Part shown: in pieces, positions 1 through 64,000 of the stretch
How the letters are laid out: the number at the start of each line of letters is the position of its first letter
Position numbering within the stretch: the first letter of the stretch is position 1
DNA from: Pontibacter ramchanderi
Lineage (GTDB): Bacteria > Bacteroidota > Bacteroidia > Cytophagales > Hymenobacteraceae
Assembly: GCF_002846395.1 (NCBI RefSeq)
Contig: NZ_PJMU01000002.1
Location: 1-64,000, forward strand
DNA: 64,000 bases
Reading direction: 5' to 3'
Position numbers and translations under genes: made by a program
The notes under the pieces: generated by a model
Databases searched by the model: none
What the model saw: the letters and a program-made list of their open reading frames with translations, nothing else
Told to the model about the DNA's origin: nothing

Positions 1-59
1 GCCGCCCTGCCGGCTAGCCTTGTCCCTCTCCCCCGAACCGTATGTCCGGGTTGGGAGTG

Positions 60-89
60 CAAAGGTCGCAAAAGTTTTCTTCTCCGCAA
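60..89 (-). promoter_or_regulatory. Strong Bacteroidota-type promoter, probably of an rRNA operon off the left edge
   Basis: On the minus strand TTG (87-89) is followed by a 19-base spacer and GACCTTTG (60-67). This matches the Bacteroidota -33/-7 pattern TTG-N19-TAnnTTTG with one mismatch. The bases after it, TTTGCACTCCC, resemble the start of 16S rRNA leader transcripts I know from Bacteroidota, and the downstream leader (positions 1-50) is GC-rich. Transcription would leave the window at position 1. That it drives an rRNA operon is inference; the rRNA genes are not in the window. Confidence 0.55.
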
Positions 90-433
90 GGGGTAACCGA
101 CAACTTTCAGCTTCCCCGCCCCCGGGTTCCGCCTAACTGCCTGACCGGCACGCCGAATAGTTTTTAAATTTCTTGCGGGTTTTTGCCTTCATTCCTCGAA
201 AGCTTATTCTAACCTACGAAGTGAAGAGCTAAGTCATATTTTCACCTATAGTATTCTCCGCTTCTACCGTTTTTATAGATGACGGCTTTGGGTTAACATC
301 TTTTATGGTTTCTGAAGTTCCAGCTATTTTTATTTTTATAAACTTTTTTCATACTGATTCTTCTATTCTATTTAAGAGATCAATTTTTTTCATACTCTTT
401 CGTTCTTTTATGCTGCATATTACACTTGTAAAG
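90..433. other. Spacer between rRNA-type promoter and purA terminator
   Basis: This stretch changes from GC-rich (90-170) to AT-rich (170-433). The T/A-rich part upstream of the promoter could serve as an activating upstream region. A 61-codon frame at 305-490 is low-complexity, rich in Phe/Ile/Leu, and runs into the purA terminator, so I do not call it a gene. I see no RNA gene here. Confidence 0.5.
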
Positions 434-468
434 AAAAAGGCTCCACCTATACTAGATGAAGCCTTTTT
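434..468 (-). terminator. Intrinsic terminator of purA
   Basis: A 9-bp perfect stem (AAAAAGGCT at 434-442 with AGCCTTTTT at 460-468) lies 18 bases past the purA stop codon. On the minus strand it is followed by a T-rich stretch. It closes the rsh-fur-STAS-purA unit before the outward promoter at 60-89. Confidence 0.75.
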
Positions 469-486
469 AATCAGTTCGAATTTTCG

Positions 487-1773
487 CTAGCTTATTCTTG
501 CTCGCTCTCTTCTTAGGGTGCTTTTTCTATCTGGCCCTACAGATGCGATCGTAATCGGCACTTGCAGGTGTTCTTCCAGGAATGACATATAATTGTTAAA
601 AGCTTCAGGCAAGGCATCCACTGATTCAATTTGATTCAGTTCTACTTTCCATCCTGGCAACTCTTCGTAAATTGGCTCTATATCACCTGTGTCAATTGAA
701 TGTGGCAACTGATCCGTAATCTCACCTGAGACTAGCTTGTAGTGTGTACATACTTTAATCGTATCAAATTCAGTCAACACATCCGCTTTCATCATGTTTA
801 GTTGCGTTACTCCATTCAGCATAATAGAGTATTTCAGGCTTGGCAAGTCTACCCAACCACAACGACGTGGTCTTCCTGTTGTAGAACCAAATTCGTTGCC
901 TGCCTTTCTGATTTGATCTCCTACTTCATCCAGCAACTCTGTAGGGAACGGCCCGCTTCCTACGCGTGTGCAGTATGCTTTGAAGATACCGTATACCTCA
1001 CCAATGTGCCGTGGCGCTACGCCAAGGCCTGTGCAGGCGCCGGCAACCAGTGTAGTAGATGAAGTTACGAAAGGATATGTTCCAAAGTCTACATCTAGTA
1101 GAGAACCTTGAGCCCCTTCAGCCAACACACGCTTACCGTTTTTAAGCGCTTCGTTGATCATGTACTCGCTGTCTACTAGTTTAAGGGTGCGAAGATAGTC
1201 CACTGCTTCAAAGAAAGCCTGCTCCTGCTCTCCAAGGTCTAGGCTCTGGCCGTAGAACTCCACTGTTTTTCTATGACGCTCTACCAATTTGTTATACCGG
1301 TCCTGAAAATCATCAGCCAGAATATCGCCAATTCGCATGCCCACTCTACCAATCTTATCCTGATAGGTTGGCCCTATGCCTTTTAGCGTCGATCCGATTT
1401 TACCAGAGCCTAGCGCCTCTTCCGAAACTCTGTCCAGTATTTTATGGGAAGGCAGTATGAGTGATGCCTTCTTAGAAATAAACAGGTTCTGCGTTGCATC
1501 CACTCCCCTGTCCTGTAACTTTTGCATTTCGGTACGGAACACAATTGGGTCGAGCACTACGCCGTTGCCAATAACATTCTGAATATGCGCGTGAAAAATA
1601 CCGGAGGGAATTTGATGAAGGACATGCTTGGTACCTTCGAACTCTAGTGTGTGTCCTGCATTGGGGCCTCCCTGGAAACGGGCCACAATGTCATAGGTAG
1701 GAGCCAGTACGTCGACGATTTTGCCTTTGCCTTCGTCGCCCCACTGCAGACCTATTAATATGTCAACTGCCAT
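487..1773 (-). CDS. purA: Adenylosuccinate synthetase
   Basis: Catalyses the GTP-dependent joining of IMP and aspartate to adenylosuccinate, the first committed step of AMP synthesis, in the cytosol. The 428-residue length is normal for the family. The N-terminal P-loop GDEGKGK is at residues 12-18, with catalytic Asp13 and His41 (in PNAGHT) at the positions used by the E. coli enzyme. The GTP/IMP-binding segment with TTGRPRRCGW is near residue 300, and the C-terminal guanine-binding VGPDRK motif is close to the end. It is the last gene of a minus-strand group (rsh, fur-like, STAS, purA) and starts 7 bases after the STAS stop. PurA is known in other bacteria to be inhibited by ppGpp, so its position downstream of rsh may be meaningful; that link is inference. 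Confidence 0.97.
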   Translation of the reverse strand: MAVDILIGLQWGDEGKGKIVDVLAPTYDIVARFQGGPNAGHTLEFEGTKHVLHQIPSGIFHAHIQNVIGNGVVLDPIVFRTEMQKLQDRGVDATQNLFISKKASLILPSHKILDRVSEEALGSGKIGSTLKGIGPTYQDKIGRVGMRIGDILADDFQDRYNKLVERHRKTVEFYGQSLDLGEQEQAFFEAVDYLRTLKLVDSEYMINEALKNGKRVLAEGAQGSLLDVDFGTYPFVTSSTTLVAGACTGLGVAPRHIGEVYGIFKAYCTRVGSGPFPTELLDEVGDQIRKAGNEFGSTTGRPRRCGWVDLPSLKYSIMLNGVTQLNMMKADVLTEFDTIKVCTHYKLVSGEITDQLPHSIDTGDIEPIYEELPGWKVELNQIESVDALPEAFNNYMSFLEEHLQVPITIASVGPDRKSTLRRERARIS

Positions 1774-1780
1774 TTATACG

Positions 1781-2131
1781 TTAGTAAATTGATTCCTTTA
1801 AGAATTGCGCTGCGAAGTTATCATTTTCTGCGATGGTAAAAATGGCATTGAGCTTCGTAACGATTAAAAGTTTGCGGATGTGGTCGGATGGCTTGATCAA
1901 AACCAACTCTCCTCCCCTGTTCCGAAACTTTGTGAGCAGCGAAACAAGTACACCCATCCCGCTGCTGTCCATGAACCGGACATTTGAAAGGTCCACAGCG
2001 CACAACATGACTTTACTTTCCACGTGCTCTTCAGCAACGGCCATCAGTTTCTGGGTGTCAGGCCCTGCAATCAGGTCTCCCTCCAGCCTGATGAAAAGGA
2101 CATCATCCTTTAGCTCTGTCTGATACTTCAT
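1781..2131 (-). CDS. STAS-domain anti-anti-sigma-factor-like protein
   Basis: A single STAS domain fills the 116 residues. The phosphorylation-site motif DSSGMG is at residues 55-60, so Ser56/Ser57 is the likely switch residue, as in SpoIIAA/RsbV. In the family, the unphosphorylated form binds an anti-sigma kinase and frees a sigma factor or other partner. No anti-sigma kinase or PP2C phosphatase gene is visible nearby, so the partner is unknown. Its start lies 29 bases inside the end of the upstream Fur-family gene, suggesting translational coupling, and purA follows after 7 bases. It could instead act as a scaffold unrelated to sigma control. Confidence 0.85.
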
Positions 2132-2603
2132 GCGGTTGTTCGGTTGCTTTTTTGGCGCGGCAATCGCCGCACACCCCGTAAAGATTAAGGGAATGGTGCA
2201 AGATATGAAAATTTAAAAGGTCGCCCACCATGGTCTGTATATTATGAATGCGCGGGTCGCAGAACTCCACCACCTTGTGACACTCTGTACAGATTACGTG
2301 GTCGTGCTGCCGGTAGCCATACGATTTTTCGTACTGTGCCAGGTTACGGCCAAACTGGTGCTTGCTTACAAGGTCATTCTCTACCAACAGATCAAGGGTA
2401 TTGTACACCGTGGCCCGGCTCACGCGGTAGTTCTTATTTTTCATGCTGATGTAGAGTGACTCCACATCGAAGTGCCCGGAGCGAGAGTAGATCTCCTCCA
2501 GGATCGCATAGCGCTCCGGTGTCTTGCGCAGGCCTTTGCTCTCCAGGTAAGCTGTGAATATCTTTTTTACTTGCTCTATTCTATTCTGCAGGTCTGTTAC
2601 CAT
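2103..2603 (-). CDS. Fur-family metal-dependent transcriptional regulator
   Basis: A 166-residue Fur/PerR/Zur-type regulator. The winged-helix DNA-reading segment is at about residues 55-80 ([10 protein letters not shown]). The dimerisation domain has the HDHVIC metal region at about 100-105 and two structural zinc CxxC pairs, Cys105/Cys108 and Cys145/Cys148. The family represses iron, zinc or peroxide-response genes when metal is bound; I cannot tell which subclass this is. The C-terminal 15 or so residues after the last CxxC are charged and variable. It sits 35 bases downstream of rsh and overlaps the STAS gene by 29 bases, an unusual place for a Fur protein since no transport gene adjoins it. 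Confidence 0.9.
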
Positions 2604-2638
2604 GTCGTTGCTCTCTTATATATAATAGGTATAGACAC

Positions 2639-4834
2639 TTAGTCGAACCGTTCGACGGTGAGTACACCTGTTACCTTGCCCATGCGCTGAATCAACTTGT
2701 CCAGGTGGCTGGTATCATTTACAAAAACCATTATGTTCCCCTCAAAGATTCCATCATGCGAATCTATTGTGATGGAGCGCATATTCACACGAAGGCTGTT
2801 TGAAATGATGCGCGTTAAATCATTCACCAAACCAACGCGGTCTGTTCCTTTGATGCGTATACCTGCCAGGAAGGCCAGTTCCTTCTGATCTGTCCATTTG
2901 GCTTTGATGATGCGGTTGCCATAGTTAGACATCAGTTCCATACCTTTCTTGCAACTGGTACGGTGAATTTCGATCCCGTCTTCCTCCGTTTCAAAGCCAA
3001 ACACTTCGTCGCCAGGTATAGGATTGCAGCACATGGCTACCTTATAGTTCATGTTTGAGGTGTTCTCCCCGATCACTAGCATGTCCGATGTAACACCACG
3101 AATCTTTTGTACTTCCCGATCAAAGGACTTAGGCTCGAGCATGGAGGCACCGCGCTCTGCCTGCGCAGAGAAAATGACTTCCTTGATATTTTTGATATCG
3201 ATATGGCCCGTTGCGATGCGGTAGTGCAGGTCCTGCACGGTAGGCACGTTGAAAAAGGCCATCAGCTTGTTCAGATTCCCCTGCGTTTCGGGCACTTTCA
3301 GGTATAGCAAGCGGCGTTCCAGCATGGCCTTCCCCTGCTCCGACTTATATTTGCGGTCTTCGCGCAAGTACTCTTTAATGCGGGAGCGTGCCTTGGACGT
3401 CACCACATAGTCCAGCCACTCTTCGTTCGGTTTCTGCTTCTGCGATGTCAGGATCTCCACCTGGTCGCCGTTGCGTAATCTGAAACTGAGTGGCACCAGT
3501 TTTTGGTTCACCTTGGCGCCAAGGCAGTGCAGCCCAATCTCTGAATGTATCTCAAAGGCAAAGTCCAGGGCTGTGGCGCGATCGGGCAGTATGAGCAGTT
3601 CGCCTTTGGGCGTAAAAACAAATACCTCTTCCACAAACAAGTTCTTGCGGAACTCATCCATGAACTCCAGTGCGTTGGCGGTGTTATTCTCCAGCATGTC
3701 GCGCACTTTGTTTATCCACATCTCCAGGCCAGACTCTCCACCGCTACCGTCGCTCTTATACTTCCAGTGGGCAGCATAACCTCGTTCTGCGATCTCGTCC
3801 ATCCGCTTGGTCCGTATCTGCACCTCTACCCACTGGCCAGACTTGCTCATGACCGTGGTGTGCAGCGACTCGTAGCCGTTGGCCTTTGGCGTGTTCACCC
3901 AGTCGCGCAGGCGGTCGGGATTTGGTTGGTAGAAGTCCGTTATAATAGAGTATACCTGCCAGCAGGCCGCCTTCTCATGCTCCAGTGGCACATCCAGTAT
4001 AATGCGTATGGCAAACAGGTCGTAGATCTCGTCGAACGTGATGTTCTGCTTCTTGATCTTCTTCAGAATGGAGTAGATCGACTTTGGCCTGCCTTTGATG
4101 TTGAACTTAAAGCCATGACGGCGCAGCTCTTCTTCAATCGGAGAAATGAAATCCTTGATGAACTTACCACGAGCACTGCGCGTCTGCCGTATTTTTGTGG
4201 AGATATCTTTGTAAGTATCGGTATCGGTATACTTCAGGTATAGGTCCTCCAGCTCCGACTTGATCGCATAAAGCCCCAGGCGGTGCGCCAGTGGCGCGTA
4301 CAGGTACATGGTTTCGGAAGCGATCTTGAGCTGCTTGTGGCGTGGCATGCTGTCGAGCGTACGCATGTTGTGCAGGCGGTCGGCCAGTTTGATCAAAATT
4401 ACCCGCACGTCATCGGACAGGGTAAGCAGCATCTTGCGGAAGTTCTCGGCCTGCTGCGATGTACCGTAATCGAACACGCCCGATATTTTGGTCAACCCCT
4501 CGATGATCCGGGCGACACTGGTGCCGAACTCACGCTCGATTTCCTCTACCTCCATGGCCGTGTCTTCTACCACATCGTGCAGCAGGGCCGCCACAATAGA
4601 GGTAGTCCCCAGCCCGATTTCCTCTACAGCGATCTGCGCCACGGCCAGCGGATGCAGAATATAAGGTTCACCTGATTTGCGACGCATGTCCTTATGCGCC
4701 TCGACAGATGTGTTGAAAGCTTTCTTGATAATTTTGGCGTCGTTATCCTTCAAGAAAGGCTTGGCGTGCCGAAGTAACCTGCGGTAGTGTCTAAGGATCT
4801 CTTTGCGTTCTGCTTCTGGATCGATCATGTTCAT
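2639..4834 (-). CDS. rsh: Bifunctional (p)ppGpp synthetase/hydrolase, RelA/SpoT family
   Basis: Makes and degrades the alarmone (p)ppGpp in the cytosol. At 731 residues it has the full long-RSH layout. The N-terminal hydrolase domain keeps its metal motif (His86-Asp87, then EDT at 90-92), so hydrolysis should be functional. The synthetase domain at about 235-355 carries the GRPKS substrate motif, the acidic YDLFAIRI strand and VEVQIRT. A TGS domain follows at about 405-465 and a C-terminal ACT domain at about 655-731. An intact HD motif argues for a Rel/SpoT-type bifunctional enzyme over a synthetase-only RelA. It heads the minus-strand cluster that ends with purA. A possible -7 element lies at 4936-4943, giving a leader of roughly 90 bases that contains a small hairpin (CAGGTT/AACCTG, 4861-4877). 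Confidence 0.96.
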   Translation of the reverse strand: MNMIDPEAERKEILRHYRRLLRHAKPFLKDNDAKIIKKAFNTSVEAHKDMRRKSGEPYILHPLAVAQIAVEEIGLGTTSIVAALLHDVVEDTAMEVEEIEREFGTSVARIIEGLTKISGVFDYGTSQQAENFRKMLLTLSDDVRVILIKLADRLHNMRTLDSMPRHKQLKIASETMYLYAPLAHRLGLYAIKSELEDLYLKYTDTDTYKDISTKIRQTRSARGKFIKDFISPIEEELRRHGFKFNIKGRPKSIYSILKKIKKQNITFDEIYDLFAIRIILDVPLEHEKAACWQVYSIITDFYQPNPDRLRDWVNTPKANGYESLHTTVMSKSGQWVEVQIRTKRMDEIAERGYAAHWKYKSDGSGGESGLEMWINKVRDMLENNTANALEFMDEFRKNLFVEEVFVFTPKGELLILPDRATALDFAFEIHSEIGLHCLGAKVNQKLVPLSFRLRNGDQVEILTSQKQKPNEEWLDYVVTSKARSRIKEYLREDRKYKSEQGKAMLERRLLYLKVPETQGNLNKLMAFFNVPTVQDLHYRIATGHIDIKNIKEVIFSAQAERGASMLEPKSFDREVQKIRGVTSDMLVIGENTSNMNYKVAMCCNPIPGDEVFGFETEEDGIEIHRTSCKKGMELMSNYGNRIIKAKWTDQKELAFLAGIRIKGTDRVGLVNDLTRIISNSLRVNMRSITIDSHDGIFEGNIMVFVNDTSHLDKLIQRMGKVTGVLTVERFD

Positions 4835-4935
4835 GCTAAAGCTAGAAAGTATTGGGTGCTCAGGTTGGGCGAACCTGTAGCCATACTTATGCTACTATAC
4901 TATAGGTATAAGTGAGGCAGTGTCGTTTTAAGTTT

Positions 4936-4943
4936 CAAATATA
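4936..4943 (-). promoter_or_regulatory. Possible -7 element for rsh
   Basis: On the minus strand TATATTTG matches TAnnTTTG exactly, about 100 bases before the rsh start. The expected TTG at the 19-base spacing is only partial (TGC), so the call is tentative. Confidence 0.35.
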
Positions 4944-5076
4944 CAGGAATATCCGCTTTCATGCACACAATGCCATGCGAATCGCGCAATATGTTGAGGT
5001 TGAACAACTAAGCCCAACGCCGCTGCACTATCTTGTAAAAAGGTGAAAAAATATCGGCTTTTTTTAGGCACACTGC

Positions 5077-5106
5077 TTGCATTTAAGTTTGGCGTTCGTA
5101 AATTTG
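5077..5106 (+). promoter_or_regulatory. Promoter of tRNA-Leu
   Basis: TTG (5077-5079), a 19-base spacer and TAAATTTG (5099-5106) give a perfect Bacteroidota -33/-7 promoter. The predicted start is about 20 bases before the mature tRNA end at 5133. It may also feed trigger factor if the terminator at 5223-5257 is leaky. Confidence 0.8.
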
Positions 5107-5132
5107 CACCATCATTACAAACAAGCACACAT

Positions 5133-5214
5133 GCGGATGTGGCGAAATTGGTAGACGCACTAGACTTAGGATCTAGCGCTGCGAGGCATGGGGGTTCGAG
5201 TCCCTCCATCCGCA
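5133..5214 (+). tRNA. tRNA-Leu (anticodon UAG)
   Basis: A complete 82-nucleotide class II tRNA. The acceptor stem is GCGGATG (5133-5139) with CATCCGC (5207-5213), followed by discriminator A at 5214. The anticodon stem CTAGA/TCTAG encloses the loop CTTAGGA, giving anticodon UAG, which reads CUA/CUN leucine codons. The variable arm is long, as expected for tRNA-Leu, and the T arm contains GGTTCGAGTCC. CCA is not encoded, so it must be added enzymatically. A spurious opposite-strand reading frame covers this gene and should not be annotated. Confidence 0.97.
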
Positions 5215-5222
5215 CACAAACG

Positions 5223-5257
5223 AAACCCTCAACAGCCCATGTTGGGGGTTTGTTTTT
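5223..5257 (+). terminator. Terminator after tRNA-Leu
   Basis: A 12-bp stem with one G-T pair (5223-5234 with 5240-5251), a 5-base loop and the T-run TGTTTTT. It begins 8 bases after the tRNA and ends 33 bases before the trigger factor start. Confidence 0.85.
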
Positions 5258-5290
5258 ACTAGATGTATCATCAATAAATTTTTGTAAGCC

Positions 5291-6613
5291 TTGAATATTA
5301 CATTAAATCAAACCGACGGCACTAACGCGCAACTGAAGGTAGTCCTGGAAGAGGCGGACTATGCTACTAAAGTTGACCAGCAAGTAAAGGAATTCAGCAA
5401 AAAAGCCCAGATCAAAGGCTTCAGACCTGGTAAAGTGCCTGCCGGCCTTATCAAGAAGATGTATGGCAAGAGCATACTCGTTGAGGCGATCAACAAACTT
5501 CTTCAGGAGGAAATCTCGAAGTATATCAAGGACAACGACGTGAAACTGCTGGGCGAGCCACTTCCGGAGCCAAGCCAGGAGAACATCGACTGGGACAACC
5601 AGAAAGACTTTGAGTTTAACTACGCAGTAGGTCTGCTGCCGGACTTTAACCTTCCGCTGGATAAAAGCGTAGAGGGTTACACTGTAGAGTTGGACCAGAC
5701 AACAGTAGACGAGGCTTACGAAAACCTCAAGCGCCAGTTTGGCAAAACCACTAACCCGGAGGATTCTGAAGCAGGTGACTTTATTTATGGTGACCTGAAG
5801 CAGGTAGAGGGCGAGTTCGAGTCTAAAACGCTAATCCCTACAAACCGTGTAGTAGAAGGCAAAGATCAGTTTGTAGGTGTGAAAGCCGGCGACGTGATCC
5901 GTTTCGATATCCGTAAGGCATTTGGCGACGACAACAGTGCGCTGGCCCACGTAACTGGCCTGAGCAAAGAAGTAGTGGCTGACCTGAACGGTGAGTTCGA
6001 ATTCACGGTAGAGAAAATCAACCGCACGGAGCCTGCTGAGCTGAACCAGGAGCTGTTTGACAAGCTGTTTGGCAAGGACGAGGTGAAGACCGAAGAGGAA
6101 TTCGACGCCAAGATCCGTGAGACCATCAAAGAAAATTACGACCGTGAGGCAGATAACCTGCTGTACCGCAATATCATTGATACTTTGGTAGACAACGTGG
6201 ACGTGGAGCTTCCTAACGAGTTCTTCAAGCGTTGGCTGCAAGTGACCAACGAAGGTCGCCTGACGACGGAACAAATCGAAGAGAACTTCGACAAGTACCT
6301 GAAGGAGCTGAAGTGGTCCATGATCAAGAACAAAGTGGTAGAAGAAAACGAGCTGAAAGTTACCAACGAAGAGGTAGTGAACAGCACGAAAGAGAAAATG
6401 TTGGCGCAATTCAACATGCCAGAAGTACCGGAAGAACTGGTAGAGAGCATGAACAACTATGCTAACCAGTATCTGCAGCAGGACAATGGCCGTAACTACA
6501 TCAATGAGTACGAGCAACTGCTGGCCGAGAAGGTGCTCGCTAAACTTAAAGAAAAGATGACTGTTGTAGAGAAGACTATCTCTACAGAGGACTTCAAGAA
6601 CATGTCGTTATAA
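5291..6613 (+). CDS. tig: Trigger factor, ribosome-associated chaperone
   Basis: Binds near the ribosome exit tunnel and shields nascent chains. The N-terminal ribosome-binding signature GFRPGKVP is at residues 43-50. The middle region (about 150-240), where E. coli has the prolyl isomerase domain, is divergent, as is usual in Bacteroidota. The C-terminal half is the helical chaperone domain. At 440 residues it is of normal length. The start is TTG at 5291: an in-frame stop lies just upstream at 5285-5287 and the next Met is near residue 59, past the start of conserved sequence, so no ATG start is possible. It is followed by a terminator and then clpP and clpX, the common tig-clpP-clpX order. 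Confidence 0.95.
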   Translation: MNITLNQTDGTNAQLKVVLEEADYATKVDQQVKEFSKKAQIKGFRPGKVPAGLIKKMYGKSILVEAINKLLQEEISKYIKDNDVKLLGEPLPEPSQENIDWDNQKDFEFNYAVGLLPDFNLPLDKSVEGYTVELDQTTVDEAYENLKRQFGKTTNPEDSEAGDFIYGDLKQVEGEFESKTLIPTNRVVEGKDQFVGVKAGDVIRFDIRKAFGDDNSALAHVTGLSKEVVADLNGEFEFTVEKINRTEPAELNQELFDKLFGKDEVKTEEEFDAKIRETIKENYDREADNLLYRNIIDTLVDNVDVELPNEFFKRWLQVTNEGRLTTEQIEENFDKYLKELKWSMIKNKVVEENELKVTNEEVVNSTKEKMLAQFNMPEVPEELVESMNNYANQYLQQDNGRNYINEYEQLLAEKVLAKLKEKMTVVEKTISTEDFKNMSL

Positions 6614-6636
6614 GAACGATTTATAATTTTTAACCT

Positions 6637-6668
6637 AAAAAGTCCTTTATTATTTAAAGGACTTTTTT
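6637..6668 (+). terminator. Terminator after tig
   Basis: AAAAAGTCCTTTA pairs with TAAAGGACTTTTT around a short loop and runs into T residues, 24 bases after the trigger factor stop. It separates tig from clpP. Confidence 0.85.
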
Positions 6669-6698
6669 ATTTTTGACCAAACCGTAAATCTAAACAAG

Positions 6699-7400
6699 AT
6701 GATGTTTAACAAAGACGAGTTCCGGAAATTTGCCGTAAAGGGCCAGGGCATGAGCGGCCTGGGCGTAGATCAATATATTAGCCATGTAGAAGGCAGAGCC
6801 ATGCATACCATCGAGAGTATGACACGTTCTGTAATTGAGGAACGTCCCACGAACTTCCGTGAGATCGACGTGTTCTCGCGCCTGATCATGGACCGTATTA
6901 TTTTCCTGGGGACCCAAGTAGATGATTTCATCGCCAACATTATTACAGCACAGCTGCTGTTTCTGGAGTCGGCCGATGCGAAGAAAGACATCCTGCTGTA
7001 CATCAATAGCCCGGGTGGCTCGGTATACGCAGGCCTCGGCATTTACGACACCATGCAGTATGTAAACCCGGATGTAGCGACGATCTGTACTGGTCTGGCT
7101 GCCTCAATGGGTGCCGTGCTGCTGGCCGGTGGTGCCAAGAACAAGCGCTCTGCCCTACCACATGCCCGTATCATGATTCACCAGCCGATGGGGGGTGCAC
7201 AGGGCCAGGCTTCTGATATTGAGATCACAGCCCGTGAGATCCTGAAGCTGAAGAAAGAGCTGTACGAGATTTTGGCGGAGCACTCTGGCAAGTCGTACCA
7301 GGAGGTATACGACAACTCGGACCGTGACTACTGGATGAAAGCCGAGGAGGCGAAAGAGTACGGCCTGATTGACGAAGTACTGCACCGCAAGAAAGACTAA
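6699..7400 (+). CDS. clpP: ATP-dependent Clp protease proteolytic subunit
   Basis: Serine peptidase that forms the tetradecameric degradation chamber used with ClpX or ClpA/C partners in the cytosol. The catalytic triad is visible: Ser137 in GLAASMGA, His161 in MIHQPMGG and Asp210 in DRDYWM. The protein has 233 residues, about 25 more than the mature E. coli enzyme. The extra N-terminal segment may be a propeptide or an alternative start; Met18 or Met35 would give a shorter form. The gene lies between terminators at 6637-6668 and 7422-7466, so clpP is probably transcribed on its own and not with clpX. Confidence 0.96.
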
Positions 7401-7421
7401 TTCCCTTTAGAGCAACATTTG

Positions 7422-7466
7422 ATAGCAAAGCCCATCCTATACCTAGGCATGGGCTTTGCTATTTTA
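7422..7466 (+). terminator. Terminator after clpP
   Basis: A perfect 14-bp stem (7422-7435 with 7449-7462) followed by TTTT. The 13-base loop contains TATACCT, the core of the dispersed motif described in the findings. Confidence 0.88.
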
Positions 7467-7670
7467 TTTAGCAAGAAAGAATTGCACCGTAATGGCACGA
7501 GTACCTGAAAGTTAAATTCAGCTTAAAAATTTATCAACAGGGCATTGTGGACAGCCTATCAGTATAACACAATGAATATCAGCAGTTTAATTCAAGATAA
7601 AGTAATAGCAATTTTTTAATTTATGGGTACTTTTTATAACCATATCAACATTTTAGAAATTAAAATACTA
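7467..7670. other. AT-rich spacer upstream of clpX
   Basis: About 200 bases with no reading frame worth calling, no hairpin terminator and no RNA gene that I recognise. It leads into the clpX promoter region. Confidence 0.5.
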
Positions 7671-7700
7671 CCTTAGTAAGGTTTCAATTTTGTACCTTTG
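7671..7700 (+). promoter_or_regulatory. clpX promoter with a palindrome over the -33 region
   Basis: TACCTTTG (7693-7700) is an exact TAnnTTTG -7 element 52 bases before clpX. At the expected -33 position there is no TTG. Instead an 11-base perfect palindrome, CCTTAGTAAGG (7671-7681), covers it. The palindrome could be an operator or the reason for an activator-dependent promoter; that is inference. Confidence 0.5.
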
Positions 7701-7752
7701 CTTTTGAATTACACCCGCGAGGGCCAATAAAATCTTCTGAACAAACTTTTTT

Positions 7753-8976
7753 ATGGCTGAAATTACCTGCTCATTTTGTGGCAAGAACAAAAAAGACGTA
7801 TCTGTGATGATATCTGGTATCAACGCGCACATATGCGACCGTTGTATTGGGCAGGCACAACAGATTCTGAACGAGGAGAATAAGATACGCGCCAACAGCC
7901 GCACGCCTAAGTTTAACCTGATGAAGCCAAAGCAGATGAAGGAATACCTTGATCAGTTTGTGGTGGGCCAGGACGAAGCGAAGAAGGTAATGTCAGTAGC
8001 GGTATACAACCACTACAAGCGCCTGATGCAGCGCACTAATGAGGATGATGTGGTGATCGAGAAGTCAAACATCATCATGGTAGGTGAAACCGGTACAGGT
8101 AAAACCTACCTGGCCCGCATGATGGCAGGCATCCTGCAGGTACCGTTCTGTATAGCTGACGCCACGGTACTGACGGAGGCTGGCTACGTAGGCGAGGACG
8201 TAGAGAGCATCCTGACGCGCCTGTTGCAAGCGGCCGATTATAATGTGGAGTCCGCGGAGCGTGGCATTGTATACATCGACGAAATTGACAAGATTGCCCG
8301 TAAAAGCGATAACCCATCCATCACTCGCGACGTGAGTGGCGAAGGCGTGCAGCAAGCGCTGCTGAAACTGCTGGAAGGTACTGTTGTAAACGTACCACCA
8401 CAGGGCGGACGTAAGCATCCGGAGCAGAAGATGATCACGGTGAACACCGAGAACATCCTGTTCATTTGCGGCGGAGCCTTTGTAGGTATAGACCGTCTGA
8501 TCAAGAACCGCCTGAACACACGCCCGATTGGTTTCTCGAAGTCGAAGCAAGACGAGGCAGAGGAAAAAGAGAACTTCCTGAAATACCTGACAGCCCAAGA
8601 CCTGAAAAACTTCGGCCTTATACCTGAGCTGATCGGTCGTCTGCCAGTGCTCACGCACCTGAACCCACTTGACAAAGAGACGCTTCGCCAGATCCTGTTG
8701 GAGCCGAAAAACTCCATTGTGAAGCAGTACAAGCGCCTGTTCGAGATGGAAAATATTAGCCTGAGCTTTGATGATGATGCGTTGGACTACATTGTAGAGA
8801 AAGCGGCTGAGTATAAGCTCGGTGCCCGCGGTCTGCGCTCGATCTGCGAAGGCATCATGACGGATGCCATGTTCGAGTTACCGTCAGAAGAGGGAGCCAA
8901 AGAACTGGTGATTACCGGAGAGTATGCCCGCGACAAATTTGACAAATCACCGCTGAAGCAGCTGCGTGTTGCCTAA
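7753..8976 (+). CDS. clpX: ATP-dependent Clp protease ATP-binding subunit ClpX
   Basis: AAA+ unfoldase that recognises tagged or damaged proteins and feeds them to ClpP. The N-terminal C4 zinc finger has Cys6, Cys9, Cys28 and Cys31. Walker A GETGTGKT is at 111-118 and Walker B YIDEID at 174-179. The sensor-2 GARGLR segment is near residue 358. Its 407 residues are standard. It follows clpP after about 350 bases with its own -7 element, and a long bidirectional terminator follows. Confidence 0.97.
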
Positions 8977-8994
8977 GGTGTAGCAGGACTTAAT

Positions 8995-9040
8995 AAAAAG
9001 AGAGGGCCTCAACTGAAAACAGTTGAGGCCCTCTCTTTTT
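8995..9040. terminator. Bidirectional terminator between clpX and lpxB
   Basis: A perfect 21-bp stem with a 4-base AAAA loop, A-rich on the left and T-rich on the right. It can stop clpX transcription on the plus strand and the lpxB unit on the minus strand. Confidence 0.92.
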
Positions 9041-9085
9041 AGGTACACGCCAGCTATAGCGTACTTTAATCTGTTCCTGCTACTT

Positions 9086-10204
9086 CTATACCTTCTCTTT
9101 CAGGTACCCTACCATCAGCTCAGCGGCTCGCTCTGCGGTACGGTACTCTCCTATTTTTTGCTTTACGAGGGCATATCCCTCCTTTTGCTTCTGTAGCGCA
9201 TATTTATCAAAGAGTATGTTCTTCAACTCAGCCACGATCTTTTTGGCTGTGAAGTCCTCCTGAATCAATTCTGTTACAACAGGCCTGTCTGCGATTAGGT
9301 TGACGAGTGAGATATAAGGTACCTTGATCACCCGCTTACCGATGGCATAGGAAATCGCGCTGGTTTTGTAGCAGACCACCTGCGGTACATCAAATAGCGC
9401 CGTCTCGAGGGTAGCTGTACCAGAAGTTACCAGTGCAGCTTTTGCATGCGCCAGCAGATCATACGTCTGGTCATAGATGATCTTGATATTCGGGTCTTTG
9501 TTGTACTGCTCGTAATACTCCTTCGAAAAATTCGAGACGCCGGCCACGATAAACTGGTAATCGCGAAACGATGGAAGTACGCTCAGCATCACCTCCAGCA
9601 TGTTTTCAATTTCCTGCTTGCGGCTGCCAGGCAACAGCGCAATAATGGGTTTGTTGTTATAGATGTGGTTGCGGTTTCTGAAATCGGGTGTAACCACATG
9701 ATCGTTAACTGAGTCCGACACTGGGTTACCAATGTAGTCTACTTTGTAGTCGAAGCGGGCGTAGAAATCTTCCTCAAAGGGCATGATGACGAACATGCGG
9801 TCTACAAGGCGCTTGATCTTGTGCACGCGGCCTTGGTTCCAGGCCCAGATCTTGGGAGAGATATAGTAGAAAACTTTTAATCCGTGTTCTTTCGCGAATT
9901 TGGCGATCCGCATGTTGAAGCCGGCATAATCTACCAGGATGATCACATCCGGTTTAAAAGCTGTGATGTCTTCTTTACACTCACGCAAAAACCCCAGTAT
10001 CTTAAAGAAATTGGCGGCAGCCTCTGCAAAGCCCATAAAAGCCATCTCCTGGTAATGCTTGACCAGGTGCATACCGGCCTCTTGCATCATATCGCCTCCC
10101 CATCCTCTTATGTCAGCATCAGGGTCTTGTTTCCGAAGCTGTTTAATTAGGTTAGAAGCGTGCAGATCGCCTGAGCGTTCGCCGGCAATAATGTAATATT
10201 TCAT
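9086..10204 (-). CDS. lpxB: Lipid-A-disaccharide synthase
   Basis: Inner-membrane-associated glycosyltransferase that joins UDP-2,3-diacylglucosamine and lipid X to make the tetraacyl disaccharide of lipid A. The family N-terminal AGERSGDLH is at residues 7-15, with RGWGG, LVDYAGFN, SPKIWAWNQGR and the IGNPV region in the usual order. The 372 residues match the family length. It is the last gene of a minus-strand group behind the QueD/PTPS-like gene, with an 85-base gap that contains one copy of the CAGGTATAG motif. Together with hldD nearby it shows an outer membrane with lipid A and heptose-containing core sugar. Confidence 0.96.
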   Translation of the reverse strand: MKYYIIAGERSGDLHASNLIKQLRKQDPDADIRGWGGDMMQEAGMHLVKHYQEMAFMGFAEAAANFFKILGFLRECKEDITAFKPDVIILVDYAGFNMRIAKFAKEHGLKVFYYISPKIWAWNQGRVHKIKRLVDRMFVIMPFEEDFYARFDYKVDYIGNPVSDSVNDHVVTPDFRNRNHIYNNKPIIALLPGSRKQEIENMLEVMLSVLPSFRDYQFIVAGVSNFSKEYYEQYNKDPNIKIIYDQTYDLLAHAKAALVTSGTATLETALFDVPQVVCYKTSAISYAIGKRVIKVPYISLVNLIADRPVVTELIQEDFTAKKIVAELKNILFDKYALQKQKEGYALVKQKIGEYRTAERAAELMVGYLKEKV

Positions 10205-10289
10205 GTAATGTGTATGCGTTTGGGACTGCCTGACTAAGGCAGAAACGAAGAAAGCAACCGAACAGGTATAGCAGAAAGGCTATGATTGC

Positions 10290-10706
10290 TTATTCGCCAA
10301 AATACTCCACGTAGTTACGCGGCGTTTCATATAATTTAAGCGAGTGCAGCTTAGCACTGGAAATTTCAGCGATTTTAGGCTCCAGAATTTTCCAGAACTC
10401 TACCACCAGGTTCTCGGTGCTAGCCAATTTGTCTTCCATGAAGGCTACATCGAGGTTCAGGTTTTTGTGGTCTACCTTCTCAATGATGTTCTTGCGGATA
10501 AGGGAGCTCAGCTTTTTGAGGTCAATCACAAAACCGGTGTCGGGGTCCGGCTTTCCTTTTACGGTCACGATCAGTTCATAATTGTGCCCATGCCAGTTGG
10601 TATTCGCACACGGCCCGAACACCTCCTTATTCTTCGCCAACGACCAGTTCGGGTTGTGCAGCTTGTGGGCTGCATTGAAATGCTCTAATCTGCTTACGTA
10701 AATCAT
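10290..10706 (-). CDS. 6-carboxytetrahydropterin synthase / 6-pyruvoyltetrahydropterin synthase-family protein
   Basis: A 138-residue T-fold enzyme. Zinc ligands His14 (in FNAAH), His39 and His41 (HGHNY) and the catalytic Cys33 (GPCAN) are all present. Family members convert 7,8-dihydroneopterin triphosphate to 6-carboxytetrahydropterin (QueD, queuosine pathway) or to 6-pyruvoyltetrahydropterin (PTPS). QueD is the likelier role in a bacterium. No other queuosine or folate gene adjoins it. It starts directly after the ABC permease stop, with no gap, so it is probably cotranscribed with the transporter. Confidence 0.88.
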   Translation of the reverse strand: MIYVSRLEHFNAAHKLHNPNWSLAKNKEVFGPCANTNWHGHNYELIVTVKGKPDPDTGFVIDLKKLSSLIRKNIIEKVDHKNLNLDVAFMEDKLASTENLVVEFWKILEPKIAEISSAKLHSLKLYETPRNYVEYFGE

Positions 10707-11714
10707 TTAACTGCTAAACTTATAATTCTTTTGGGACAGCAAATATACGAAGAAAGGAACACCAAAGAACGAAGTAATGATTCCAATTGGCAGTCCGGCA
10801 GGAGGATATAAAATACGGGACAGCAGATCGCAGAGGAGCATGAACAAACCGCCCACGAAAGCGCAGAAAAGCAGGTTACTCTTGCCGGTCGCCCCCATCA
10901 GTCCGCGGGTGACATGCGGAATGATCAGGCCGACAAAGCCGATGGGTCCGGAGGTAGCCACGGCAAAGCCCGTTACCACTGAAACGGTACCCAAAATAGC
11001 CCAGCGGGTTTGCGCCACATTCACCCCAAGTGCCTGCGCCCGGTCAGCGCCGAGCAGCAGGATATTGAGCTGTTTCTGTAGGAACGCAAAGAGCAATAGC
11101 GCCAGCAGTAAGGCCGTAGCCGGGTAAGGCAGCAGCGTCCAGCTGGCTCGTTCAAAACTGCCCATCGACCAGAAGATAACCGATTTTAATTTCCCTTCTG
11201 AATCGGACAGAAAAGTGAGTAGCCCGACAATAGCCGTTACCAGTGAGCTGATGGCTATACCTGCCAGCAGCAGTTGCGCAGGTATAAGCTGCCGCTTCCG
11301 GTAACCGAGCACCACCACAACTAACGTCACGACAAAAGCGCCTACCAGCGCAAATACTGGCGGCATGTAAAAACCTCCGATAGATACTTCTATAAATCCA
11401 AAGAACACGATGACCGCACCCAAAGAAGCCCCCGAGGCGGTGCCCAGCAGGTAAGGGTCGGCCAGTCCGTTGTTGACCATGGCCTGCATCAGGTAACCGC
11501 AAAAAGCCAACGATGCACCGACTACCAAAGCCAGCAATAGCCTGGGCAGACGCAGGTTCGTGATCGCATAATGCGTGGTGTTATCCGGGTCGTGGTGAAA
11601 AAAAGCGTTCCAAATGGTAGGCAGATCCACCTCGAATGTACCGACCTGCAGGCCCAGCGCCAGTGCCACCACGATCAGCAGGATAGCACCTATAAAGTAG
11701 AAGGCGCTTCTCAT
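10707..11714 (-). CDS. FecCD/BtuC-type ABC transporter permease
   Basis: Integral membrane permease of the iron-siderophore, heme and cobalamin uptake family. About nine to ten hydrophobic segments span its 335 residues. The family segment PxARGLMG-like (IPHVTRGLMG, about residue 262) is the contact for the ATPase. It overlaps the upstream binding-protein gene by 4 bases (ATGA), so the two are translationally coupled. No gene for an ATP-binding subunit is present in either direction, so the ATPase must be encoded elsewhere. The substrate cannot be fixed from sequence; cobalamin or a siderophore are the main options. Confidence 0.92.
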   Translation of the reverse strand: MRSAFYFIGAILLIVVALALGLQVGTFEVDLPTIWNAFFHHDPDNTTHYAITNLRLPRLLLALVVGASLAFCGYLMQAMVNNGLADPYLLGTASGASLGAVIVFFGFIEVSIGGFYMPPVFALVGAFVVTLVVVVLGYRKRQLIPAQLLLAGIAISSLVTAIVGLLTFLSDSEGKLKSVIFWSMGSFERASWTLLPYPATALLLALLLFAFLQKQLNILLLGADRAQALGVNVAQTRWAILGTVSVVTGFAVATSGPIGFVGLIIPHVTRGLMGATGKSNLLFCAFVGGLFMLLCDLLSRILYPPAGLPIGIITSFFGVPFFVYLLSQKNYKFSS

Positions 11715-12607
11715 GGGTATAGGAAGCTTTCAAGTTCGCGGATCGACTCTACCACTCGCGGACTGGGCCGCTCAATGAGATTGCCGGTGGGTTGATAGAT
11801 GCGCTTATTCTGGTAAGCGGCGATTTTGCGCAGCTCCGGGTATAGACTAAAAAACTCCCGCTCCAATCGCTCGATGCTCCCGCCGAGCAGCACATCCGGG
11901 TTCATTTTGAGGATATACTCACGGGTGAGCGCCGGGTAAGGCTGGTCAAATACTTCCTGCACCGCATTTTGTGCGCCGAGTATACGTAACTGATCTGTCA
12001 GGATGGTGTTCTGGCCATACACGTAAATCGGGTCGCTCCAGGTAATGGCCAGCACCCGCTGCCGCTGTGCCTGCTTGCTATACCTGCGCTCGATCGTTTG
12101 CACTTCCTGACGAAGCGAGTCGGTCAGGTAATTGGCTTGCTGTTCACGGCCCATAATACGGCCAATGTCCTCTATACCTTTCAGGATGTCTTCGACGCTT
12201 CGGTATTTCTGGTAGTACACGGGTATACCTAGCTCCTCTAGTCGGGCCGCCATGTCCAGTGGTGTTATACCTTCTACTGTAAAAATCAGGTCAGGCTTCA
12301 GAGCCAGCACCTGTTCCAGATCGACAGGGTAATTGTTCACGACCGGTTTGCTGTATACGGCATCCGGGTAGTCGCACTGTGGTGAGCGTCCGACAATGGA
12401 GGCCGTGTCGCAAACGGCAAAGAGCATTTCGGTCATGGAAGAGGCGAAGGCCATCACCCGCTCCGGCTGACGCTTCAGTCTTATCTCCCGCCCCAGGTCG
12501 TCCTGTAATACCAGCTCCTCCCCTTCCGACTCCTTTTGTCCGGAGCCACAGGCCCAGCAAATGAGCAGGAGAAAAGCCATCAAAAACTTGTTCAGGTATG
12601 GATACAA
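11711..12607 (-). CDS. Periplasmic metal/cobalamin-type ABC substrate-binding lipoprotein
   Basis: A 298-residue BtuF/FepB-class binding protein. The N-terminus is a lipoprotein signal whose hydrophobic stretch ends in CWAC-GSGQ, with the lipidated Cys near residue 20; the lipobox is slightly degenerate. Two lobes follow, with typical features: DDLGREIRLKRQPERV, LALKPDLI, and in the C-terminal lobe LKMNPDVLLGG. It delivers ligand to the permease encoded next, with which it overlaps by 4 bases. It is divergently transcribed from hldD, sharing a 109-base promoter region that contains a copy of the AGGTATA motif. Confidence 0.9.
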   Translation of the reverse strand: MYPYLNKFLMAFLLLICWACGSGQKESEGEELVLQDDLGREIRLKRQPERVMAFASSMTEMLFAVCDTASIVGRSPQCDYPDAVYSKPVVNNYPVDLEQVLALKPDLIFTVEGITPLDMAARLEELGIPVYYQKYRSVEDILKGIEDIGRIMGREQQANYLTDSLRQEVQTIERRYSKQAQRQRVLAITWSDPIYVYGQNTILTDQLRILGAQNAVQEVFDQPYPALTREYILKMNPDVLLGGSIERLEREFFSLYPELRKIAAYQNKRIYQPTGNLIERPSPRVVESIRELESFLYP

Positions 12608-12716
12608 GGTATAGATCGGTTTCTGATTGAAGGAGTGAAAGCGGGTTGTACGCCTCGGCTCCGTTTATTTTCGTAAATTTAACGCAATATTACTTTACAG
12701 CCTATAAAACTGAATT

Positions 12717-13682
12717 ATGATCGTTGTAACTGGTGCTGCCGGCTTTATTGCAAGCTGTCTTGTGAGCAGGCTCAATGCGGCTAACTTTAATGATATCGTG
12801 GTGGTGGACAACTTTTCTGTCGCCAAAAAAGAAGGGAACCTGAAAGGGAAAAAAATAAAGGAGTATGTAGACCGCGATGGTTTCTTTAAATGGCTGGACG
12901 ATAACTACGAAGAAGTTGAGTTTATCTTCCACCTGGGCGCGCGCACCGATACTACCGAGTTTAACAAAGATGTATTCGACCTGCTTAACCTGAACTACTC
13001 CAAGCAGGTATGGAATGCCTGCTGCGAGTACCAGATCCCGCTGGTATACGCTTCATCGGCTGCTACCTACGGCTCAGGCACCCTTGGTTACGACGATGAA
13101 GAAGCTACTATACCTTTGCTGAAGCCGCTCAACCCATACGGCGACTCTAAAAACGACTTCGATAAGTGGGCACTGGAGCAAACGGCAAAGCCCTTCTTCT
13201 GGGCAGGACTGAAATTTTTTAACGTGTACGGCCCTAACGAGTACCACAAAGGCAAAATGGCCTCGGTTATTTTTCATGCCTATAACCAGATCAAGGAAAA
13301 AGGCAGTATGAAACTGTTCCGCTCCCACCACCCCGACTTTGCCGACGGTGAGCAAATGCGTGACTTCGTGTATGTGAAGGATGTGGTAGAGGTATGCATG
13401 TTCCTGATGCAGCACCGCAAAAACTCGGGCATCTACAATCTGGGATCTGGCAAGGCCCGTACCTTTATGGCACTGGCCATCAACACATTCGATGCCATGG
13501 GTATAGCGCCTAACATCGACTTTATGGATACGCCGGAGAACTTGCGCGACAACTACCAGTATTTCACAGAAGCGAACATGAGCAAACTGCGCTCCATTGG
13601 TTACGACCGAGAGTTCTATACCTTAGAAGAAGGTGTGAAGGATTATGTGCAGAACTACCTGATGGAGGGAAAGTATTATTAA
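12717..13682 (+). CDS. hldD: ADP-L-glycero-D-manno-heptose 6-epimerase
   Basis: Short-chain dehydrogenase-type epimerase that makes ADP-L-glycero-beta-D-manno-heptose for lipopolysaccharide core. The NADP-binding GAAGFIA is at residues 6-12, and the active site is Ser115/Ser114 with Tyr141 and Lys145 (YGDSK). HLGARTDTTE and the DFVYVKD segment are characteristic of HldD over other SDR epimerases. Its 321 residues are normal. It is a single-gene plus-strand unit ending in a strong terminator. Other heptose genes are not in the window. Confidence 0.95.
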   Translation: MIVVTGAAGFIASCLVSRLNAANFNDIVVVDNFSVAKKEGNLKGKKIKEYVDRDGFFKWLDDNYEEVEFIFHLGARTDTTEFNKDVFDLLNLNYSKQVWNACCEYQIPLVYASSAATYGSGTLGYDDEEATIPLLKPLNPYGDSKNDFDKWALEQTAKPFFWAGLKFFNVYGPNEYHKGKMASVIFHAYNQIKEKGSMKLFRSHHPDFADGEQMRDFVYVKDVVEVCMFLMQHRKNSGIYNLGSGKARTFMALAINTFDAMGIAPNIDFMDTPENLRDNYQYFTEANMSKLRSIGYDREFYTLEEGVKDYVQNYLMEGKYY

Positions 13683-13718
13683 TGAGTAATGATTTAGCTG
13701 AATGATGGTTCGGCAGGT

Positions 13719-13760
13719 ATAGCAAGGCCCCGCTTAGATAAGTAAGCGGGGCCTTGCTAT
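13719..13760 (+). terminator. Terminator after hldD
   Basis: A perfect 18-bp stem (13719-13736 with 13743-13760), a 6-base loop and then TTTT. The left foot overlaps a copy of CAGGTATAG. Confidence 0.92.
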
Positions 13761-13805
13761 TTTCTGGTAAATTTAATTATTCTTAATTCGCTTCTTTTTG
13801 CATTG

Positions 13806-14097
13806 GTGAGGGGGTCTAGTTTCTCTATTAGGACTAGGCTACTTTTTTTGATTTCTAATTACATAAGTAGTTATCCCTGATGTCCTTTCCGCAGGCATGA
13901 GGGCATCGCCTACTCTCCTAAGAATTATTTTTGATGTTGCTTCACGATAATAACGCTCGGTATTTTCGCTTACAGTACTTACTATTAGGTCTATACCTAC
14001 GAGCCCTCCCGCACTACTAATTGAAAGTCGGTAGACGATTTTACCTCCATCAGAAGTTTGGTCTCCGATTAGACACTTAACTTCGTAACCCCCTCAC
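13806..14097. mobile_element. Possible 292-bp relic bounded by 10-bp inverted repeats
   Basis: GTGAGGGGGT at 13806-13815 is repeated in inverted orientation as ACCCCCTCAC at 14088-14097. Between them is one open minus-strand frame without a start codon and with AT-rich codons unlike the flanking genes. I found no clear target duplication. The pair may mark a degenerate mobile element or cassette, or may be chance. Confidence 0.25.
13839..14093 (-). pseudogene. Remnant reading frame of 84 codons, function unknown
   Basis: On the minus strand an open frame runs from just after a TGA at 14094-14096 to a TAG at 13839-13841. It has no ATG near its beginning. The deduced peptide is balanced and not low-complexity (for example GGKIVYRLSI and TERYYREATS). 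Its codons (ATA, AGA, AGT) differ from those of neighbouring core genes. I do not recognise the family. The likeliest reading is a gene fragment that has lost its start or been frameshifted at the G-run in the repeat. Confidence 0.3.
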
Positions 14098-14267
14098 TTT
14101 GATGTAATGGTTTCAAGCTATCAGGTATAGCAATAGTTCATTGCCCAGAAGTAGTGCCTATGGAAAGGACCTAAAGCAGTATGCTAAAACAGAGTATCGC
14201 AAATTTTATCTCATTAATTTTAATTGGATACAAATATTCCGAATAGCAACACTTTTAGCAAACCACA
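14098..14267. other. Spacer downstream of the large secreted-protein gene
   Basis: About 170 AT-rich bases with one CAGGTATAG copy (near 14124). No convincing gene, and no obvious terminator for the minus-strand gene that ends at 14268. Confidence 0.4.
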
Positions 14268-17200
14268 TTAAAACAACACCGACACCTGCGTGCGCCCGGT
14301 GTGTACTGCCCCCACACTATTGGCTTTGCGGCCATCATAGTTGAGCGAGATGTTAAGCCCGTTACTCAGGCGCTGCTGCACATTAAAAGACCAGGTCAGG
14401 TTATTGCCGGGGCGAAGGGCATTCAGGATCTCATACCCTACATAGGAGTTCATGTCGCCGTTAAATTCAATATTCACCCAACGTACCAAGCCTGAAACCG
14501 TGCGTTTGCTCACTTGGCTCAGCTTTGTTTCCAGTCCCAGTTCATGGAAGGTAGCTTGTTGCTCGGCATCGGCGGGCGAGAGTTTGTCTTCGCGCAGGGC
14601 CAGTTGGTAGGTTCCTGTAAAACGCAGCTTCGCATTCGGCTGATAAGCCAGTTCCGGCGTCAACTCATTCGACACAATGCTGAAGTTCTTCGAGCTCAGG
14701 AAATTAGAACGATTGTCTCGCACGTTTTGGGCCAGGCTAAGCTTCGAGCTTAACACCTCGTTCAGGTTCAGTCGGGCGATCAACTGGTGGTTACCCACAC
14801 TGCGGGTCTCAGTGCCGTTTGCCAAAAGCGATTTCTGCTGATTCTGCTGCACCGTATATTCCAGGCCATACTTCGGGTTGCTCCGGTTAAAGTATAAGGT
14901 ATTGCGCAGCGACTTCACCAGCGAGATCAGGAACTCGTCCTCAAAATCCTCACTGAAAGGATTGAAACGGTTCATTACCTCATCGTCCGTCGTTTTTTTG
15001 TCGATGCTCACAAAACTCAGGGCCGAAAACTTGGCCATGAACCCCTTGAACCCCTCCGCACTGCGCCAACTGCGGGGTACGTTGCTGTTCAGGCGGTAGG
15101 TAAAGCGGTTAGTGTAGGCGTTGATGTACTCATCTGTGGGCAAAAATACTTTGATGAAACGGCGTTGGTCCACAGTCTGGGCCTCCAGGTAATCGTTCAG
15201 GTCGTTGGGGTTGCCGCCATCACGGAGGTAATGCGTGCCCTGCCCCGGCATGGTTTCCCTGAAAACAAAGATGCGCTTTAGCTCACGGCCTGTCCCCACC
15301 GAGTAACTCATCTCCGAGCGGAAGCTGCCATCCAGGAAAGAGGTATTCCAATCGATGCGCGACTGCACGGTTTCTTCGTCCTGTCCCTGCTCCAGTTTCA
15401 GATTACGGTAAGTGGCCTGCAAGGCAATGTCGCTGTCGCGGCCATACCTGCGCTGGAGCATGGCATTGTAAGTCTGTCCCACTTCCGGCGCCCCCATTTC
15501 TCCCAGTGCGGTTGGCCGCAAGTCGGTGCGGTAACTGTAATCGACACGGAAACGGGTTTTGGCGGTATCAGGACTTTCCACAAAAAACAGGTGCTCGTCA
15601 AAATACATGGCTGAGCCCGTTACAGAGTCACTACCAATGGCGGTAAGTTTGTTTTTATCGAAGCTATACCTGTAGCCGGGCTCAATTTTGCCGAGCCTAT
15701 ACCTGGCGCCTACATCGCCCCTATACCACTCCGACTCGCGTGTAGCCTGATTGCTGTGTAGCATAAAGAAGCTGTTGCGCAGTTCCAGTTTGCCAAACTC
15801 GCGGTGCAGGTCCAATTGGTGCTGTGTACCATCCACCTGCTGGTGTCGGTAGCGGCGGCTGATGCGGTAGTTGGCCATATTCTTGGGGCCCAGTACCGCT
15901 CCTACCGAGAAGTTGAAAATGTGGTCTTCGGCTTTCTGGTTGGGGTTGTCCAAGCTCCAGTCGCGGTCAAATTCGATGGGGCGGTAACGGTCGATCGGCT
16001 CAAAGTTCACATCGGTGTATTCGTAGTTGAGCGTACTGTTGAGGCGGTACTTACCCAGGAAAGACAGTTGCCGGTCCTGCAACGCATACCCTACCCGCAT
16101 AGCCGCTCCGTTGTCATCCATGGCATCGAGACGGGAAAAGCGGTTGAGGTCGTTCTGCGAAGCGGCACCTTCCAGGAAGAAGTTCACGCCTTTTTGCAAC
16201 TCGTAGTTTCCTCCCAGCGTGATCAGCTGCTTTTTGCGGGGAGTGGGCAGTATGCGTACCGGCGCATAGTTGCCCTGCGGCACCCCATTCACCGGTGCCA
16301 CCCAGCGGTATACCCTGCCATTCACGGCATTGCTGGCCGCCACGTAGTTGCCCCGGTTGGCTCCAACTTCCGAGAACCGCACATTATAGATCGCCGAATC
16401 CGGATTACTGGAGAATACATATACTTGTTCAGGTATACCATTTACCAGTGTGTCGCGAAAAGCATAGAGTACCTGCGCCGGATCAAAGGGCACCTGCGTT
16501 GCTCCCGGAACTACAGCTTGGTCCAGGCTATCGCCTATACCTGCCAGCAAGCGTTTGTCTTCGTCGCGCAGGTCGAGGTGCAGCAGGTTATTAGGATTGT
16601 CGGACTCGTTGTAATAGTTAGCGTATACCTGCACTTTGCCCAATTGCTGGTAGTGGCTGGCGTGGTAAATACTGCGGCTGTAGTTGAGGTCAGAGTACTC
16701 GAAATCCACCCTAATACGGGAGTTCTTAGTGATGACGTGCCGTGTGGTAAAGGTAATCTCGGCCTGGTTATAGTCGATCACATAATCGAAATCGAAGCCA
16801 CGGGTCAGCAGGCGGCCGTCCAGAAATACACGCTCCGAGTTAGCCAGCACAATAATGAAGCGCTCATTATTCGGACCTCTCAACCGGTAGGGCCCCTGCA
16901 CTCCCTCCAATGCCTCCACAGCCTGCGAGGCAAACTTGCCTTTCGACACCGAAGCCGCTACCGTCGTCGTGCCCAGTTTATCAGGCGACTTCCCGAAAGT
17001 AGTCTCGAAAGCGCCTCCCTGCACGTTTTTGTAAAACTGCATGAAGTACGAGGGTTTGCTGCGCAGCACCACATCGCCTGCCGAGAGTTGCCATTGCTTG
17101 TGCTTGAGCGTAATGTATACCCGGTCGAACTCGTTCAGCTGTTGCGTATTCCCCTCCGGCTGAAAAGGGATGTTCTGATCGGTAATGGCCGCTGTGATGT

Positions 17201-17750
17201 CGATGTCGTCGGTCAACTTTCCATCGAGCTGCAGGTTCAGGGCAGAGTTCACAAACACATTCTGGGTGTTGCCAAAAGAGATGCCACGTGAAATGCTACC
17301 CGTTTTGTTCAGGCCGGGTGTTTTAAAAATCTCTTCCCGCTGGGCAAAATCCTCTTTGTACAACTCGGTTGGCGCACCGCTACGGTCCAGTTTCATGATG
17401 TCGCGGCGGTAGGCAGGCTTGGCGAGACTGAGCGGCAGCGTTCTATAGCATACCAGCACCGAGTCAGGCATAGGTACTACCGTTCCGAGTGTGTCGATAA
17501 TCTGGTAAGTGGGAGCCGGGAACTCCGTCAGTCTGAACTCGTGGGTATAGTAATTGTAGTCAAATTTAAATTGGTCTTTGCGAGGGCCCACAAAAGTAAT
17601 GGTGTTGACATCGATGGTCAGCGTATCGAGCTGCTGTGGGTAATCGGTCAGGTATAGCCACTTGCAATGGCGGTTGTTCACAGGTGCCTGAGCCAGTACG
17701 GAAAAACTCAGCAGCAACAGCCATACTCCGATGACAACACTCCGGATCAT
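14268..17750 (-). CDS. Large secreted, probably outer-membrane beta-barrel protein of unknown function
   Basis: A 1160-residue protein starting with a clear signal peptide (MIRSVVIGVWLLLLSFSVLA, cleaved before QAPVNN). I place the start at 17750 because that ATG overlaps the stop codon of the upstream kinase gene (ATGA) and directly begins the signal peptide; a longer frame to 17813 would put 21 extra residues before it. The mature protein has no enzyme motif that I recognise. It is rich in alternating aromatic/polar strands (for example LQLDGKLTDDIDITAAI and TYQLALREDK), and the sequence ends VSVLF, a typical outer-membrane barrel end with terminal Phe. Barrel status is inference from pattern. 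Coupling to a sensor kinase suggests the two act together, perhaps in envelope sensing. Confidence 0.7.
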   Translation of the reverse strand: MIRSVVIGVWLLLLSFSVLAQAPVNNRHCKWLYLTDYPQQLDTLTIDVNTITFVGPRKDQFKFDYNYYTHEFRLTEFPAPTYQIIDTLGTVVPMPDSVLVCYRTLPLSLAKPAYRRDIMKLDRSGAPTELYKEDFAQREEIFKTPGLNKTGSISRGISFGNTQNVFVNSALNLQLDGKLTDDIDITAAITDQNIPFQPEGNTQQLNEFDRVYITLKHKQWQLSAGDVVLRSKPSYFMQFYKNVQGGAFETTFGKSPDKLGTTTVAASVSKGKFASQAVEALEGVQGPYRLRGPNNERFIIVLANSERVFLDGRLLTRGFDFDYVIDYNQAEITFTTRHVITKNSRIRVDFEYSDLNYSRSIYHASHYQQLGKVQVYANYYNESDNPNNLLHLDLRDEDKRLLAGIGDSLDQAVVPGATQVPFDPAQVLYAFRDTLVNGIPEQVYVFSSNPDSAIYNVRFSEVGANRGNYVAASNAVNGRVYRWVAPVNGVPQGNYAPVRILPTPRKKQLITLGGNYELQKGVNFFLEGAASQNDLNRFSRLDAMDDNGAAMRVGYALQDRQLSFLGKYRLNSTLNYEYTDVNFEPIDRYRPIEFDRDWSLDNPNQKAEDHIFNFSVGAVLGPKNMANYRISRRYRHQQVDGTQHQLDLHREFGKLELRNSFFMLHSNQATRESEWYRGDVGARYRLGKIEPGYRYSFDKNKLTAIGSDSVTGSAMYFDEHLFFVESPDTAKTRFRVDYSYRTDLRPTALGEMGAPEVGQTYNAMLQRRYGRDSDIALQATYRNLKLEQGQDEETVQSRIDWNTSFLDGSFRSEMSYSVGTGRELKRIFVFRETMPGQGTHYLRDGGNPNDLNDYLEAQTVDQRRFIKVFLPTDEYINAYTNRFTYRLNSNVPRSWRSAEGFKGFMAKFSALSFVSIDKKTTDDEVMNRFNPFSEDFEDEFLISLVKSLRNTLYFNRSNPKYGLEYTVQQNQQKSLLANGTETRSVGNHQLIARLNLNEVLSSKLSLAQNVRDNRSNFLSSKNFSIVSNELTPELAYQPNAKLRFTGTYQLALREDKLSPADAEQQATFHELGLETKLSQVSKRTVSGLVRWVNIEFNGDMNSYVGYEILNALRPGNNLTWSFNVQQRLSNGLNISLNYDGRKANSVGAVHTGRTQVSVLF

Positions 17751-20700
17751 GTAGTGGCCAGCGGTAAAGAAATGTAAAACGTCGTCCCCTCTCCCTCTTC
17801 TGTCACAAACCAAATGCGACCACCCGCGTTTTCAATTCCTTTTTTGGCAACAGCCAAGCCTATACCTGAGCCCGTATACTTGGTGCTGAAGTTAGGTATA
17901 AATACTTTATGCTGAATCTCAGCAGGTATACCGCTGCCATTATCAGCAATAGCGACAAGCGCTGTGTTATCTGCTTCAATTTTAAGATCAATCTTGATTA
18001 ACGGCTTCCGGTCGGCAGGAACCGCCTGTATTGCATTTAGCAGCAAATTGTTGAAAGTCCGTACCATCAGCGCCTCATCAGCCATCACCATCACGGGCTC
18101 TTCAGGTACACGCAGCTCCGTTTTCACAGAAGCCGGATTGGTGTGCAGGTCGGCGGCTTTATGCAGGGCTGCCCCCAGGTCCATCAACTCGGCCTTCGGC
18201 TCAGGCATGGAAGTAAAGTTGGAGAACGAAGTAGCAATATCGCTGAGGATGTTGATCTGGGTGATCAAGGTATGCGAGATCTTGTTGATCATCTGCTCCG
18301 TGTTCGGGTTCTTTTCTGCAATGGCCTTCTGGAGGTACTGCAGCGAAAGTTTCATCGGCGTGAGCGGGTTCTTGATCTCGTGCGCTACCTGCCGTGCCAT
18401 CTCCCGCCAGGCTGCTTCCTTCTCCCGCATGGCCAGTTCTACCTTGTTCTGCTCCAGCGTCAGCAGCATGCGGTTATACTCATTTACCAGCATCCCGATC
18501 TCATCAGCTCCTTCGTAGGCCAGCATTTCGTTTTTACCTGTCAGAGAGGTATGTTTCAACTTGTCGGCGAGCATACGCAGCGGCACCGTGAGGGCTCGGG
18601 AGGCGAAAAAGGTGAGGATGATGAACACGATGAACATGACTGTGAAGATGTTCATCGTGGTTGTGATCAGTTCGATCAGCTTCAGGTCCAGCTGGCGCTC
18701 CGAGTCAAAGAAAGGTATACCGATAAAGCCGATCAGCTTTTCCGGGTCGTTGTCGGGGCGAAGTGGCAGGTATAGCGCATTAAAACTAAGGTTTCCGGCG
18801 TGCTCATCGGCCAGTACCCGCAACGCCTGCCGCTCCGATATGGCAGCAAAAGCATGTGGGTTCACAAGCTTGGAGAGTAGACCCGATTCAAATATCAACG
18901 GCTGGCTGGTAACCAGCAAGCGACCGGTACGATCATAAAGGCTCACATCGGCTTCTGACAAAGCGGCGATGGAGGCAACACGGCGTAGCAAACGGTTTCG
19001 GTCAGGAAGCACTTCGAGTGTAGTCGGTCTGCTGAGATGGTCCTGTATGGCCTCTCCCTTTTTCTCGTAAGACGACAACAGGTCTTTCTTATAAGAGCCC
19101 GTCACTAAACTCGCTGTCACGATGCTCACCAACATCAGGGGAAGCAGAATACCGAAATTCAGGAAAAGCTGGATCTTGGTACTGAAGTTAGGTTGGAAAT
19201 CGCGCAGTCTCTCTCTGTTCAGCAAAATATAAAGCACCGCCACTATGATCAGGCAGCCGGTGAAGAACAAAAACAGAAACGAAAAATTAGAAAGCACCTC
19301 GCGGGCACCGTATTTACTCGTCGTGATGATCACAGTCGGACCTGAGTCCGTCTTCACGCCTAAATGGTGAAAGCCATCTTCCGTTGCTCCCTGCTTGTAT
19401 AGTTCACTTTTCTCTAACTGGCTCCGATCGAAATTAGTGGCGTAGTCAAACTCCCCTTCGCTGTAAGTCAGCCTGCCCTTTTCATAGATCCCGTAACTTA
19501 GAATATCAGCCCGAAAAGGTTGCTGATGCTGCTGCCCGGCCAGGAGTTCTGGCACCAGGCTGTTTGGCAGCAACTCCTTTAGGCTCAACTGCAACACAAT
19601 AGTACCGTACTGCTGCGTCCCCAGTGGCACTTCAATCAGTTTCAGGTAAAAACGGGTATGCGGCCGGGCCGGATCGTTGACCAGGTATAGATTCGTATAT
19701 TCAGTTCGGTTAGAGGTGGTCGCATACTTTTGCCTTAGCTCGTCCAAAGTGGCTGCGGTGGTATCGGCACTTTCCAGCGTTCGTCCCTGGCTGTCGAACA
19801 AGAGTATGTTCGCCTCATACTTGTCAAAATAGTCTGGCAGAAACTGGCGGGATATCTTTCGCTTGATGAAGAAAGCATCCACATAAGGGCCTTTCATCTT
19901 GGATTGAATTAATACATCCTCCGACACACGCACTGCTACGTCTTCTTCCAGCAGGTACTCCGCCAGCACATCGTTACCCTGCATCAGGTCAAACGCAAAC
20001 TTCTGCTTGTAAGCCAGCAACTCACTTTGGAAGTGCGTGTAGAGCGAGGCAGCACCCGTCAGGCTACTCACGACGATGATCAGAAAAAAGAAAAGGTAGG
20101 TACGGTAAGGCAAACTGATTGCCTGCCGATGCTGCGCTGCTAACAAGATGATGCTCCAGAAAACTGTTCCAATCAGAATAACTGGTACCCAAGGCACGTC
20201 CAATAGCACTGCCAGTGCAACAAGCGTAACTGCAATGATTAACAACACTTTGTATGGCCGCCATGCGTCTGATTTCCGCAGCAGCACATTCACAACCGAA
20301 GCCAGCATATAGGCAAACAGGCTGAGCGCTACGGTATGCAAAAACATCAGGCTATACATCACCAACTTGTAGCGCTCCAAAGCAATGGATTGGTTGATAT
20401 CGAGTGCTAGCGGGGAGTTGTGATAGATGCCGTAGTAAAAGCGAAATAAAATGGCCAGCAACACAAAGAAAGCAAGTATGGCTGCCCCCAGCAATAAGTT
20501 GCTTTTTTGTGGGGAGTACGCTTTCACAGCTGCTAACACTTCGTTCTTATGAAACAGATAGTAAGCTGCCCAGGCAACTGCAACGAGCAGCAACACATTC
20601 AAGGCCAGGTCGCCAACAGAAGGAGACCAGAAAGAAGCAGCGTATAGACGCGGATCAAATAATTCTGTCTCAACGATGAGAAAAGGTAGGTTGAGGAACA

Positions 20701-21454
20701 AAAGCGCAAAGCGAAAACCCACCAGCAGCCCCAGCAATAGCACAATGCCCTGCGTATAGCGTTGGCGCCTCAAAAACAACCGGCACACGGAGATACTGAA
20801 CCAAACAAACAGGATGGTTCCAAAAATAAGTAACACTAACTGCAGGTTATCAAATCCAGCATCAACTCTTCCCGAGCCATGATCAATTGCGAAAAGAAAG
20901 TCACCCTGGTCGGTCGTTACCTGCGGCAGTCGTCCCGGATTATCAAGTACCAGCCGCACATCGGCTGTGCCGAAAATACTCTTTTGTAATCCTGAGGCCA
21001 GGTAATCGTTGGTAATGCCGTAATCAACCTGCAGGGGTATGTAGGTAAAAATATGATAGCCATGGGCACGGTGTGGCATGACTACGAACGTACCGTAACT
21101 GTTCCTAACTGTCGTGATGGAACGTATGGTGGGTGGTAAATCGAGGTCGGGAATAACGGTATGGTCTGACCAGTAAACCAAGCGTCCATTCTTATAAACA
21201 AATGTGGGATAATGCGTCTTGGAGAGGAGTTTTGTAAAGTTGATCTTATCCTTTTGAAGCAATTTACCCAATTGGGCAGATTCCTGTTGCGCATCCGACA
21301 ACAGCGCCAGTACCCGCGCTGTTATATGTTGCTGAGTTTGCTCTCTGTCTGCTTGAAGCCAGGAAGCCGGGACCCTATAATGCAAAAAGGCTGTAGCCGC
21401 AAAGCACAGCACCGCCAGAATAAATAAAATAAAAGGGGTATAATTCCGGTTCAA
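17747..21454 (-). CDS. Multi-pass membrane sensor histidine kinase (NtrB/NtrY-like)
   Basis: A 1235-residue sensor kinase. The N-terminus has one membrane anchor and an extracytoplasmic region of about 180 residues. A long multi-span membrane block (about residues 205-460), a second extracytoplasmic region, more membrane segments and a HAMP domain (about 935-985) follow. The catalytic core is complete. The H-box VAHEIKNPLTP has phospho-acceptor His near 1025, the N-box (NNLLLNAIQAV) has Asn near 1140, DNGSGIP is near 1171 and GSGIGLA near 1195. The HEIKNPLTPM H-box resembles NtrY-type kinases. No response regulator gene is adjacent. Its stop overlaps the start of the following secreted-protein gene by 4 bases. 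It is much longer than a typical kinase because of the membrane block. Confidence 0.93.
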   Translation of the reverse strand: MNRNYTPFILFILAVLCFAATAFLHYRVPASWLQADREQTQQHITARVLALLSDAQQESAQLGKLLQKDKINFTKLLSKTHYPTFVYKNGRLVYWSDHTVIPDLDLPPTIRSITTVRNSYGTFVVMPHRAHGYHIFTYIPLQVDYGITNDYLASGLQKSIFGTADVRLVLDNPGRLPQVTTDQGDFLFAIDHGSGRVDAGFDNLQLVLLIFGTILFVWFSISVCRLFLRRQRYTQGIVLLLGLLVGFRFALLFLNLPFLIVETELFDPRLYAASFWSPSVGDLALNVLLLVAVAWAAYYLFHKNEVLAAVKAYSPQKSNLLLGAAILAFFVLLAILFRFYYGIYHNSPLALDINQSIALERYKLVMYSLMFLHTVALSLFAYMLASVVNVLLRKSDAWRPYKVLLIIAVTLVALAVLLDVPWVPVILIGTVFWSIILLAAQHRQAISLPYRTYLFFFLIIVVSSLTGAASLYTHFQSELLAYKQKFAFDLMQGNDVLAEYLLEEDVAVRVSEDVLIQSKMKGPYVDAFFIKRKISRQFLPDYFDKYEANILLFDSQGRTLESADTTAATLDELRQKYATTSNRTEYTNLYLVNDPARPHTRFYLKLIEVPLGTQQYGTIVLQLSLKELLPNSLVPELLAGQQHQQPFRADILSYGIYEKGRLTYSEGEFDYATNFDRSQLEKSELYKQGATEDGFHHLGVKTDSGPTVIITTSKYGAREVLSNFSFLFLFFTGCLIIVAVLYILLNRERLRDFQPNFSTKIQLFLNFGILLPLMLVSIVTASLVTGSYKKDLLSSYEKKGEAIQDHLSRPTTLEVLPDRNRLLRRVASIAALSEADVSLYDRTGRLLVTSQPLIFESGLLSKLVNPHAFAAISERQALRVLADEHAGNLSFNALYLPLRPDNDPEKLIGFIGIPFFDSERQLDLKLIELITTTMNIFTVMFIVFIILTFFASRALTVPLRMLADKLKHTSLTGKNEMLAYEGADEIGMLVNEYNRMLLTLEQNKVELAMREKEAAWREMARQVAHEIKNPLTPMKLSLQYLQKAIAEKNPNTEQMINKISHTLITQINILSDIATSFSNFTSMPEPKAELMDLGAALHKAADLHTNPASVKTELRVPEEPVMVMADEALMVRTFNNLLLNAIQAVPADRKPLIKIDLKIEADNTALVAIADNGSGIPAEIQHKVFIPNFSTKYTGSGIGLAVAKKGIENAGGRIWFVTEEGEGTTFYISLPLATT

Positions 21455-21622
21455 AGCAACATGGATTATCCACGAATTTAAGCAATTCGTGCTGTAAGTG
21501 CATGACGTAAAAGTGGCTAAAATGTAAGCAACAGCCTGAAGTTAGGTTTAATTCCGGAAACTGCTGCAAATCCGCAACCACAACGGATCAAATTTCACTC
21601 CAGAAAAGCACTCCTTTAAAAC
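21455..21622. other. Spacer upstream of the sensor kinase gene
   Basis: Contains a 7-bp inverted repeat ACGAATT/AATTCGT (21472-21490) about 18 bases upstream of the kinase start, a possible operator or leader hairpin. No clear TAnnTTTG element was found. Confidence 0.35.
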
Positions 21623-21663
21623 AAATAACCACACACAGCTTGAAAACCTGCGTGTGGTTATTT
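21623..21663 (-). terminator. Terminator of the act/cta respiratory operon
   Basis: A 16-bp stem with one mismatch (21623-21638 with 21648-21663). On the minus strand it runs into T residues. It is about 65 bases past the last gene of the operon and is the first strong hairpin after sixteen closely packed genes. Confidence 0.8.
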
Positions 21664-21727
21664 ATAAACAGATAAAACCTAACGGTTAAATTACCTACGA
21701 AAGAAGGCTTGGACTATTTACCTCAGC

Positions 21728-21997
21728 TTAAGCCATTCTGGCTTTCTTCTTCTGATTGCTTTTGTACCAGAGGAAACCGACAGTACCAACCAGCACATAG
21801 GGGATCAACATAAGGTAAAGGATTCCTGTATTCAGGCCTGCTCCAACCTGTGAGTCAGAGTCAGTGCTGCCAGTACCTACATTTGATTCCACGGTAGCGC
21901 GACACATAGCGCATTGGCTATATGCCTCCGTAGAAATTAAATTCATGGCAAGCACCATGATACCAGCAATAAATATTTTAAGAAATTGGCGTTTCAT
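21728..21997 (-). CDS. Small membrane protein with a CxxC motif, last gene of the respiratory operon
   Basis: About 89 residues. An N-terminal signal-like helix ends before QCAMCRATVESN, with a CxxC pair just outside the membrane; one more transmembrane helix (ILYLMLIPYVLVGTVGFLW) and a basic cytoplasmic tail follow. I start it at the second Met (MKRQF), which directly begins the signal; MIMKRQ at 22003 is the alternative. I do not recognise a named family. Position at the end of an oxidase operon and the exposed CxxC suggest a role in copper or cytochrome assembly, which is inference. Confidence 0.7.
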   Translation of the reverse strand: MKRQFLKIFIAGIMVLAMNLISTEAYSQCAMCRATVESNVGTGSTDSDSQVGAGLNTGILYLMLIPYVLVGTVGFLWYKSNQKKKARMA

Positions 21998-22029
21998 AAT
22001 CATTAAACAAGGGTTTGAGGTTCCTGGTT

Positions 22030-22584
22030 CTAACTATAATACGGAGAAATCAGCACATAGACAAGTACACCGGTCACAGCTACGTATAGCCAGATAGGGA
22101 AAGTCCATTTTGATATGCGGCGGTGGCGTGCAAACTGCTCTGATAAGGCAAAGTACATCGACAGCAACACCAACGGCACGATCACAACGGCTAAGACAAT
22201 GTGCGTTAAGAGTATAAAGTAGTAAAACAACTTCAGAAAACCGTCGCCTCCATACATGGTGCGTTCGCCCAGGAAGTGATAGGTCACATACGACACCAGA
22301 AAGATTGCAGAAAGGCCAAAGGCCGTAGCCATGGCATTGCGATGCGCCTTTTGATTGCCTTTGCGGATGTTATAATAACCGATAACCAATGCACAAGCCG
22401 TCAAAGAATTTAGGATGGCATGCAGCGTTGGTAGAAAAGAAACATCAACTGTACCAGAGCCCTCCTTCGGCATAAAGAAAAGCATGGCTACCACAACCGG
22501 AATTGTTACCGACAAGATAGCAATCAGTACTAAGAACTTTTTGTCGTTGCCAGTTACGGGACTATTTTGATTTGCTGTATTCAT
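22030..22584 (-). CDS. DUF420 membrane protein, CtaM-like oxidase assembly factor
   Basis: A 184-residue protein with about five transmembrane helices, matching DUF420. The Gram-positive member CtaM is required for assembly of active heme-copper oxidase. Conserved histidines sit at membrane edges (LHAILN, YHFLGERT, LTHIVLA). Its start lies 23 bases inside the end of the SCO1 gene, so the two are probably translationally coupled. Being next to SCO1 and oxidase subunits supports an assembly role. Confidence 0.85.
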   Translation of the reverse strand: MNTANQNSPVTGNDKKFLVLIAILSVTIPVVVAMLFFMPKEGSGTVDVSFLPTLHAILNSLTACALVIGYYNIRKGNQKAHRNAMATAFGLSAIFLVSYVTYHFLGERTMYGGDGFLKLFYYFILLTHIVLAVVIVPLVLLSMYFALSEQFARHRRISKWTFPIWLYVAVTGVLVYVLISPYYS

Positions 22585-23230
22585 CTAAAAGCACTTTAAT
22601 TTCCAGTATCAGACGGTCAACATCCTCCTTATCTGTACCATCATAAATTCCTCTCACATACCTGTTTTTATCCACGAGCATAAACTTTTCGCTGTGTATA
22701 AAATCCTGCTGACCTTCTACCTTCATAACAGGCAAATAGAAACCTTTCTGAGCTAAGGTGTATATTTTTTCACGGTCACCTGTCAGGAAATACCATTTCT
22801 TGGGATCTGCTCCGTAGCGCTCACCATATTCATTCAGAACTTCCGGGGTATCGTGCTCAGGGTTTACTGTAAAGGAGACTAATTTTACCTGTTCTTCGTC
22901 CTGAAAGGCTTCCTGTACCCTCACCATTTGGGAAGACATAGCCTTGCAAATATCAGGGCAGGTCGCAAAAAAGAAATCTGTTACATAGATATAACCATCC
23001 AGATCTTCCTGCGAAATGGGAAGTCCTTGTTGAGAGGTGAATGTAAAAGGCGGTACCTGATTAAAAAGCGTATCCCCCTGGGCATCCCGGACGACGTCAC
23101 CCGTAGCGGTTACTTGCGGGAAATATTTACGGAGCGTGAAATGGTGTTCACCGAAACTACCGATAAATATAAAAATAAGAAGAGGCACTAATAATAGGAT
23201 ACCTAATATTAGTGCCTTTGAGTTACTCAT
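22562..23230 (-). CDS. SCO1/SenC family copper chaperone for cytochrome oxidase
   Basis: Membrane-anchored thioredoxin-fold protein that helps load the CuA centre of oxidase subunit II. An N-terminal helix (about residues 6-24) anchors it with the rest in the periplasm. The copper ligands are present: Cys91 and Cys95 in CPDIC, and His179 in DFIHSEKF. Its 222 residues are typical. It follows the subunit IV gene after 11 bases. The downstream DUF420 gene overlaps it. Confidence 0.94.
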   Translation of the reverse strand: MSNSKALILGILLLVPLLIFIFIGSFGEHHFTLRKYFPQVTATGDVVRDAQGDTLFNQVPPFTFTSQQGLPISQEDLDGYIYVTDFFFATCPDICKAMSSQMVRVQEAFQDEEQVKLVSFTVNPEHDTPEVLNEYGERYGADPKKWYFLTGDREKIYTLAQKGFYLPVMKVEGQQDFIHSEKFMLVDKNRYVRGIYDGTDKEDVDRLILEIKVLLDEYSKSK

Positions 23231-23241
23231 GTTCAGTGTAC

Positions 23242-23589
23242 TTAGTTAAAGTAATTTACTATCGAATCAAAGTAATAGCTTCCTTCAGCGATCAGGGCTA
23301 CCATTAGCCAGATAACAAGGGCCAGAGGAATTAATATAGACCAGATGAGTGCCTTTACCTCATGCTTTAAGTGCATGAACTCAGCTACGATATAGAATGC
23401 CTTGAAAATCGTCAAAATAATGAAGATCGCATTTCGAAGTGTGCTCGCATCCATGGTGAAGGCGAAAAGGAATTCGATTGCCGTAAGACCAACCAGAATA
23501 AAAAAGGTTTTCCAGATTACTTTAGTCTGCGCCTTTGGAATATCGCCGGTCTGATGAAAGTCGTGAGAATGATCTGTATGAGCTGCCAT
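23242..23589 (-). CDS. Cytochrome c oxidase subunit IV family protein
   Basis: A 115-residue prokaryotic subunit IV-type protein with three transmembrane helices and a His-rich N-terminus (HTDHSHDFH). The helix-2 region with FKAFYIVAEFMHLKHE is characteristic. It is a small accessory subunit of the aa3-type oxidase, encoded after the two subunit III genes in the usual order. The 73-base gap to the preceding gene is the largest in the operon but holds no terminator. Confidence 0.88.
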   Translation of the reverse strand: MAAHTDHSHDFHQTGDIPKAQTKVIWKTFFILVGLTAIEFLFAFTMDASTLRNAIFIILTIFKAFYIVAEFMHLKHEVKALIWSILIPLALVIWLMVALIAEGSYYFDSIVNYFN

Positions 23590-23662
23590 AATTGGTTTAT
23601 ATTTTGATTGTCGCCTCGCCTTTCAACGCAGGCTACAGTTGTTTTACAGTATACCTTAAGAT

Positions 23663-24409
23663 TTAGATCAGATAGAAGAAAGTAAATACAAATACCCAAA
23701 CAAGGTCTACAAAGTGCCAGTAAAGACCAACTTTCTCTACCATTTCATAGTGTCCGCGTTTTTGATATACTCCGTTAACCGTGTTAATAAACACCATGAT
23801 CAACATGACAACACCTGAAAATACGTGCGTTCCGTGGAAGCCTGTGATAAAGAAGAACAAGTTTGCAAACAATGGAGGACCATACTGGTTCATGGTCATG
23901 TTAGCACCATAAATACGGCTTCCGTCAGCCAGCAACATACCTTCGTCTGTACCTACGATAAAGTGCGTCCACTCCCATGCCTGACAACCAAGGAATATGC
24001 TACCGAACAGGATAGTCCACAATAACCACTTCTGAACATCATTCTTGTCCATGCGATGGCCTGCCTCTACTGCCAGTACCATGGTAACGGAACTTAAAAT
24101 GAGGATCATGGTCATTAACGCCACAAACGCCAGTGGTAGATCCACTCCATGAAAACCAGGGAAAGCATTGAATACTTTTTCTGGTATAGGCCACCACTCA
24201 GTGGAGAAGGTGAAATCTTCCGGACGTCCGGTATACGGAACGTGCGTGTGACGAGAAAGACCGTAAACAATTAGGAAGGCACTGAATGTAAACGCATCAG
24301 AAAGCAGGAAAAACCACATCATGAGTTTTCCATAGCTCGCTTTAAGTGGTTCGTTACCACCATCCCATGTACCTGTTTTAGGTTCTTCCAGCGTAGTTGA
24401 TGTAGACAT
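23663..24409 (-). CDS. Cytochrome c oxidase subunit III
   Basis: A 248-residue heme-copper oxidase subunit III with about five to six transmembrane helices. The C-terminus YWHFVDLVWVFVFTFFYL is the classical subunit III ending, and FFITGFHGTHVFSG is the other hallmark. It stabilises subunit I and shapes the proton-uptake side. It is the second of two adjacent subunit III-type genes (see 24434-25024). Confidence 0.93.
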   Translation of the reverse strand: MSTSTTLEEPKTGTWDGGNEPLKASYGKLMMWFFLLSDAFTFSAFLIVYGLSRHTHVPYTGRPEDFTFSTEWWPIPEKVFNAFPGFHGVDLPLAFVALMTMILILSSVTMVLAVEAGHRMDKNDVQKWLLWTILFGSIFLGCQAWEWTHFIVGTDEGMLLADGSRIYGANMTMNQYGPPLFANLFFFITGFHGTHVFSGVVMLIMVFINTVNGVYQKRGHYEMVEKVGLYWHFVDLVWVFVFTFFYLI

Positions 24410-24433
24410 AGTTTAATATTGAAAAAAACGTGT

Positions 24434-25024
24434 TTAGTGATTTAGTCTCAAAAATATATACAAGTATAGCCACAGGCCACCCAGGAAGTGCCAATAAATG
24501 GTGCATAGCTGAATACGCAGCATGCTCTTCGAGTGAACTCTATAACGTAAACTTGACAATATCACGGCGCCTAAATAGATAAGGCCTGTGATCAGGTGAA
24601 AACCATGCACACCTGTTAATACATACATAAATGAACCAGAAGGGTTACTGGACTCTCCTCCGAAGTATACATTGTTGTTTACTAGTTCAGCCCAGCCGTT
24701 CCACTGGCCAACAAGAAAAGCAACACCTAACCCGAAAGTCAAATAGAGCATTAAACGCAATCTGGCAATATTGTCCTGCGCAGCTGCATTATGAGCAAGT
24801 TGCATCGTCACGCTGCTCAGGGCAATGATCACAGTGTTAATCAGAAGGATGTTTGGCAGGTCGAACTCCAACCAGTTGCCCTCCGCACGACGCACCAAAT
24901 ATGCGCTCGTAAAGGCTGCAAACATCATAATTATACTAATAATAAGCAACCACAGCGCAAATTTTAATGGATGTATTCCGCCTGTGTTGTTCTCCTCCCC
25001 AAATGATTTGGCAACCATATCCAT
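24434..25024 (-). CDS. Second cytochrome c oxidase subunit III-type protein
   Basis: A 196-residue five-helix member of the subunit III family. It retains GVHGFHLITGLIYL and the terminal YWHFLGGLWLYLYIF. It is shorter and differs clearly in sequence from the neighbouring 248-residue subunit III, so it is not a recent duplicate. Paired subunit III genes are common in Bacteroidota oxidase operons; whether both sit in one complex is not known to me. It begins 3 bases after the heme O synthase gene. Confidence 0.9.
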   Translation of the reverse strand: MDMVAKSFGEENNTGGIHPLKFALWLLIISIIMMFAAFTSAYLVRRAEGNWLEFDLPNILLINTVIIALSSVTMQLAHNAAAQDNIARLRLMLYLTFGLGVAFLVGQWNGWAELVNNNVYFGGESSNPSGSFMYVLTGVHGFHLITGLIYLGAVILSSLRYRVHSKSMLRIQLCTIYWHFLGGLWLYLYIFLRLNH

Positions 25025-25027
25025 ATC

Positions 25028-25924
25028 CTAAATTTTATCTAAAACAAAAGCTATCTGCACAATAGGTAAATACAAAAATGACCCAAACATGATGTTCATT
25101 GCCGCTTTGTTAGTACAAGTGCGCATTAAATGAAACGTCTGAGCCAGAAATAATACGCCACAGATGACAGCGATCAAAGCAGAGGTAGTTCCTGTCATAC
25201 CAAACTGCAGGGGCAGCAAACTAAGCGGAATCAGCACTAGGGTATAGATCATGATTTGAAAAGCTGTTTTCAAGTTTTTTCCGCCCTCCATTGGGAGCAT
25301 CTTGAAACCGGCTTTTTTGTAATCCTCGTCCAACACCCAAGCGATTGCCCAAAAGTGTGGAAACTGCCAGATAAACTGTATTCCGAAAAGAATCCAGGCC
25401 TCTACACTTACAACGCCTGTGGCAGTCACCCAACCGATCAGGGGAGGTAAGGCACCAGGTATAGCACCGACAAAGACATTTATCGGGCTGATACGCTTCA
25501 ACGGTGTGTAAATGAAACCGTAAAGAACGAGTGACAACAGAGCAATAGCTGCTGTTAGGGTATTGAAGAAACTGCCCAGAATCCATAACCCTCCTACTCC
25601 GATAAGTGCACCGAAAACAGCGGCTTCTGTAACACTAAGCGTACTGGTAGGAAGCGGCCTGTTAGCAGTGCGCTTCATTAGTTTATCAAGATCCTTCTCC
25701 AGAATCTGATTCACTATATTGGCTGCACCCGTTACCATTAAGCCACCCAGCATTACTAACGCAATCTGAATCCAACTCCCTCCCGGATGCCCCAGGATGT
25801 AACCAATTGCACTTGAGAAAGCTACTGTAAAACTTAATCTAAACTTCAGGAGTTTAAAGTACGCTGATGCCTTTTGTGCCATACCGGCCAGAGACAGTAC
25901 CGATTCTGATCTATCTGTAATCAT
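25028..25924 (-). CDS. ctaB: Protoheme IX farnesyltransferase (heme O synthase)
   Basis: Integral membrane UbiA-family prenyltransferase that adds a farnesyl group to heme B to make heme O. It has 298 residues and about eight to nine helices. The first prenyl-diphosphate motif is NQILEKDLDKLMKRT followed by NRPLP (about residues 70-92), and the second is in the DEDYKKAGFKMLP loop (about 199-211). It shares one base with the end of ctaA, and together they supply heme A for the oxidase encoded in the same operon. Confidence 0.95.
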   Translation of the reverse strand: MITDRSESVLSLAGMAQKASAYFKLLKFRLSFTVAFSSAIGYILGHPGGSWIQIALVMLGGLMVTGAANIVNQILEKDLDKLMKRTANRPLPTSTLSVTEAAVFGALIGVGGLWILGSFFNTLTAAIALLSLVLYGFIYTPLKRISPINVFVGAIPGALPPLIGWVTATGVVSVEAWILFGIQFIWQFPHFWAIAWVLDEDYKKAGFKMLPMEGGKNLKTAFQIMIYTLVLIPLSLLPLQFGMTGTTSALIAVICGVLFLAQTFHLMRTCTNKAAMNIMFGSFLYLPIVQIAFVLDKI

Positions 25925-27000
25925 TAGTTAAGAACCACTACCGGTTTTTGAACCTCTTTCCTAGAGGCGTAGTAATAAAAAATCAATATTAAGAACTGAA
26001 CACCGAACAGCAAGGTAGCTATCGTTAGGTGCAGCGGCTGCAAAAACGCAGGTATAGCAAAATAAGCCATTATAATCCCAAAAGCTATTTCTGCTACAAG
26101 CAGCACCATCATCCAATTCGTCATCATATTCAACTGACGGTCTTTTAGCTTATAGATCAAATAAGCCATGTAAAGGTGCATCGCCAGTAACAGGATAGAA
26201 AAAGAACGGTGGATATAGAAACTCAACCCAAGCTGGTCTACCCATAGGTCTCTGTTGCTACCGTTCATCTCAAAAGCCACAACATCAACTTCCTCACGCA
26301 CTTGCGTTCCAATCAGAATCTGGGCAAACGTAGCTAATGCCACAAGCACTATGATGAATAAAAGTTGCTTCGAAGCTTTGAATCGTGGAGCTATAAAAGC
26401 AGCCTGCGATCTTATAACCGCATACTGCAGTAGGGCTACAATTACCAAAGCCAGCGCCATATGTATTGTTATGGTAACAGGCAAAAGATTCGTAGAAACT
26501 ACTATTGAACCTAGCCAACCCTGGAAGCCAACCAGCACAAAGCTGAGTAGCGATAGGTAAAACACAGACTTATCTGTTTTAAGATAAGGTATAGCGTACA
26601 CTACTGTCAGGAAAATAAGTATCCCGATCACTACCCCTACCAATCGATTGATGTACTCAATCCAAGTCTTGGTTACATTGAAGTCTGTTTCAATGTGCTG
26701 AAGCGGATGATCGCGTAATTCACCGGCTACCTCATCAAAACCTATCTTGTCCAGAAACCCGGCTAGTTTCTGATTTTTGTCTACACGTTGTTCCTTGTAG
26801 ACCTCCAGATAGTTATCTGGTAATTGGCTAACATCAGTTGGAGGAACCCAACTGCCAAAGCACTTAGGCCAGTCCGGACATCCCATGCCTGAGCCCGTGC
26901 TTCGCACGATTCCTCCAACCAATATTAGAAAGTATACAGCTACTACTGTAAGTACTCCAATATTTCTAAACCTTTTGTATGGAAAAGATTTATTTATCAT
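25924..27000 (-). CDS. ctaA: Heme A synthase (COX15/CtaA family)
   Basis: Oxidises the methyl group of heme O to give heme A. The 358-residue, eight-helix protein has the N-terminal GGIVRSTGSGMGCPDWP signature (about residues 29-45). The heme-binding histidines are in helices near WIEYINR, HMALAL, HRSFSILL and HLTIATLL. The first periplasmic loop carries the CPDWPKC cysteine pair. It sits between oxidase subunit I and heme O synthase, with a 5-base gap and a 1-base overlap. Confidence 0.95.
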   Translation of the reverse strand: MINKSFPYKRFRNIGVLTVVAVYFLILVGGIVRSTGSGMGCPDWPKCFGSWVPPTDVSQLPDNYLEVYKEQRVDKNQKLAGFLDKIGFDEVAGELRDHPLQHIETDFNVTKTWIEYINRLVGVVIGILIFLTVVYAIPYLKTDKSVFYLSLLSFVLVGFQGWLGSIVVSTNLLPVTITIHMALALVIVALLQYAVIRSQAAFIAPRFKASKQLLFIIVLVALATFAQILIGTQVREEVDVVAFEMNGSNRDLWVDQLGLSFYIHRSFSILLLAMHLYMAYLIYKLKDRQLNMMTNWMMVLLVAEIAFGIIMAYFAIPAFLQPLHLTIATLLFGVQFLILIFYYYASRKEVQKPVVVLN

Positions 27001-27005
27001 TTAAG

Positions 27006-28832
27006 CTATTCTAAATCTCTCTCGTAAGGCAGGTTCGAAGACTGCGTCTGAGAGAAAGGTACGTGCTGTGGAATATAATCTTCTGCAGCACCTGGTTTAC
27101 TGTAATCGTAAGGCCATCTGTAAACAGTTGGAATCTCACCTGGCCAGTTACCGTGACCTGGATTAACCGGCGTTGTCCACTCCAGTGTATTGGAATGCCA
27201 TGGGTTAGCAGTGGCACGACGACCTTTGAAAATACTGTAGATAAAGTTGAACAGGAAGATCAGTTGAGCAGTAAAGCCCAGGATGGCTGCAATACTGATG
27301 AAGCTGTTCAAATCCGTGAAGGTGTTGAACGCGTCGAAGCCTGTCCATGAGTAGTATCTTCTTGGGAAACCAGCTATACCGATGTAGTGCATTGGCATAA
27401 ATACCAGGTAAGCAGACAGGAATGTTAACCAGAAGTGAACGAATCCAAGTTTTTCGTCCATCATACGGCCAAACATCTTCGGGAACCAGTGGTAAATACC
27501 GCAGAACATACCAAAGAACGCAGCAGCACCCATTACAAGGTGGAAGTGAGCAATAACGAAATACGTATCGTGCAGCTGAATATCAAGCGCTGAGTTACCA
27601 AGGATAATACCTGTCAAACCACCAGATATGAAGAGAGATACGAAAGCAATTGCGAACATCATGGCCGTCGTGAAACGGATATTACCTCTCCAAAGCGTAG
27701 CAAGCCAGTTAAACACCTTCACGGCTGATGGTACCGCAATAATCAGTGTCAGGAACATGAAAACTGATCCCAGGAATGGGTTCATACCTGTTACGAACAT
27801 GTGGTGCGCCCAAACTACGAACGAAAGCAAGGAAATACCCAGCATAGAACCGATCATAGCTCTGTAACCAAAGATTGGCTTACGAGAGTTTGTTGCAATT
27901 ACCTCTGATACGATACCGAAGGTTGGAAGAATAACGATGTATACCTCAGGGTGACCCAGGAACCAGAACAAGTGCTGGAACAGGATAGCGCTACCACCAG
28001 TATTTGCCAGCGCCTCACCAGCGATATAGATATCAGATAGGAAGAAGCTTGTACCAAAGCTACGGTCAAAAATCAATAGAAGCGCAGCAGAGAAAAGAAC
28101 CGGAAATGAAAGAAGACCCAGGATAGCAGTCAGGAAGAATGCCCAGATAGTAAGTGGCAACTTCGTCATAGACATACCTTTTGTTCTCAGGTTAATAACA
28201 GTAGTGATGTAGTTTACACCACCCAGCAATTGAGAAACGATGAACAGAGCCATACTGATCAACCACAGTGTCATACCCAAACCAGAACCTGAGATAGCCT
28301 GTGGAAGCGCACTCAATGGCGGATAAACTGTCCAACCACCGCCTGCAGGGCCTGTTTCGATGAACAGTGACATAAACATAATCACACTCGCCAGGAAGAA
28401 AACCCAGAAAGAGAGCATGTTCATGAAGCCTGACGCCATATCTCGTGCGCCAATCTGCAACGGAATAAGGAAGTTACTGAACGTACCTGATAAACCCGCT
28501 GTCAATACGAAGAATACCATGATGGTACCGTGCATTGTAACAAGGGCCAGGTAGAATTCCGGATCAAGCTTACCATTTACGATCCATCCGCCAAGGATAG
28601 GCTCCAGGAAAGTAAATGTTGCCTCTGGCCAACCAAGTTGCAGACGGAAGATGATAGAAAGGAAGCCACCTATAAAGCCCCAGAATATACCTGCAAAAAG
28701 AAACTGCTTTGCAATTACCTTGTGATCCTGGCTGAAGATGTACTTCTCAAAGAAGTTTTGGTCGTGATGATGATCATGCTCATCGTGAGCGTGATGCACA
28801 TCCTTATTTAGAGAGATATCTGTACTCGACAT
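27006..28832 (-). CDS. ctaD: Cytochrome c oxidase subunit I
   Basis: Catalytic subunit reducing oxygen to water and pumping protons. It has 608 residues and about twelve core helices. Heme a ligands are His101 and His431, heme a3 ligand His429, CuB ligands His294, His343 and His344, and the cross-linked Tyr298 in HPEVY identifies a type A oxidase. The N-terminus before the first helix has an unusual run of His and Asp (residues 13-24), possibly a metal-handling segment. It lies between subunit II and heme A synthase with gaps of 18 and 5 bases. Confidence 0.97.
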   Translation of the reverse strand: MSSTDISLNKDVHHAHDEHDHHHDQNFFEKYIFSQDHKVIAKQFLFAGIFWGFIGGFLSIIFRLQLGWPEATFTFLEPILGGWIVNGKLDPEFYLALVTMHGTIMVFFVLTAGLSGTFSNFLIPLQIGARDMASGFMNMLSFWVFFLASVIMFMSLFIETGPAGGGWTVYPPLSALPQAISGSGLGMTLWLISMALFIVSQLLGGVNYITTVINLRTKGMSMTKLPLTIWAFFLTAILGLLSFPVLFSAALLLIFDRSFGTSFFLSDIYIAGEALANTGGSAILFQHLFWFLGHPEVYIVILPTFGIVSEVIATNSRKPIFGYRAMIGSMLGISLLSFVVWAHHMFVTGMNPFLGSVFMFLTLIIAVPSAVKVFNWLATLWRGNIRFTTAMMFAIAFVSLFISGGLTGIILGNSALDIQLHDTYFVIAHFHLVMGAAAFFGMFCGIYHWFPKMFGRMMDEKLGFVHFWLTFLSAYLVFMPMHYIGIAGFPRRYYSWTGFDAFNTFTDLNSFISIAAILGFTAQLIFLFNFIYSIFKGRRATANPWHSNTLEWTTPVNPGHGNWPGEIPTVYRWPYDYSKPGAAEDYIPQHVPFSQTQSSNLPYERDLE

Positions 28833-28850
28833 TGTTGATTTTATTTAATG

Positions 28851-29909
28851 CTACAACTCTGTTTTTACTTCTTCTGCACTCTTCTCAAGAACCACCTGAT
28901 CTTTGGTATCCTGTGTGAACTTTGTAAGAAGCTGTGGATTTTGCTCGATAAAAGGCGTCTGCGAAGCTACCCACTCCTCATATTCCTCAGGCTCGTCAAC
29001 TACTAAGATAAAGCGCATTGCAAAGTGACCGCGACCGCAGATCTCAGTACAGGCTAATTCGTAATTAAATTCAGAGTTACCAGTTTCGGAACGCATTTCA
29101 GCTGTTGTCTTGGTTGGCACAAACCAGAATTTGGTCGGCATACCTGGAACAGCATCCATCTTTACACGGAAGTGTGGTAAGAACACACTATGGATCACGT
29201 CACGAGAACGTATCTTCAACAGAACAGGCTTCCCTTTTGGCACATGGATCTCTCGCGGCATGAAATCATCCATTGAGTTTGGATCGCTAAAGTCTACTCC
29301 TATCTCGTTCGTAGCGTCGATCAGGTGTACATTGGCCTCCCCTAATTTTCCATCTGCACCCGGATAGCGCACGAGCCAGCTAAACTGCTTACCCATTACT
29401 TCTATCACAACAGCATCGGCAGGCGCTGCACTTGTAATATTTGCCCAGGTTTTCCAACCAGCAAATACTAAGATTGCCATTACAACAGCTGGAATCATCG
29501 TCCACACAATTTCCAGTTTGTTGTTGTGTGGGTAGTAGTAAGCACGTTTCTGGTCCTTGTGCTGGTATTTGTATGAATACCAGAAAAGAAGAATCTGCGT
29601 GATCACAAACACGATGCCTATTACGATCATCGTGGTCCAGAAAAGGCTATCAGTCCATCCGCCGTGAACAGAAGCTAATGGCTGGTTCATCTCATCCCAT
29701 GCATCAGCAAAGGACCAGGCGAATGCTGCTCCTCCACCTATTAGGAAGAGTAGCATCAGCAGGCTATTTACTTTATTACTTGTTTTGGTGGTCCCGACAG
29801 CGCGCTGCGACGATCCTCTAAAAATGGAGGCTAGCGTACCTATCCTGAATAGCAGGAAAAGGATTACTAATAACAGAACGATGGATAAACCTATGGCTAA
29901 CGTAATCAT
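28851..29909 (-). CDS. ctaC: Cytochrome c oxidase subunit II (CuA)
   Basis: Receives electrons through its dinuclear CuA site. The ligands are complete: His240, then Cys287, Glu289, Cys291, His295 and Met298. At 352 residues it is long for the family. An extra N-terminal helix (about residues 3-23) and a second one (about 49-68) precede the two canonical helices (about 89-111 and 134-152). There is no CxxCH heme motif, so it is not a caa3-type subunit with a fused cytochrome; electrons must come from the Act cytochromes. Confidence 0.95.
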   Translation of the reverse strand: MITLAIGLSIVLLLVILFLLFRIGTLASIFRGSSQRAVGTTKTSNKVNSLLMLLFLIGGGAAFAWSFADAWDEMNQPLASVHGGWTDSLFWTTMIVIGIVFVITQILLFWYSYKYQHKDQKRAYYYPHNNKLEIVWTMIPAVVMAILVFAGWKTWANITSAAPADAVVIEVMGKQFSWLVRYPGADGKLGEANVHLIDATNEIGVDFSDPNSMDDFMPREIHVPKGKPVLLKIRSRDVIHSVFLPHFRVKMDAVPGMPTKFWFVPTKTTAEMRSETGNSEFNYELACTEICGRGHFAMRFILVVDEPEEYEEWVASQTPFIEQNPQLLTKFTQDTKDQVVLEKSAEEVKTEL

Positions 29910-29930
29910 TGTATAATGCTTTTAGTATGA

Positions 29931-31217
29931 CTAAACATGATGGTGAACACTCTCCTCCAGGAACGGATGGTTTACTGGCACAAGCGAAGCCTTTGTTAAG
30001 CCTTTTGTGAACGTAATCAGGAATATTCCCAGGAAAATCAATGTAGTTCCTATCTCAATAAATCCGATACCTGCATCTGTACGCATTGTACCCGGCATCA
30101 TCATCAGGTAGAAGTCCAACCAGTGGCCAATGAGGATCGCAATTGTAACGATTTTCAACATAATCATCTGACGTTTTGCATCTCTTGTCATCAAAACAAG
30201 GAAAGGGAATGCAAAGTTTATCAAAAGATTAGTGAAGAATATCCATTTGAAATGGCCACCGTTTCCACCAAGTCGTTCGATGAAATAGATTGACTCTTCC
30301 GGGATGTTTGCATACCAGATCAGCATGAACTGAGAGAACCAGATGTAAGTCCAGAAGATAGAGAACGCAAATACAAACTTGCCTAAGTCATGAATATGGT
30401 TTGCATTAACCAGTTTCAGGTAACCATTCTGCTTCAGTATGATTACAGTAAGTGCAATCACTGAAAGACCAGATACCCACCAGCTTGCAAAAACATACCA
30501 GCCAAACATAGTTGAGAACCAGTGCGTGTCAATAGAGAGAACCCAGTCCCAAGCAGAAGTTGAAGAAGTTACACCGAACACAACCAGGAACATGGCTGAG
30601 ATTCTGATGCTCTTATGATAGTAGTTTGTACCTCCGTGTAGATCTTCACCAATTGAGTTTCTTCTCAACCAGTTGAAAAACAGGATCCATAATACGAAGT
30701 AAGCTATCATTCTGATTAGGAAAAACCAGAAGTTCAGGTATGGGGCTTTACCAGCGATAATAGGATCGTACTGTGGATTTGGTGTTACTCCGTCTTCCAG
30801 GAACTGGTTGTAGAGATAATCATGTGTCCAGTGAAAAATATCGTGTCCACCCAATAGGAATGTTACCAGCATTACAGCACCACCTATTGGTAGGTAGTAG
30901 CCCATAGCCTCTGGTATGCGTTTGATCAGTACCGACCAGCCTGCATACGCCACATACTGAACCGCTACAAAGAACACACCCACAAGTGCTATACCTGTAA
31001 AGTAAACGTTATTCAGCCAAAGATTCATGTAGAGTCTTTTGGACCAGTGTGCTGCTTCATGTCCTGCAGCGGCTGCTTCGCCATGCCCTTCGGCGTGATG
31101 GCCTCCGCTCATCGCAGCTATAATTATACCAGCTATAAGCAATACAACACCTATAGCTATCATCAAGAAAAACTTGTTGTTCGTTTTTCTGGAAATGATG
31201 AGTCTTTCTTCTGTCAT
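29931..31217 (-). CDS. actF: Alternative Complex III membrane subunit ActF
   Basis: A 428-residue, roughly ten-helix membrane protein related to ActC/NrfD but more divergent. It is a quinol:cytochrome c oxidoreductase quinone-side subunit in the ACIII complex. A His/Glu/Ala-rich periplasmic loop (about residues 40-58) follows the first helix, and the C-terminus ends in HHHV. Helix segments with ARG/ASP/HIS inside the membrane (for example WAWDWVLSIDTHW-type, about 215) could take part in proton movement. It is encoded between actE and oxidase subunit II. Confidence 0.88.
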   Translation of the reverse strand: MTEERLIISRKTNNKFFLMIAIGVVLLIAGIIIAAMSGGHHAEGHGEAAAAGHEAAHWSKRLYMNLWLNNVYFTGIALVGVFFVAVQYVAYAGWSVLIKRIPEAMGYYLPIGGAVMLVTFLLGGHDIFHWTHDYLYNQFLEDGVTPNPQYDPIIAGKAPYLNFWFFLIRMIAYFVLWILFFNWLRRNSIGEDLHGGTNYYHKSIRISAMFLVVFGVTSSTSAWDWVLSIDTHWFSTMFGWYVFASWWVSGLSVIALTVIILKQNGYLKLVNANHIHDLGKFVFAFSIFWTYIWFSQFMLIWYANIPEESIYFIERLGGNGGHFKWIFFTNLLINFAFPFLVLMTRDAKRQMIMLKIVTIAILIGHWLDFYLMMMPGTMRTDAGIGFIEIGTTLIFLGIFLITFTKGLTKASLVPVNHPFLEESVHHHV

Positions 31218-31243
31218 TATCCTTTTGATATTATGCCTTAGAC

Positions 31244-31867
31244 TTAGTTAGTAGGTGTAGTACCTGTTGCTGTAGTGTCTGCTGCTGCAGGGGCTGGCGC
31301 TTCGCCACCCTGTAGTTGCTGCACGTACATTACAATTTTCCAACGCTCTGTCGGGTTTACCTGCGAACCGTGCGGCAGCATACGACCACGACCGTTTGTG
31401 ATTACATGGTAAATATGTCCTGCTGGCAGGGATGCCACACGTCCAGCGGAGTATGAAGGCACACCTTTGAACTTCTGCCCAACCAGACCTTGTCCATCTC
31501 CTTGATCACCATGACATGGTGAACAGAAACGGGTATACAATACCTGCCCTTCGGCCAGATGCTGGTCGTTATATTCCAGCGGGTTTTTCAATTCCACACC
31601 AGCTACTTCAGCCTCATCTTTCGACAAGTACATGTTGTAGCCCATTTTGCCACGTGCCACGGTACCTTGCGCTGGTTCACGCATGTTCATGCCACCTGGG
31701 TTGTATAGGTTCTCCTTTACTTGCGAGTAAGGATCCAGCGGAACAGAGTGATACATGTCCGGAGCATACTCCAAACCAGGATCTTTCTCATTGCTGCAGG
31801 CTACCAACACGGCGCCTGAGAATAATACTGCAGAGGCTTTAATACCTAAATTTAGTAGACCTTTCAT
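31244..31867 (-). CDS. actE: Alternative Complex III monoheme cytochrome c lipoprotein ActE
   Basis: A 207-residue lipoprotein. The signal ends in the lipobox LVAC with the lipidated Cys near residue 24. One heme c motif, CSPCH, is near residue 116, with a downstream GRMLP region likely to supply the axial Met. The C-terminus is an Ala/Thr/Pro-rich tail. It anchors a cytochrome on the periplasmic face and probably carries electrons from ActA toward the oxidase CuA. Its start shares one base with the actD stop. Confidence 0.9.
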   Translation of the reverse strand: MKGLLNLGIKASAVLFSGAVLVACSNEKDPGLEYAPDMYHSVPLDPYSQVKENLYNPGGMNMREPAQGTVARGKMGYNMYLSKDEAEVAGVELKNPLEYNDQHLAEGQVLYTRFCSPCHGDQGDGQGLVGQKFKGVPSYSAGRVASLPAGHIYHVITNGRGRMLPHGSQVNPTERWKIVMYVQQLQGGEAPAPAAADTTATGTTPTN

Positions 31868-32391
31868 TATTTGATTACCTCCTTCTCGTTAACCTCGATT
31901 GCACCATTTGAGCGAAGCAGATCGTTTAGAGCAGGCATGTCAGTTACACCTTCTTTTACTTCGATCGCCATGACAAACTTATCGTCTGTGGAACGTTTGT
32001 CGAAAACATTCACCTTGAACGATGGCTTCAGCTTTGTGACAATGAAGAAAGTGATCACCATACCGAATGCTGCGCATAAAACGGTAAGTTCGAAAGTTAC
32101 AGGGATAAATGCTGGCAAGGCGATGTGCGGCTTACCACCAATGATCATAGGCCAGTCGAAACCCAGCATCCAGATCTGCATCCAGAGTGCGAAAGAAGTT
32201 CCGAACAAACCGCAGAAGAATGCTACGATTGGAAGTCTTGAACGCTTGATACCTAATACATCATCGATTCCGTGGATAGGGTACGGCGAAAAAACTTCGT
32301 AAATATTAGTACCGGCAGCCCGGACGTTCTCGATGGCCTGCAGCAGGACATCCTCATCATCGTAGATACCTAGAACGAATTTTTTAGTCAT
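31867..32391 (-). CDS. actD: Alternative Complex III subunit ActD (DUF3341)
   Basis: A 174-residue DUF3341 protein with a small N-terminal alpha/beta cytoplasmic part (LGIYDDEDVLLQAIENVR), two transmembrane helices (about 56-76 and 98-118) and a C-terminal cytoplasmic segment. In ACIII structures this subunit is peripheral in the membrane and binds no cofactor. It sits between actC and actE with almost no spacing. Confidence 0.9.
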   Translation of the reverse strand: MTKKFVLGIYDDEDVLLQAIENVRAAGTNIYEVFSPYPIHGIDDVLGIKRSRLPIVAFFCGLFGTSFALWMQIWMLGFDWPMIIGGKPHIALPAFIPVTFELTVLCAAFGMVITFFIVTKLKPSFKVNVFDKRSTDDKFVMAIEVKEGVTDMPALNDLLRSNGAIEVNEKEVIK

Positions 32392-32393
32392 TG

Positions 32394-33812
32394 CTATGGA
32401 TGTGTATTAGTGTGCGAATCCTTATCAGTACCGTGCATAGTGCCATGCGGGTGGTGCTTCACCTCTGAAGATGACTTCAGAATAGCCTTTACCTCTGCCA
32501 TGTTTATTACAGGGAAAAACTTAGCAAACAGAAGGAACAGTGTAAAGAATAGACCGATTGTTCCTACATAGATACCAATGTCGATGATGGTTGGGGAGAA
32601 CATGGCCCAGGAAGAAGGCAGGAAGTCTCTGTGCAGCGACGTTACGATAATTACGAAACGTTCGAACCACATACCAATGTTCACGAAGATGGTGATGATG
32701 AATGTAGCTGTCAGGCTTCTTCTGATGCTTCTGAACCAGAAGAGCTGTGGTGTGATTACGTTACACGTCATCATAGCCCAGTAAGCCCACCAGTAAGGAC
32801 CGGTTGCACGGTTGATAAACGCATACTGCTCGTATTCAACACCTGAGTACCAGGCAATGAAGAACTCAGTAATGTAAGCCACACCCACGATTGAACCTGT
32901 CAGGATAATTACCTTGTTCATCGATTCAACGTGCTCCAATGTTATGTAATCTTCCAGCTTGAACACCTTACGCGTGATGATCATCAGGGTCAGTACCATC
33001 GCAAAACCAGAGAAGATCGCACCTGCCACGAAGTATGGAGGGAAGATAGTCGTGTGCCAGCCTGGGATAACTGATGTTGCAAAGTCCATGGATACGATCG
33101 TGTGTACTGAAAGTACCAGTGGTGTTGCAAGACCTGCCAGGATAAGGGAAACAGTCTCGTAACGAGACCAGGCTTTGGCTGAACCAGTCCAGCCAAAAGA
33201 AAGGAATGAGTAAGCTCTACGGGCGATTGGGCCGGTTGCTCTGTCGCGGATGGTAGCAAAGTCAGGAATTAGACCGATATACCAGAAAACAAGCGAAACA
33301 GAGAAGTAAGTCGAGATCGCGAATACGTCCCAAAGGAGCGGTGAGTTGAAGTTAACCCAAAGCGAACCGAAAGTGTTTGGTAGAGGAAGTACCCAGTAAG
33401 CCAACCAAGGACGGCCCATGTGCAGTACCGGGAACATCGCGGCGCAAATTACGGCGAAGATCGTCATCGCCTCGGCTGCGCGGTTAATGGAGGTTCTCCA
33501 CTTCTGACGGAACAGGAGCAAGATGGCGGAGATCAGCGTACCGGCGTGACCGATACCTACCCACCACACGAAGTTGGTAATGTCCCATGCCCAACCTACT
33601 GTTTTGTTAAGTCCCCACTCACCTATACCATACCACAGGGTACGATAGGTTGAGTAGATGAAAATAGCCAAGCCTACTAGAGCTACAGCAAGGGCAGCTG
33701 CCCAACGTACGTTGGGCTTGGCCTCCACCTGTCTGCAGACATCTTCAGTGATATCGTGGTATGTTTTCCCCCCCGTTACCAGAGGCTCTCTTATCGGAGA
33801 TACGTGCTGCAT
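32394..33812 (-). CDS. actC: Alternative Complex III NrfD-like membrane subunit ActC
   Basis: A 472-residue NrfD/PsrC family membrane protein with about ten helices; it forms the menaquinol oxidation site of ACIII. Conserved features include the [16 protein letters not shown]-type helix (about 95-110) and an HTIVSMDFA helix in the middle. The C-terminal tail is His-rich. It is encoded directly after the iron-sulfur subunit ActB, the usual order for NrfD-type modules. Confidence 0.92.
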
Positions 33813-33833
33813 AGCGCTATCTAATTTATAAAA

Positions 33834-36800
33834 TTAAGCTAAGTTTCTAATTTTTGTCAGGTAAGTCACGTTTGGCTGTACGTTCAATTCTTCCAGTACG
33901 TGGAAGGCACGCTCGCCTTTTTCACGGGCAAGTGTCTTTGATATACGGCTTTCCGGATCCAGCATGTCACCAAAGATGATGGCATCAGTAGGGCATGACT
34001 GCGCGCAGGCACTCACGATCTCTCCATCAACTGGTCTTCTGCTCTCTCGCTTGGCTTCCAATTTGCCCAGCTGAATACGCTGTACGCAGAAAGAGCATTT
34101 CTCCATCACACCGCGTGAACGAACTGTTACGTCAGGGTTCAGTACCATCTTACCCAGATCGTTGTTCATATTGAAGTCGAACTTATCGTTGTTTGAATAA
34201 GCAAACCAGTTGAAACGACGAACTTTGTAAGGACAGTTGTTTGCGCAGTAACGCGTACCAACGCAACGGTTATAGGCCATTTGGTTCAAACCTTCTGAGC
34301 TGTGCATGGTTGCTGCAACCGGGCATACCGTTTCGCACGGAGCGTGGTTACAGTGCTGGCACATCATTGGCTGGAAGATTACACTTGGATTCTCCGCCGG
34401 ATCTTCCATTGTTTTGTAATCTTTCGCCTCGTGCTCTACCGCGCTGTAGTAACGGTCAATTCGCATCCAGTGCATCTCACGACGCATCAGAACCTCTTCC
34501 TTACCTACTACAGGAATATTATTCTCTGCCTGACAGCTTACTGTACAAGCACCACAACCTATACAAGAGTTCAGGTCGATCACCATACCCCAGTGGTGGT
34601 TCTTGTACTCGTAATCATCCCAAAGAGAGATGGCAGCTGGTTTGGCAGGGCCTTCGTGCGTTGCGATGCGCACATACTGCGTTACCTCTTTCGGGTTGGA
34701 TTTGTAATTTGCCAGTGTGTTCTCCTGTACCACAATACGATCCATGATCGTATGGTGCGTTTGGGTTTGAGCTATCTCAACAGTAGAACCAGTTTTTTCA
34801 AGTTGAACAGCACCTGTGAACAGGATACCATTGTCTGCTACAGTGGCAATTGGGAAGGCATTCGCACCGCGACCTTTGGCAGTTGGCATAGAGTCCAGCT
34901 CACGGCCATAGCCCATGGCTATACCTACTGTACCCTGTGCCTGACCTGGCTGAATCAGTGCAGGAAGCTCCAATGTCTTACCGTTAGCATAAGTTACTTT
35001 CAGCACGTTTCCTTGTGATACGCCCATCTCCTCAGCCATTTTGCGTGGCATGGTGATGTAGTTATCCCAGGTCGCTTTCGTGATCGGATCGGCCATTTCC
35101 TGCAACCATGGGTTGTTGGACTCTGCACCTGTACCGATACCTACTTTTTCATAAACGACAGCTTCAATGCTTCCACCGGCTACAGCTCTTGGGGCTCTAC
35201 CGGCAGCGTCCGCTGCTGTTAGTGTACTGGCGGTTGCAGGGCTTAGGGCCAGCATGCTGGTTCCGTTCTCCAATACACCGTCGTGGACTGCTTTCTCCCA
35301 CTGTGCATCAGTTCCTGCTGCACCTTTTCTCCAGTTGTTGCGGATATAGTCGTAGAAAGTTGTCTTGCTTCCACTCCAGGCCAGTAAGCTGTCCTGTGCC
35401 TGACGCGTCATAAAGATCGGGCTGATCACCGGCTGGGCCAGGCTCAGGAAGCCTCTCTTCGGCTCGTAGTCGTTCCATGACTCCAGGTAGTGGTTGTCCG
35501 GAGCTACATAGTCTGCCAAAGCGGCCGTTTCCTCTACTCTGTCAGCAAAAGAAACTTTCAGGGCTACTTTCGCCAGACCTGTTTTCACGCGGTCAGCAAG
35601 TGGGTGATCATAAACAGGGTTCGCGTTGTAGAAGAACACCGCTCCTACGCTTCCATTGTTCATTTCGTCGATCAGACGCAGCATTTGGGCATCGTTACCC
35701 TGCTTCACCAGGTATGGAGAGGCAGTATCGATAGTAGCACCTTCTGCGCCAATTGTTTTGTTGATCGCTGTTACAAGCGTTTGTACAGCCGGATCGTTAG
35801 AGCCGGACACTACCAGAGCGCGACCGTTGTTGGCACGTAGATCTTTGATAGCATTTTCCAGCGCTTTCTTGTCAACATTGGCTGGAGCGTTTACACCCTG
35901 ACCTGAGAGGCCATTGTAAATCGCCGTTGCGATAGCCAATTCTTCTGACGGCTTGATTGGAACACGCACGTCGGCGTTTGCACCTGTAAGCGACATAATC
36001 GTCTCAAACTGGTAGTGACGCGACATGTTCGAGTTCTCAGCTGTGATTTTTCTATTCTGGATGTACTGCTTCGCGAATGGGATCGGAGCAACCCACGTAC
36101 CCAGGAAGTCGGCGCTGATGCTTACAATGATATTGGCTTTGCTGAAATCATAGCCAGGTATAACACCCCCGTTTGCGCCAATCAGAGCAGAAGCTGAGTT
36201 TGGATCATAGGTTACGTGCTCAAAGTTACCCAGGCCAGCACCGAACTCGTTGATAAGCTGTTTTGTGGATGGGCTGATTACAGTAGAAGAAACTAAAGCT
36301 ACTTTGCCGTTCACTCTGGCTAATGCCGAGCGGATTTCGCTGTCTACTTGCTCCCACTTCGCTTCTTTGCCCTTGATAAGCGGTGTGCGCAATCTGTTAT
36401 TGTCGTACAGACTCAGCACAGAAGCTTGCGCCTTAGGGCTTGTACCCATTGGCGTCAGTGTAGAGCTAGGGTTTGGCTCAACCTTGATCGGACGACCTTC
36501 GCGTGTCTTTACAAGGATGCTGTTAAAGTCACCGTTGTTGAAGTATGTAGAAGCGTACCAGTTTGCTACGCCTGGCTCTACGTCTACAGGTTTGTTCAGG
36601 TATGGGATAGCCTTTCTTACTGGCGCCTCGCAAGAGGCCAATGTAGCGGCAGCCAGACCGAAGCCCAACAGTTTCAGGAAGTCTCTGCGGGGAGCAGTCA
36701 AGCCTGTTGACTCACCCTCGCCTCTGGCTTCGTTTATCGGCAGGAATTCTGGAAACTCATTATGAGCGTGTTTCGCGAATTCAGGAGTATTCTCAAGCTC

Positions 36801-36836
36801 CTCTATTCCTTTCCAGTATTTTATTCTGTCTTGCAT
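33834..36836 (-). CDS. actB: Alternative Complex III iron-sulfur subunit ActB
   Basis: A 1000-residue periplasmic protein. The N-terminus has a twin-arginine signal (RRDFLKLLGFGLA, about residues 49-61, then a Cys). Residues 90-720 form a molybdopterin-oxidoreductase-like fold that in known ActB lacks the molybdenum cofactor. The C-terminal ferredoxin part (about 740-960) has four cysteine clusters: CIGCGACTVSC, CQHCNHAPCETVC, a cluster with CANNC, and CSFC with CAQSC. This would hold one 3Fe-4S and three 4Fe-4S centres as in the family. It passes electrons from ActC to the ActA hemes. Confidence 0.93.
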   Translation of the reverse strand: MQDRIKYWKGIEELENTPEFAKHAHNEFPEFLPINEARGEGESTGLTAPRRDFLKLLGFGLAAATLASCEAPVRKAIPYLNKPVDVEPGVANWYASTYFNNGDFNSILVKTREGRPIKVEPNPSSTLTPMGTSPKAQASVLSLYDNNRLRTPLIKGKEAKWEQVDSEIRSALARVNGKVALVSSTVISPSTKQLINEFGAGLGNFEHVTYDPNSASALIGANGGVIPGYDFSKANIIVSISADFLGTWVAPIPFAKQYIQNRKITAENSNMSRHYQFETIMSLTGANADVRVPIKPSEELAIATAIYNGLSGQGVNAPANVDKKALENAIKDLRANNGRALVVSGSNDPAVQTLVTAINKTIGAEGATIDTASPYLVKQGNDAQMLRLIDEMNNGSVGAVFFYNANPVYDHPLADRVKTGLAKVALKVSFADRVEETAALADYVAPDNHYLESWNDYEPKRGFLSLAQPVISPIFMTRQAQDSLLAWSGSKTTFYDYIRNNWRKGAAGTDAQWEKAVHDGVLENGTSMLALSPATASTLTAADAAGRAPRAVAGGSIEAVVYEKVGIGTGAESNNPWLQEMADPITKATWDNYITMPRKMAEEMGVSQGNVLKVTYANGKTLELPALIQPGQAQGTVGIAMGYGRELDSMPTAKGRGANAFPIATVADNGILFTGAVQLEKTGSTVEIAQTQTHHTIMDRIVVQENTLANYKSNPKEVTQYVRIATHEGPAKPAAISLWDDYEYKNHHWGMVIDLNSCIGCGACTVSCQAENNIPVVGKEEVLMRREMHWMRIDRYYSAVEHEAKDYKTMEDPAENPSVIFQPMMCQHCNHAPCETVCPVAATMHSSEGLNQMAYNRCVGTRYCANNCPYKVRRFNWFAYSNNDKFDFNMNNDLGKMVLNPDVTVRSRGVMEKCSFCVQRIQLGKLEAKRESRRPVDGEIVSACAQSCPTDAIIFGDMLDPESRISKTLAREKGERAFHVLEELNVQPNVTYLTKIRNLA

Positions 36837-36874
36837 ATTATATCTAGAAAACTCGAATCCTTAATTGTTACTGA

Positions 36875-38143
36875 TTAGTAGTGGCACTTAGAACATTCTG
36901 CACCACCATTTGATGACACTGTGAAGGCACTCTTCGTAGTTGATTCGTGCAGTTTCACCAGGTTGTCATAATATGCATTTCCTTCTGTGTTAAGAGGAGT
37001 TTCGCGGTGACAGTCGATACACCAGCCCATTGTGAGCGGTGAGTACTGGTACACTACTTCCATTTCCTGAATAGGTCCGTGACAGGTCTGGCACTCTACG
37101 CCACCCACTTGTGTGTGCTGTGCGTGGTTGAAATAAGCCAGGTCAGGCAGGTTGTGGATACGCACCCACTCGATTGGCTTGTTGCGCTCAATTGCTTTGT
37201 AGATTTTCTGAATCTCTGGTGATTCAGCCTTAATCTGGCTATGGCAGTTCATACAGATGTTAGCGGAAGGAATGCTGGCGCTCTTGCTCTCGTATACTGT
37301 TGTGTGGCAGTAGTTACAATCGATCTGGTGCTCACCAGCGTGCAGTTTATGCGAGAAAGCGATTGGCTGCGTTGGCGCATAACCCTGCTGTATACCAACA
37401 CCCATTGCCTTGTCAAGCGTCAAGTCGATCAGCACGATCACAAAGATCAGAACAACCAGAGTGCGTACGGCCTTAGACTTATATATTTTAGAGAAGTCGA
37501 AGCGTTGGTTTACGATTTCAGCATCGTACTCATCGAGCTGCTTGTTTTTATTCAGGTAGTTTTTCAGTACCGATGTGATCAAAAGGAGTGTCACAACCAG
37601 CACGATCAACACTACAATTAGCACTACCAGCACAATGTCCAGGTAACCACCAATTGCACCAACGGCATCCGTACCAACATTTTCACCAGGAGCAGCAGCC
37701 GTAGCCTCGCCAGCGGCAGGCGCCTCGGCAGCAGCAGACTCTGCAGACTTGATATAGGTTAGTATCGAGATGATTTCATCGTCAGAGAACGCAAAAGAAG
37801 GCATTGCCTGCTTATTGAACTGGTTGTAAATAGCAACCGCATCCTTATCACCTGAAGCGATAAGCGCCTGTGAGTTTTTGATCCAGCTAAGCAGCCATGT
37901 CTGCGATCTACGCTCGTTCACGCCTTTCATACCAGGACCAACCACTACATCGCTTCCCACAGAGTGGCAAACCACGCAGTTGTTCTTATACAGGGACTCG
38001 CCTGCACTTACAATACCTGCATCATCTACAGGCAGACTTGCGCCTTGCGCATACCCTGTAGTCGACACTCCAAAAGAGGCCGCCAAGGCAAACAAGAAGG
38101 CAATCAAGAATTTGGTTTTTGCTCTTTGTATACAGCTAATCAT
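36875..38143 (-). CDS. actA: Alternative Complex III cytochrome ActA, fused to an N-terminal monoheme cytochrome
   Basis: A 422-residue protein and first gene of the respiratory operon. A signal peptide (about residues 1-33) is followed by a monoheme cytochrome c domain with CVVCH at 56-60 and likely Met ligand near 114. An Ala/Pro/Glu-rich linker (about 134-160) and two transmembrane helices (168-192 and 226-246) follow. A C-terminal pentaheme domain has CxxCH at 276, 297, 351, 375 and 417. ActA in Rhodothermus is pentaheme; the sixth heme here comes from the N-terminal domain. Total heme count in ACIII would then be seven with ActE. It follows the promoter at 38192-38221. Confidence 0.92.
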   Translation of the reverse strand: MISCIQRAKTKFLIAFLFALAASFGVSTTGYAQGASLPVDDAGIVSAGESLYKNNCVVCHSVGSDVVVGPGMKGVNERRSQTWLLSWIKNSQALIASGDKDAVAIYNQFNKQAMPSFAFSDDEIISILTYIKSAESAAAEAPAAGEATAAAPGENVGTDAVGAIGGYLDIVLVVLIVVLIVLVVTLLLITSVLKNYLNKNKQLDEYDAEIVNQRFDFSKIYKSKAVRTLVVLIFVIVLIDLTLDKAMGVGIQQGYAPTQPIAFSHKLHAGEHQIDCNYCHTTVYESKSASIPSANICMNCHSQIKAESPEIQKIYKAIERNKPIEWVRIHNLPDLAYFNHAQHTQVGGVECQTCHGPIQEMEVVYQYSPLTMGWCIDCHRETPLNTEGNAYYDNLVKLHESTTKSAFTVSSNGGAECSKCHY

Positions 38144-38191
38144 AGCCAGGACGCTTGTGTTTAGTATAATGGTGAATTTACTTTACGGGCA

Positions 38192-38221
38192 CAAATCTAC
38201 TACCTGAAACCCATTAATCAA
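38192..38221 (-). promoter_or_regulatory. Promoter of the act/cta respiratory operon
   Basis: On the minus strand TTG (38219-38221), a 19-base spacer and TAGATTTG (38192-38199) match the Bacteroidota consensus exactly. The -7 element is about 50 bases before actA. No other match this good was seen inside the following 16 kb on the minus strand, though I did not search it exhaustively. Confidence 0.8.
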
Positions 38222-38659
38222 ATATTATATGTTTATTTTTACCCCTATACACAATATCCCATTAAGTACAATCACTTAAGGGCTATTTTCTGCATTCTTT
38301 TAACTGAATCAACTTTTTTATTTAAAATTATTCTAAATAAGCCCAGTTAATCAGGCCAATCTCCACATTGATTTATCCTGTTTTATCTTGTTTTATACCC
38401 TATTTTAACCGCACCAACCTTTGAACTTATAAAACGCTGATTTTGTTGTCGTTAGCCATTATTTGATTGCTTATACTTTTTTACACTCCTCCATCCTCCT
38501 TTTCCGCTGACTGTAAACCTATATTATAATATATAGCAAAAGCCCTGGCTTTGTAATACTGCTGGTGTCCCGTGTTATAAGCAAGGAGGAGTATGGGCAG
38601 CAGATCTGCGAATTACTTAGCAGCATTGGCTGATATGCATTTTATTTTAAGGCAAGTTT
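38222..38659. other. Divergent spacer between actA and rpsF
   Basis: An AT-rich intergenic region of more than 400 bases separating two strong divergent promoters. It contains the short inverted repeats AAAGCC/GGCTTT near 38540 and GCAGATCTGC near 38603. I see no gene, tRNA or recognisable riboswitch. Confidence 0.45.
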
Positions 38660-38689
38660 TTGTATTACAGAATCATTGCCGTATATTTG
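38660..38689 (+). promoter_or_regulatory. Promoter of rpsF-rpsR-rplI
   Basis: TTG (38660-38662), 19-base spacer, TATATTTG (38682-38689): an exact match to the Bacteroidota -33/-7 consensus, 31 bases before the rpsF start chosen here. Confidence 0.82.
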
Positions 38690-38720
38690 CACCTTAAAAC
38701 AAAAAAATTCTCATAACCAA

Positions 38721-39089
38721 ATGGAATTAAAAAATTACGAAACGGTCTTCATTCTGACGCCTCTGTTGAACGAGACGCAGATGCAGGAAACGGTCGAGAA
38801 GTTCAGACAGGTGCTTAAGGAAAATAGCGCCGACATTATCCACGAAGAGAACTGGGGTCTGCGTAAGCTTGCTTACCCAATCCAGAAGAAATCTACTGGT
38901 TTCTACCACCTCATCGAGTTTAAGGCTCCATCTACTGTAATTGATGTGCTTGAGCTGGCTTATCGCCGCGACGAAAAAGTTGTTCGCTTCCTGACTACAG
39001 CACTTGATAAGCACGCAGTTGCTTACAACGAGCGCAGAAGAAAAGGTGAGTTCAAATCACAGGCTAAAAAAGAGGAGGTTAAAGCATAA
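38721..39089 (+). CDS. rpsF: 30S ribosomal protein S6
   Basis: Small-subunit ribosomal protein that binds with S18 to the 16S rRNA platform. It has 122 residues and begins [14 protein letters not shown]; the family core is intact ([29 protein letters not shown]). I start it at 38721 because the upstream Met at 38676 lies within the promoter -33/-7 region and would add 15 non-conserved residues. First gene of the S6-S18-L9 operon. The stop overlaps the rpsR start by one base. Confidence 0.97.
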
Positions 39090-39340
39090 TGAGCCTAGTT
39101 AACGAAAGAGTACACAAGCAAGAAAATCGTCAGAAATACTGCCGCTTCAAGAAGAGCGGTATCAAGTATATCGACTATAAGGATGGCAACTTCCTGCTTA
39201 AGTTTGTAAACGAGCAGGGCAAGATTCTTCCAAGAAGATTAACAGGCACTAGCCTGAAGTTCCAGCGTAAAGTGGCCCAGGCTGTTGCCCGCGCACGTCA
39301 CCTGGCTATCTTACCTTATGTAACTGATTCTTTAAAATAA
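39089..39340 (+). CDS. rpsR: 30S ribosomal protein S18
   Basis: An 83-residue ribosomal protein that pairs with S6. The core segment [14 protein letters not shown] and [16 protein letters not shown] are typical, as is the basic C-terminal [13 protein letters not shown]. Its ATG shares its A with the last base of the rpsF stop codon, giving tight translational coupling. Confidence 0.97.
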
Positions 39341-39353
39341 GGAGGTAACGAAC

Positions 39354-39797
39354 ATGGAAGTAATACTTAAAGATGACGTTAAGAACCTTGGTTACAAGAA
39401 CGATATCGTTACTGTAAAGCCAGGATATGGCCGTAACTACCTGATCCCACAGGGTCTGGCAGTGCTGGCTGACAAAACCAACAAGAAGATCGTAGCTGAG
39501 AACATCCGTCAGGCTGCCCACAAACTGGAGAAAATCCAGAACGATGCGCAGGAACTGGCTAACAAGATCGGTGACATCACACTGGAAATCCCTGCTAAAG
39601 TAGGTGAGACTGGTAAGATATTCGGTTCTGTTACGACTAACCAGATTTCTGAAGCCCTTAAGGCGAAAGGTCACGATGTAGACCGCAAGCGCATTTCTTT
39701 CGATCAGGACGTGAAAACAGCCGGCGAGTACACTGCCACGCTGAACCTGCACAAAGAAGTGAAGCACCAGATCCGCTTTAACGTAGTAGCTGAGTAA
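39354..39797 (+). CDS. rplI: 50S ribosomal protein L9
   Basis: Binds 23S rRNA and reaches out along the ribosome. The N-terminal RNA-binding domain MEVILKDDVKNLGYK with GYGRNYLIPQG (about residues 25-35) is followed by the connecting helix (about 43-75) and the C-terminal domain. Its 147 residues are standard. A GGAGG ribosome-binding-site-like sequence lies 9 bases before the start, unusual for Bacteroidota, where such sites are often absent. Confidence 0.97.
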   Translation: MEVILKDDVKNLGYKNDIVTVKPGYGRNYLIPQGLAVLADKTNKKIVAENIRQAAHKLEKIQNDAQELANKIGDITLEIPAKVGETGKIFGSVTTNQISEALKAKGHDVDRKRISFDQDVKTAGEYTATLNLHKEVKHQIRFNVVAE

Positions 39798-39821
39798 TTT
39801 CAGCCGCTGCCAAGCATACAG

Positions 39822-39855
39822 AGCGCCCTGCCCGAAAAGCAGGGCGCTTTTTTTA
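39822..39855 (+). terminator. Terminator of the rpsF-rpsR-rplI operon
   Basis: AGCGCCCTGC (39822-39831) pairs with GCAGGGCGCT (39839-39848) around a 7-base loop, followed by a run of seven T. Confidence 0.9.
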
Positions 39856-39880
39856 TTCCCTGCCTCAGGTTAATTTGCGC

Positions 39881-39906
39881 TATACCTATATCTATACCTA
39901 TACCTA
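39881..39906 (+). repeat. Tandem TATACCTA repeats abutting a start codon
   Basis: Three copies of TATACCTA begin at 39881, 39893 and 39899; the last two overlap by 2 bases, and the final A is the A of the GSCFA gene's ATG. This is the dispersed motif in locally tandem form. It occupies the space where a ribosome-binding site would be. Confidence 0.8.
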
Positions 39907-40886
39907 TGTTTCGGACTGAGCTTCATATACCTGTCAGTGACCTTGCGCTGAATCTAACGAGCGGAATTGTTACGATGGGCTCCTGCTTTGCAGAGGTTAT
40001 TGGCAATAGGCTGCAGCAGAACAAGGCGCAGGTATTGGTAAACCCCTTCGGCACGATCTTCAACCCGTTTTCGGTAAATAAACTGCTACGGGCCACTATA
40101 GGCGAAGCCCATACCCTAGCCGATCATCTGGTGCAGCACAACGGCATTTGGTATGCTTATGACCTGCACTCCTCTCTCTCCTCCCCTTCACGCGATACTT
40201 TACTAAAGAACATCGAGGAACGCCTGGCCCTTACACGCCATAGCCTGCAGCAAGCCAGACTTCTGATCATCACGCTTGGCACGTCCGTGGGTTATCGCTC
40301 GAAGAGCACAGGAGAGGTGGTCGCGAACTGCCACAAAATACCCGCCAGGGAATTCAATCGAGAGCTTCTCCCTCTCAACACGCTCCTAGACGATACCAAC
40401 CAGGCATTGGAGGAACTATGGCAATTTAACCCTTCGCTGCAGGTACTCTACACCGTAAGCCCGGTACGCCATATCAAAGAAACGATTGAGGTCAACAGCG
40501 TCAGCAAATCCATTTTGCGCCTCCTTTGTCACGAACTTAGCACTGCCCACACGCAGGCCCACTACTTCCCTGCCTTCGAGATTATGATGGATGACTTGCG
40601 CGATTATCGTTTCTATGGCCGCGATATGGTGCACCCAACGGAAGTAGCCGAAGATTATATCTGGGAAAAGTTTGTGCATGCATACCTGAGCGAGGATTTC
40701 AGGGAATTTTTAAAAGCATGGGAAAAGATGCGCCGGGCCATTGCCCACAGGCCTTTCCACCCTGACTCTGAAGCGCACCAAAATTTTGTCAAAACCACGC
40801 TGCTTCAGCTACAAGAGCTCTCAACCAGGTATAAGCTGGATACCTCAGCCGAGGAAAAAGGGCTGCGGCAACAGCTTATTTCGTAG
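39906..40886 (+). CDS. GSCFA domain protein
   Basis: A 326-residue protein of the GSCFA family, named after the motif seen here at residues 25-29. The family belongs to the SGNH/GDSL-like hydrolase fold. Further conserved points are LVNPFGTIFNP (about 44-54), LIITLGTS (about 118-125), TVSPVRHI (about 188-195) and YGRDMVHPTEVAEDYIW (about 237-253), which contains the likely catalytic His. The substrate is unknown; a role in cell-surface polysaccharide or ester chemistry is only a guess. There is no signal peptide, so it is probably cytosolic. Confidence 0.85.
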   Translation: MFRTELHIPVSDLALNLTSGIVTMGSCFAEVIGNRLQQNKAQVLVNPFGTIFNPFSVNKLLRATIGEAHTLADHLVQHNGIWYAYDLHSSLSSPSRDTLLKNIEERLALTRHSLQQARLLIITLGTSVGYRSKSTGEVVANCHKIPAREFNRELLPLNTLLDDTNQALEELWQFNPSLQVLYTVSPVRHIKETIEVNSVSKSILRLLCHELSTAHTQAHYFPAFEIMMDDLRDYRFYGRDMVHPTEVAEDYIWEKFVHAYLSEDFREFLKAWEKMRRAIAHRPFHPDSEAHQNFVKTTLLQLQELSTRYKLDTSAEEKGLRQQLIS

Positions 40887-40998
40887 CCGCTTGGTTTACG
40901 GCCTCTCCCCTGCCATTTCGCGCCTCGCTGTAGCTATAGCATACTTTTGCCTGCTTAACCCGTAGGTATAGAATGCCAAAAGCTGCAAAACAATAACA

Positions 40999-43065
40999 AT
41001 GGCCAAAAAAAAGAACTCACCGAACAAACTGATTAACGAAAGCAGCCCCTACCTGCTGCAGCACGCATACAACCCGGTAGACTGGTACCCTTGGGGCGAA
41101 GAGGCACTCCAGAAAGCCAAAATGGAGGACAAACCGATCTTAGTGAGCATCGGCTATGCCGCCTGCCACTGGTGCCACGTCATGGAGCACCAGTCTTTTG
41201 AAGACGAGAAAATTGCCGAGGTGATGAACAAGCACTTCGTGTGCATCAAAGTAGACCGGGAAGAGCGGCCGGATGTAGACGCTTTGCACATGGACGCCTT
41301 ACAGGCGATGGGGCTTCAGGGAGGCTGGCCACTCAATGTCTTCCTGAATTCAGAAGCAAAGCCTTTTTATGGCGGCACATACTTCACACCCGAACAATGG
41401 GTCAACTTGCTGCTCAATATCGCCGAGGCCTATTCAAAGAACCGCCCGGAGCTGAACAAATCGGCGGAGCAGTTTGCGCAGCATCTCAACCTGAGTGAAC
41501 TGAGCAGGTATGGCATCAGAAAAAGTAAGACTGCAGTAAACGAAGAAGAGTTTGAGGAACTGTACAAAAATCTAGCCCGGCACTTCGATAAAAAACACGG
41601 TGGCTTTGGCACGGCTCCCAAGTTTCCGATGCCCGCCAACCTGCTGTTCATGCTCCGCTATTATCATCACACCGGTCAGGATGCAGCGCTCAAGCAGCTC
41701 AACCTTACGTTGCATGAAATGGCCTATGGCGGTATTTACGACCAGATTGGAGGTGGTTTTGCCCGCTACGCTGTGGACCAGAAATGGCTGGTGCCGCACT
41801 TTGAGAAGATGCTGTACGACAATGGCCAACTGATTAGCCTGTATGCCGAGGCCTACCAACTTACGAAGGAGCCACTCTACAAAGCAGTTGTGTACGAGAC
41901 CATTGCTTTTACAGAGCGTGAGCTGCTGAGCGAAGAAGGCGGATTCTACTCGTCGCTCGACGCAGACAGCGAAGGTGTGGAGGGCAAGTTCTATGTGTTT
42001 ACGCGCAAAGAGCTGCAGGACCTGATCGGAGCAGAAGAGCCTATCCTGTCGAAATACTACCACGTGACCACGACCGGCAATTTTGAGCACGGCCAGAACA
42101 TCCTCCATCGGCGCATCAGCGATGAGCACTTTGCCAAAGAGAACGAACTGGAGCTGGAGGTGCTGGAGGAAATGGTGAAGACCTGGAAGGAGAAGCTGCT
42201 GGAAGTGAGGTCCGAACGTATTCGTCCGGGACTGGACGACAAGATTCTCTGCTCTTGGAACGCCATTATGCTCAAGGGCTTAGCAGATGCCTACTATACC
42301 TTCGGTAACAAACACTTTTTGCACCTGGCTGTGCGCAATGCCGATTTTATATTGCAGCATTTAAAACGAGGCGATCGGCTATATCATAACTACAAAAAAG
42401 GCAACACCACCATCGATGGTTTCCTCGAGGACTACGCGCTGCTAATACGGGCATTGATCAGGGTATACGAAATCACCTTCGAGGAAAAATACCTGCAGGA
42501 AGCGAAAAAGCTCACGGCCTATACCCTGGCCAACTTCTTCGACGAGCAGGAGCAGCTGTTCTTCTTCACCGACCGAAACGCAGAGAAACTGGTGGCCCGC
42601 AAGAAAGAGCTGCTTGATAATGTCATTCCGTCATCTAACTCCGTGATGGCGACCAACCTATACCTGCTCGGGCTATACTTTGATGATGAGCGCTACCAGC
42701 AGCTTTCCGACACCATGCTGGCGCAGGTAAAAGAACTGGTCATAAAAGAGCCAAGCCACATGGGTAACTGGGCCAGCCTGTACTATCATAAATTGCAGCC
42801 CACAGCCGAAGTGGCCATTGTAGGACACCAGGCGCCGGAAATGCGCTCAGAGCTGAGTTCCTTCTACATCCCGAATATGCTGCTGGCTGGTACCGAAAAC
42901 CATAGTGCGCTTCCGCTGCTGAAGGATCGCAGTGACATAGGTGGGCAAACAACAGTTTATGTGTGCTATAACAAGACCTGTCAGTTGCCGGTGCATACGG
43001 CTGCTGAGGCGCTTGAGCAGCTACAGAAGGGCAGTGGCGAAAACCCTAAGTTTCCGTCGCTGTAG
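40999..43065 (+). CDS. YyaL/DUF255 thioredoxin-domain protein with a glycosidase-like C-terminus
   Basis: A 688-residue protein. The N-terminal thioredoxin-like DUF255 domain (about residues 5-165) has the CHWCH active site at 56-60. The remainder is an (alpha/alpha)6 six-hairpin glycosidase-like domain with repeated helical segments ([30 protein letters not shown]). The family is widespread (human SPATA20, B. subtilis YyaL) but its reaction is not established. A possible -7 element TACTTTTG is at 40942-40949, without a matching TTG. There is no export signal. Confidence 0.88.
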
Positions 43066-43209
43066 GTATAGAATTATCTTTGCATGATTGGAATTGCAGG
43101 TATGGCTTATTATGCGGGCATGCAACAGGGATCGCCATACCTTCCGGAAAGCCTTCGGGAATTCCATGCTTTTTTGCGACATTTGCATCTATAACCTATA
43201 CCTGCACCC

Positions 43210-45741
43210 TTGTCTGAGTTACTCAATTTCAATTACCCGCCGGAGCCAGCCGTGGACCGCGTCACGCTTTTTGCTGACGTGATTCTGCCGCTGCCGCTGC
43301 CAAAGCTCTATACTTACCGCATCCCTTTCGAGATGAACGACGAGGTGTTGGTGGGCGCACGGGTGATTGTGCAGTTTGGGGCTAAGCGGGTGCTGAGCTG
43401 CATCGTAGCCGACATCCACGAAAACGCCCCTGCCGACTATCAGGCCAAGTATATCTTGGATGTACTCGACGACAAGCCGATCGTGACGGCGCCACAGCTC
43501 AAGCTTTTCCGCTGGATCGCCGACTACTACATGTGCACCATCGGTGAGGTGATCAATGCGGCCCTGCCTTCGGCACTCAAGCTCAGCAGCGAATCGCGCA
43601 TACAGCTGCACCCGCATTTTAACCCGGAAGAGGACGATATTCCGCTGGCGGCGCAGGAGGCCAAGATCATTTATGCACTGGAGCAAAACCCGGCCCTGAC
43701 CTTTACCGAAGTAGGCAATCTGCTGCAGGTAAAAAGTTACCACAAGTACATCAAATCGCTGATCCAGAAGGAGGCGATCATCATATTTGAGCAGGTAAGC
43801 GACCGCTTCTCCCCGAAAGTGGTGAAGAAGATCCGGCTGACAGAGCATTTTGTGCAGGAAGAAGGCATGCTGGAAGAACTCTTCAACCAGCTGGCCGCCA
43901 AACCCAAACAACTTGACATCCTGCTCAACTACCTGCAGAAGGTGCCGGTACACCAGAACATCCACCTCAATGTGGCAGGCATAGAAAAGAGTGTGCTGGC
44001 CAATAACCCGCACCTTTCCAAGTCCTCCATTGACTCGCTCATTAAAAAAGGCGTGCTGGAGCAGTTCGACCAGATCATTTCGCGCTTCCCGGTGGATAAC
44101 ACCGTGCCACTGCAGCCCATGAAGCTGTCGGAGGACCAGGAGCGGGCGAAAGACGAAATTCTGGGCCTCTTTAAAGAGAAAGACACGGTGCTGCTACATG
44201 GTGTGACGGGTAGCGGCAAAACCGAGCTATACATCGACCTGATCAAGCATGCGCTGGAGGCTGGCGGTCAGGTGCTATACCTGCTCCCTGAGATTGCACT
44301 CACGGCCCAGATCGTGACCCGCCTGATGAAAGTATTCGGCGATAAACTGGGCATCTACCACTCAAAGTTCTCCGATAACGAGCGGGCCGAGGTATGGCAG
44401 GGCGTGCTGTCGGGTCGTTTCCAGATGGTGGTGGGTGTGCGCTCGGCGGTGTTCCTGCCATTCCATAACCTGTCGCTGATCATCGTGGATGAAGAGCACG
44501 AGCCCAGCTACAAGCAGTATGATCCGGCTCCCCGGTATAATGCCCGTGAAACAGCCTTGATGATGGCGCACCTGCAAGGAGCCAAAACGCTACTTGGATC
44601 TGCTACGCCCTCCATCGAAACCTACTATAACTGCAAAACCGGCCGCTGGGGACTGGTTAACATGCATAAGCGCTTCGGTGAGGCACAACTTCCGACCATT
44701 GAGCTGATCAACGTGCGGGAAGAGCAGCACCGCAAGAACATGCACAGTCACTTTTCGGGCAAGCTGATCACGGCCATTGAAGAGCGACTGGCACGGCACG
44801 AGCAAGTGATCCTGTTCCAGAACCGCCGCGGTTACGCCCCATTTGTCAGCTGCGACGAGTGTTCCTGGATACCTAAGTGCCGCCATTGTGCCGTGAGTCT
44901 CTCCTATCACAAGTACAACAACGAGCTCCGCTGCCACTACTGCGGTTACCACGAGCGCATGCCGCACGATTGTCCGGCTTGTGGCGCCACAACACTCAAG
45001 AGCATGGGCTTTGGCACCGAGAAAGTAGAAGACGACCTGAAGCTGATGCTACCAAACGCAGAGGTGCAGCGCATGGACCTGGACACGACCAAAAAGAAGA
45101 ACAGCTACCAGCAGATCATCGCTGACTTCGAGAGCGGCAAAACTAATGTGCTGATCGGCACCCAAATGGTCACCAAAGGCCTGGACTTCGAGAACGTGAG
45201 CCTGGTAGGCATCCTCAACGCCGACAGCATCATCCACTTTCCTGATTTTAGAGCGCACGAGCGGGCTTACCAACTGTTTGTGCAGGTAAGCGGCCGGGCC
45301 GGTCGCAAAGGCAAGCCCGGCACGGTACTCATCCAGACACGCGACCCGCTACAGCCGATCTTTCGCAAAATACATAGCAACGACTATACTTCACTCTACG
45401 AGCACGAGATTGAGGAACGCATGCGTTTCGGCTACCCTCCCTTTACCCGCATGATCCGGATTACGGTAAAGCACGCCGACGAGAAAACCTCCGAAAATGC
45501 AGCCATTGTACTGGCCAAGGATCTGACGGACCAGCTAGGTTCGCAATTAGTGCTAGGACCGGAAGTGCCGTACATCTTCAAGATCCGGAATCTATTCCTT
45601 AACGAAATCCATGTGAAACTCCCGCGTGAGAATACGAATCTGCGAGCCGCCAAACAGGCGATTGCCAAAGTGATACAGCAGTTGTACCTGTTGCCTGATT
45701 TTAAGGGGGTGAGGGTTGTGGCGGATGTGGATCCGGCTTAG
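43210..45741 (+). CDS. priA: Primosomal protein N', replication restart helicase
   Basis: Superfamily 2 helicase that reloads the replisome at collapsed forks. It has 843 residues: an N-terminal 3'-DNA-binding domain, a winged helix, the helicase core with Walker A (GVTGSGKTE, about residues 334-342) and DEEH box, and the zinc region with paired cysteines (CDEC, CRHC, CHYC, CPAC). C-terminal GRAGR of motif VI is present. The start is TTG at 43210: an in-frame stop lies 16 bases upstream and no ATG precedes the conserved VILPLPLPKLYTY segment. A short plus-strand frame at 43088-43282 overlapping the start is a shadow. Confidence 0.95.
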   Translation: MSELLNFNYPPEPAVDRVTLFADVILPLPLPKLYTYRIPFEMNDEVLVGARVIVQFGAKRVLSCIVADIHENAPADYQAKYILDVLDDKPIVTAPQLKLFRWIADYYMCTIGEVINAALPSALKLSSESRIQLHPHFNPEEDDIPLAAQEAKIIYALEQNPALTFTEVGNLLQVKSYHKYIKSLIQKEAIIIFEQVSDRFSPKVVKKIRLTEHFVQEEGMLEELFNQLAAKPKQLDILLNYLQKVPVHQNIHLNVAGIEKSVLANNPHLSKSSIDSLIKKGVLEQFDQIISRFPVDNTVPLQPMKLSEDQERAKDEILGLFKEKDTVLLHGVTGSGKTELYIDLIKHALEAGGQVLYLLPEIALTAQIVTRLMKVFGDKLGIYHSKFSDNERAEVWQGVLSGRFQMVVGVRSAVFLPFHNLSLIIVDEEHEPSYKQYDPAPRYNARETALMMAHLQGAKTLLGSATPSIETYYNCKTGRWGLVNMHKRFGEAQLPTIELINVREEQHRKNMHSHFSGKLITAIEERLARHEQVILFQNRRGYAPFVSCDECSWIPKCRHCAVSLSYHKYNNELRCHYCGYHERMPHDCPACGATTLKSMGFGTEKVEDDLKLMLPNAEVQRMDLDTTKKKNSYQQIIADFESGKTNVLIGTQMVTKGLDFENVSLVGILNADSIIHFPDFRAHERAYQLFVQVSGRAGRKGKPGTVLIQTRDPLQPIFRKIHSNDYTSLYEHEIEERMRFGYPPFTRMIRITVKHADEKTSENAAIVLAKDLTDQLGSQLVLGPEVPYIFKIRNLFLNEIHVKLPRENTNLRAAKQAIAKVIQQLYLLPDFKGVRVVADVDPA

Positions 45742-46002
45742 ATTGCTTTTCTATTGAAGTTAAGGCAAGGTATGGCTTATAGGTTGAGCATCTGCGCTCA
45801 TGTCTATTTCAGTGGGGCCTCTGGCACAAGTGTCAGGTAAATCCATAGGTTTGTCTATACCTAGCTTAGCTTTTGCTTTCCTATACCTGAGACTTTCTTG
45901 TTTTATAGCTTCGCCTGTGCGGCGGGCACCTTCTTTTTGTCTTGCTATACCTGCTAGTGGTCATGGTCTACAGTGCTTATACCTGTTGATTTGCAGTTAA
46001 AG
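45742..46002. repeat. Spacer with a dense cluster of the TATACCT motif
   Basis: At least four copies of TATACCT lie within about 130 bases (near 45856, 45881, 45945 and 45978). A 66-codon frame here is made largely of motif copies and is not a credible gene. Confidence 0.55.
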
Positions 46003-46260
46003 AAAATTCCCCTTAGGGGTAGGGGTCCTTTATAAAAGACAAGGAGGGGCAGAGGTGGTTCGACCCGGTATAGCAAAGCAGTAACTACGAAGCTATAAAC
46101 AGTGACTTGTAGTAGCAGAAGTCCCCCTTTGAAGGGGGCAGTGGGATGTTAATCGTGCACCGGTATACAGTAACTACAGCACTTATACCTGAGCAGCAGC
46201 AGAAGCTCCTCTGAATAGGGGCCTTCGACAAACAATGGGGGTAAGATATCTTAGAATTAG
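46003..46260. repeat. Cluster of palindromic and direct short repeats
   Basis: Contains CCCCTTAGGGG (about 46010-46020), the hairpin CCCCCTT-TG-AAGGGGG (46123-46138) and CAGTAACTAC repeated directly at 46079-46088 and 46168-46177, each just after a GGTATA copy. The G/C-run palindromes look like degenerate intergenic repeats of Bacteroidota chromosomes. No coding frame is convincing. Confidence 0.5.
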
Positions 46261-46450
46261 CTAAAAGAGCCACAACCACTTATAAGCTTACTCATTGAGT
46301 TAGGGCTCTCAATAAAAGGCGTGATCAACCAGAAACGAGAAATGCCCATGCAACGAACGTCGCAGAAAAATATTTCATTTTTCAATAGCAGCTGTAACCT
46401 TCGGCATGATTAAGAGCGTATAAGGAGTACCTTTGGCTAAAAGTTGAAAG

Positions 46451-46500
46451 CCTGAAAGTTGGGAATGTCTACCAAGATATTTTTTAACTTTCAGGTTTTT
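46451..46500. terminator. Possible terminator hairpin
   Basis: CCTGAAAGTT (46451-46460) pairs with AACTTTCAGG (46486-46495), followed by TTTTT on the plus strand. It lies just past the small membrane protein gene on the minus strand, so which transcript it serves is unclear; the 25-base loop is long. Confidence 0.35.
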
Positions 46501-46517
46501 CTCTTTTTACCCCCTCC

Positions 46518-46700
46518 CTACTCCTGCGGTTTGTTCTTGCTGAGCAGCACCACGTACATGATCCCGAAGCCCAGGAACGCGATCAGGAAAAAGATATCCA
46601 TCCACTCGTACTCTCCCTGTAAGATCTGCCAGCCTTTAACACCCGCAAACACGAAGCAGGCAACAGCAAGCAGTATTCTGAACATTCTCTGGTTAGGCAT
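46518..46700 (-). CDS. Small two-helix membrane protein
   Basis: A 60-residue protein with two transmembrane helices (about residues 8-26 and 34-54) and a charged tail ending KNKPQE. The pattern is coherent and not low-complexity. It lies 36 bases after the SLC13-type transporter gene on the same strand. I do not recognise a family. It may be an accessory to the transporter, but this is only positional. Confidence 0.6.
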   Translation of the reverse strand: MPNQRMFRILLAVACFVFAGVKGWQILQGEYEWMDIFFLIAFLGFGIMYVVLLSKNKPQE

Positions 46701-46736
46701 AAAATTGTATTTAGGTATAAAGAAGAAGGTATAAAT

Positions 46737-48176
46737 TTAGCGGGACATATAGAAAATAACCCAGGCTGTGATGATGACTGAACTGACGAGATTGAGAAAC
46801 AACCCGGTCCGCACCATGGTGCCGATGGGCACCTGTCTGCTTCCGTATACAATGGCGTTTGGCGGTGTTGCCACAGGCAGCATAAAGGCCATGCTGCAGG
46901 CTATCACTACCCCTAGTACAGGGTAAAGCTCAGGCAGTTGCAATTGGTTGAGGATTCCGATAATGATCGGCACAAATGTAATAGCAATCGCTGTATTGGA
47001 GCTTACTTCGGTTAGAAGCACCACACCTGCTACCAGCACGAAAACCAGCAGTACTAACTGCGCCGGGTCCACAAAAGCAATTATGCCTGCGCCAATGATG
47101 TCGGCCAGGCCCGAACTGACCACCAACTGCCCCAGTGCCATACCCCCTCCGAACAAAAGGATCGTGTCCCAGTCAATGCGCACCAGATCAGAGGCAGTGA
47201 GGGTGCCCTCTCCCCCATTCTCCTGCCCAGGCGGAATCAGAAATAGCAGCAGTGCAGCCAGAATCGCCACCGTGCTTTCGGCAAAATAAGTGCTCATAAA
47301 GGTATAGGCTTCTTCCAAACCCAGCAGGTTAAACACTCCCGGACTCAGCCATAGTACCACTGCCAGCACAAACACGCCCATTGTAATCAGTTCGCCCTTC
47401 GAAACGGGATGCTGCTCACGGCTCTGCGCTTCTACATAAGCCTGTATACCCGCAGAACTGAACTTGAAGGTTTTGAGGCACCAGCGCACATACAGCAACA
47501 TCAGCGCATAAATACAAAGCGAAATGGGCAGCGTCATGATCATCCACTGCAAAAAATCGATGCTGATGCCTTCCTTAGCCAGATAGTTCACCCCGATCAG
47601 GTTAGGAGGCGAACCAATGATCGTGCTGATGCCCCCAATCGAAGCACTATACGCAATGCCAAGCAGGAAATAAGGCGCCGGCCCCTTGCGCGAAGCTGGA
47701 TCCTGAATAAGTTGCAGTACCCCAATGGTAAGCGGCAGCAGCATGGCTACCGTAACCGAGTTGCTCACCCACATCGACAGCACATACGACACCAGCGAGA
47801 AGCCCAGGAACATGCTGAACAGGCTTTTCTGAAAAACCTTGCGAGATAGAATAAAGAGGGCGATCCGTTTGTCGAGGCCGTGGCGGGTCATGGAACGGGC
47901 CAGCAAAAAGCTGCCTATAAAAAGCAGAATGATCGGGTGACCCAGGTTCTGGAAAGCGGTATTGATGTTGGCTATACCAGTCAGGATGGCCATCACCACA
48001 CCCAGGAAAGCCGTCATGGAAAGCGGAATCACTTCGGTCATCCAGAAGACCAGGCAAAAGACCATGATCGTGGCCACTTTGCGGGCCTGGGGCTCCAGTC
48101 CGTCTGTGAGCCACCACATCGTAAGAGCCAGCAGAGGCGCCAGCAGCAAGCCTATATTTCTTCGGGTGAGCGTCAT
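46737..48176 (-). CDS. SLC13/DASS family sodium-coupled anion transporter
   Basis: A 479-residue membrane transporter of the divalent anion:sodium symporter family, importing dicarboxylates, citrate or sulfate with sodium. The two Ser-Asn-Thr-type substrate/sodium motifs are visible: SNSVTVAMLLP (about residues 138-148) and SSNTAIAITFVP (about 392-403). The IIGSPPNLIG segment is typical. Specificity cannot be read from sequence. No dicarboxylate metabolism genes are nearby. Confidence 0.92.
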   Translation of the reverse strand: MTLTRRNIGLLLAPLLALTMWWLTDGLEPQARKVATIMVFCLVFWMTEVIPLSMTAFLGVVMAILTGIANINTAFQNLGHPIILLFIGSFLLARSMTRHGLDKRIALFILSRKVFQKSLFSMFLGFSLVSYVLSMWVSNSVTVAMLLPLTIGVLQLIQDPASRKGPAPYFLLGIAYSASIGGISTIIGSPPNLIGVNYLAKEGISIDFLQWMIMTLPISLCIYALMLLYVRWCLKTFKFSSAGIQAYVEAQSREQHPVSKGELITMGVFVLAVVLWLSPGVFNLLGLEEAYTFMSTYFAESTVAILAALLLFLIPPGQENGGEGTLTASDLVRIDWDTILLFGGGMALGQLVVSSGLADIIGAGIIAFVDPAQLVLLVFVLVAGVVLLTEVSSNTAIAITFVPIIIGILNQLQLPELYPVLGVVIACSMAFMLPVATPPNAIVYGSRQVPIGTMVRTGLFLNLVSSVIITAWVIFYMSR

Positions 48177-48186
48177 GGATATAAAT

Positions 48187-48225
48187 ATAGCGATAAGCCA
48201 GCATAACTTACTGGATTATCGCTAT
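48187..48225. terminator. Hairpin between the DASS and DinB-family genes
   Basis: ATAGCGATAA (48187-48196) pairs with TTATCGCTAT (48216-48225), with an inner CCAG/CTGG extension. It lies just upstream of the DASS start, so it may be a leader structure instead of a terminator. Confidence 0.4.
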
Positions 48226-48236
48226 GAAGAAAAATA

Positions 48237-48265
48237 ACTGCTATACCTGCGCAAGGTATAGCAGT
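48237..48265 (-). terminator. Terminator of the DinB-family gene built from inverted AGGTATAGCAG copies
   Basis: A perfect 12-bp stem, ACTGCTATACCT (48237-48248) with AGGTATAGCAGT (48254-48265), loop of 5, then T-rich sequence on the minus strand (ATTTTTCTTC). It lies directly after the DinB-family stop. The stem is two inverted copies of the dispersed motif. Confidence 0.75.
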
Positions 48266-48270
48266 GTTGG

Positions 48271-48795
48271 CTAGACTAAGTAACGCTGCCTAATGATGTT
48301 GAGGTGATGGATCTCGTGCCCCAGAATGGCAAAACCCAGCGCCCGCACCGACACCTTACGCCCACTAGCTATACCTGTATGGCTCAGCATCTCGTCATCA
48401 AAGGCTTTAAACTGCTCGATCGTGGATTGGCGGGCAGCGGCATACTCAGCCAGTATGGACGTGATCGCGCGTGCATCGGCTTTGCTGTGCTCTGCGTAGG
48501 CGTTCTCGTCGAAACCGGGCAGTTCGGTTTTATCGTTTCGGGCAAAGCAGAGGGCCCGGTAAGCGAAAATGCGCTCGGTATCGGCCATGTGCACCAGCAT
48601 CTCCTTGATCGACCACTTGCCGGGCTGGTAACGGTGATGCAACTGTTGTTCTTTAAGGGAAAGCATGAAATTGACGATGTACTCCTCGCTTGCCGCCAGC
48701 GCCGACAACAGATCATCGGTGTTGGCATTGGTGATATAACTGTTGAAAAACTCGTCGTACTCAGCCGGATTGGGCGCACTGATCATTCTATCCAT
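48271..48795 (-). CDS. DinB-family metal-binding protein
   Basis: A 174-residue four-helix-bundle protein of the DinB/YfiT superfamily. The metal-binding triad is His69 (in MLVHMADTE), His160 and His164 (in GHEIHHLNI). Family members include thiol S-transferases, hydrolases and damage-inducible proteins of unknown activity; the exact reaction here is not known. WSIKEMLVHMADTE is a strong family signature. It is flanked by its own terminator at 48237-48265. Confidence 0.9.
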   Translation of the reverse strand: MDRMISAPNPAEYDEFFNSYITNANTDDLLSALAASEEYIVNFMLSLKEQQLHHRYQPGKWSIKEMLVHMADTERIFAYRALCFARNDKTELPGFDENAYAEHSKADARAITSILAEYAAARQSTIEQFKAFDDEMLSHTGIASGRKVSVRALGFAILGHEIHHLNIIRQRYLV

Positions 48796-48880
48796 AGTTT
48801 AGGAGATTTGGTAGTAGGATTATAGGTATACGTGAAGGTACAAATTATACACGTATACTGTTTCTGTTTATAGATAAAAA

Positions 48881-48906
48881 CAAAGACCTGACTCATATGA
48901 GCCAGG
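48881..48906 (-). terminator. Terminator of the M14 peptidase gene
   Basis: An inverted repeat CCTG-A-CTCATATGAG-C-CAGG (48887-48906, one mismatch) followed on the minus strand by TCTTTGTTTTTATC. It lies about 55 bases past the peptidase stop. Confidence 0.6.
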
Positions 48907-48962
48907 CCCTTGCTGCGATTGGTTCTATACCTGCTGCTCGGAGAGAGTAACACGGGAAATGG

Positions 48963-51509
48963 CTATTGCCCTACCAGGAACACCGCGTTACCGAAGAGTA
49001 ATTTGCCATTGTGCCAGAAACCGCGGAACAGCGGGTTGTCGGCCAGGTATACGACCTGCCCTCTGCCCATGGGCTGTGTTCCTAAGATCAGCGCGTCTTT
49101 GAGTCGCTCTTTTGCCTTGGTTCCTACAAAGCCTGTAGCGTAGTTGTCTTTCTTGAGTACACCCACATTCCAGCCATCTTTCATGAAGCTGAAGGTATCG
49201 GAAGTGCGCACCAGGGCATAATAGGTGTCGCCGTAGCCAAAGGCCAGCGGATGGGTTTTATCGAGGTTCACGCGGAACACGCTGCCCTGCACGTCTTCTG
49301 AAATCGCATCGCGCTCCCGGTCGCCGTAAGCACGCAGGAGTCGATAAGGGTCTTCCTTGGTCTCTTTGGCTTTTTCTTTCTCAGAAGCTTCTTCCCCATT
49401 CTTTTTCTGTAAGTTGAAATCTTTTTTGCCAGCCAGGAAACCTGCGGCACTCTCGAGCACGATTAGCTTGCCACCGCCACGCACCCAGTTCTTTACCTGT
49501 TCCAGCGTTTGCTCGTTCAGCACGCGGCCGTAAGAACCTGCTGGAAGAATGAGCACATCGAACTCATGCAGCGGCACGTTGGCGAAGTAGTTGGTGCCCA
49601 GCACCGTTACCGGGTAGCCGATCTGCTGCTCAAAGTAGTGCCAAATTTCGCCAAAGGCATAAGGTGACACACCCTCCCCTGACATCACAGCCACTTTTGG
49701 CATTTTGAGGAAACGAACACTGCCTGAACCAAAGTCGGCACCGCTGCTCACAAAGCCTGTCGTGGATGCCTGCAGCAGCACGCCATGTTTTTCGGCAGTA
49801 GCGCGTACCACAACATCCAGCTTGTCGCCCATGCCTTCGTTGCCGGTGCGGGTGATGATCAGGGTACCGGCGTCGTATTGCTTGCCCTCCATCTCAAATG
49901 GCTTCTCCGACATGCGCACTTTCACTTTCTGCGCCATCAGCTCGGTCAGGAATTTCACATCCTGCAGGCTGTTCCAGCGGGCCAGGTACGCAAACGGGCG
50001 CTCTACTTTTATAGCAGTTGCTGTTTTGGCTGGCTTCTGGCTACCTGCCTCCAGACGGCTCTTCAGGGCATAGGCCTGCACTCCAAAGGCATAAGGCATG
50101 GCCCAGGAAGTGATGTCGTAAGTGAGGGAATCCTCGAGGTTAGAGTTTGGTTCGAACAGCACTTTCACCAGCGTGGACTTGGGCTGGTACATGCTCACCA
50201 CCAGGTCGTTCTGGCTTACCTTCACATTCTCTTCTTTGCCGGTAGCATAGTTATAGCCTTTTGCTGAGCTGTTCTTTCCTGCATAGCCATACTGAATCTG
50301 CTGCTGGTCGAGGTAATCAGTAAGTGCTTTCAGGTTACCGGCGCTGCGGGCATCGGCCTTGAAAACAAAGGTTTTGTAGTCGCCACCCGGCTTCTTCAAG
50401 TTGTTGTCGTAGTACTTGCGGAATTCCTGCGTGAGCTGATCAGCTTTCTCGGCCGTGGCCTGCAAAGTTGCGAGGCTGGCGATGTGGTGGTGGGCGATGC
50501 GGTCTGTGAGGGTGAGTGTGTCGCCGTCCTGCTTTTTGTAAGCCAGACCAGCCCGACCAGAGCCGCCCTGTTCGTAAGTCATGCCAATGGCGCCGTTAAA
50601 GGTAGGCCAGGTGTCGCCGTAGCTTGGGTAGAACAGGTCAAAATTCTCGCGGGTGAAGTAGAGCCAGTTGTTCTGGTCGAAATACTTGCGGTTGTAGTCG
50701 CCAATGGTGTACTGGAAATCGCGCTGCCACGGGGTGATGCTCTCGTGCAGCGGCTTGGCGGCTGGCGAGAAATAGTAAGGCTGCTCCGGTCCCATTTCGT
50801 GGAAATCGGCGTGCACCTGCGGCAGCCACTGGTTGTACTGCGCCATGCGTTGCTTCGACTCGATCTGTGTTTGCCAGGCCCAGTCGCGGTTCAGATCGAA
50901 GTAATAGTGGTTTGGTCTGCCGCCCGGCCAGGGCTCGTAGTGCTCCCAGGCATAAGGCGATGCGTTCCCCCCCCGGTTCTGCGTCTGCTTATACCACTGC
51001 ACATAGCGTTCGCGCCCGTCCGGGTTCACGCACGGGTCCAGAATCACGACGGTGTTCTCCAGCCACTTTTTAGTTTGCTGGTTGTTGGGGTCTACCAGGT
51101 CGTAGAGCACCTGCAGCACGGCCTCGCTGCTTACCGATTCGTTGCCGTGAATGTTGTAGCTCATCCAGAGTATAGCCGGCTGTTTGCCCTCCACCTGGCC
51201 GCTGGCTATACCTGCCTGACGCAGGTTGTTTTCGCGGATCTGCTCGAGGCGCGGCAGGTTCTCGTCGCTGGCCACGTAAGCAAGCAGCAGCGGGCGCCCT
51301 TCGTAAGTTTTGCCGTACTCCTGTACCTTGATGCGGTTCGGGGCCTGCTGCGCCAGGTATAGTACATAGTCTGTGATACGGGCGTGGGTCGTAAACTCCT
51401 GGCCCAGGGTATAGCCCAGGAATTGCGCCGGTGTCTGCAGGGCCTGCTGCTGTGCCAGGGCCGTTTGCAAACTCAGCAACACGAGGGCAAAAGCGAACAA
51501 TCGCTTCAT
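48963..51509 (-). CDS. Secreted M14-family zinc carboxypeptidase-like protein
   Basis: An 848-residue secreted metallopeptidase. I start it at 51509 (MKRLFAFALV...) because that Met begins a clean signal peptide ending before QQALQ; the longer frame to 51644 adds 45 residues of non-signal sequence. The zinc site is His121 and Glu124 (HGNES) with His237 (HADFHEMG); NPDGRERY is at about 162-169. The likely catalytic Glu is in GMTYEQGGSG. The C-terminal half has a glutamine-amidotransferase-like fold segment (LILPAGSYGR, WVRGGGKLIVLES). No T9SS sorting tail. It is a relative of the peptidase at 62400-64000. Confidence 0.92.
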   Translation of the reverse strand: MKRLFAFALVLLSLQTALAQQQALQTPAQFLGYTLGQEFTTHARITDYVLYLAQQAPNRIKVQEYGKTYEGRPLLLAYVASDENLPRLEQIRENNLRQAGIASGQVEGKQPAILWMSYNIHGNESVSSEAVLQVLYDLVDPNNQQTKKWLENTVVILDPCVNPDGRERYVQWYKQTQNRGGNASPYAWEHYEPWPGGRPNHYYFDLNRDWAWQTQIESKQRMAQYNQWLPQVHADFHEMGPEQPYYFSPAAKPLHESITPWQRDFQYTIGDYNRKYFDQNNWLYFTRENFDLFYPSYGDTWPTFNGAIGMTYEQGGSGRAGLAYKKQDGDTLTLTDRIAHHHIASLATLQATAEKADQLTQEFRKYYDNNLKKPGGDYKTFVFKADARSAGNLKALTDYLDQQQIQYGYAGKNSSAKGYNYATGKEENVKVSQNDLVVSMYQPKSTLVKVLFEPNSNLEDSLTYDITSWAMPYAFGVQAYALKSRLEAGSQKPAKTATAIKVERPFAYLARWNSLQDVKFLTELMAQKVKVRMSEKPFEMEGKQYDAGTLIITRTGNEGMGDKLDVVVRATAEKHGVLLQASTTGFVSSGADFGSGSVRFLKMPKVAVMSGEGVSPYAFGEIWHYFEQQIGYPVTVLGTNYFANVPLHEFDVLILPAGSYGRVLNEQTLEQVKNWVRGGGKLIVLESAAGFLAGKKDFNLQKKNGEEASEKEKAKETKEDPYRLLRAYGDRERDAISEDVQGSVFRVNLDKTHPLAFGYGDTYYALVRTSDTFSFMKDGWNVGVLKKDNYATGFVGTKAKERLKDALILGTQPMGRGQVVYLADNPLFRGFWHNGKLLFGNAVFLVGQ

Positions 51510-51714
51510 GATGTTTTGCATGATGTAACTCTTTAGAGAGGGTATGTAAATGGTGTAGAAAATAAAGTCACAATCTGCGCAAAAAAGCTGAAATTGACAA
51601 TTTTGCGCCTTCAAGGTTCCAGCTATACCTTGTCGAACAAACAAGCACAGGATCTTTGTGGAATTTTAGCAGGCAGGCTTCCGTTTACTTTCTATACCTG
51701 GCATCAGACTTTTT

Positions 51715-52425
51715 ATGTGTGTACCTCTGGCAATGTATCTGTTCTGGCGAAATACAGGCAAGGGCCTTCTGGCATTTTTATCAGGACTGGCCCTGATGAC
51801 GGTGCTATACCTGCTAACCGGCCTCATACTGGGCAGTATACCTGTAAACAGCAGCTATGCGCAAACCACAGAAGGTATAGAGATCTTTGTGACAGACAAC
51901 GGCGTGCACACCGACCTGGTATTGCCCGTGAAAACAGACATCATTGACTGGCGCGACAAGCTATACCTGCAGGATTATGCCGGCGCCGACAGCTCTTTTA
52001 CACACGTCGGTTTCGGTTGGGGCGACCGGCGGTTTTACATGGAGACGCCTGAGTGGAGAGACCTCACTCTGACCACCGCCCTCACATCCCTCTTCTGGCC
52101 CACCCGCACCGCCATGCATGTAGAGTACATTGCCAAACCGCTCCGGCAGAACAAATACCAACAGCCCGTACTGCTAAGTCAAGAGCAGTATCAGGCGCTG
52201 GTGCAATATATTCTGGACAGCTTTCAGCAACAGCCCAATGGCGAATTCCAATTAATTGAAGGCCGTGGTTACCACTCCCGCGATAATTTCTACGAAGCTA
52301 ACGGTAAGTTTCACCTCTTTAAGACCTGCAATGGCTGGGTAAACGGTGGCTTAAAAGCTATGGGCCACCGGGCCGCTCTCTGGGCTCCATTTTCCTTCTC
52401 CGTGATGCGCCAGCTTCGGGACTGA
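51715..52425 (+). CDS. TIGR02117 / DUF2459 family protein
   Basis: A 236-residue protein with an N-terminal membrane helix (about residues 19-42) and a periplasmic domain. The signature IFVTDNGVHTDLVLPV (about 57-72), THVGFGWGDRRFY and the Cys-containing FKTCNGWVNGGLKA (about 204-217) identify the family. The paired His66 and Cys207 could form a cysteine-peptidase-like site, but function is unestablished; some relatives occur beside polyhydroxyalkanoate genes. Met8 is an alternative start. It is convergent with the giant gene, sharing a terminator. Confidence 0.85.
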   Translation: MCVPLAMYLFWRNTGKGLLAFLSGLALMTVLYLLTGLILGSIPVNSSYAQTTEGIEIFVTDNGVHTDLVLPVKTDIIDWRDKLYLQDYAGADSSFTHVGFGWGDRRFYMETPEWRDLTLTTALTSLFWPTRTAMHVEYIAKPLRQNKYQQPVLLSQEQYQALVQYILDSFQQQPNGEFQLIEGRGYHSRDNFYEANGKFHLFKTCNGWVNGGLKAMGHRAALWAPFSFSVMRQLRD

Positions 52426-52440
52426 TCAGGTATAAAAATA

Positions 52441-52469
52441 AAAGCCCCGGGTAAAATACCCGGGGTTTT
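52441..52469. terminator. Bidirectional terminator between TIGR02117 gene and T9SS giant
   Basis: AAAGCCCCGGGTA (52441-52453) with TACCCGGGGTTTT (52457-52469), one G-T pair, 3-base loop. T-rich on both exits, placed between two convergent stop codons. Confidence 0.85.
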
Positions 52470-52488
52470 CTTATTAAACCCTAATAGT

Positions 52489-55400
52489 CTATTGTTTGAG
52501 TAATTTGAAATGACTGTTAAAATCGCCCATTCGGGTCGAGATAATGTATACCCCGCGTGGCAGGTCCGGATCGAGCGTGAGCTTCTCGATGTTAGTGCCC
52601 CTTGCCACCTGCACACTGCGTTGCAGCAACTGCTGCCCTGTAGCTGTGGTCACAGTGATCTGCAGTTCACCGTCCAGTTCCGCATCGATGCTCAGCTCCA
52701 CTTCAGAGTGGAATGGGTTCGGGTAAGCCTTCACCTTGTTCATCGACACTTCATCGAAGTGCACCGCTTTGATGTTAAAGATCTCAAACTTGCCATCCAG
52801 GTCCACCTGCTTGAGTCGGTAGTAGCGGACGCCTTGCTTGCCTTTTTCCTTGTCTACAAAGCTATATACCTGTTTCAAGCTCGTTGTATTGACTTTGGAC
52901 TCTACAAAACTCAATGCCCGGAAGTTCTTCGCATCACTTGACACCTGCACCTCAAAACCCTTGTTGTCGAGTTCCGAAGCTGTCGCCCAGTCCAGCACAA
53001 CATCGCTTCCACGCTTAGTGGCGTTGAAGTAGAGGAGTTCGACTGGGAGTGGGATGATAGGTTGCTCTGTAAAGGCTACTATTGGTATATAGCAAGCAGA
53101 TCCAACAGTCAATACTTCAGCCTTTACGTCAAAAGGTTCAGTAGTTGTAGGTGTCATCTCGAATTTGTTACTCGAGCTTGTTTGTTTGACAGCCCAGATA
53201 TCTGAAGCAAGGCTACCTACTGACCATCTATACCCTATGATATCAGCCTGATTTACATTTGGCAGCATTGATACTGTAAAAGTAACTGGTTCGTTAATAC
53301 CAATTGGGTTCGTCGGTTCTTCTATTGGTCCATTTGCATTCTCTGCAGTGATCTTCGCGACAGTGGTTTTCATAGGGGTCACCGTTACTGTGCCAACCAC
53401 GGGCTCACTTGTGCAGGATTCATTATCTGTTACAAGAACCGTATATTGGCCTTCTACCTTAGTGGCGAATGATGCAACGTTTCCAGGATTGACAACTCCG
53501 TTTGGTACTGTCCAGGCATAGCTGTAATTACCTGATCCATTGCTAGCTACCGCCTCAATAGTTGTAGGGTCATCATTCGCACACATTGTAACACTATTCA
53601 CTGTTACTGTCGGCAGCTCTTTCACTACTACTGTGGTGCTGACAGGCGCACTCATGGCGCAGGACTTAGCGTCTGTCACCGTAACTGTATAAGTGCCCGG
53701 AACCATGGTCGTGAAGCTTGAAGTGTTTCCAGGATTTGTTGCTCCTGCTGGAACGGTCCAGGTATAGTTGAACGGAGCTGTGCCAACAATTGGTGTAGCG
53801 GCGACTTCTACTGGGGTACCTGCACATGTAGACGGACTGTTTACAGCAACCGTAGGTATAGGATTGATAATAATCGTGGCCTTACCCATTGGCAGCGGAC
53901 AAGCAGCTACCGTTCCATCCTGTGCTACTGTAGTGGCTAATACGCTGTACTCACCGGCAACCGTCTGATTTGGGAACACAATGGGCTGGCCAGTGCCCAT
54001 AACTTCTTCTCCTACATTTGCAGTTGAGCCATTCACAGTTCGCTGCAGCTGGTATCTTACATCGCTTTGCGAGCCGCCAAGTGTAATGGCTACACCGTTG
54101 CCACCAGCACAATATTCGCCATTGTTTGCTGCTGTGAGCGTATGCGCAACAGGCTGCGGCGTGACGTAGACGTTAACTGGCCCGAATGTGAGACAAGATG
54201 CTACAGCAGTGTTAGCTAATGCCTCTACTGTGTAGGCACCGGCTACGGTCTGGTTACCAAAACTCAGGGCGCTGCCTGTACCTGCCACCGGACTACCTAC
54301 TGGCTGGCCATCTCGCTTGAGCTGGTAGAACACGTTTTGCTGTGAACCGGCCAGGCTAACAGGAACGCCTACTCCACCCTGGCAGAAAGCACCTCCGCCG
54401 TTTACCGTCTGCGCACCGACTACTGTAATCGGAACAACGTTCGTAATAAAGCCTCTGGCACATTTATTTGCATTGTTATATTGGTCGAGGGCAGAGCTGA
54501 ACTCTATAAAAACTTTGTCTCCATCAAGGAAACCACCCGCTGGCCCTGGTGTAGGAAACTGTATGTTGTCACCGCTCTTGTACTCTGTTTGACCTAATTG
54601 TGATACTACTCCTCCACGGTCCAGCATCCAGTAAAGCGTCAGGCTAATATCCCCCCAGAATGAGAATGCATCATTTAGATCAGCGGTCATCGTGATTCCC
54701 TCTCCCTGGCAGATAACAGCTTTATCTGTCTTCAAAGCAACTTCATAATTTACAGTGGCAGAGGTATACATTCTGTTCGTCATCTTGGATGTGATAGGCT
54801 GAGCGCAATTACTGTTTTTGCTTGTCACTTCCACTGCATAGTAATCCAGAGATGACAGACCTGCATTTTGGATAGTAGGAGCGTTAGCCCCAAAGAAGTT
54901 AGTCCTGTTCTTAGTCCATTGGTAATTAAAGTTCGATGCAGGCATCAATGTACCTCCTTCTACTTTCGGTTGGAAATAGCGCCAGGCGTTATCATATAGA
55001 ATTTTTGGCATGCTTTCCTTATTAGGGAAAGGATAGTCCGGATTTGTAATTGGCAAAGTCTGGTCACCTAGCTTATTGCCATTTAAATCTACTGCAATGC
55101 CATTTGCATCGGCCAGGTACGGGTATATTATCCGTGTCACGTCTTTATACACGTAAGCTGTGTACTCCGTAACCTGGCCGCGGCAAGTTGGGTAAGGGTC
55201 TGCCAGGACAATAACCGTGTAGTTAGAACGTCGGAGCGTATAAGTAATATCCTCAAAATTGCTACAGGCATTGCCTCCAGAACCCTGGGAAACCGTGTAA
55301 CGGATAGTCACCTGCCTGGAAGTTTCCTCACCTAGTGCAGTACATGGGTTCAACGTAGCAGTAGAACCACTCGTAGTGAAGCCAGACAAACCAGCTGGAG

Positions 55401-58400
55401 AAACAACTGAGAACGCACCTCCTGTTGCTCCTGTTGGAGTGAAGGTTACATTGCCGCCATCGGAATATATGGTTGAGCCAGCGTCTGCAGTACCTATCTT
55501 AGCTGCGAAAGTAGCTACTGGCTTTGGATTCACCTGTACAACAACATCTTCCGTAAGACCTGTACAACCATTCGCGCTACTGGTTATTCTGAAAGTAACA
55601 TTAATAAAGTTTGATGTGTTATTGGTCAATGTCTGGTTGATTGGACCAGAGCCTGAAACCGCACCATCACTGGTTATACCTGTAGCTGGCAGTCGCTCCC
55701 ATGTGAATGTGGTTCCGGTGGTGGCACTTGCCGGAGTATAGCTTAATGGTGTTCCACTACAAACGCTAGTGGCAAGCAAGCTGCTCAGTTTTGGTGAGGG
55801 GTTTACAACTACTTTTACCTCTTGCACAGTACCTGCACATGAACTACCATTCGATGCATAAGTAGTGGTATAACGGTAAGTTACGGTAACCGGAGCCGTT
55901 CCAGTATTCACCAAGTTTTCATTTACAGCGCCTGCGACCGGCGTAGTTACAGCTGGATTGCTGATGTTTGTAACAGCCGCTCTAGTCCAGGAGAATGTGG
56001 CACCCTCAGTAGCACTTGCAGGTTCGTAGCTAAACGATGTTCCACTACAGATAGCGGCAGGTATGAGCGTGCTGCTCAGCTGTGGTCTTGGGTTAACAGT
56101 TACCACTAGATTCTGAGTTGAATTCCCGGCGCAGCCATTAGCAGTTGTAGTATAAACGTAGATTACGTCAATCGGATTTGCCGTGGTGTTCACCAGCGTT
56201 TCGTTTACGGAGCCGGTTCCATTCGTTACTGCCGCGTTCGATATACCTGGCACAGCTGCTCTTGTCCAGGTATAAGTAGCTCCGGTTGTAGCGCTTGCAG
56301 GAGTGTAGGTAAATGCTGAACCACTACATACGGTTTGTGTGAGTGCACTACTTAAGACTGGACGTGGATTAACAGTTACAACCAACTGCTGTGGTTCGCC
56401 GCTGCAGCCATTGGCCCGTGTCGTGATTTCGTAAGTTACTGTAATCGGCGCTGTGGTCGAGTTGGTGAGCACTTCATCAATATTACCTGCTCCGCTGGAG
56501 GCTGTATTTCCACCCGAAGCTGCCCTGGTCCAGGAGAAAGTGGCACCCGGGGTCGCACTGGCTGGTTCGTAGCTGAAGGTGCTACCACTACATACACTGC
56601 CTGTGAGCAGTGTGCTTAATTTCGGACTTGGATTCACTGTTACCACAACACTTTCTGTAGTGCCAGCGCAGCCATTGGCGCTTGTCGTAACACGGTAAGT
56701 CACATTGATTGGGTTGACTGTAGTGTTCACTAACGCCTGACTGATATTTCCTGTACCACTGGTTGGATCAGCGCTGGTAATGCCTGTTGCTGCGACCCTG
56801 GTCCAGGAGAAGGTGGTACCATCTGTCTCGCTGGCTGGTGTATAGCTGAAAGTGGCCCCGCTGCATATGGCTGGAGGTGTAAGTGTACTGCTCAACTGAG
56901 GGCGTGGGTTCACTGTTACTATCACATCCTGGGTATTGGAGCAACCGTTAGCTGTCAGGGTATAGGTATAGGTTACATCAATTGGATCTGCAGTTGTGTT
57001 TGTCAACACGTGTTCTACCCTGGCGCCATTGCCACTTTCAGGAGCCGCTGTGGTTATACCTGCTGCTGGCTTGCGTACCCAAGTGTAAGTTGTACCTGCT
57101 GTAGCACTGTTTGCTATGTATTCAAACTCAGTTCCTCCACAGATGGCAGGAGGCGTGAGTAAGCTGCTCAATACAGGAGTTGGATTGACGCGCACAACCA
57201 GGTTCTGTGCGGGCCCAGTACATCCTTCATCATCACTCGTGGTATATACATAGGTTACGTTGACAGGCGCAGTTAACGTGTTAACCAAAGTTTCATTGAT
57301 ACCGCCTGTGCCACTAGCGGCATCATTGCTAATACCTTGTACTGCGGCACGCGTCCAGCTAATCGTCTTGCTTCCTTCGCTGCCTTCAGGGGTGAAGGTA
57401 TAAGCTGTGTTGTTACAAATGGCAGGTGTTGTACCTGGCAGATTTGTGACACGCAACAAAGGCTTAACGGTCACTTTTATGGGCGAGCTTGTGATAGAGC
57501 AACCTGAGCCTACACGGGCAATTCTGCGGTACCAACGGTCAGCAGTTAATGCAGTGTTTAAATTCAGGTTTTGAACGTTTGAGTTGTTTATTTTGGAGAA
57601 GTTAGTTCCATCGACACTTACCTGCCACTCATATGTAACAATTCCCAAATCAGACTTTGACTCTTCGCCTTGCAATGTAGAAGGCACCGTGTTGTAGCAG
57701 ATTGTTTGCGCACCAGATATGATGTTGGTGTACATAATGGTCGACTTAACCTGAGTTGGAGCAGAAGTGGATGTACAACCATTCTCCCCCCTCACAACCA
57801 CATAATATGAGCCCTCTACGTTAGTCGTATAGGTATTCTGATCCGTCCCAACCTGCACATCACTGCCTTCTTCTGCAACTCTGAACCAAGTATAGCTGTA
57901 ATCTGGGTCTTCTTCTGCAGTTAAGGTAGACAAGGCTGGTGGACAGAAATAATCATTCGGTCCATCCAATATCTTAGCAATTGGCATCGCCACAATTCTG
58001 ACACTCACAGGCTCGCTAAAGCTGGTGCAGTTACCGGAAATTACCTTGCGTCTGTAGTAAGTCGTTTTGGAGGTGGTTAACACTTCTGCTTCCGGTGTAT
58101 AGTTAAGTGCGCTGCTGGCACCTGGCGCATTTTCCCAACCGGTGGTGCCATTCGCACTCTGCTCCCATTGGTAGCTTACCTCACCCGGTTTGCCTCCCGT
58201 AACGGTTCCTATAATCTGAGCTATCGTTTCGCCGGAGCACACTACCTGATTGTCTGATGTAATGGTGTTTGTTATGGATGGGGTAACTGTCACCGCCACC
58301 GGTGATCCATAGCTGGTACAACTACCTGACTCTACCACCCTTCTATAATAAACGGTTCCTGCAGTAGCTACAGAAGGCGTATAGCTTGGGGCATTGTTTG

Positions 58401-60729
58401 TACCAAGTGCGTCTTCCCATGGTCCGTCAGCACTTGCGCTTTGCTCCCAACGGTATGACTTAGCTGTAACGCCACCACTCACCGTGCTGGTTAATGCTGT
58501 ACCAGTGCCACCAGCTGTCTGGCAGTACTGTGTGTTGCCAGTGACAGTCCCTTGCGTAAGTGCAGGCGTAACTGTTATAGTGATTGGCTGGGGAGCAGAC
58601 TGGCAGCCATTTGTTACCCCAATCACAGTATAAGTGGTTGTGGCAGTGGGTGTAACTGTAACTTTAGGACCAGTTGACGCTGCAGGTATACCTGTACCCG
58701 ACCAAATATAGCTATCGGCACCAGATGCAGTTAGCTCGACAGCTTCACCCTGGCAAATTGCGTTTGCATCTGCGCTAACCTCAATGGTTGGGTTAGATTT
58801 TACAACCACTTCAAAGTTTGATGTTGTCAAAGCGCATTCTCCGGCAGACACAGTTCTTCGGTAAAAAGTTGAACCCACCACATTAGTCAATGGTGTATAG
58901 CTCTCTGTTGTTGCTACTTGTGTCCAGGTGCCTTCATTGCCAGTAGCACTTTGTTCCCACTTATAGGATTTAGTAGTACTGCCACCTCCAGAAGTTACTA
59001 CGGTTAGGGCAGTGGCTTGCGCATTATGACAGTATTCAGCTGTACCTGCTATATCTTGTTGTGTTAGAGCAGGTGTTACTTCAATTGTGATTGACTTTGG
59101 TGCAGAGGGACAGTTATCTGTGGTACCTATAACGGTATAGGTAGTAGTGACTGAAGGTGTTACAGTCAGTGTGCTACCTGTTGTGCCAGCCGCTATATCT
59201 GTACCAGACCAAACGTAAGAGTTTGCCCCAGCAGCTGTTAAAACAACAGATTCTCCCTGGCATACAGCAGTATTATCATTCTGCGCAGACACCGTAATAA
59301 CAGGTGTTGGCTTGATTGTGATAGTGTGAGTTGTGGCAGGGCCTGATTTGCCACACGTGTTGAAAGCTACTACTGATACTTGCACAGTGCCGGCAGTATT
59401 GCCAAAGTTTATATGTGCAGTTCTGGTATTGCCTCCAGAAGCAATGGTCGCATCACCTGACACAACTGTCCATTGGTAAGAAGTAACGTCACTGTTTGTA
59501 GGCACCGAAAATTCAATATCTGATTCGCCTGGACAAACTTCATCTACACCAGAAATAGTACCTGCAGGCTGCAATGCGATAACAGCCTTGCTGAACGCCT
59601 CTGACTCGCCATTGTCTTGAGCTGGAGCAGGATTCTTAACTATAATAGACAAATTTATTGCAGAAGCTAACTCGGCAGCAGTTAAAGAGGTTGTAAGGGT
59701 TGTAGAATTTGAGACTGTGGCTGCTCTTGACTGCCCATCTACTAACACAGTAGCCCCCACCACGAAGTTAGTACCAGTTATTGTTACTATAGTGGCAGGG
59801 TCACCAGCTGACAAACACCCGCTCACGCTAATAATAGCAGGTTTCTTATTGTTGACTGTAAAAGTGTTGCTTGTGACACTAGGGGCCCCTGCACTAGAGG
59901 CAGAAAGTGTATAGCCATTTCCTACTCTATTGATGCTATAGCCTGAGAAGGTAACTATACCATTTGTAATAGAGGAAGTGCCTCCTGAAAGATTGCCGCC
60001 ACTTGGATTGGATCCAAGCGCTAGGGAGATACTAGGAGTTAGCACTATATTACCAAACTGATCTCTAGCCTGAACTTGTACTGCAGGAGTTATGGGTTCA
60101 CCCAGCAGCACATCAGATGGCTGCGTGATGAAAGAAAGCTGTTTTACTGAACCTGCTTTTTGGGAGATAGAATGAGATAAAGTAGTAGGTAAACCTGAAA
60201 TTACAGCACCATTCGCTACCTCTACTCTTATGCTTCCAGTACCTGGCATATTACTTCCATCTACGGCCTGAACTTGAACACCTGAGATAATAATCTGCTC
60301 ACGCTTGTTTACTCCACTCACTACCAATGGGATAGTGATGGTTGATCCATCCGCACTATAAGTGGCCGATCCAACAGAGATAGAAGAATTTCCAGTATCA
60401 TTAAATAAAGATACAGCAGGCGTAACACCTGAACCCCTAAATCGCCACCCTACAGGTGCTCTCAACACAATATTACCACTTGATGCAAAATCGCCACTAA
60501 CTTCTTCTTGAATGGCAATTGTTCCTACTGTTGTATAACCCGGAGTTGTGAGTGTTGCATTCGCAGCTAAATCAGCAGAGACGGGAAAGGCCCCACCTCC
60601 CGTTAAGGTCACACCCACAGCCGCCATTAAATACATAGAACCAGCCAGAATCATCAGGCTGGTGAGGGCGATTACAAAGCTTTTGGTGCGGGATACATTA
60701 CTAATCAATTGTGTAAAATTCTTTCTCAT
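52489..60729 (-). CDS. Giant secreted multi-domain Ig/PKD-like protein with T9SS type A sorting domain
   Basis: A 2746-residue exported protein. I start it at 60729 (MRKNFTQL), which begins a signal peptide (about residues 1-38); a TTG at 60795 is less likely. In order: an N-terminal filament-like region; an invasin-type RDQFGN segment near 225; an IPT/TIG domain near 300-370; several Ig-like SprB/PKD-type modules with repeated SYxWEQS and YYRR motifs; seven units of an ~80-90 residue PKD-like repeat at about 1085-1735; a unique region; and further Ig-like modules. A C-terminal domain (LPVELLYFNATK) precedes the sorting domain AYPNPFHSEVEL, ending KLLKQ. It should be secreted by the type IX system and attached to or released from the cell surface. 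An adhesin or structural role is inferred from the modules; no catalytic domain was seen. Confidence 0.9.
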   Translation of the reverse strand: MRKNFTQLISNVSRTKSFVIALTSLMILAGSMYLMAAVGVTLTGGGAFPVSADLAANATLTTPGYTTVGTIAIQEEVSGDFASSGNIVLRAPVGWRFRGSGVTPAVSLFNDTGNSSISVGSATYSADGSTITIPLVVSGVNKREQIIISGVQVQAVDGSNMPGTGSIRVEVANGAVISGLPTTLSHSISQKAGSVKQLSFITQPSDVLLGEPITPAVQVQARDQFGNIVLTPSISLALGSNPSGGNLSGGTSSITNGIVTFSGYSINRVGNGYTLSASSAGAPSVTSNTFTVNNKKPAIISVSGCLSAGDPATIVTITGTNFVVGATVLVDGQSRAATVSNSTTLTTSLTAAELASAINLSIIVKNPAPAQDNGESEAFSKAVIALQPAGTISGVDEVCPGESDIEFSVPTNSDVTSYQWTVVSGDATIASGGNTRTAHINFGNTAGTVQVSVVAFNTCGKSGPATTHTITIKPTPVITVSAQNDNTAVCQGESVVLTAAGANSYVWSGTDIAAGTTGSTLTVTPSVTTTYTVIGTTDNCPSAPKSITIEVTPALTQQDIAGTAEYCHNAQATALTVVTSGGGSTTKSYKWEQSATGNEGTWTQVATTESYTPLTNVVGSTFYRRTVSAGECALTTSNFEVVVKSNPTIEVSADANAICQGEAVELTASGADSYIWSGTGIPAASTGPKVTVTPTATTTYTVIGVTNGCQSAPQPITITVTPALTQGTVTGNTQYCQTAGGTGTALTSTVSGGVTAKSYRWEQSASADGPWEDALGTNNAPSYTPSVATAGTVYYRRVVESGSCTSYGSPVAVTVTPSITNTITSDNQVVCSGETIAQIIGTVTGGKPGEVSYQWEQSANGTTGWENAPGASSALNYTPEAEVLTTSKTTYYRRKVISGNCTSFSEPVSVRIVAMPIAKILDGPNDYFCPPALSTLTAEEDPDYSYTWFRVAEEGSDVQVGTDQNTYTTNVEGSYYVVVRGENGCTSTSAPTQVKSTIMYTNIISGAQTICYNTVPSTLQGEESKSDLGIVTYEWQVSVDGTNFSKINNSNVQNLNLNTALTADRWYRRIARVGSGCSITSSPIKVTVKPLLRVTNLPGTTPAICNNTAYTFTPEGSEGSKTISWTRAAVQGISNDAASGTGGINETLVNTLTAPVNVTYVYTTSDDEGCTGPAQNLVVRVNPTPVLSSLLTPPAICGGTEFEYIANSATAGTTYTWVRKPAAGITTAAPESGNGARVEHVLTNTTADPIDVTYTYTLTANGCSNTQDVIVTVNPRPQLSSTLTPPAICSGATFSYTPASETDGTTFSWTRVAATGITSADPTSGTGNISQALVNTTVNPINVTYRVTTSANGCAGTTESVVVTVNPSPKLSTLLTGSVCSGSTFSYEPASATPGATFSWTRAASGGNTASSGAGNIDEVLTNSTTAPITVTYEITTRANGCSGEPQQLVVTVNPRPVLSSALTQTVCSGSAFTYTPASATTGATYTWTRAAVPGISNAAVTNGTGSVNETLVNTTANPIDVIYVYTTTANGCAGNSTQNLVVTVNPRPQLSSTLIPAAICSGTSFSYEPASATEGATFSWTRAAVTNISNPAVTTPVAGAVNENLVNTGTAPVTVTYRYTTTYASNGSSCAGTVQEVKVVVNPSPKLSSLLATSVCSGTPLSYTPASATTGTTFTWERLPATGITSDGAVSGSGPINQTLTNNTSNFINVTFRITSSANGCTGLTEDVVVQVNPKPVATFAAKIGTADAGSTIYSDGGNVTFTPTGATGGAFSVVSPAGLSGFTTSGSTATLNPCTALGEETSRQVTIRYTVSQGSGGNACSNFEDITYTLRRSNYTVIVLADPYPTCRGQVTEYTAYVYKDVTRIIYPYLADANGIAVDLNGNKLGDQTLPITNPDYPFPNKESMPKILYDNAWRYFQPKVEGGTLMPASNFNYQWTKNRTNFFGANAPTIQNAGLSSLDYYAVEVTSKNSNCAQPITSKMTNRMYTSATVNYEVALKTDKAVICQGEGITMTADLNDAFSFWGDISLTLYWMLDRGGVVSQLGQTEYKSGDNIQFPTPGPAGGFLDGDKVFIEFSSALDQYNNANKCARGFITNVVPITVVGAQTVNGGGAFCQGGVGVPVSLAGSQQNVFYQLKRDGQPVGSPVAGTGSALSFGNQTVAGAYTVEALANTAVASCLTFGPVNVYVTPQPVAHTLTAANNGEYCAGGNGVAITLGGSQSDVRYQLQRTVNGSTANVGEEVMGTGQPIVFPNQTVAGEYSVLATTVAQDGTVAACPLPMGKATIIINPIPTVAVNSPSTCAGTPVEVAATPIVGTAPFNYTWTVPAGATNPGNTSSFTTMVPGTYTVTVTDAKSCAMSAPVSTTVVVKELPTVTVNSVTMCANDDPTTIEAVASNGSGNYSYAWTVPNGVVNPGNVASFATKVEGQYTVLVTDNESCTSEPVVGTVTVTPMKTTVAKITAENANGPIEEPTNPIGINEPVTFTVSMLPNVNQADIIGYRWSVGSLASDIWAVKQTSSSNKFEMTPTTTEPFDVKAEVLTVGSACYIPIVAFTEQPIIPLPVELLYFNATKRGSDVVLDWATASELDNKGFEVQVSSDAKNFRALSFVESKVNTTSLKQVYSFVDKEKGKQGVRYYRLKQVDLDGKFEIFNIKAVHFDEVSMNKVKAYPNPFHSEVELSIDAELDGELQITVTTATGQQLLQRSVQVARGTNIEKLTLDPDLPRGVYIISTRMGDFNSHFKLLKQ
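55520..57470 (-). repeat. Seven tandem PKD-like coding repeats in the giant gene
   Basis: Seven consecutive units of roughly 250-290 bases. Each encodes L-S-S-x-L start, IC-S-G, YTPASAT, F-x-W-x-R, G-I-T/S, an N-T-T-x-P-I-x-V-T-Y strand and ANGC, and ends V-x-V-N-P-R/S/K-P. The linker alternates mostly between NPRP and NPSP. Units are clearly diverged at the DNA level, so the array is old and not a recent slippage product. Confidence 0.88.
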
Positions 60730-61236
60730 ATACTCAAGGGTTAAGGTGAGATGCGAGCACACTATTAGGGTTTTGGTGCTTGTTTTCTGATACAAAGGGC
60801 AAAAGGGATCATGCGAAGGCTCTTTAGGAGCTTCGGAGGGAGGCGCAGGGCTCTTTTGAGGAGCTATTCCGTAAGGATCAGGCTTTTACTGGCCCAGCAG
60901 GCACAGTTAGCCGGGTTTCATCATTGTGGCGGGGGAAAAAGAAGCATTGATGAGCCAGATAATGCTGGCTGGCATGGACGACCCGCTTTGAACAGGTACA
61001 TTCCTGGCAAACTTTCGGCTAAATTACTCACAGGTTTTACTATTAAGGGTAGCGTAATTAGCTTATGATACCTTTATTAAATATAAAAGTTTCATACTTA
61101 AGGTATAATTATAAGGAATTTACATAAATAAATTCTAAAAATTTAAAATAATAATCTAATAAATTGCACTGCAGTTTACCTGGTGTTAAATACTTATTTT
61201 TTTGCAGATTGACGCAATAAGGCCCTCCTTGTTATT
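60730..61236 (-). other. Long possible 5' leader of the giant gene
   Basis: About 500 bases between the giant gene start and a candidate -7 element. The half near the gene (60800-61000) is GC-rich with several short inverted repeats, such as CGAA-GCTC/GAGC-TTCG near 60815-60836 and CAGATAATGCTG near 60956-60967. The far half is very AT-rich. An 85-codon plus-strand frame (60811-61068) has no family resemblance and is more likely chance. I recognise no riboswitch class. Confidence 0.35.
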
Positions 61237-61244
61237 CAAACGTA
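61237..61244 (-). promoter_or_regulatory. Candidate -7 element for the giant gene
   Basis: On the minus strand TACGTTTG matches TAnnTTTG, but no TTG lies at the 19-base spacing. Tentative. Confidence 0.25.
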
Positions 61245-61439
61245 AATATGAATACTTATATATATTGGATTACAGGTATAAAAATTGCACTAAAATTGAT
61301 GTGTAATTTTTAAAAAACCACTTAAAAAATTCGCCTCTAAAAGCAGCGTTTCAGCAAAAGCTTACTTCAATGGCACCGTAATTTGCATTTGCAGAAAGTA
61401 ATTTGATCCTGTATATTGATAGCTGTAACTAAAGGCTTT

Positions 61440-62261
61440 ATGAAAAGAAGAACCCATCTCCGCATCCGCAAAACACACCGCTACCTGGGCCTGATCACAG
61501 GTATACAGTTCGTAATGTGGACCATCGGCGGCATCTATTTTAGCTTTAGCGATATAGATGAAATTCACGGAGATCTGCAGCGAAAGCCAGGCGGTATGGC
61601 TCTTCCACACAACACAGAACTGGTATCGCCTGCGATGGTAATGGCACAGTTGCCAACCAATGCCCTGGTCACGTCCGTCAAAGTGATCGACATCCTGGGG
61701 AAACCCCATTACCAGATCGCTTACCATGAAAACACTGACCATACCTCCGCTGCCAGCAGCGAAACAGGCCACAATCATGGCCAGGTGAGGGCTCGTACGC
61801 AGCTTGCCGAGGCGGCAACCGGCAAGCTGCGTCCTGCACTGACCGAGCAGGAGGCCATTGAACTTGCCCGTCAAAATTTTGTGGATGTGGCGGCAGTAGC
61901 TAAAACAGAATATGTTACAGATGAGAATATAAACGGACACCATGAGTACCGGGGTAGCTCCCTGCCTGCCTGGGCTGTTACCATGGAGCACCCTACCAAA
62001 ACCACCGTGTATGTCGCAGCCGAACAGGGCGTGGTCACCAAGTTCCGAAACGACAAATGGCGTGTGTTCGACTTCCTCTGGATGCTGCACACTATGGACT
62101 ACCAGGGGCGCGATAATTTTGGCAATCTGCTGCTTCGTGTGTTCTCCATCGCCGGTATCGTCACAATTCTGTCGGGTTTCGCGCTTTATTTTGCGAGCAG
62201 TGGTGCACGTCGCCATACTACGCAGCGGCAACAAGAGCACAGGCGCCCTATCATGCGTTAA
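61440..62261 (+). CDS. PepSY-domain membrane protein
   Basis: A 273-residue protein starting MKRRTHLRIRKTHRYLGL; I prefer this ATG over the TTG at 61416, which adds only eight residues. One N-terminal transmembrane helix (about residues 18-37), a periplasmic region with two PepSY-like halves (about 55-120 and 130-200) and a C-terminal helix (about 232-255) are visible. Conserved histidines next to each helix (RKTHRYLGL, WMLHTMDYQGRD) resemble PepSY-TM reductases of the iron-uptake type, suggesting heme or iron handling; this is inference. It is preceded by a long AT-rich region and followed by a terminator. Confidence 0.8.
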   Translation: MKRRTHLRIRKTHRYLGLITGIQFVMWTIGGIYFSFSDIDEIHGDLQRKPGGMALPHNTELVSPAMVMAQLPTNALVTSVKVIDILGKPHYQIAYHENTDHTSAASSETGHNHGQVRARTQLAEAATGKLRPALTEQEAIELARQNFVDVAAVAKTEYVTDENINGHHEYRGSSLPAWAVTMEHPTKTTVYVAAEQGVVTKFRNDKWRVFDFLWMLHTMDYQGRDNFGNLLLRVFSIAGIVTILSGFALYFASSGARRHTTQRQQEHRRPIMR

Positions 62262-62293
62262 ACTGCACCGGCATGCGGTATGTACCCTGCTTT

Positions 62294-62326
62294 AAGCCCT
62301 GCCCCGCCGGCAGGGCTTTTATTTTT
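62294..62326 (+). terminator. Terminator after the PepSY gene
   Basis: AAGCCCTGCC (62294-62303) pairs with GGCAGGGCTT (62309-62318), loop of 5, followed by a T-rich tail. Confidence 0.88.
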
Positions 62327-62399
62327 GGAAAAGGCGAGGCAAAAGGGGAAATTGCATAGCTAACCTATTATCACGATCACCCTTAAAACAACCGTACCC

Positions 62400-64000
62400 A
62401 TGAAGAAAATCTATGCGCTCGCCACGGCGGCACTGCTCTTTCTGAGCCAGTGGACCATGGCGCAGGCAGACCTCTCCTACTACCTCCCGCAGGACGTAAG
62501 CTACAACAAAGAATTTCCCACTCCTAAGGATATACTGGGCTACAACGTAGGCGAGTGGCATGTGAGCCATGACCAACTGGCCATGTACATGCGGCAAATG
62601 GCGGAACTCTCCGACCGTATTACCATTGAGGAGTATGCGCGCACCCACGAGAACCGCCCGCTATACCTGCTTACCATCACCTCACCGGAGAACCACAAAA
62701 ACATTCAGCGCATAAAAGAGCAGCATCGCCAGCTGACCGACCCGAACGCATCGGGCAAACTCGATATCAAAAACATGCCGGGCGTGGTGTGGATGGGCTA
62801 CAGCGTGCATGGCAACGAGCCGAGTGGTAGCAATGCCTCTTTGCTGGCTGTGTACCACCTGGCTGCTGCTCAGGGGCCTGAGATTGAGAAGCTACTCAAC
62901 GAAACCGTTATCCTGATTGATCCCTCCATTAACCCGGACGGGCTGAACCGATTTGCCAGTTGGGTGAACACGCACCGCGGCAAAAACCTGGTGACAGACC
63001 CAAACAGCGAGGAGTTTGCCGAGGCCTGGCCACGCGGCCGCACCAACCACTACTGGTTCGACCTGAACCGTGACTGGCTGCCCCTGCAGCACCCAGAGTC
63101 GAGAGGCAGACTGGCTAAGTTCCATGAGTGGAAGCCAAACGTGCTCACCGACCACCACGAAATGGGTACCAACTCCACTTTCTTTTTTCAGCCAGGTATA
63201 CCGAGCCGCAACCACCCGCTCACACCAGCCAAAAACTACGAACTAACCAAGAAAATCGCCGGCTTCCATGCCAAGGCATTAGATAAAATCGGGTCGTTCT
63301 ACTACACAGAGGAGAGTTTCGATGACTTTTATTACGGTAAAGGCTCCACTTACCCTGATGTGAATGGTGCCATCGGTATTTTGTTTGAACAGGCCAGTTC
63401 CAGAGGCCATGCGCAGGAAAGCGTTAACGGGGTGTTGTCCTTCCCTTTCACCATCCGCAACCAGTTTACCACTACCCTCTCTACCTTAGAGGCAATGCAG
63501 AACATGCGCGAGGAGCTGCTGGCCCATCAGCGTGATTTTTACCGCGATGCCCTGAAAGCCTCTGCCAAGGCTCCGTTCGGTGCCTATGTGTTCAGTGCCG
63601 AGAAAGATCCAGCCCGTGCCTACCACCTGGCGGAGATCATCCACCAGCACCAGATCGACATCTACCGTCCACAGGAAAAATTCACGATCAATAACGTAAC
63701 CTATACGCCAGAGAATAGCTACATCGTGCCAACCAACCAGCCACAGTACAAGCTGATCGAAGGAATGTTCGAGCGTCGCACTTCATTCCAGGACAGCCTC
63801 TTTTACGACGTGTCGGCCTGGACGCTGCCGCTTGCCTTTAACCTGGAACACGCCAACCTCAAATCCGGCCAGTTCAAGCGCGGCATGCTTGGCCAGAAGC
63901 TCACCTCCGTTGACTTCCCGACCGGGCAAGTAGTAGGTGGCAACAGCGCTTACGCTTATGCCTTTGAATGGCACGGCTACTATGCCCCAAGAGCGCTGAA
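62400..64000 (+). CDS. Secreted M14-family zinc carboxypeptidase-like protein, cut by the window end
   Basis: The frame is open from ATG at 62400 to the window edge (533 codons seen; the rest lies outside). A signal peptide (about residues 1-21, ending MAQA) is followed by the M14 catalytic domain: zinc ligands His137 and Glu140 (HGNEPSG) and the third His in DHHEMG near 254. NPDGLNRF and RGRTNHYWFDLNRDW match the layout of the peptidase at 48963-51509. The likely catalytic Glu is in GILFEQASSRG. Overall sequence is clearly diverged from the other copy, so the two are distant paralogues. Substrate is unknown. Confidence 0.9.
   Translation, partial: MKKIYALATAALLFLSQWTMAQADLSYYLPQDVSYNKEFPTPKDILGYNVGEWHVSHDQLAMYMRQMAELSDRITIEEYARTHENRPLYLLTITSPENHKNIQRIKEQHRQLTDPNASGKLDIKNMPGVVWMGYSVHGNEPSGSNASLLAVYHLAAAQGPEIEKLLNETVILIDPSINPDGLNRFASWVNTHRGKNLVTDPNSEEFAEAWPRGRTNHYWFDLNRDWLPLQHPESRGRLAKFHEWKPNVLTDHHEMGTNSTFFFQPGIPSRNHPLTPAKNYELTKKIAGFHAKALDKIGSFYYTEESFDDFYYGKGSTYPDVNGAIGILFEQASSRGHAQESVNGVLSFPFTIRNQFTTTLSTLEAMQNMREELLAHQRDFYRDALKASAKAPFGAYVFSAEKDPARAYHLAEIIHQHQIDIYRPQEKFTINNVTYTPENSYIVPTNQPQYKLIEGMFERRTSFQDSLFYDVSAWTLPLAFNLEHANLKSGQFKRGMLGQKLTSVDFPTGQVVGGNSAYAYAFEWHGYYAPRAL

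Follow-up and report, generated by a model that had tools for sequence, protein, structure and literature searches.

Uptake signal sequences (USS) of the Pasteurellaceae exist as lineage variants. Chi sites are short, asymmetric, species-specific words of the core genome. Two dialects of the DNA uptake sequence (DUS) are present in one genome in Simonsiella muelleri, and overlapping dyads of the DUS are reported for it (PMC3630211); highly iterated palindromes (HIPs) reach about 1,000−2,000 copies per million bases (PMC4390886). Riemerella, a member of the Bacteroidota, is described as competent with a partly unknown machinery (PMC8459023); its competence genes include ones for a DUF5689 protein, a PF13620 protein of the outer membrane, an HHH protein of the periplasm and a DUF1343 protein. 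In Pontibacter a nine-letter word behaves like a self-recognition signal, as it stays intact amid drifting surroundings and related species carry variants of it that differ by one or two letters.

The window, which is the whole 64-kb stretch of DNA analysed, contains 98 copies of AGGTATA/TATACCT (46 on the + and 52 on the - strand) against 12.6 expected from a second-order Markov model, and 33 copies of CAGGTATAG/CTATACCTG against 0.9 expected from the same type of model (Table 1). The 4.43 Mb genome holds 2,242 copies of CAGGTATAG, 1127 + and 1115 -; the reversed-word control occurs 10 times in it (5 + 5). When 7-mers were ranked over 404 kb of the source genome (the masked all-N stretches L026−L028 being excluded from counts from this ranking onward) AGGTATA displayed the strongest excess, 711 copies vs 71.6 expected (z 75); the remaining 13 7-mers among the matches listed overlap AGGTATA or are one-base variants of it, and its single-base variants are mostly near expectation in these counts. 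The density amounts to 1,384 AGGTATA copies in 804 kb of G000. Based on the Markov and 7-mer counts the consensus is H-AGGTATA-V, which is asymmetric, has soft flanks and forms no palindrome. A sequence-only reading of the window had proposed a dispersed motif far above chance on both strands, and the counts in the window and genome bear this out; each of the 17 positions it named is matched by a true core copy no more than 10 bases away, its hand count of 30−35 copies in the first 22 kb compares with an actual 38, and the top-ranked excess it had looked to for support is seen in the 404-kb ranking.

Table 1. Copies of the word and reference features in the window. The 65 further AGGTATA cores span 992..63200, and each coordinate marks where the 7-mer starts in + strand numbering.
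Feature	Position	Strand	Remark
CAGGTATAG	3013..3021	+	
CAGGTATAG	3299..3307	+	
CAGGTATAG	4235..4243	+	
CAGGTATAG	10263..10271	+	
CAGGTATAG	11255..11263	-	
CAGGTATAG	12078..12086	-	
CAGGTATAG	13714..13722	+	
CAGGTATAG	14122..14130	+	
CAGGTATAG	15664..15672	-	
CAGGTATAG	15697..15705	-	
CAGGTATAG	16535..16543	-	
CAGGTATAG	17649..17657	+	
CAGGTATAG	17860..17868	-	
CAGGTATAG	18767..18775	+	
CAGGTATAG	19682..19690	+	
CAGGTATAG	25456..25464	+	
CAGGTATAG	26049..26057	+	
CAGGTATAG	30989..30997	-	
CAGGTATAG	42658..42666	-	
CAGGTATAG	43196..43204	-	
CAGGTATAG	44275..44283	-	
CAGGTATAG	45881..45889	-	
CAGGTATAG	45945..45953	-	
CAGGTATAG	48241..48249	-	
CAGGTATAG	48369..48377	-	
CAGGTATAG	48925..48933	-	
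CAGGTATAG	51206..51214	-	
CAGGTATAG	51354..51362	+	
CAGGTATAG	51692..51700	-	
CAGGTATAG	51805..51813	-	
CAGGTATAG	51961..51969	-	
CAGGTATAG	53759..53767	+	
CAGGTATAG	62661..62669	-	
Further AGGTATA cores, forward	2627 4904 7303 8484 11280 12607 16431 17894 17924 18713 26587 36156 40827 40964 43064 46713 46727 47300 48254 48824 49045 51873 52428 53854 54762 56268 56964 57396 58684 61101 61274 61499 63194	+	
Further AGGTATA cores, reverse	992 2858 3951 7438 8619 9087 12173 12224 12266 13109 13617 13992 16624 23650 27940 28686 34920 39881 39893 39899 39926 42295 45856 45978 46184 51624 51837 52865 55675 56242 57055 58687	-	
Putative act/cta block (alternative complex III / cytochrome oxidase; name from the sequence-only reading)	21728..38143	-	motif-poor
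Cytochrome c	36875-38143		inside act/cta block
priA	43210..45741	+	

Within genes, 529 copies are observed against a mean of 57.2 (maximum 68) in 20 synonymous-codon shuffles, and all six strand/phase classes are enriched, each 4.6 to 24 times; since every class exceeds its shuffles, codon pairs in a single frame are excluded, and codon usage or one reading frame is ruled out as the source of the word. This agrees with the initial impression that copies in varied frames and both orientations go beyond codon preference. Intergenic density is twice coding density. Convergent spacers are densest in G000 (5.0 per kb; co-directional 3.8, divergent 2.9, CDS 1.5) and G001 (4.6; co-directional 2.9, divergent 3.0, CDS 1.1), and as convergent spacers contain no promoters of their flanking genes, a role as promoter element is unsupported; the small dialect-C set is highest in co-directional spacers (14.0 per kb, in 1.0 kb), with 10.7 in convergent and 7.4 in divergent ones. 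The intergenic, pair and spacing analysis left out G000 L016, L019, L021 and L156 and G001 L137. Terminator-type, non-overlapping inverted pairs are not frequent in G000, G001 or the dialect-C set, which rules out terminator hairpins; the only frequently recurring inverted pair is an overlapping dyad with an offset of 3, found above expectation in all three dialects (48 sites vs 32.5, 20 vs 4.0 and 88 vs 35.1, in a count that left out the same four G000 stretches and kept G001 L137). Copies are spaced at random or with slight clustering rather than evenly. L016 features one giant repeat gene, and G019 contains a CRISPR-like array, the repeat of which includes AGGTATAG by chance.

The act/cta block of the window contains 9 copies in 16.4 kb vs 89 elsewhere (binomial p 4e-5), so that the sparseness noticed by eye in this operon is real. 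The G-rich strand of G000 carries 712 vs 672 copies over 804 kb, and that of G001 carries 273 vs 266 over 400 kb of samples spread around its complete chromosome; neither count displays replication polarity, and a polarity of the Chi or KOPS type is thereby rejected. The rank correlation with GC skew has a rho of 0.52 (p 0.0009) in G000 and 0.09 (p 0.70) in G001.

Of the 50 genomes of the genus, 39 have 2,000 or more copies of an 8-mer from a set of three related ones; this level is reached by AGGTATAG in 12, AAGTATAA in 23 and AACTATAG in 7 genomes, by two dialects together in three (G026, G032 and G065), and by none of the three in 11. Both orientations of the dialect 8-mers are roughly equal in the bearing genomes, and reversed-word controls, also counted in genomes of the genus, argue against a statistical by-product. 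P. indicus and P. roseus represent dialect A, P. mucosus dialect B and P. burrus dialect C. In the 7-mer core a single base separates dialect A from B and B from C, and two bases separate A from C; the joint word is H-A-(GG/AG/AC)-TATA-V, spanning 9 bp. These differences of a few bases track phylogeny, and in the PriA tree the Pontibacter lineages that lack the word branch among those that bear it.

Orthologous loci of 22.5 kb, aligned using priA, which also identifies the source organism as a Pontibacter, show that the word is held in place. All 10 same-dialect loci conserve the word better (0.44−0.72) than other 7-mers (0.24−0.35), and within-dialect retention is 0.70, 0.52 and 0.56 vs a background of 0.30, 0.22 and 0.27, approximately twofold; for retention and conversion, 3 from the 10 A loci and 5 from the 15 B loci were queried against all others. 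L073 belonged to group N in the conservation comparison and was left out of the retention, conversion and footprint analyses. The footprint is 9 bp, with weakly conserved surroundings and flank identity below that of the core; the sequence-only reading had named conservation in neighbours with varying flanks as further support, and this is the pattern found. Across dialects, many copies have changed in place. AAGTATA sites read AGGTATA in 231 of 1,249 aligned dialect-A cells vs 14 of 647 motif-free cells, which are not independent of one another; at unique sites of the window region AAGTATA is present in at least one B genome at 6 of 20 vs 0 of 12 for motif-free genomes, a comparison of 15 B with 7 motif-free genomes and therefore of unequal chances. 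In site counts by single query the conversion excess is missing from 2 of 8 (L064 and L076).

The second-replicon stretches of motif-bearing genomes are mostly poor in the word: eight of nine from G001, G019 and G020 stay below half the density of the chromosome. Two G000 stretches, L019 and L156, contain 9 and 10 copies, and the other 35 contain 20−50. Stretches that are not depleted comprise G000 L021 (GC 0.40, 22 copies), G030 L190 (GC 0.345, 55 copies) and the G019 second-replicon stretch L179 (20 copies). The single second-replicon stretch of motif-poor G002 (L184, 20 kb), which stands outside the count of nine, has 14 AGGTATA vs 2.8 and 9 AAGTATA vs 1.9; AGGTATA is not enriched in the G002 chromosome stretch L030.

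The reading given the most weight, at a probability of roughly 0.43, is that the word may be a genus-wide Pontibacter self-recognition signal working like a DNA uptake sequence; this is considered the best reading, with methylation- and Chi-like ones fitting less well. A single sequence-specific DNA-binding protein would read the asymmetric 9 bp word and favour chromosomal fragments of its own kind in natural transformation; fragments carrying the word would replace homologous alleles lacking it, such that copies accumulate wherever coding constraint permits. A change in reader specificity would lead to many old sites being rewritten in place, with the genome passing through a mixed phase, and loss of the reader, presumed for word-free lineages, would let copies decay. 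In favour of this reading stand the dialects in 39 of 50 genomes and their coexistence in three, conversion in place, retention within dialects with a 9 bp footprint, the mostly sparse second-replicon stretches, the surplus of overlapping dyads, the nesting of word-free lineages, and ComEC in all 50 genomes together with the competence of Riemerella. Against it stand the partial ATPase matches, the failure of ComEC to separate the groups, the interrupted ComEC of G009, the missing DUS-type inverted pairs, the spacing, the undepleted stretches, the enriched G002 second-replicon stretch and the two site counts that show no conversion excess. The likeness to dispersed signals such as HIP1 or DNA uptake sequences, suggested at the outset, gains from the excess, conservation and varying flanks. 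No published description of the word was found among the papers listed, those listed for its core being off-topic by title and opening of the abstract; this is in keeping with the sequence-only reading, which knew of no described function for it.

If the word serves uptake, a type IV pilin is an improbable receptor, since no full-length match to a type IV pilus ATPase was found in the genus; for the same reason the readers known for the DUS are unlikely to be involved. The full-length ATPase was not found in 50 genomes, with at most 31 of at most 45 candidates scored per genome; PF00437 exceeds its cut-off in 3 of the 50, with every match partial (about 40−65 of 370 positions), which speaks against a type IV pilus reader. 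ComEC is encoded in 50 of 50 genomes, motif-bearing and motif-free alike, and does not separate them; in G009 ComEC reads as interrupted, yet the genome has 5,041 motif copies. For the comEC neighbourhood, 10 genomes holding 2,000 copies or more of a word were selected for comparison with 10 below that level. A gene for an AIR-synthase-like kinase lies directly downstream of comEC in 9 of the 10 motif-poor genomes, the tenth ending at a contig end, and in 1 of the 10 motif-bearing ones; six species of dialect B have homologues at their priA loci, and since at least six motif-bearing species thus have the gene elsewhere, the pattern is one of gene order, not presence.

A HIP-like origin, in which the word is a methyltransferase site that accumulates as a side effect when mismatch repair is coupled to methylation, or is kept for methylation (Elhai's model for cyanobacteria), is unlikely. 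The density of about 1−2 per kb is comparable, and HIP1 and alternate HIPs swap between cyanobacteria and track methyltransferases (PMC4390886); type I/IIG-type methylase families are also common (PF02384 in 50 of 50 genomes, PF07669 in 47 of 50), and G000 offers candidates in two PF01555 genes, one PF02384 gene and one Eco57I-type gene. However, the word is asymmetric and non-palindromic with soft flanks, and the G000 Eco57I-type gene lies in the motif-poor stretch L156. C5, N6/N4, D12, type I and Eco57I-type methyltransferases were each considered as a common cause in 50 genomes and none tracks the signal: C5 methylases are found in 23 of 50 and missing from G000, PF02086 is found in 13 of 50, and PF01555, found in 31 of 50, is missing from dialect-A G003 and G011 and dialect-C G060, G066, G030 and G017. 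No tested family follows the dialects, although an unrelated enzyme for each dialect would still be compatible. G061 has 4,958 copies of AAGTATAA without PF01555, PF00145 or PF02086 and with two PF02384 matches of just 23 and 20.6 bits; this argument is weakened by one Eco57I-type PF07669 match above cut-off (41 bits).

It is rather improbable that the word serves nucleoid organisation as a binding site, spread over the chromosome, of an abundant architectural or segregation protein with sequence specificity. Thousands of orientation-neutral sites, their scarcity in most second-replicon stretches and the peak density in the convergent spacers of G000 and G001, the least constrained positions, would suit such a protein, and changes in it could drive the dialects; however, the word-free lineages are otherwise nested members of the genus, so the protein would have to be dispensable, and the random to clustered spacing gives no hint of a spacing requirement. 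A Chi-like recombination hot spot read by an AddAB/RecBCD-type enzyme is very unlikely: the word shares with Chi its shortness, asymmetry, species specificity and apparent core-genome enrichment, but lacks replication polarity, and the GC-skew correlation of G000 is absent in G001. An origin of the word as a statistical side effect of repeats, local mutation bias or codon usage, with only the L016 repeat gene and the G019 array in its favour, is virtually dismissed by the six phases above the shuffles, doubled intergenic density, near-expectation variants, 9 bp footprint and low reversed-word control.

The significance of the word lies in a strong, dialect-forming signal carried by most of one genus. 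If it proves to be an uptake signal, it leads one to ask how DNA is selected by bacteria that lack type IV pili, and would constitute a natural, directly testable barrier to gene exchange between close species; if not, it would point to a new type of site-specific genome maintenance. The mixed-dialect genomes provide a rare look at how such signals change spelling, and adding the correct word to DNA could determine whether these environmental species are transformable in the laboratory. More tentatively than the uptake reading itself, the word may mean that sequence-specific DNA uptake arose independently a third time, in the Bacteroidota after Neisseriaceae and Pasteurellaceae, with a receptor other than a type IV pilin, three or more dialects within a single genus, two-word genomes that capture dialect switches under way, and possibly more words in sister genera such as Hymenobacter.

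Among described systems, Chi differs from the Pontibacter word in its replication-strand polarity. HIP1 and the alternate HIPs resemble it in their similar density, other words in relatives and sporadic loss, but are palindromic and tied to methyltransferases (PMC4390886), whereas the Pontibacter word lacks symmetry and is followed by none of the methyltransferase families tested; between HIP1 and DUS, the evidence leans to the uptake kind. The Pasteurellaceae USS is likewise an asymmetric word of 9 bp found genome-wide (PMC1626085, PMC1939737), but the words are unrelated and the predicted USS reader is a type IV minor pilin (PMC12616744). The Neisseriaceae DUS belongs to another phylum, has unrelated letters and is 10−12 bp rather than 9; unlike its hosts, Pontibacter has no full-length type IV pilus ATPase match, such that a ComP-type reader is probably absent, and no inverted-pair terminators, and the uptake role here is putative. 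The two nonetheless share (PMC3630211 for the DUS) a short asymmetric word repeated thousands of times on both strands, permissive and apparently core-genome positions, dialects along phylogeny, a two-dialect genome and overlapping dyads.

The word AGGTATA is strongly iterated in Pontibacter ramchanderi: the window holds 98 cores against 12.6 expected under a second-order Markov model (about 8x), and 33 copies of the 9-bp full word, flanks included, CAGGTATAG, against 0.9 (about 37x). The sequence-only reading, which described a dispersed word far above chance, is borne out; each of the 17 positions it named (17/17) has a copy no more than 10 bases away, and its impression of sparseness in the act/cta stretch holds: this 26% of the window contains 9 of the 98 (p 4e-5). 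Over 404 kb of the source genome (4.43 Mb, 14 contigs, with the window at C2:1-64000) AGGTATA ranks first among 7-mers (711 vs 71.6), the top-ranked excess that reading had named as support; AGGTATAG leads the 8-mers (386 vs 13.4) and CAGGTATAGC the 10-mers (115 vs 1.5). Single-base variants of the core are mostly near expectation in these 404 kb; the main ones above it are AGGTATG (175 vs 76) and GGGTATA (144 vs 47), and also AGCTATA (102 vs 45), a variant able to overlap genuine copies. Genome-wide, CAGGTATAG occurs 2,242 times and a reversed-word control 10 times.

The core has soft flanks; in the 404 kb the preceding base is C at 0.50 with G scarce (0.07), the following base is G at 0.54 with T scarce (0.04), and the next is C at 0.44. 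Orientations are equal over 804 kb of the source genome (700 vs 684), with 712 copies on the G-rich strand vs 672 on the other. Coding DNA carries 1.5 copies per kb, and intergenic DNA 5.0 (convergent), 3.8 (co-directional) and 2.9 (divergent); the related spelling AAGTATA in the compared genome G001 gives 4.6, 2.9 and 3.0 in the same order and 1.1 in genes, and a small AACTATA set 10.7, 14.0 (1.0 kb only) and 7.4, with 2.2 in genes, stretches L016, L019, L021 and L156 of the source genome (G000) and L137 of G001 being omitted from these densities. Within coding sequence, enrichment over a synonymous-codon shuffle is 4.6 to 24x across the six strand/phase classes, each of them being enriched, as anticipated by the claim that copies occur in different frames and orientations beyond codon preference. 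Copies are spaced at random or with slight clustering (CV 1.21 in G000, 1.03 in G001), and in three dialects more sites lie in overlapping dyads than expected (48 vs 32.5, 20 vs 4.0 and 88 vs 35.1).

Features and stretches referred to in the text (G, genome; C, contig; L, stretch)
Feature	Location	Strand	Remarks
act/cta stretch	window 21728-38143		alternative complex III / cytochrome oxidase gene block
Open frame	window 52489-60795	minus	2,768 codons
Giant gene	L016 (G000:C2:64001-84000), 2679-13013		~234 bp repeat period; run of same-strand motif copies
Defence-like region	L156 (G000:C1:1400001-1420000), 5275-19935		helicases, SMC-like ATPase, Eco57I/TaqI_C-type methyltransferase; resembles a restriction or defence island
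CRISPR-like array	L215 (G019:C1:1943001-1949000), from ~1079		~66 bp spacing; 30-letter repeat containing AGGTATAG
Second contig of G002	L184 (G002:C2:1-20000)
Interrupted comEC	G009:C76:160505-161305		one stop; full dialect-A count, 5,041
Interrupted comEC	G021:C1:2771217-2771876		one stop; low dialect-B count, 2,537

Three dialects are distinguished by core, AGGTATA (A), AAGTATA (B) and AACTATA (C), and 39/50 Pontibacter genomes are motif-bearing, with at least 2,000 whole-genome copies of one of three dialect 8-mers: 12 for A, 23 for B and 7 for C, B and C both reaching this level in the mixed genomes G026, G032 and G065. The other 11 have no dialect 8-mer at 2,000, with a weaker excess in some (e.g. 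G007, G002, G033 and G036); the forward-strand AGGTATAG count of G019, a dialect-B genome, is inflated by its CRISPR-like array. Among 16 low-CAGGTATAG congeners (20 kb each), AAGTATA is a leading word in 10 and AAGTATA with AACTATA in two, the remaining four comprising G036, with a weak GGTATA word, and three without a clear word; the priA loci of named species give the same kinds of word. Stretch L073 (Pontibacter sp. E15-1) features GGGTATGG/GGTATGG plus AGGTATA, and L046 (G036) features GGTATAA, GGTATAG and CGGTATA, possibly a fourth spelling. In 22 genomes of the order outside the genus CAGGTATAG is scarce, the highest counts being 162 in G040 (control 61) and 76 in G038 (control 13). PriA of the source genome shares 98% identity with its Pontibacter indicus counterpart, and in the PriA tree it falls in an 8-row set (support 100/99) that also includes P. 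indicus, P. lucknowensis and near relatives. With dialect labels taken from about 22 kb per species, this tree places dialect B in both deep Pontibacter branches, A in a single clade and, apart from it, in the odd strain E15-1, and C beside mixed genomes, with motif-free lineages nested; due to this distribution dialect B is considered probably ancestral, and the word would have been lost repeatedly.

In alignments of the window with dialect-A priA loci, the intact fraction of core copies is 0.44-0.72 vs 0.24-0.35 for all 7-mers (10/10 loci); single-locus binomial p ranges from 0.02 to 1e-5, neighbouring copies and related loci being non-independent. The core aligns at 0.88 identity, the base on each side of it at 0.88 and 0.85, and the sequence beyond, up to 40 bases out, at 0.72-0.80; control 7-mers of the same composition are flat at 0.83-0.87; the conservation among neighbours with varying flanks proposed beforehand is thus observed. 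Because identity drops outside the core and one base on each side, the footprint is 9 bp within weakly constrained DNA. In mixed genomes B words are common to B genomes at 0.43 (background 0.18) and C words to C genomes at 0.63 (background 0.26).

From one dialect to another, many copies are respelled in place. An AAGTATA site is AGGTATA in 231/1,249 aligned cells of A genomes vs 14/647 motif-free, and AACTATA in 18/324 cells of C genomes vs 0/647; AGGTATA sites read AAGTATA in 104/622 (B), 16/102 (mixed) and 11/134 (C) cells vs 6/238 motif-free. Conversion between A and C, which are two bases apart, is near nil (1/134 cells one way, 1/636 the other). By unique site, where 15 B or 10 A genomes are set against 7 motif-free ones, which gives each site more opportunities among the former, the window as query gives 6/20 converted vs 0/12 motif-free; single queries give 7/35 vs 1/21 (L049), 7/23 vs 1/15 (L052), 12/35 vs 2/29 (L079), 11/42 vs 2/31 (L107) and 8/36 vs 3/33 (L063), with no excess for L076 (2/15 vs 3/25) and L064 (2/20 vs 2/26). 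Conversions are mostly synonymous or intergenic; some alter an amino acid.

Second contigs of G001, G019 and G020, which from their size and number are probably plasmids, fall below half of chromosomal density in 8/9 stretches: 11 copies in 60 kb read of the 116 kb contig of G001 (chromosome 1.35 per kb), 17 in 53.8 kb of G020 (1.05-1.30), and 4, 20 and 7 per 20 kb in the three stretches of G019 (0.75-1.10). The second contig of motif-poor G002 runs counter to this: its 20 kb stretch L184 has AGGTATA at 14 vs 2.8 expected and AAGTATA at 9 vs 1.9 (chromosome stretch 5 vs 5.3 and 9 vs 4.3); origin of this replicon in a dialect-A host may account for the pattern. Within G000, L019 (glycosyltransferase cluster, GC 0.40) has 9 copies per 20 kb and L156 (restriction/helicase stretch, GC 0.43) has 10, the other 35 stretches carrying 20-50 each; two low-GC stretches depart from this pattern, L021 of G000 (GC 0.40) with 22 copies and L190 of G030 (GC 0.345) with 55.

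The sister genera Hymenobacter and Adhaeribacter display other strongly iterated words at their priA loci (L083, L095, L084, L089, L092, L103, L099, L111, L125 and L080; 18-22.5 kb; null maximum z ~4-6), namely, as observed/expected, CCTAGG (62/11.8, 64/11.1), CCCTAGGG (24/0.7), GGGGCCC (65/9.7), AATATT (162/45.9), GGGGTAG (25/3.4 and 31/2.4) and GGGTAGGG (14/0.5). CCTAGG is kept above background between L089 and L092 (23/29 vs 0.47) and not between L089 and L103 (3/16) or L092 and L103 (3/20); GGGCCC is weakly above it between L099 and L125 (45/61 vs 0.53), and aligned copies of GGGGTAG are too few for comparison.

ComEC is found in 50/50 genomes, its frame being interrupted in two. Around comEC (20 kb in 20 chosen genomes, 10 motif-bearing and 10 motif-poor), PhoH-like and acetyltransferase genes lie upstream in 20/20 by tblastn, and an AIR-synthase-like gene lies downstream in 9 motif-poor vs 1 motif-bearing genomes; this gene is located elsewhere in other motif-bearing species, and the contrast is one of gene order. 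Matches to the type II/IV secretion ATPase family are all partial (about 40-65 of 370 positions, at most 31 candidates scored per genome), thus type IV pili appear to be absent.

The leading reading of the word is an uptake-type self signal (probability roughly 0.43), based on its likeness to the dialects of DNA uptake sequences (DUS) and on competence with partly unknown machinery in Bacteroidota, as recorded in PMC8459023, PMC8383284 and PMC6533540; in the first of these, Riemerella transposon mutants implicate ComEC, DprA, ComF and RecA, and four proteins without known competence homologues. A methyltransferase-linked word resembling the highly iterated palindrome (HIP) is the second reading and unlikely; none of the tested methyltransferase families follows the dialects. 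Recognition by an architectural protein comes third and is likewise improbable. A local mutation or repair effect is opposed by the 9-bp footprint in weakly constrained DNA. Among the matches listed in open-licence PubMed Central literature, neither a description of the word nor any iterated word for Pontibacter or Hymenobacter was found.

Set against the known systems, the Pontibacter word is no HIP, being non-palindromic. It is also not classed as a DUS, because a type IV pilus reader (partial ATPase matches only) and inverted-pair terminators were both tested with negative outcome; the uptake-type reading nonetheless draws on several features shared with the Neisseriaceae dialects described in PMC3630211, namely an asymmetric word placed at permissive positions, dialects a few bases apart, genomes of mixed dialect and overlapping dyads, along with a low density, not without exceptions, across most of the second-replicon stretches that were read.
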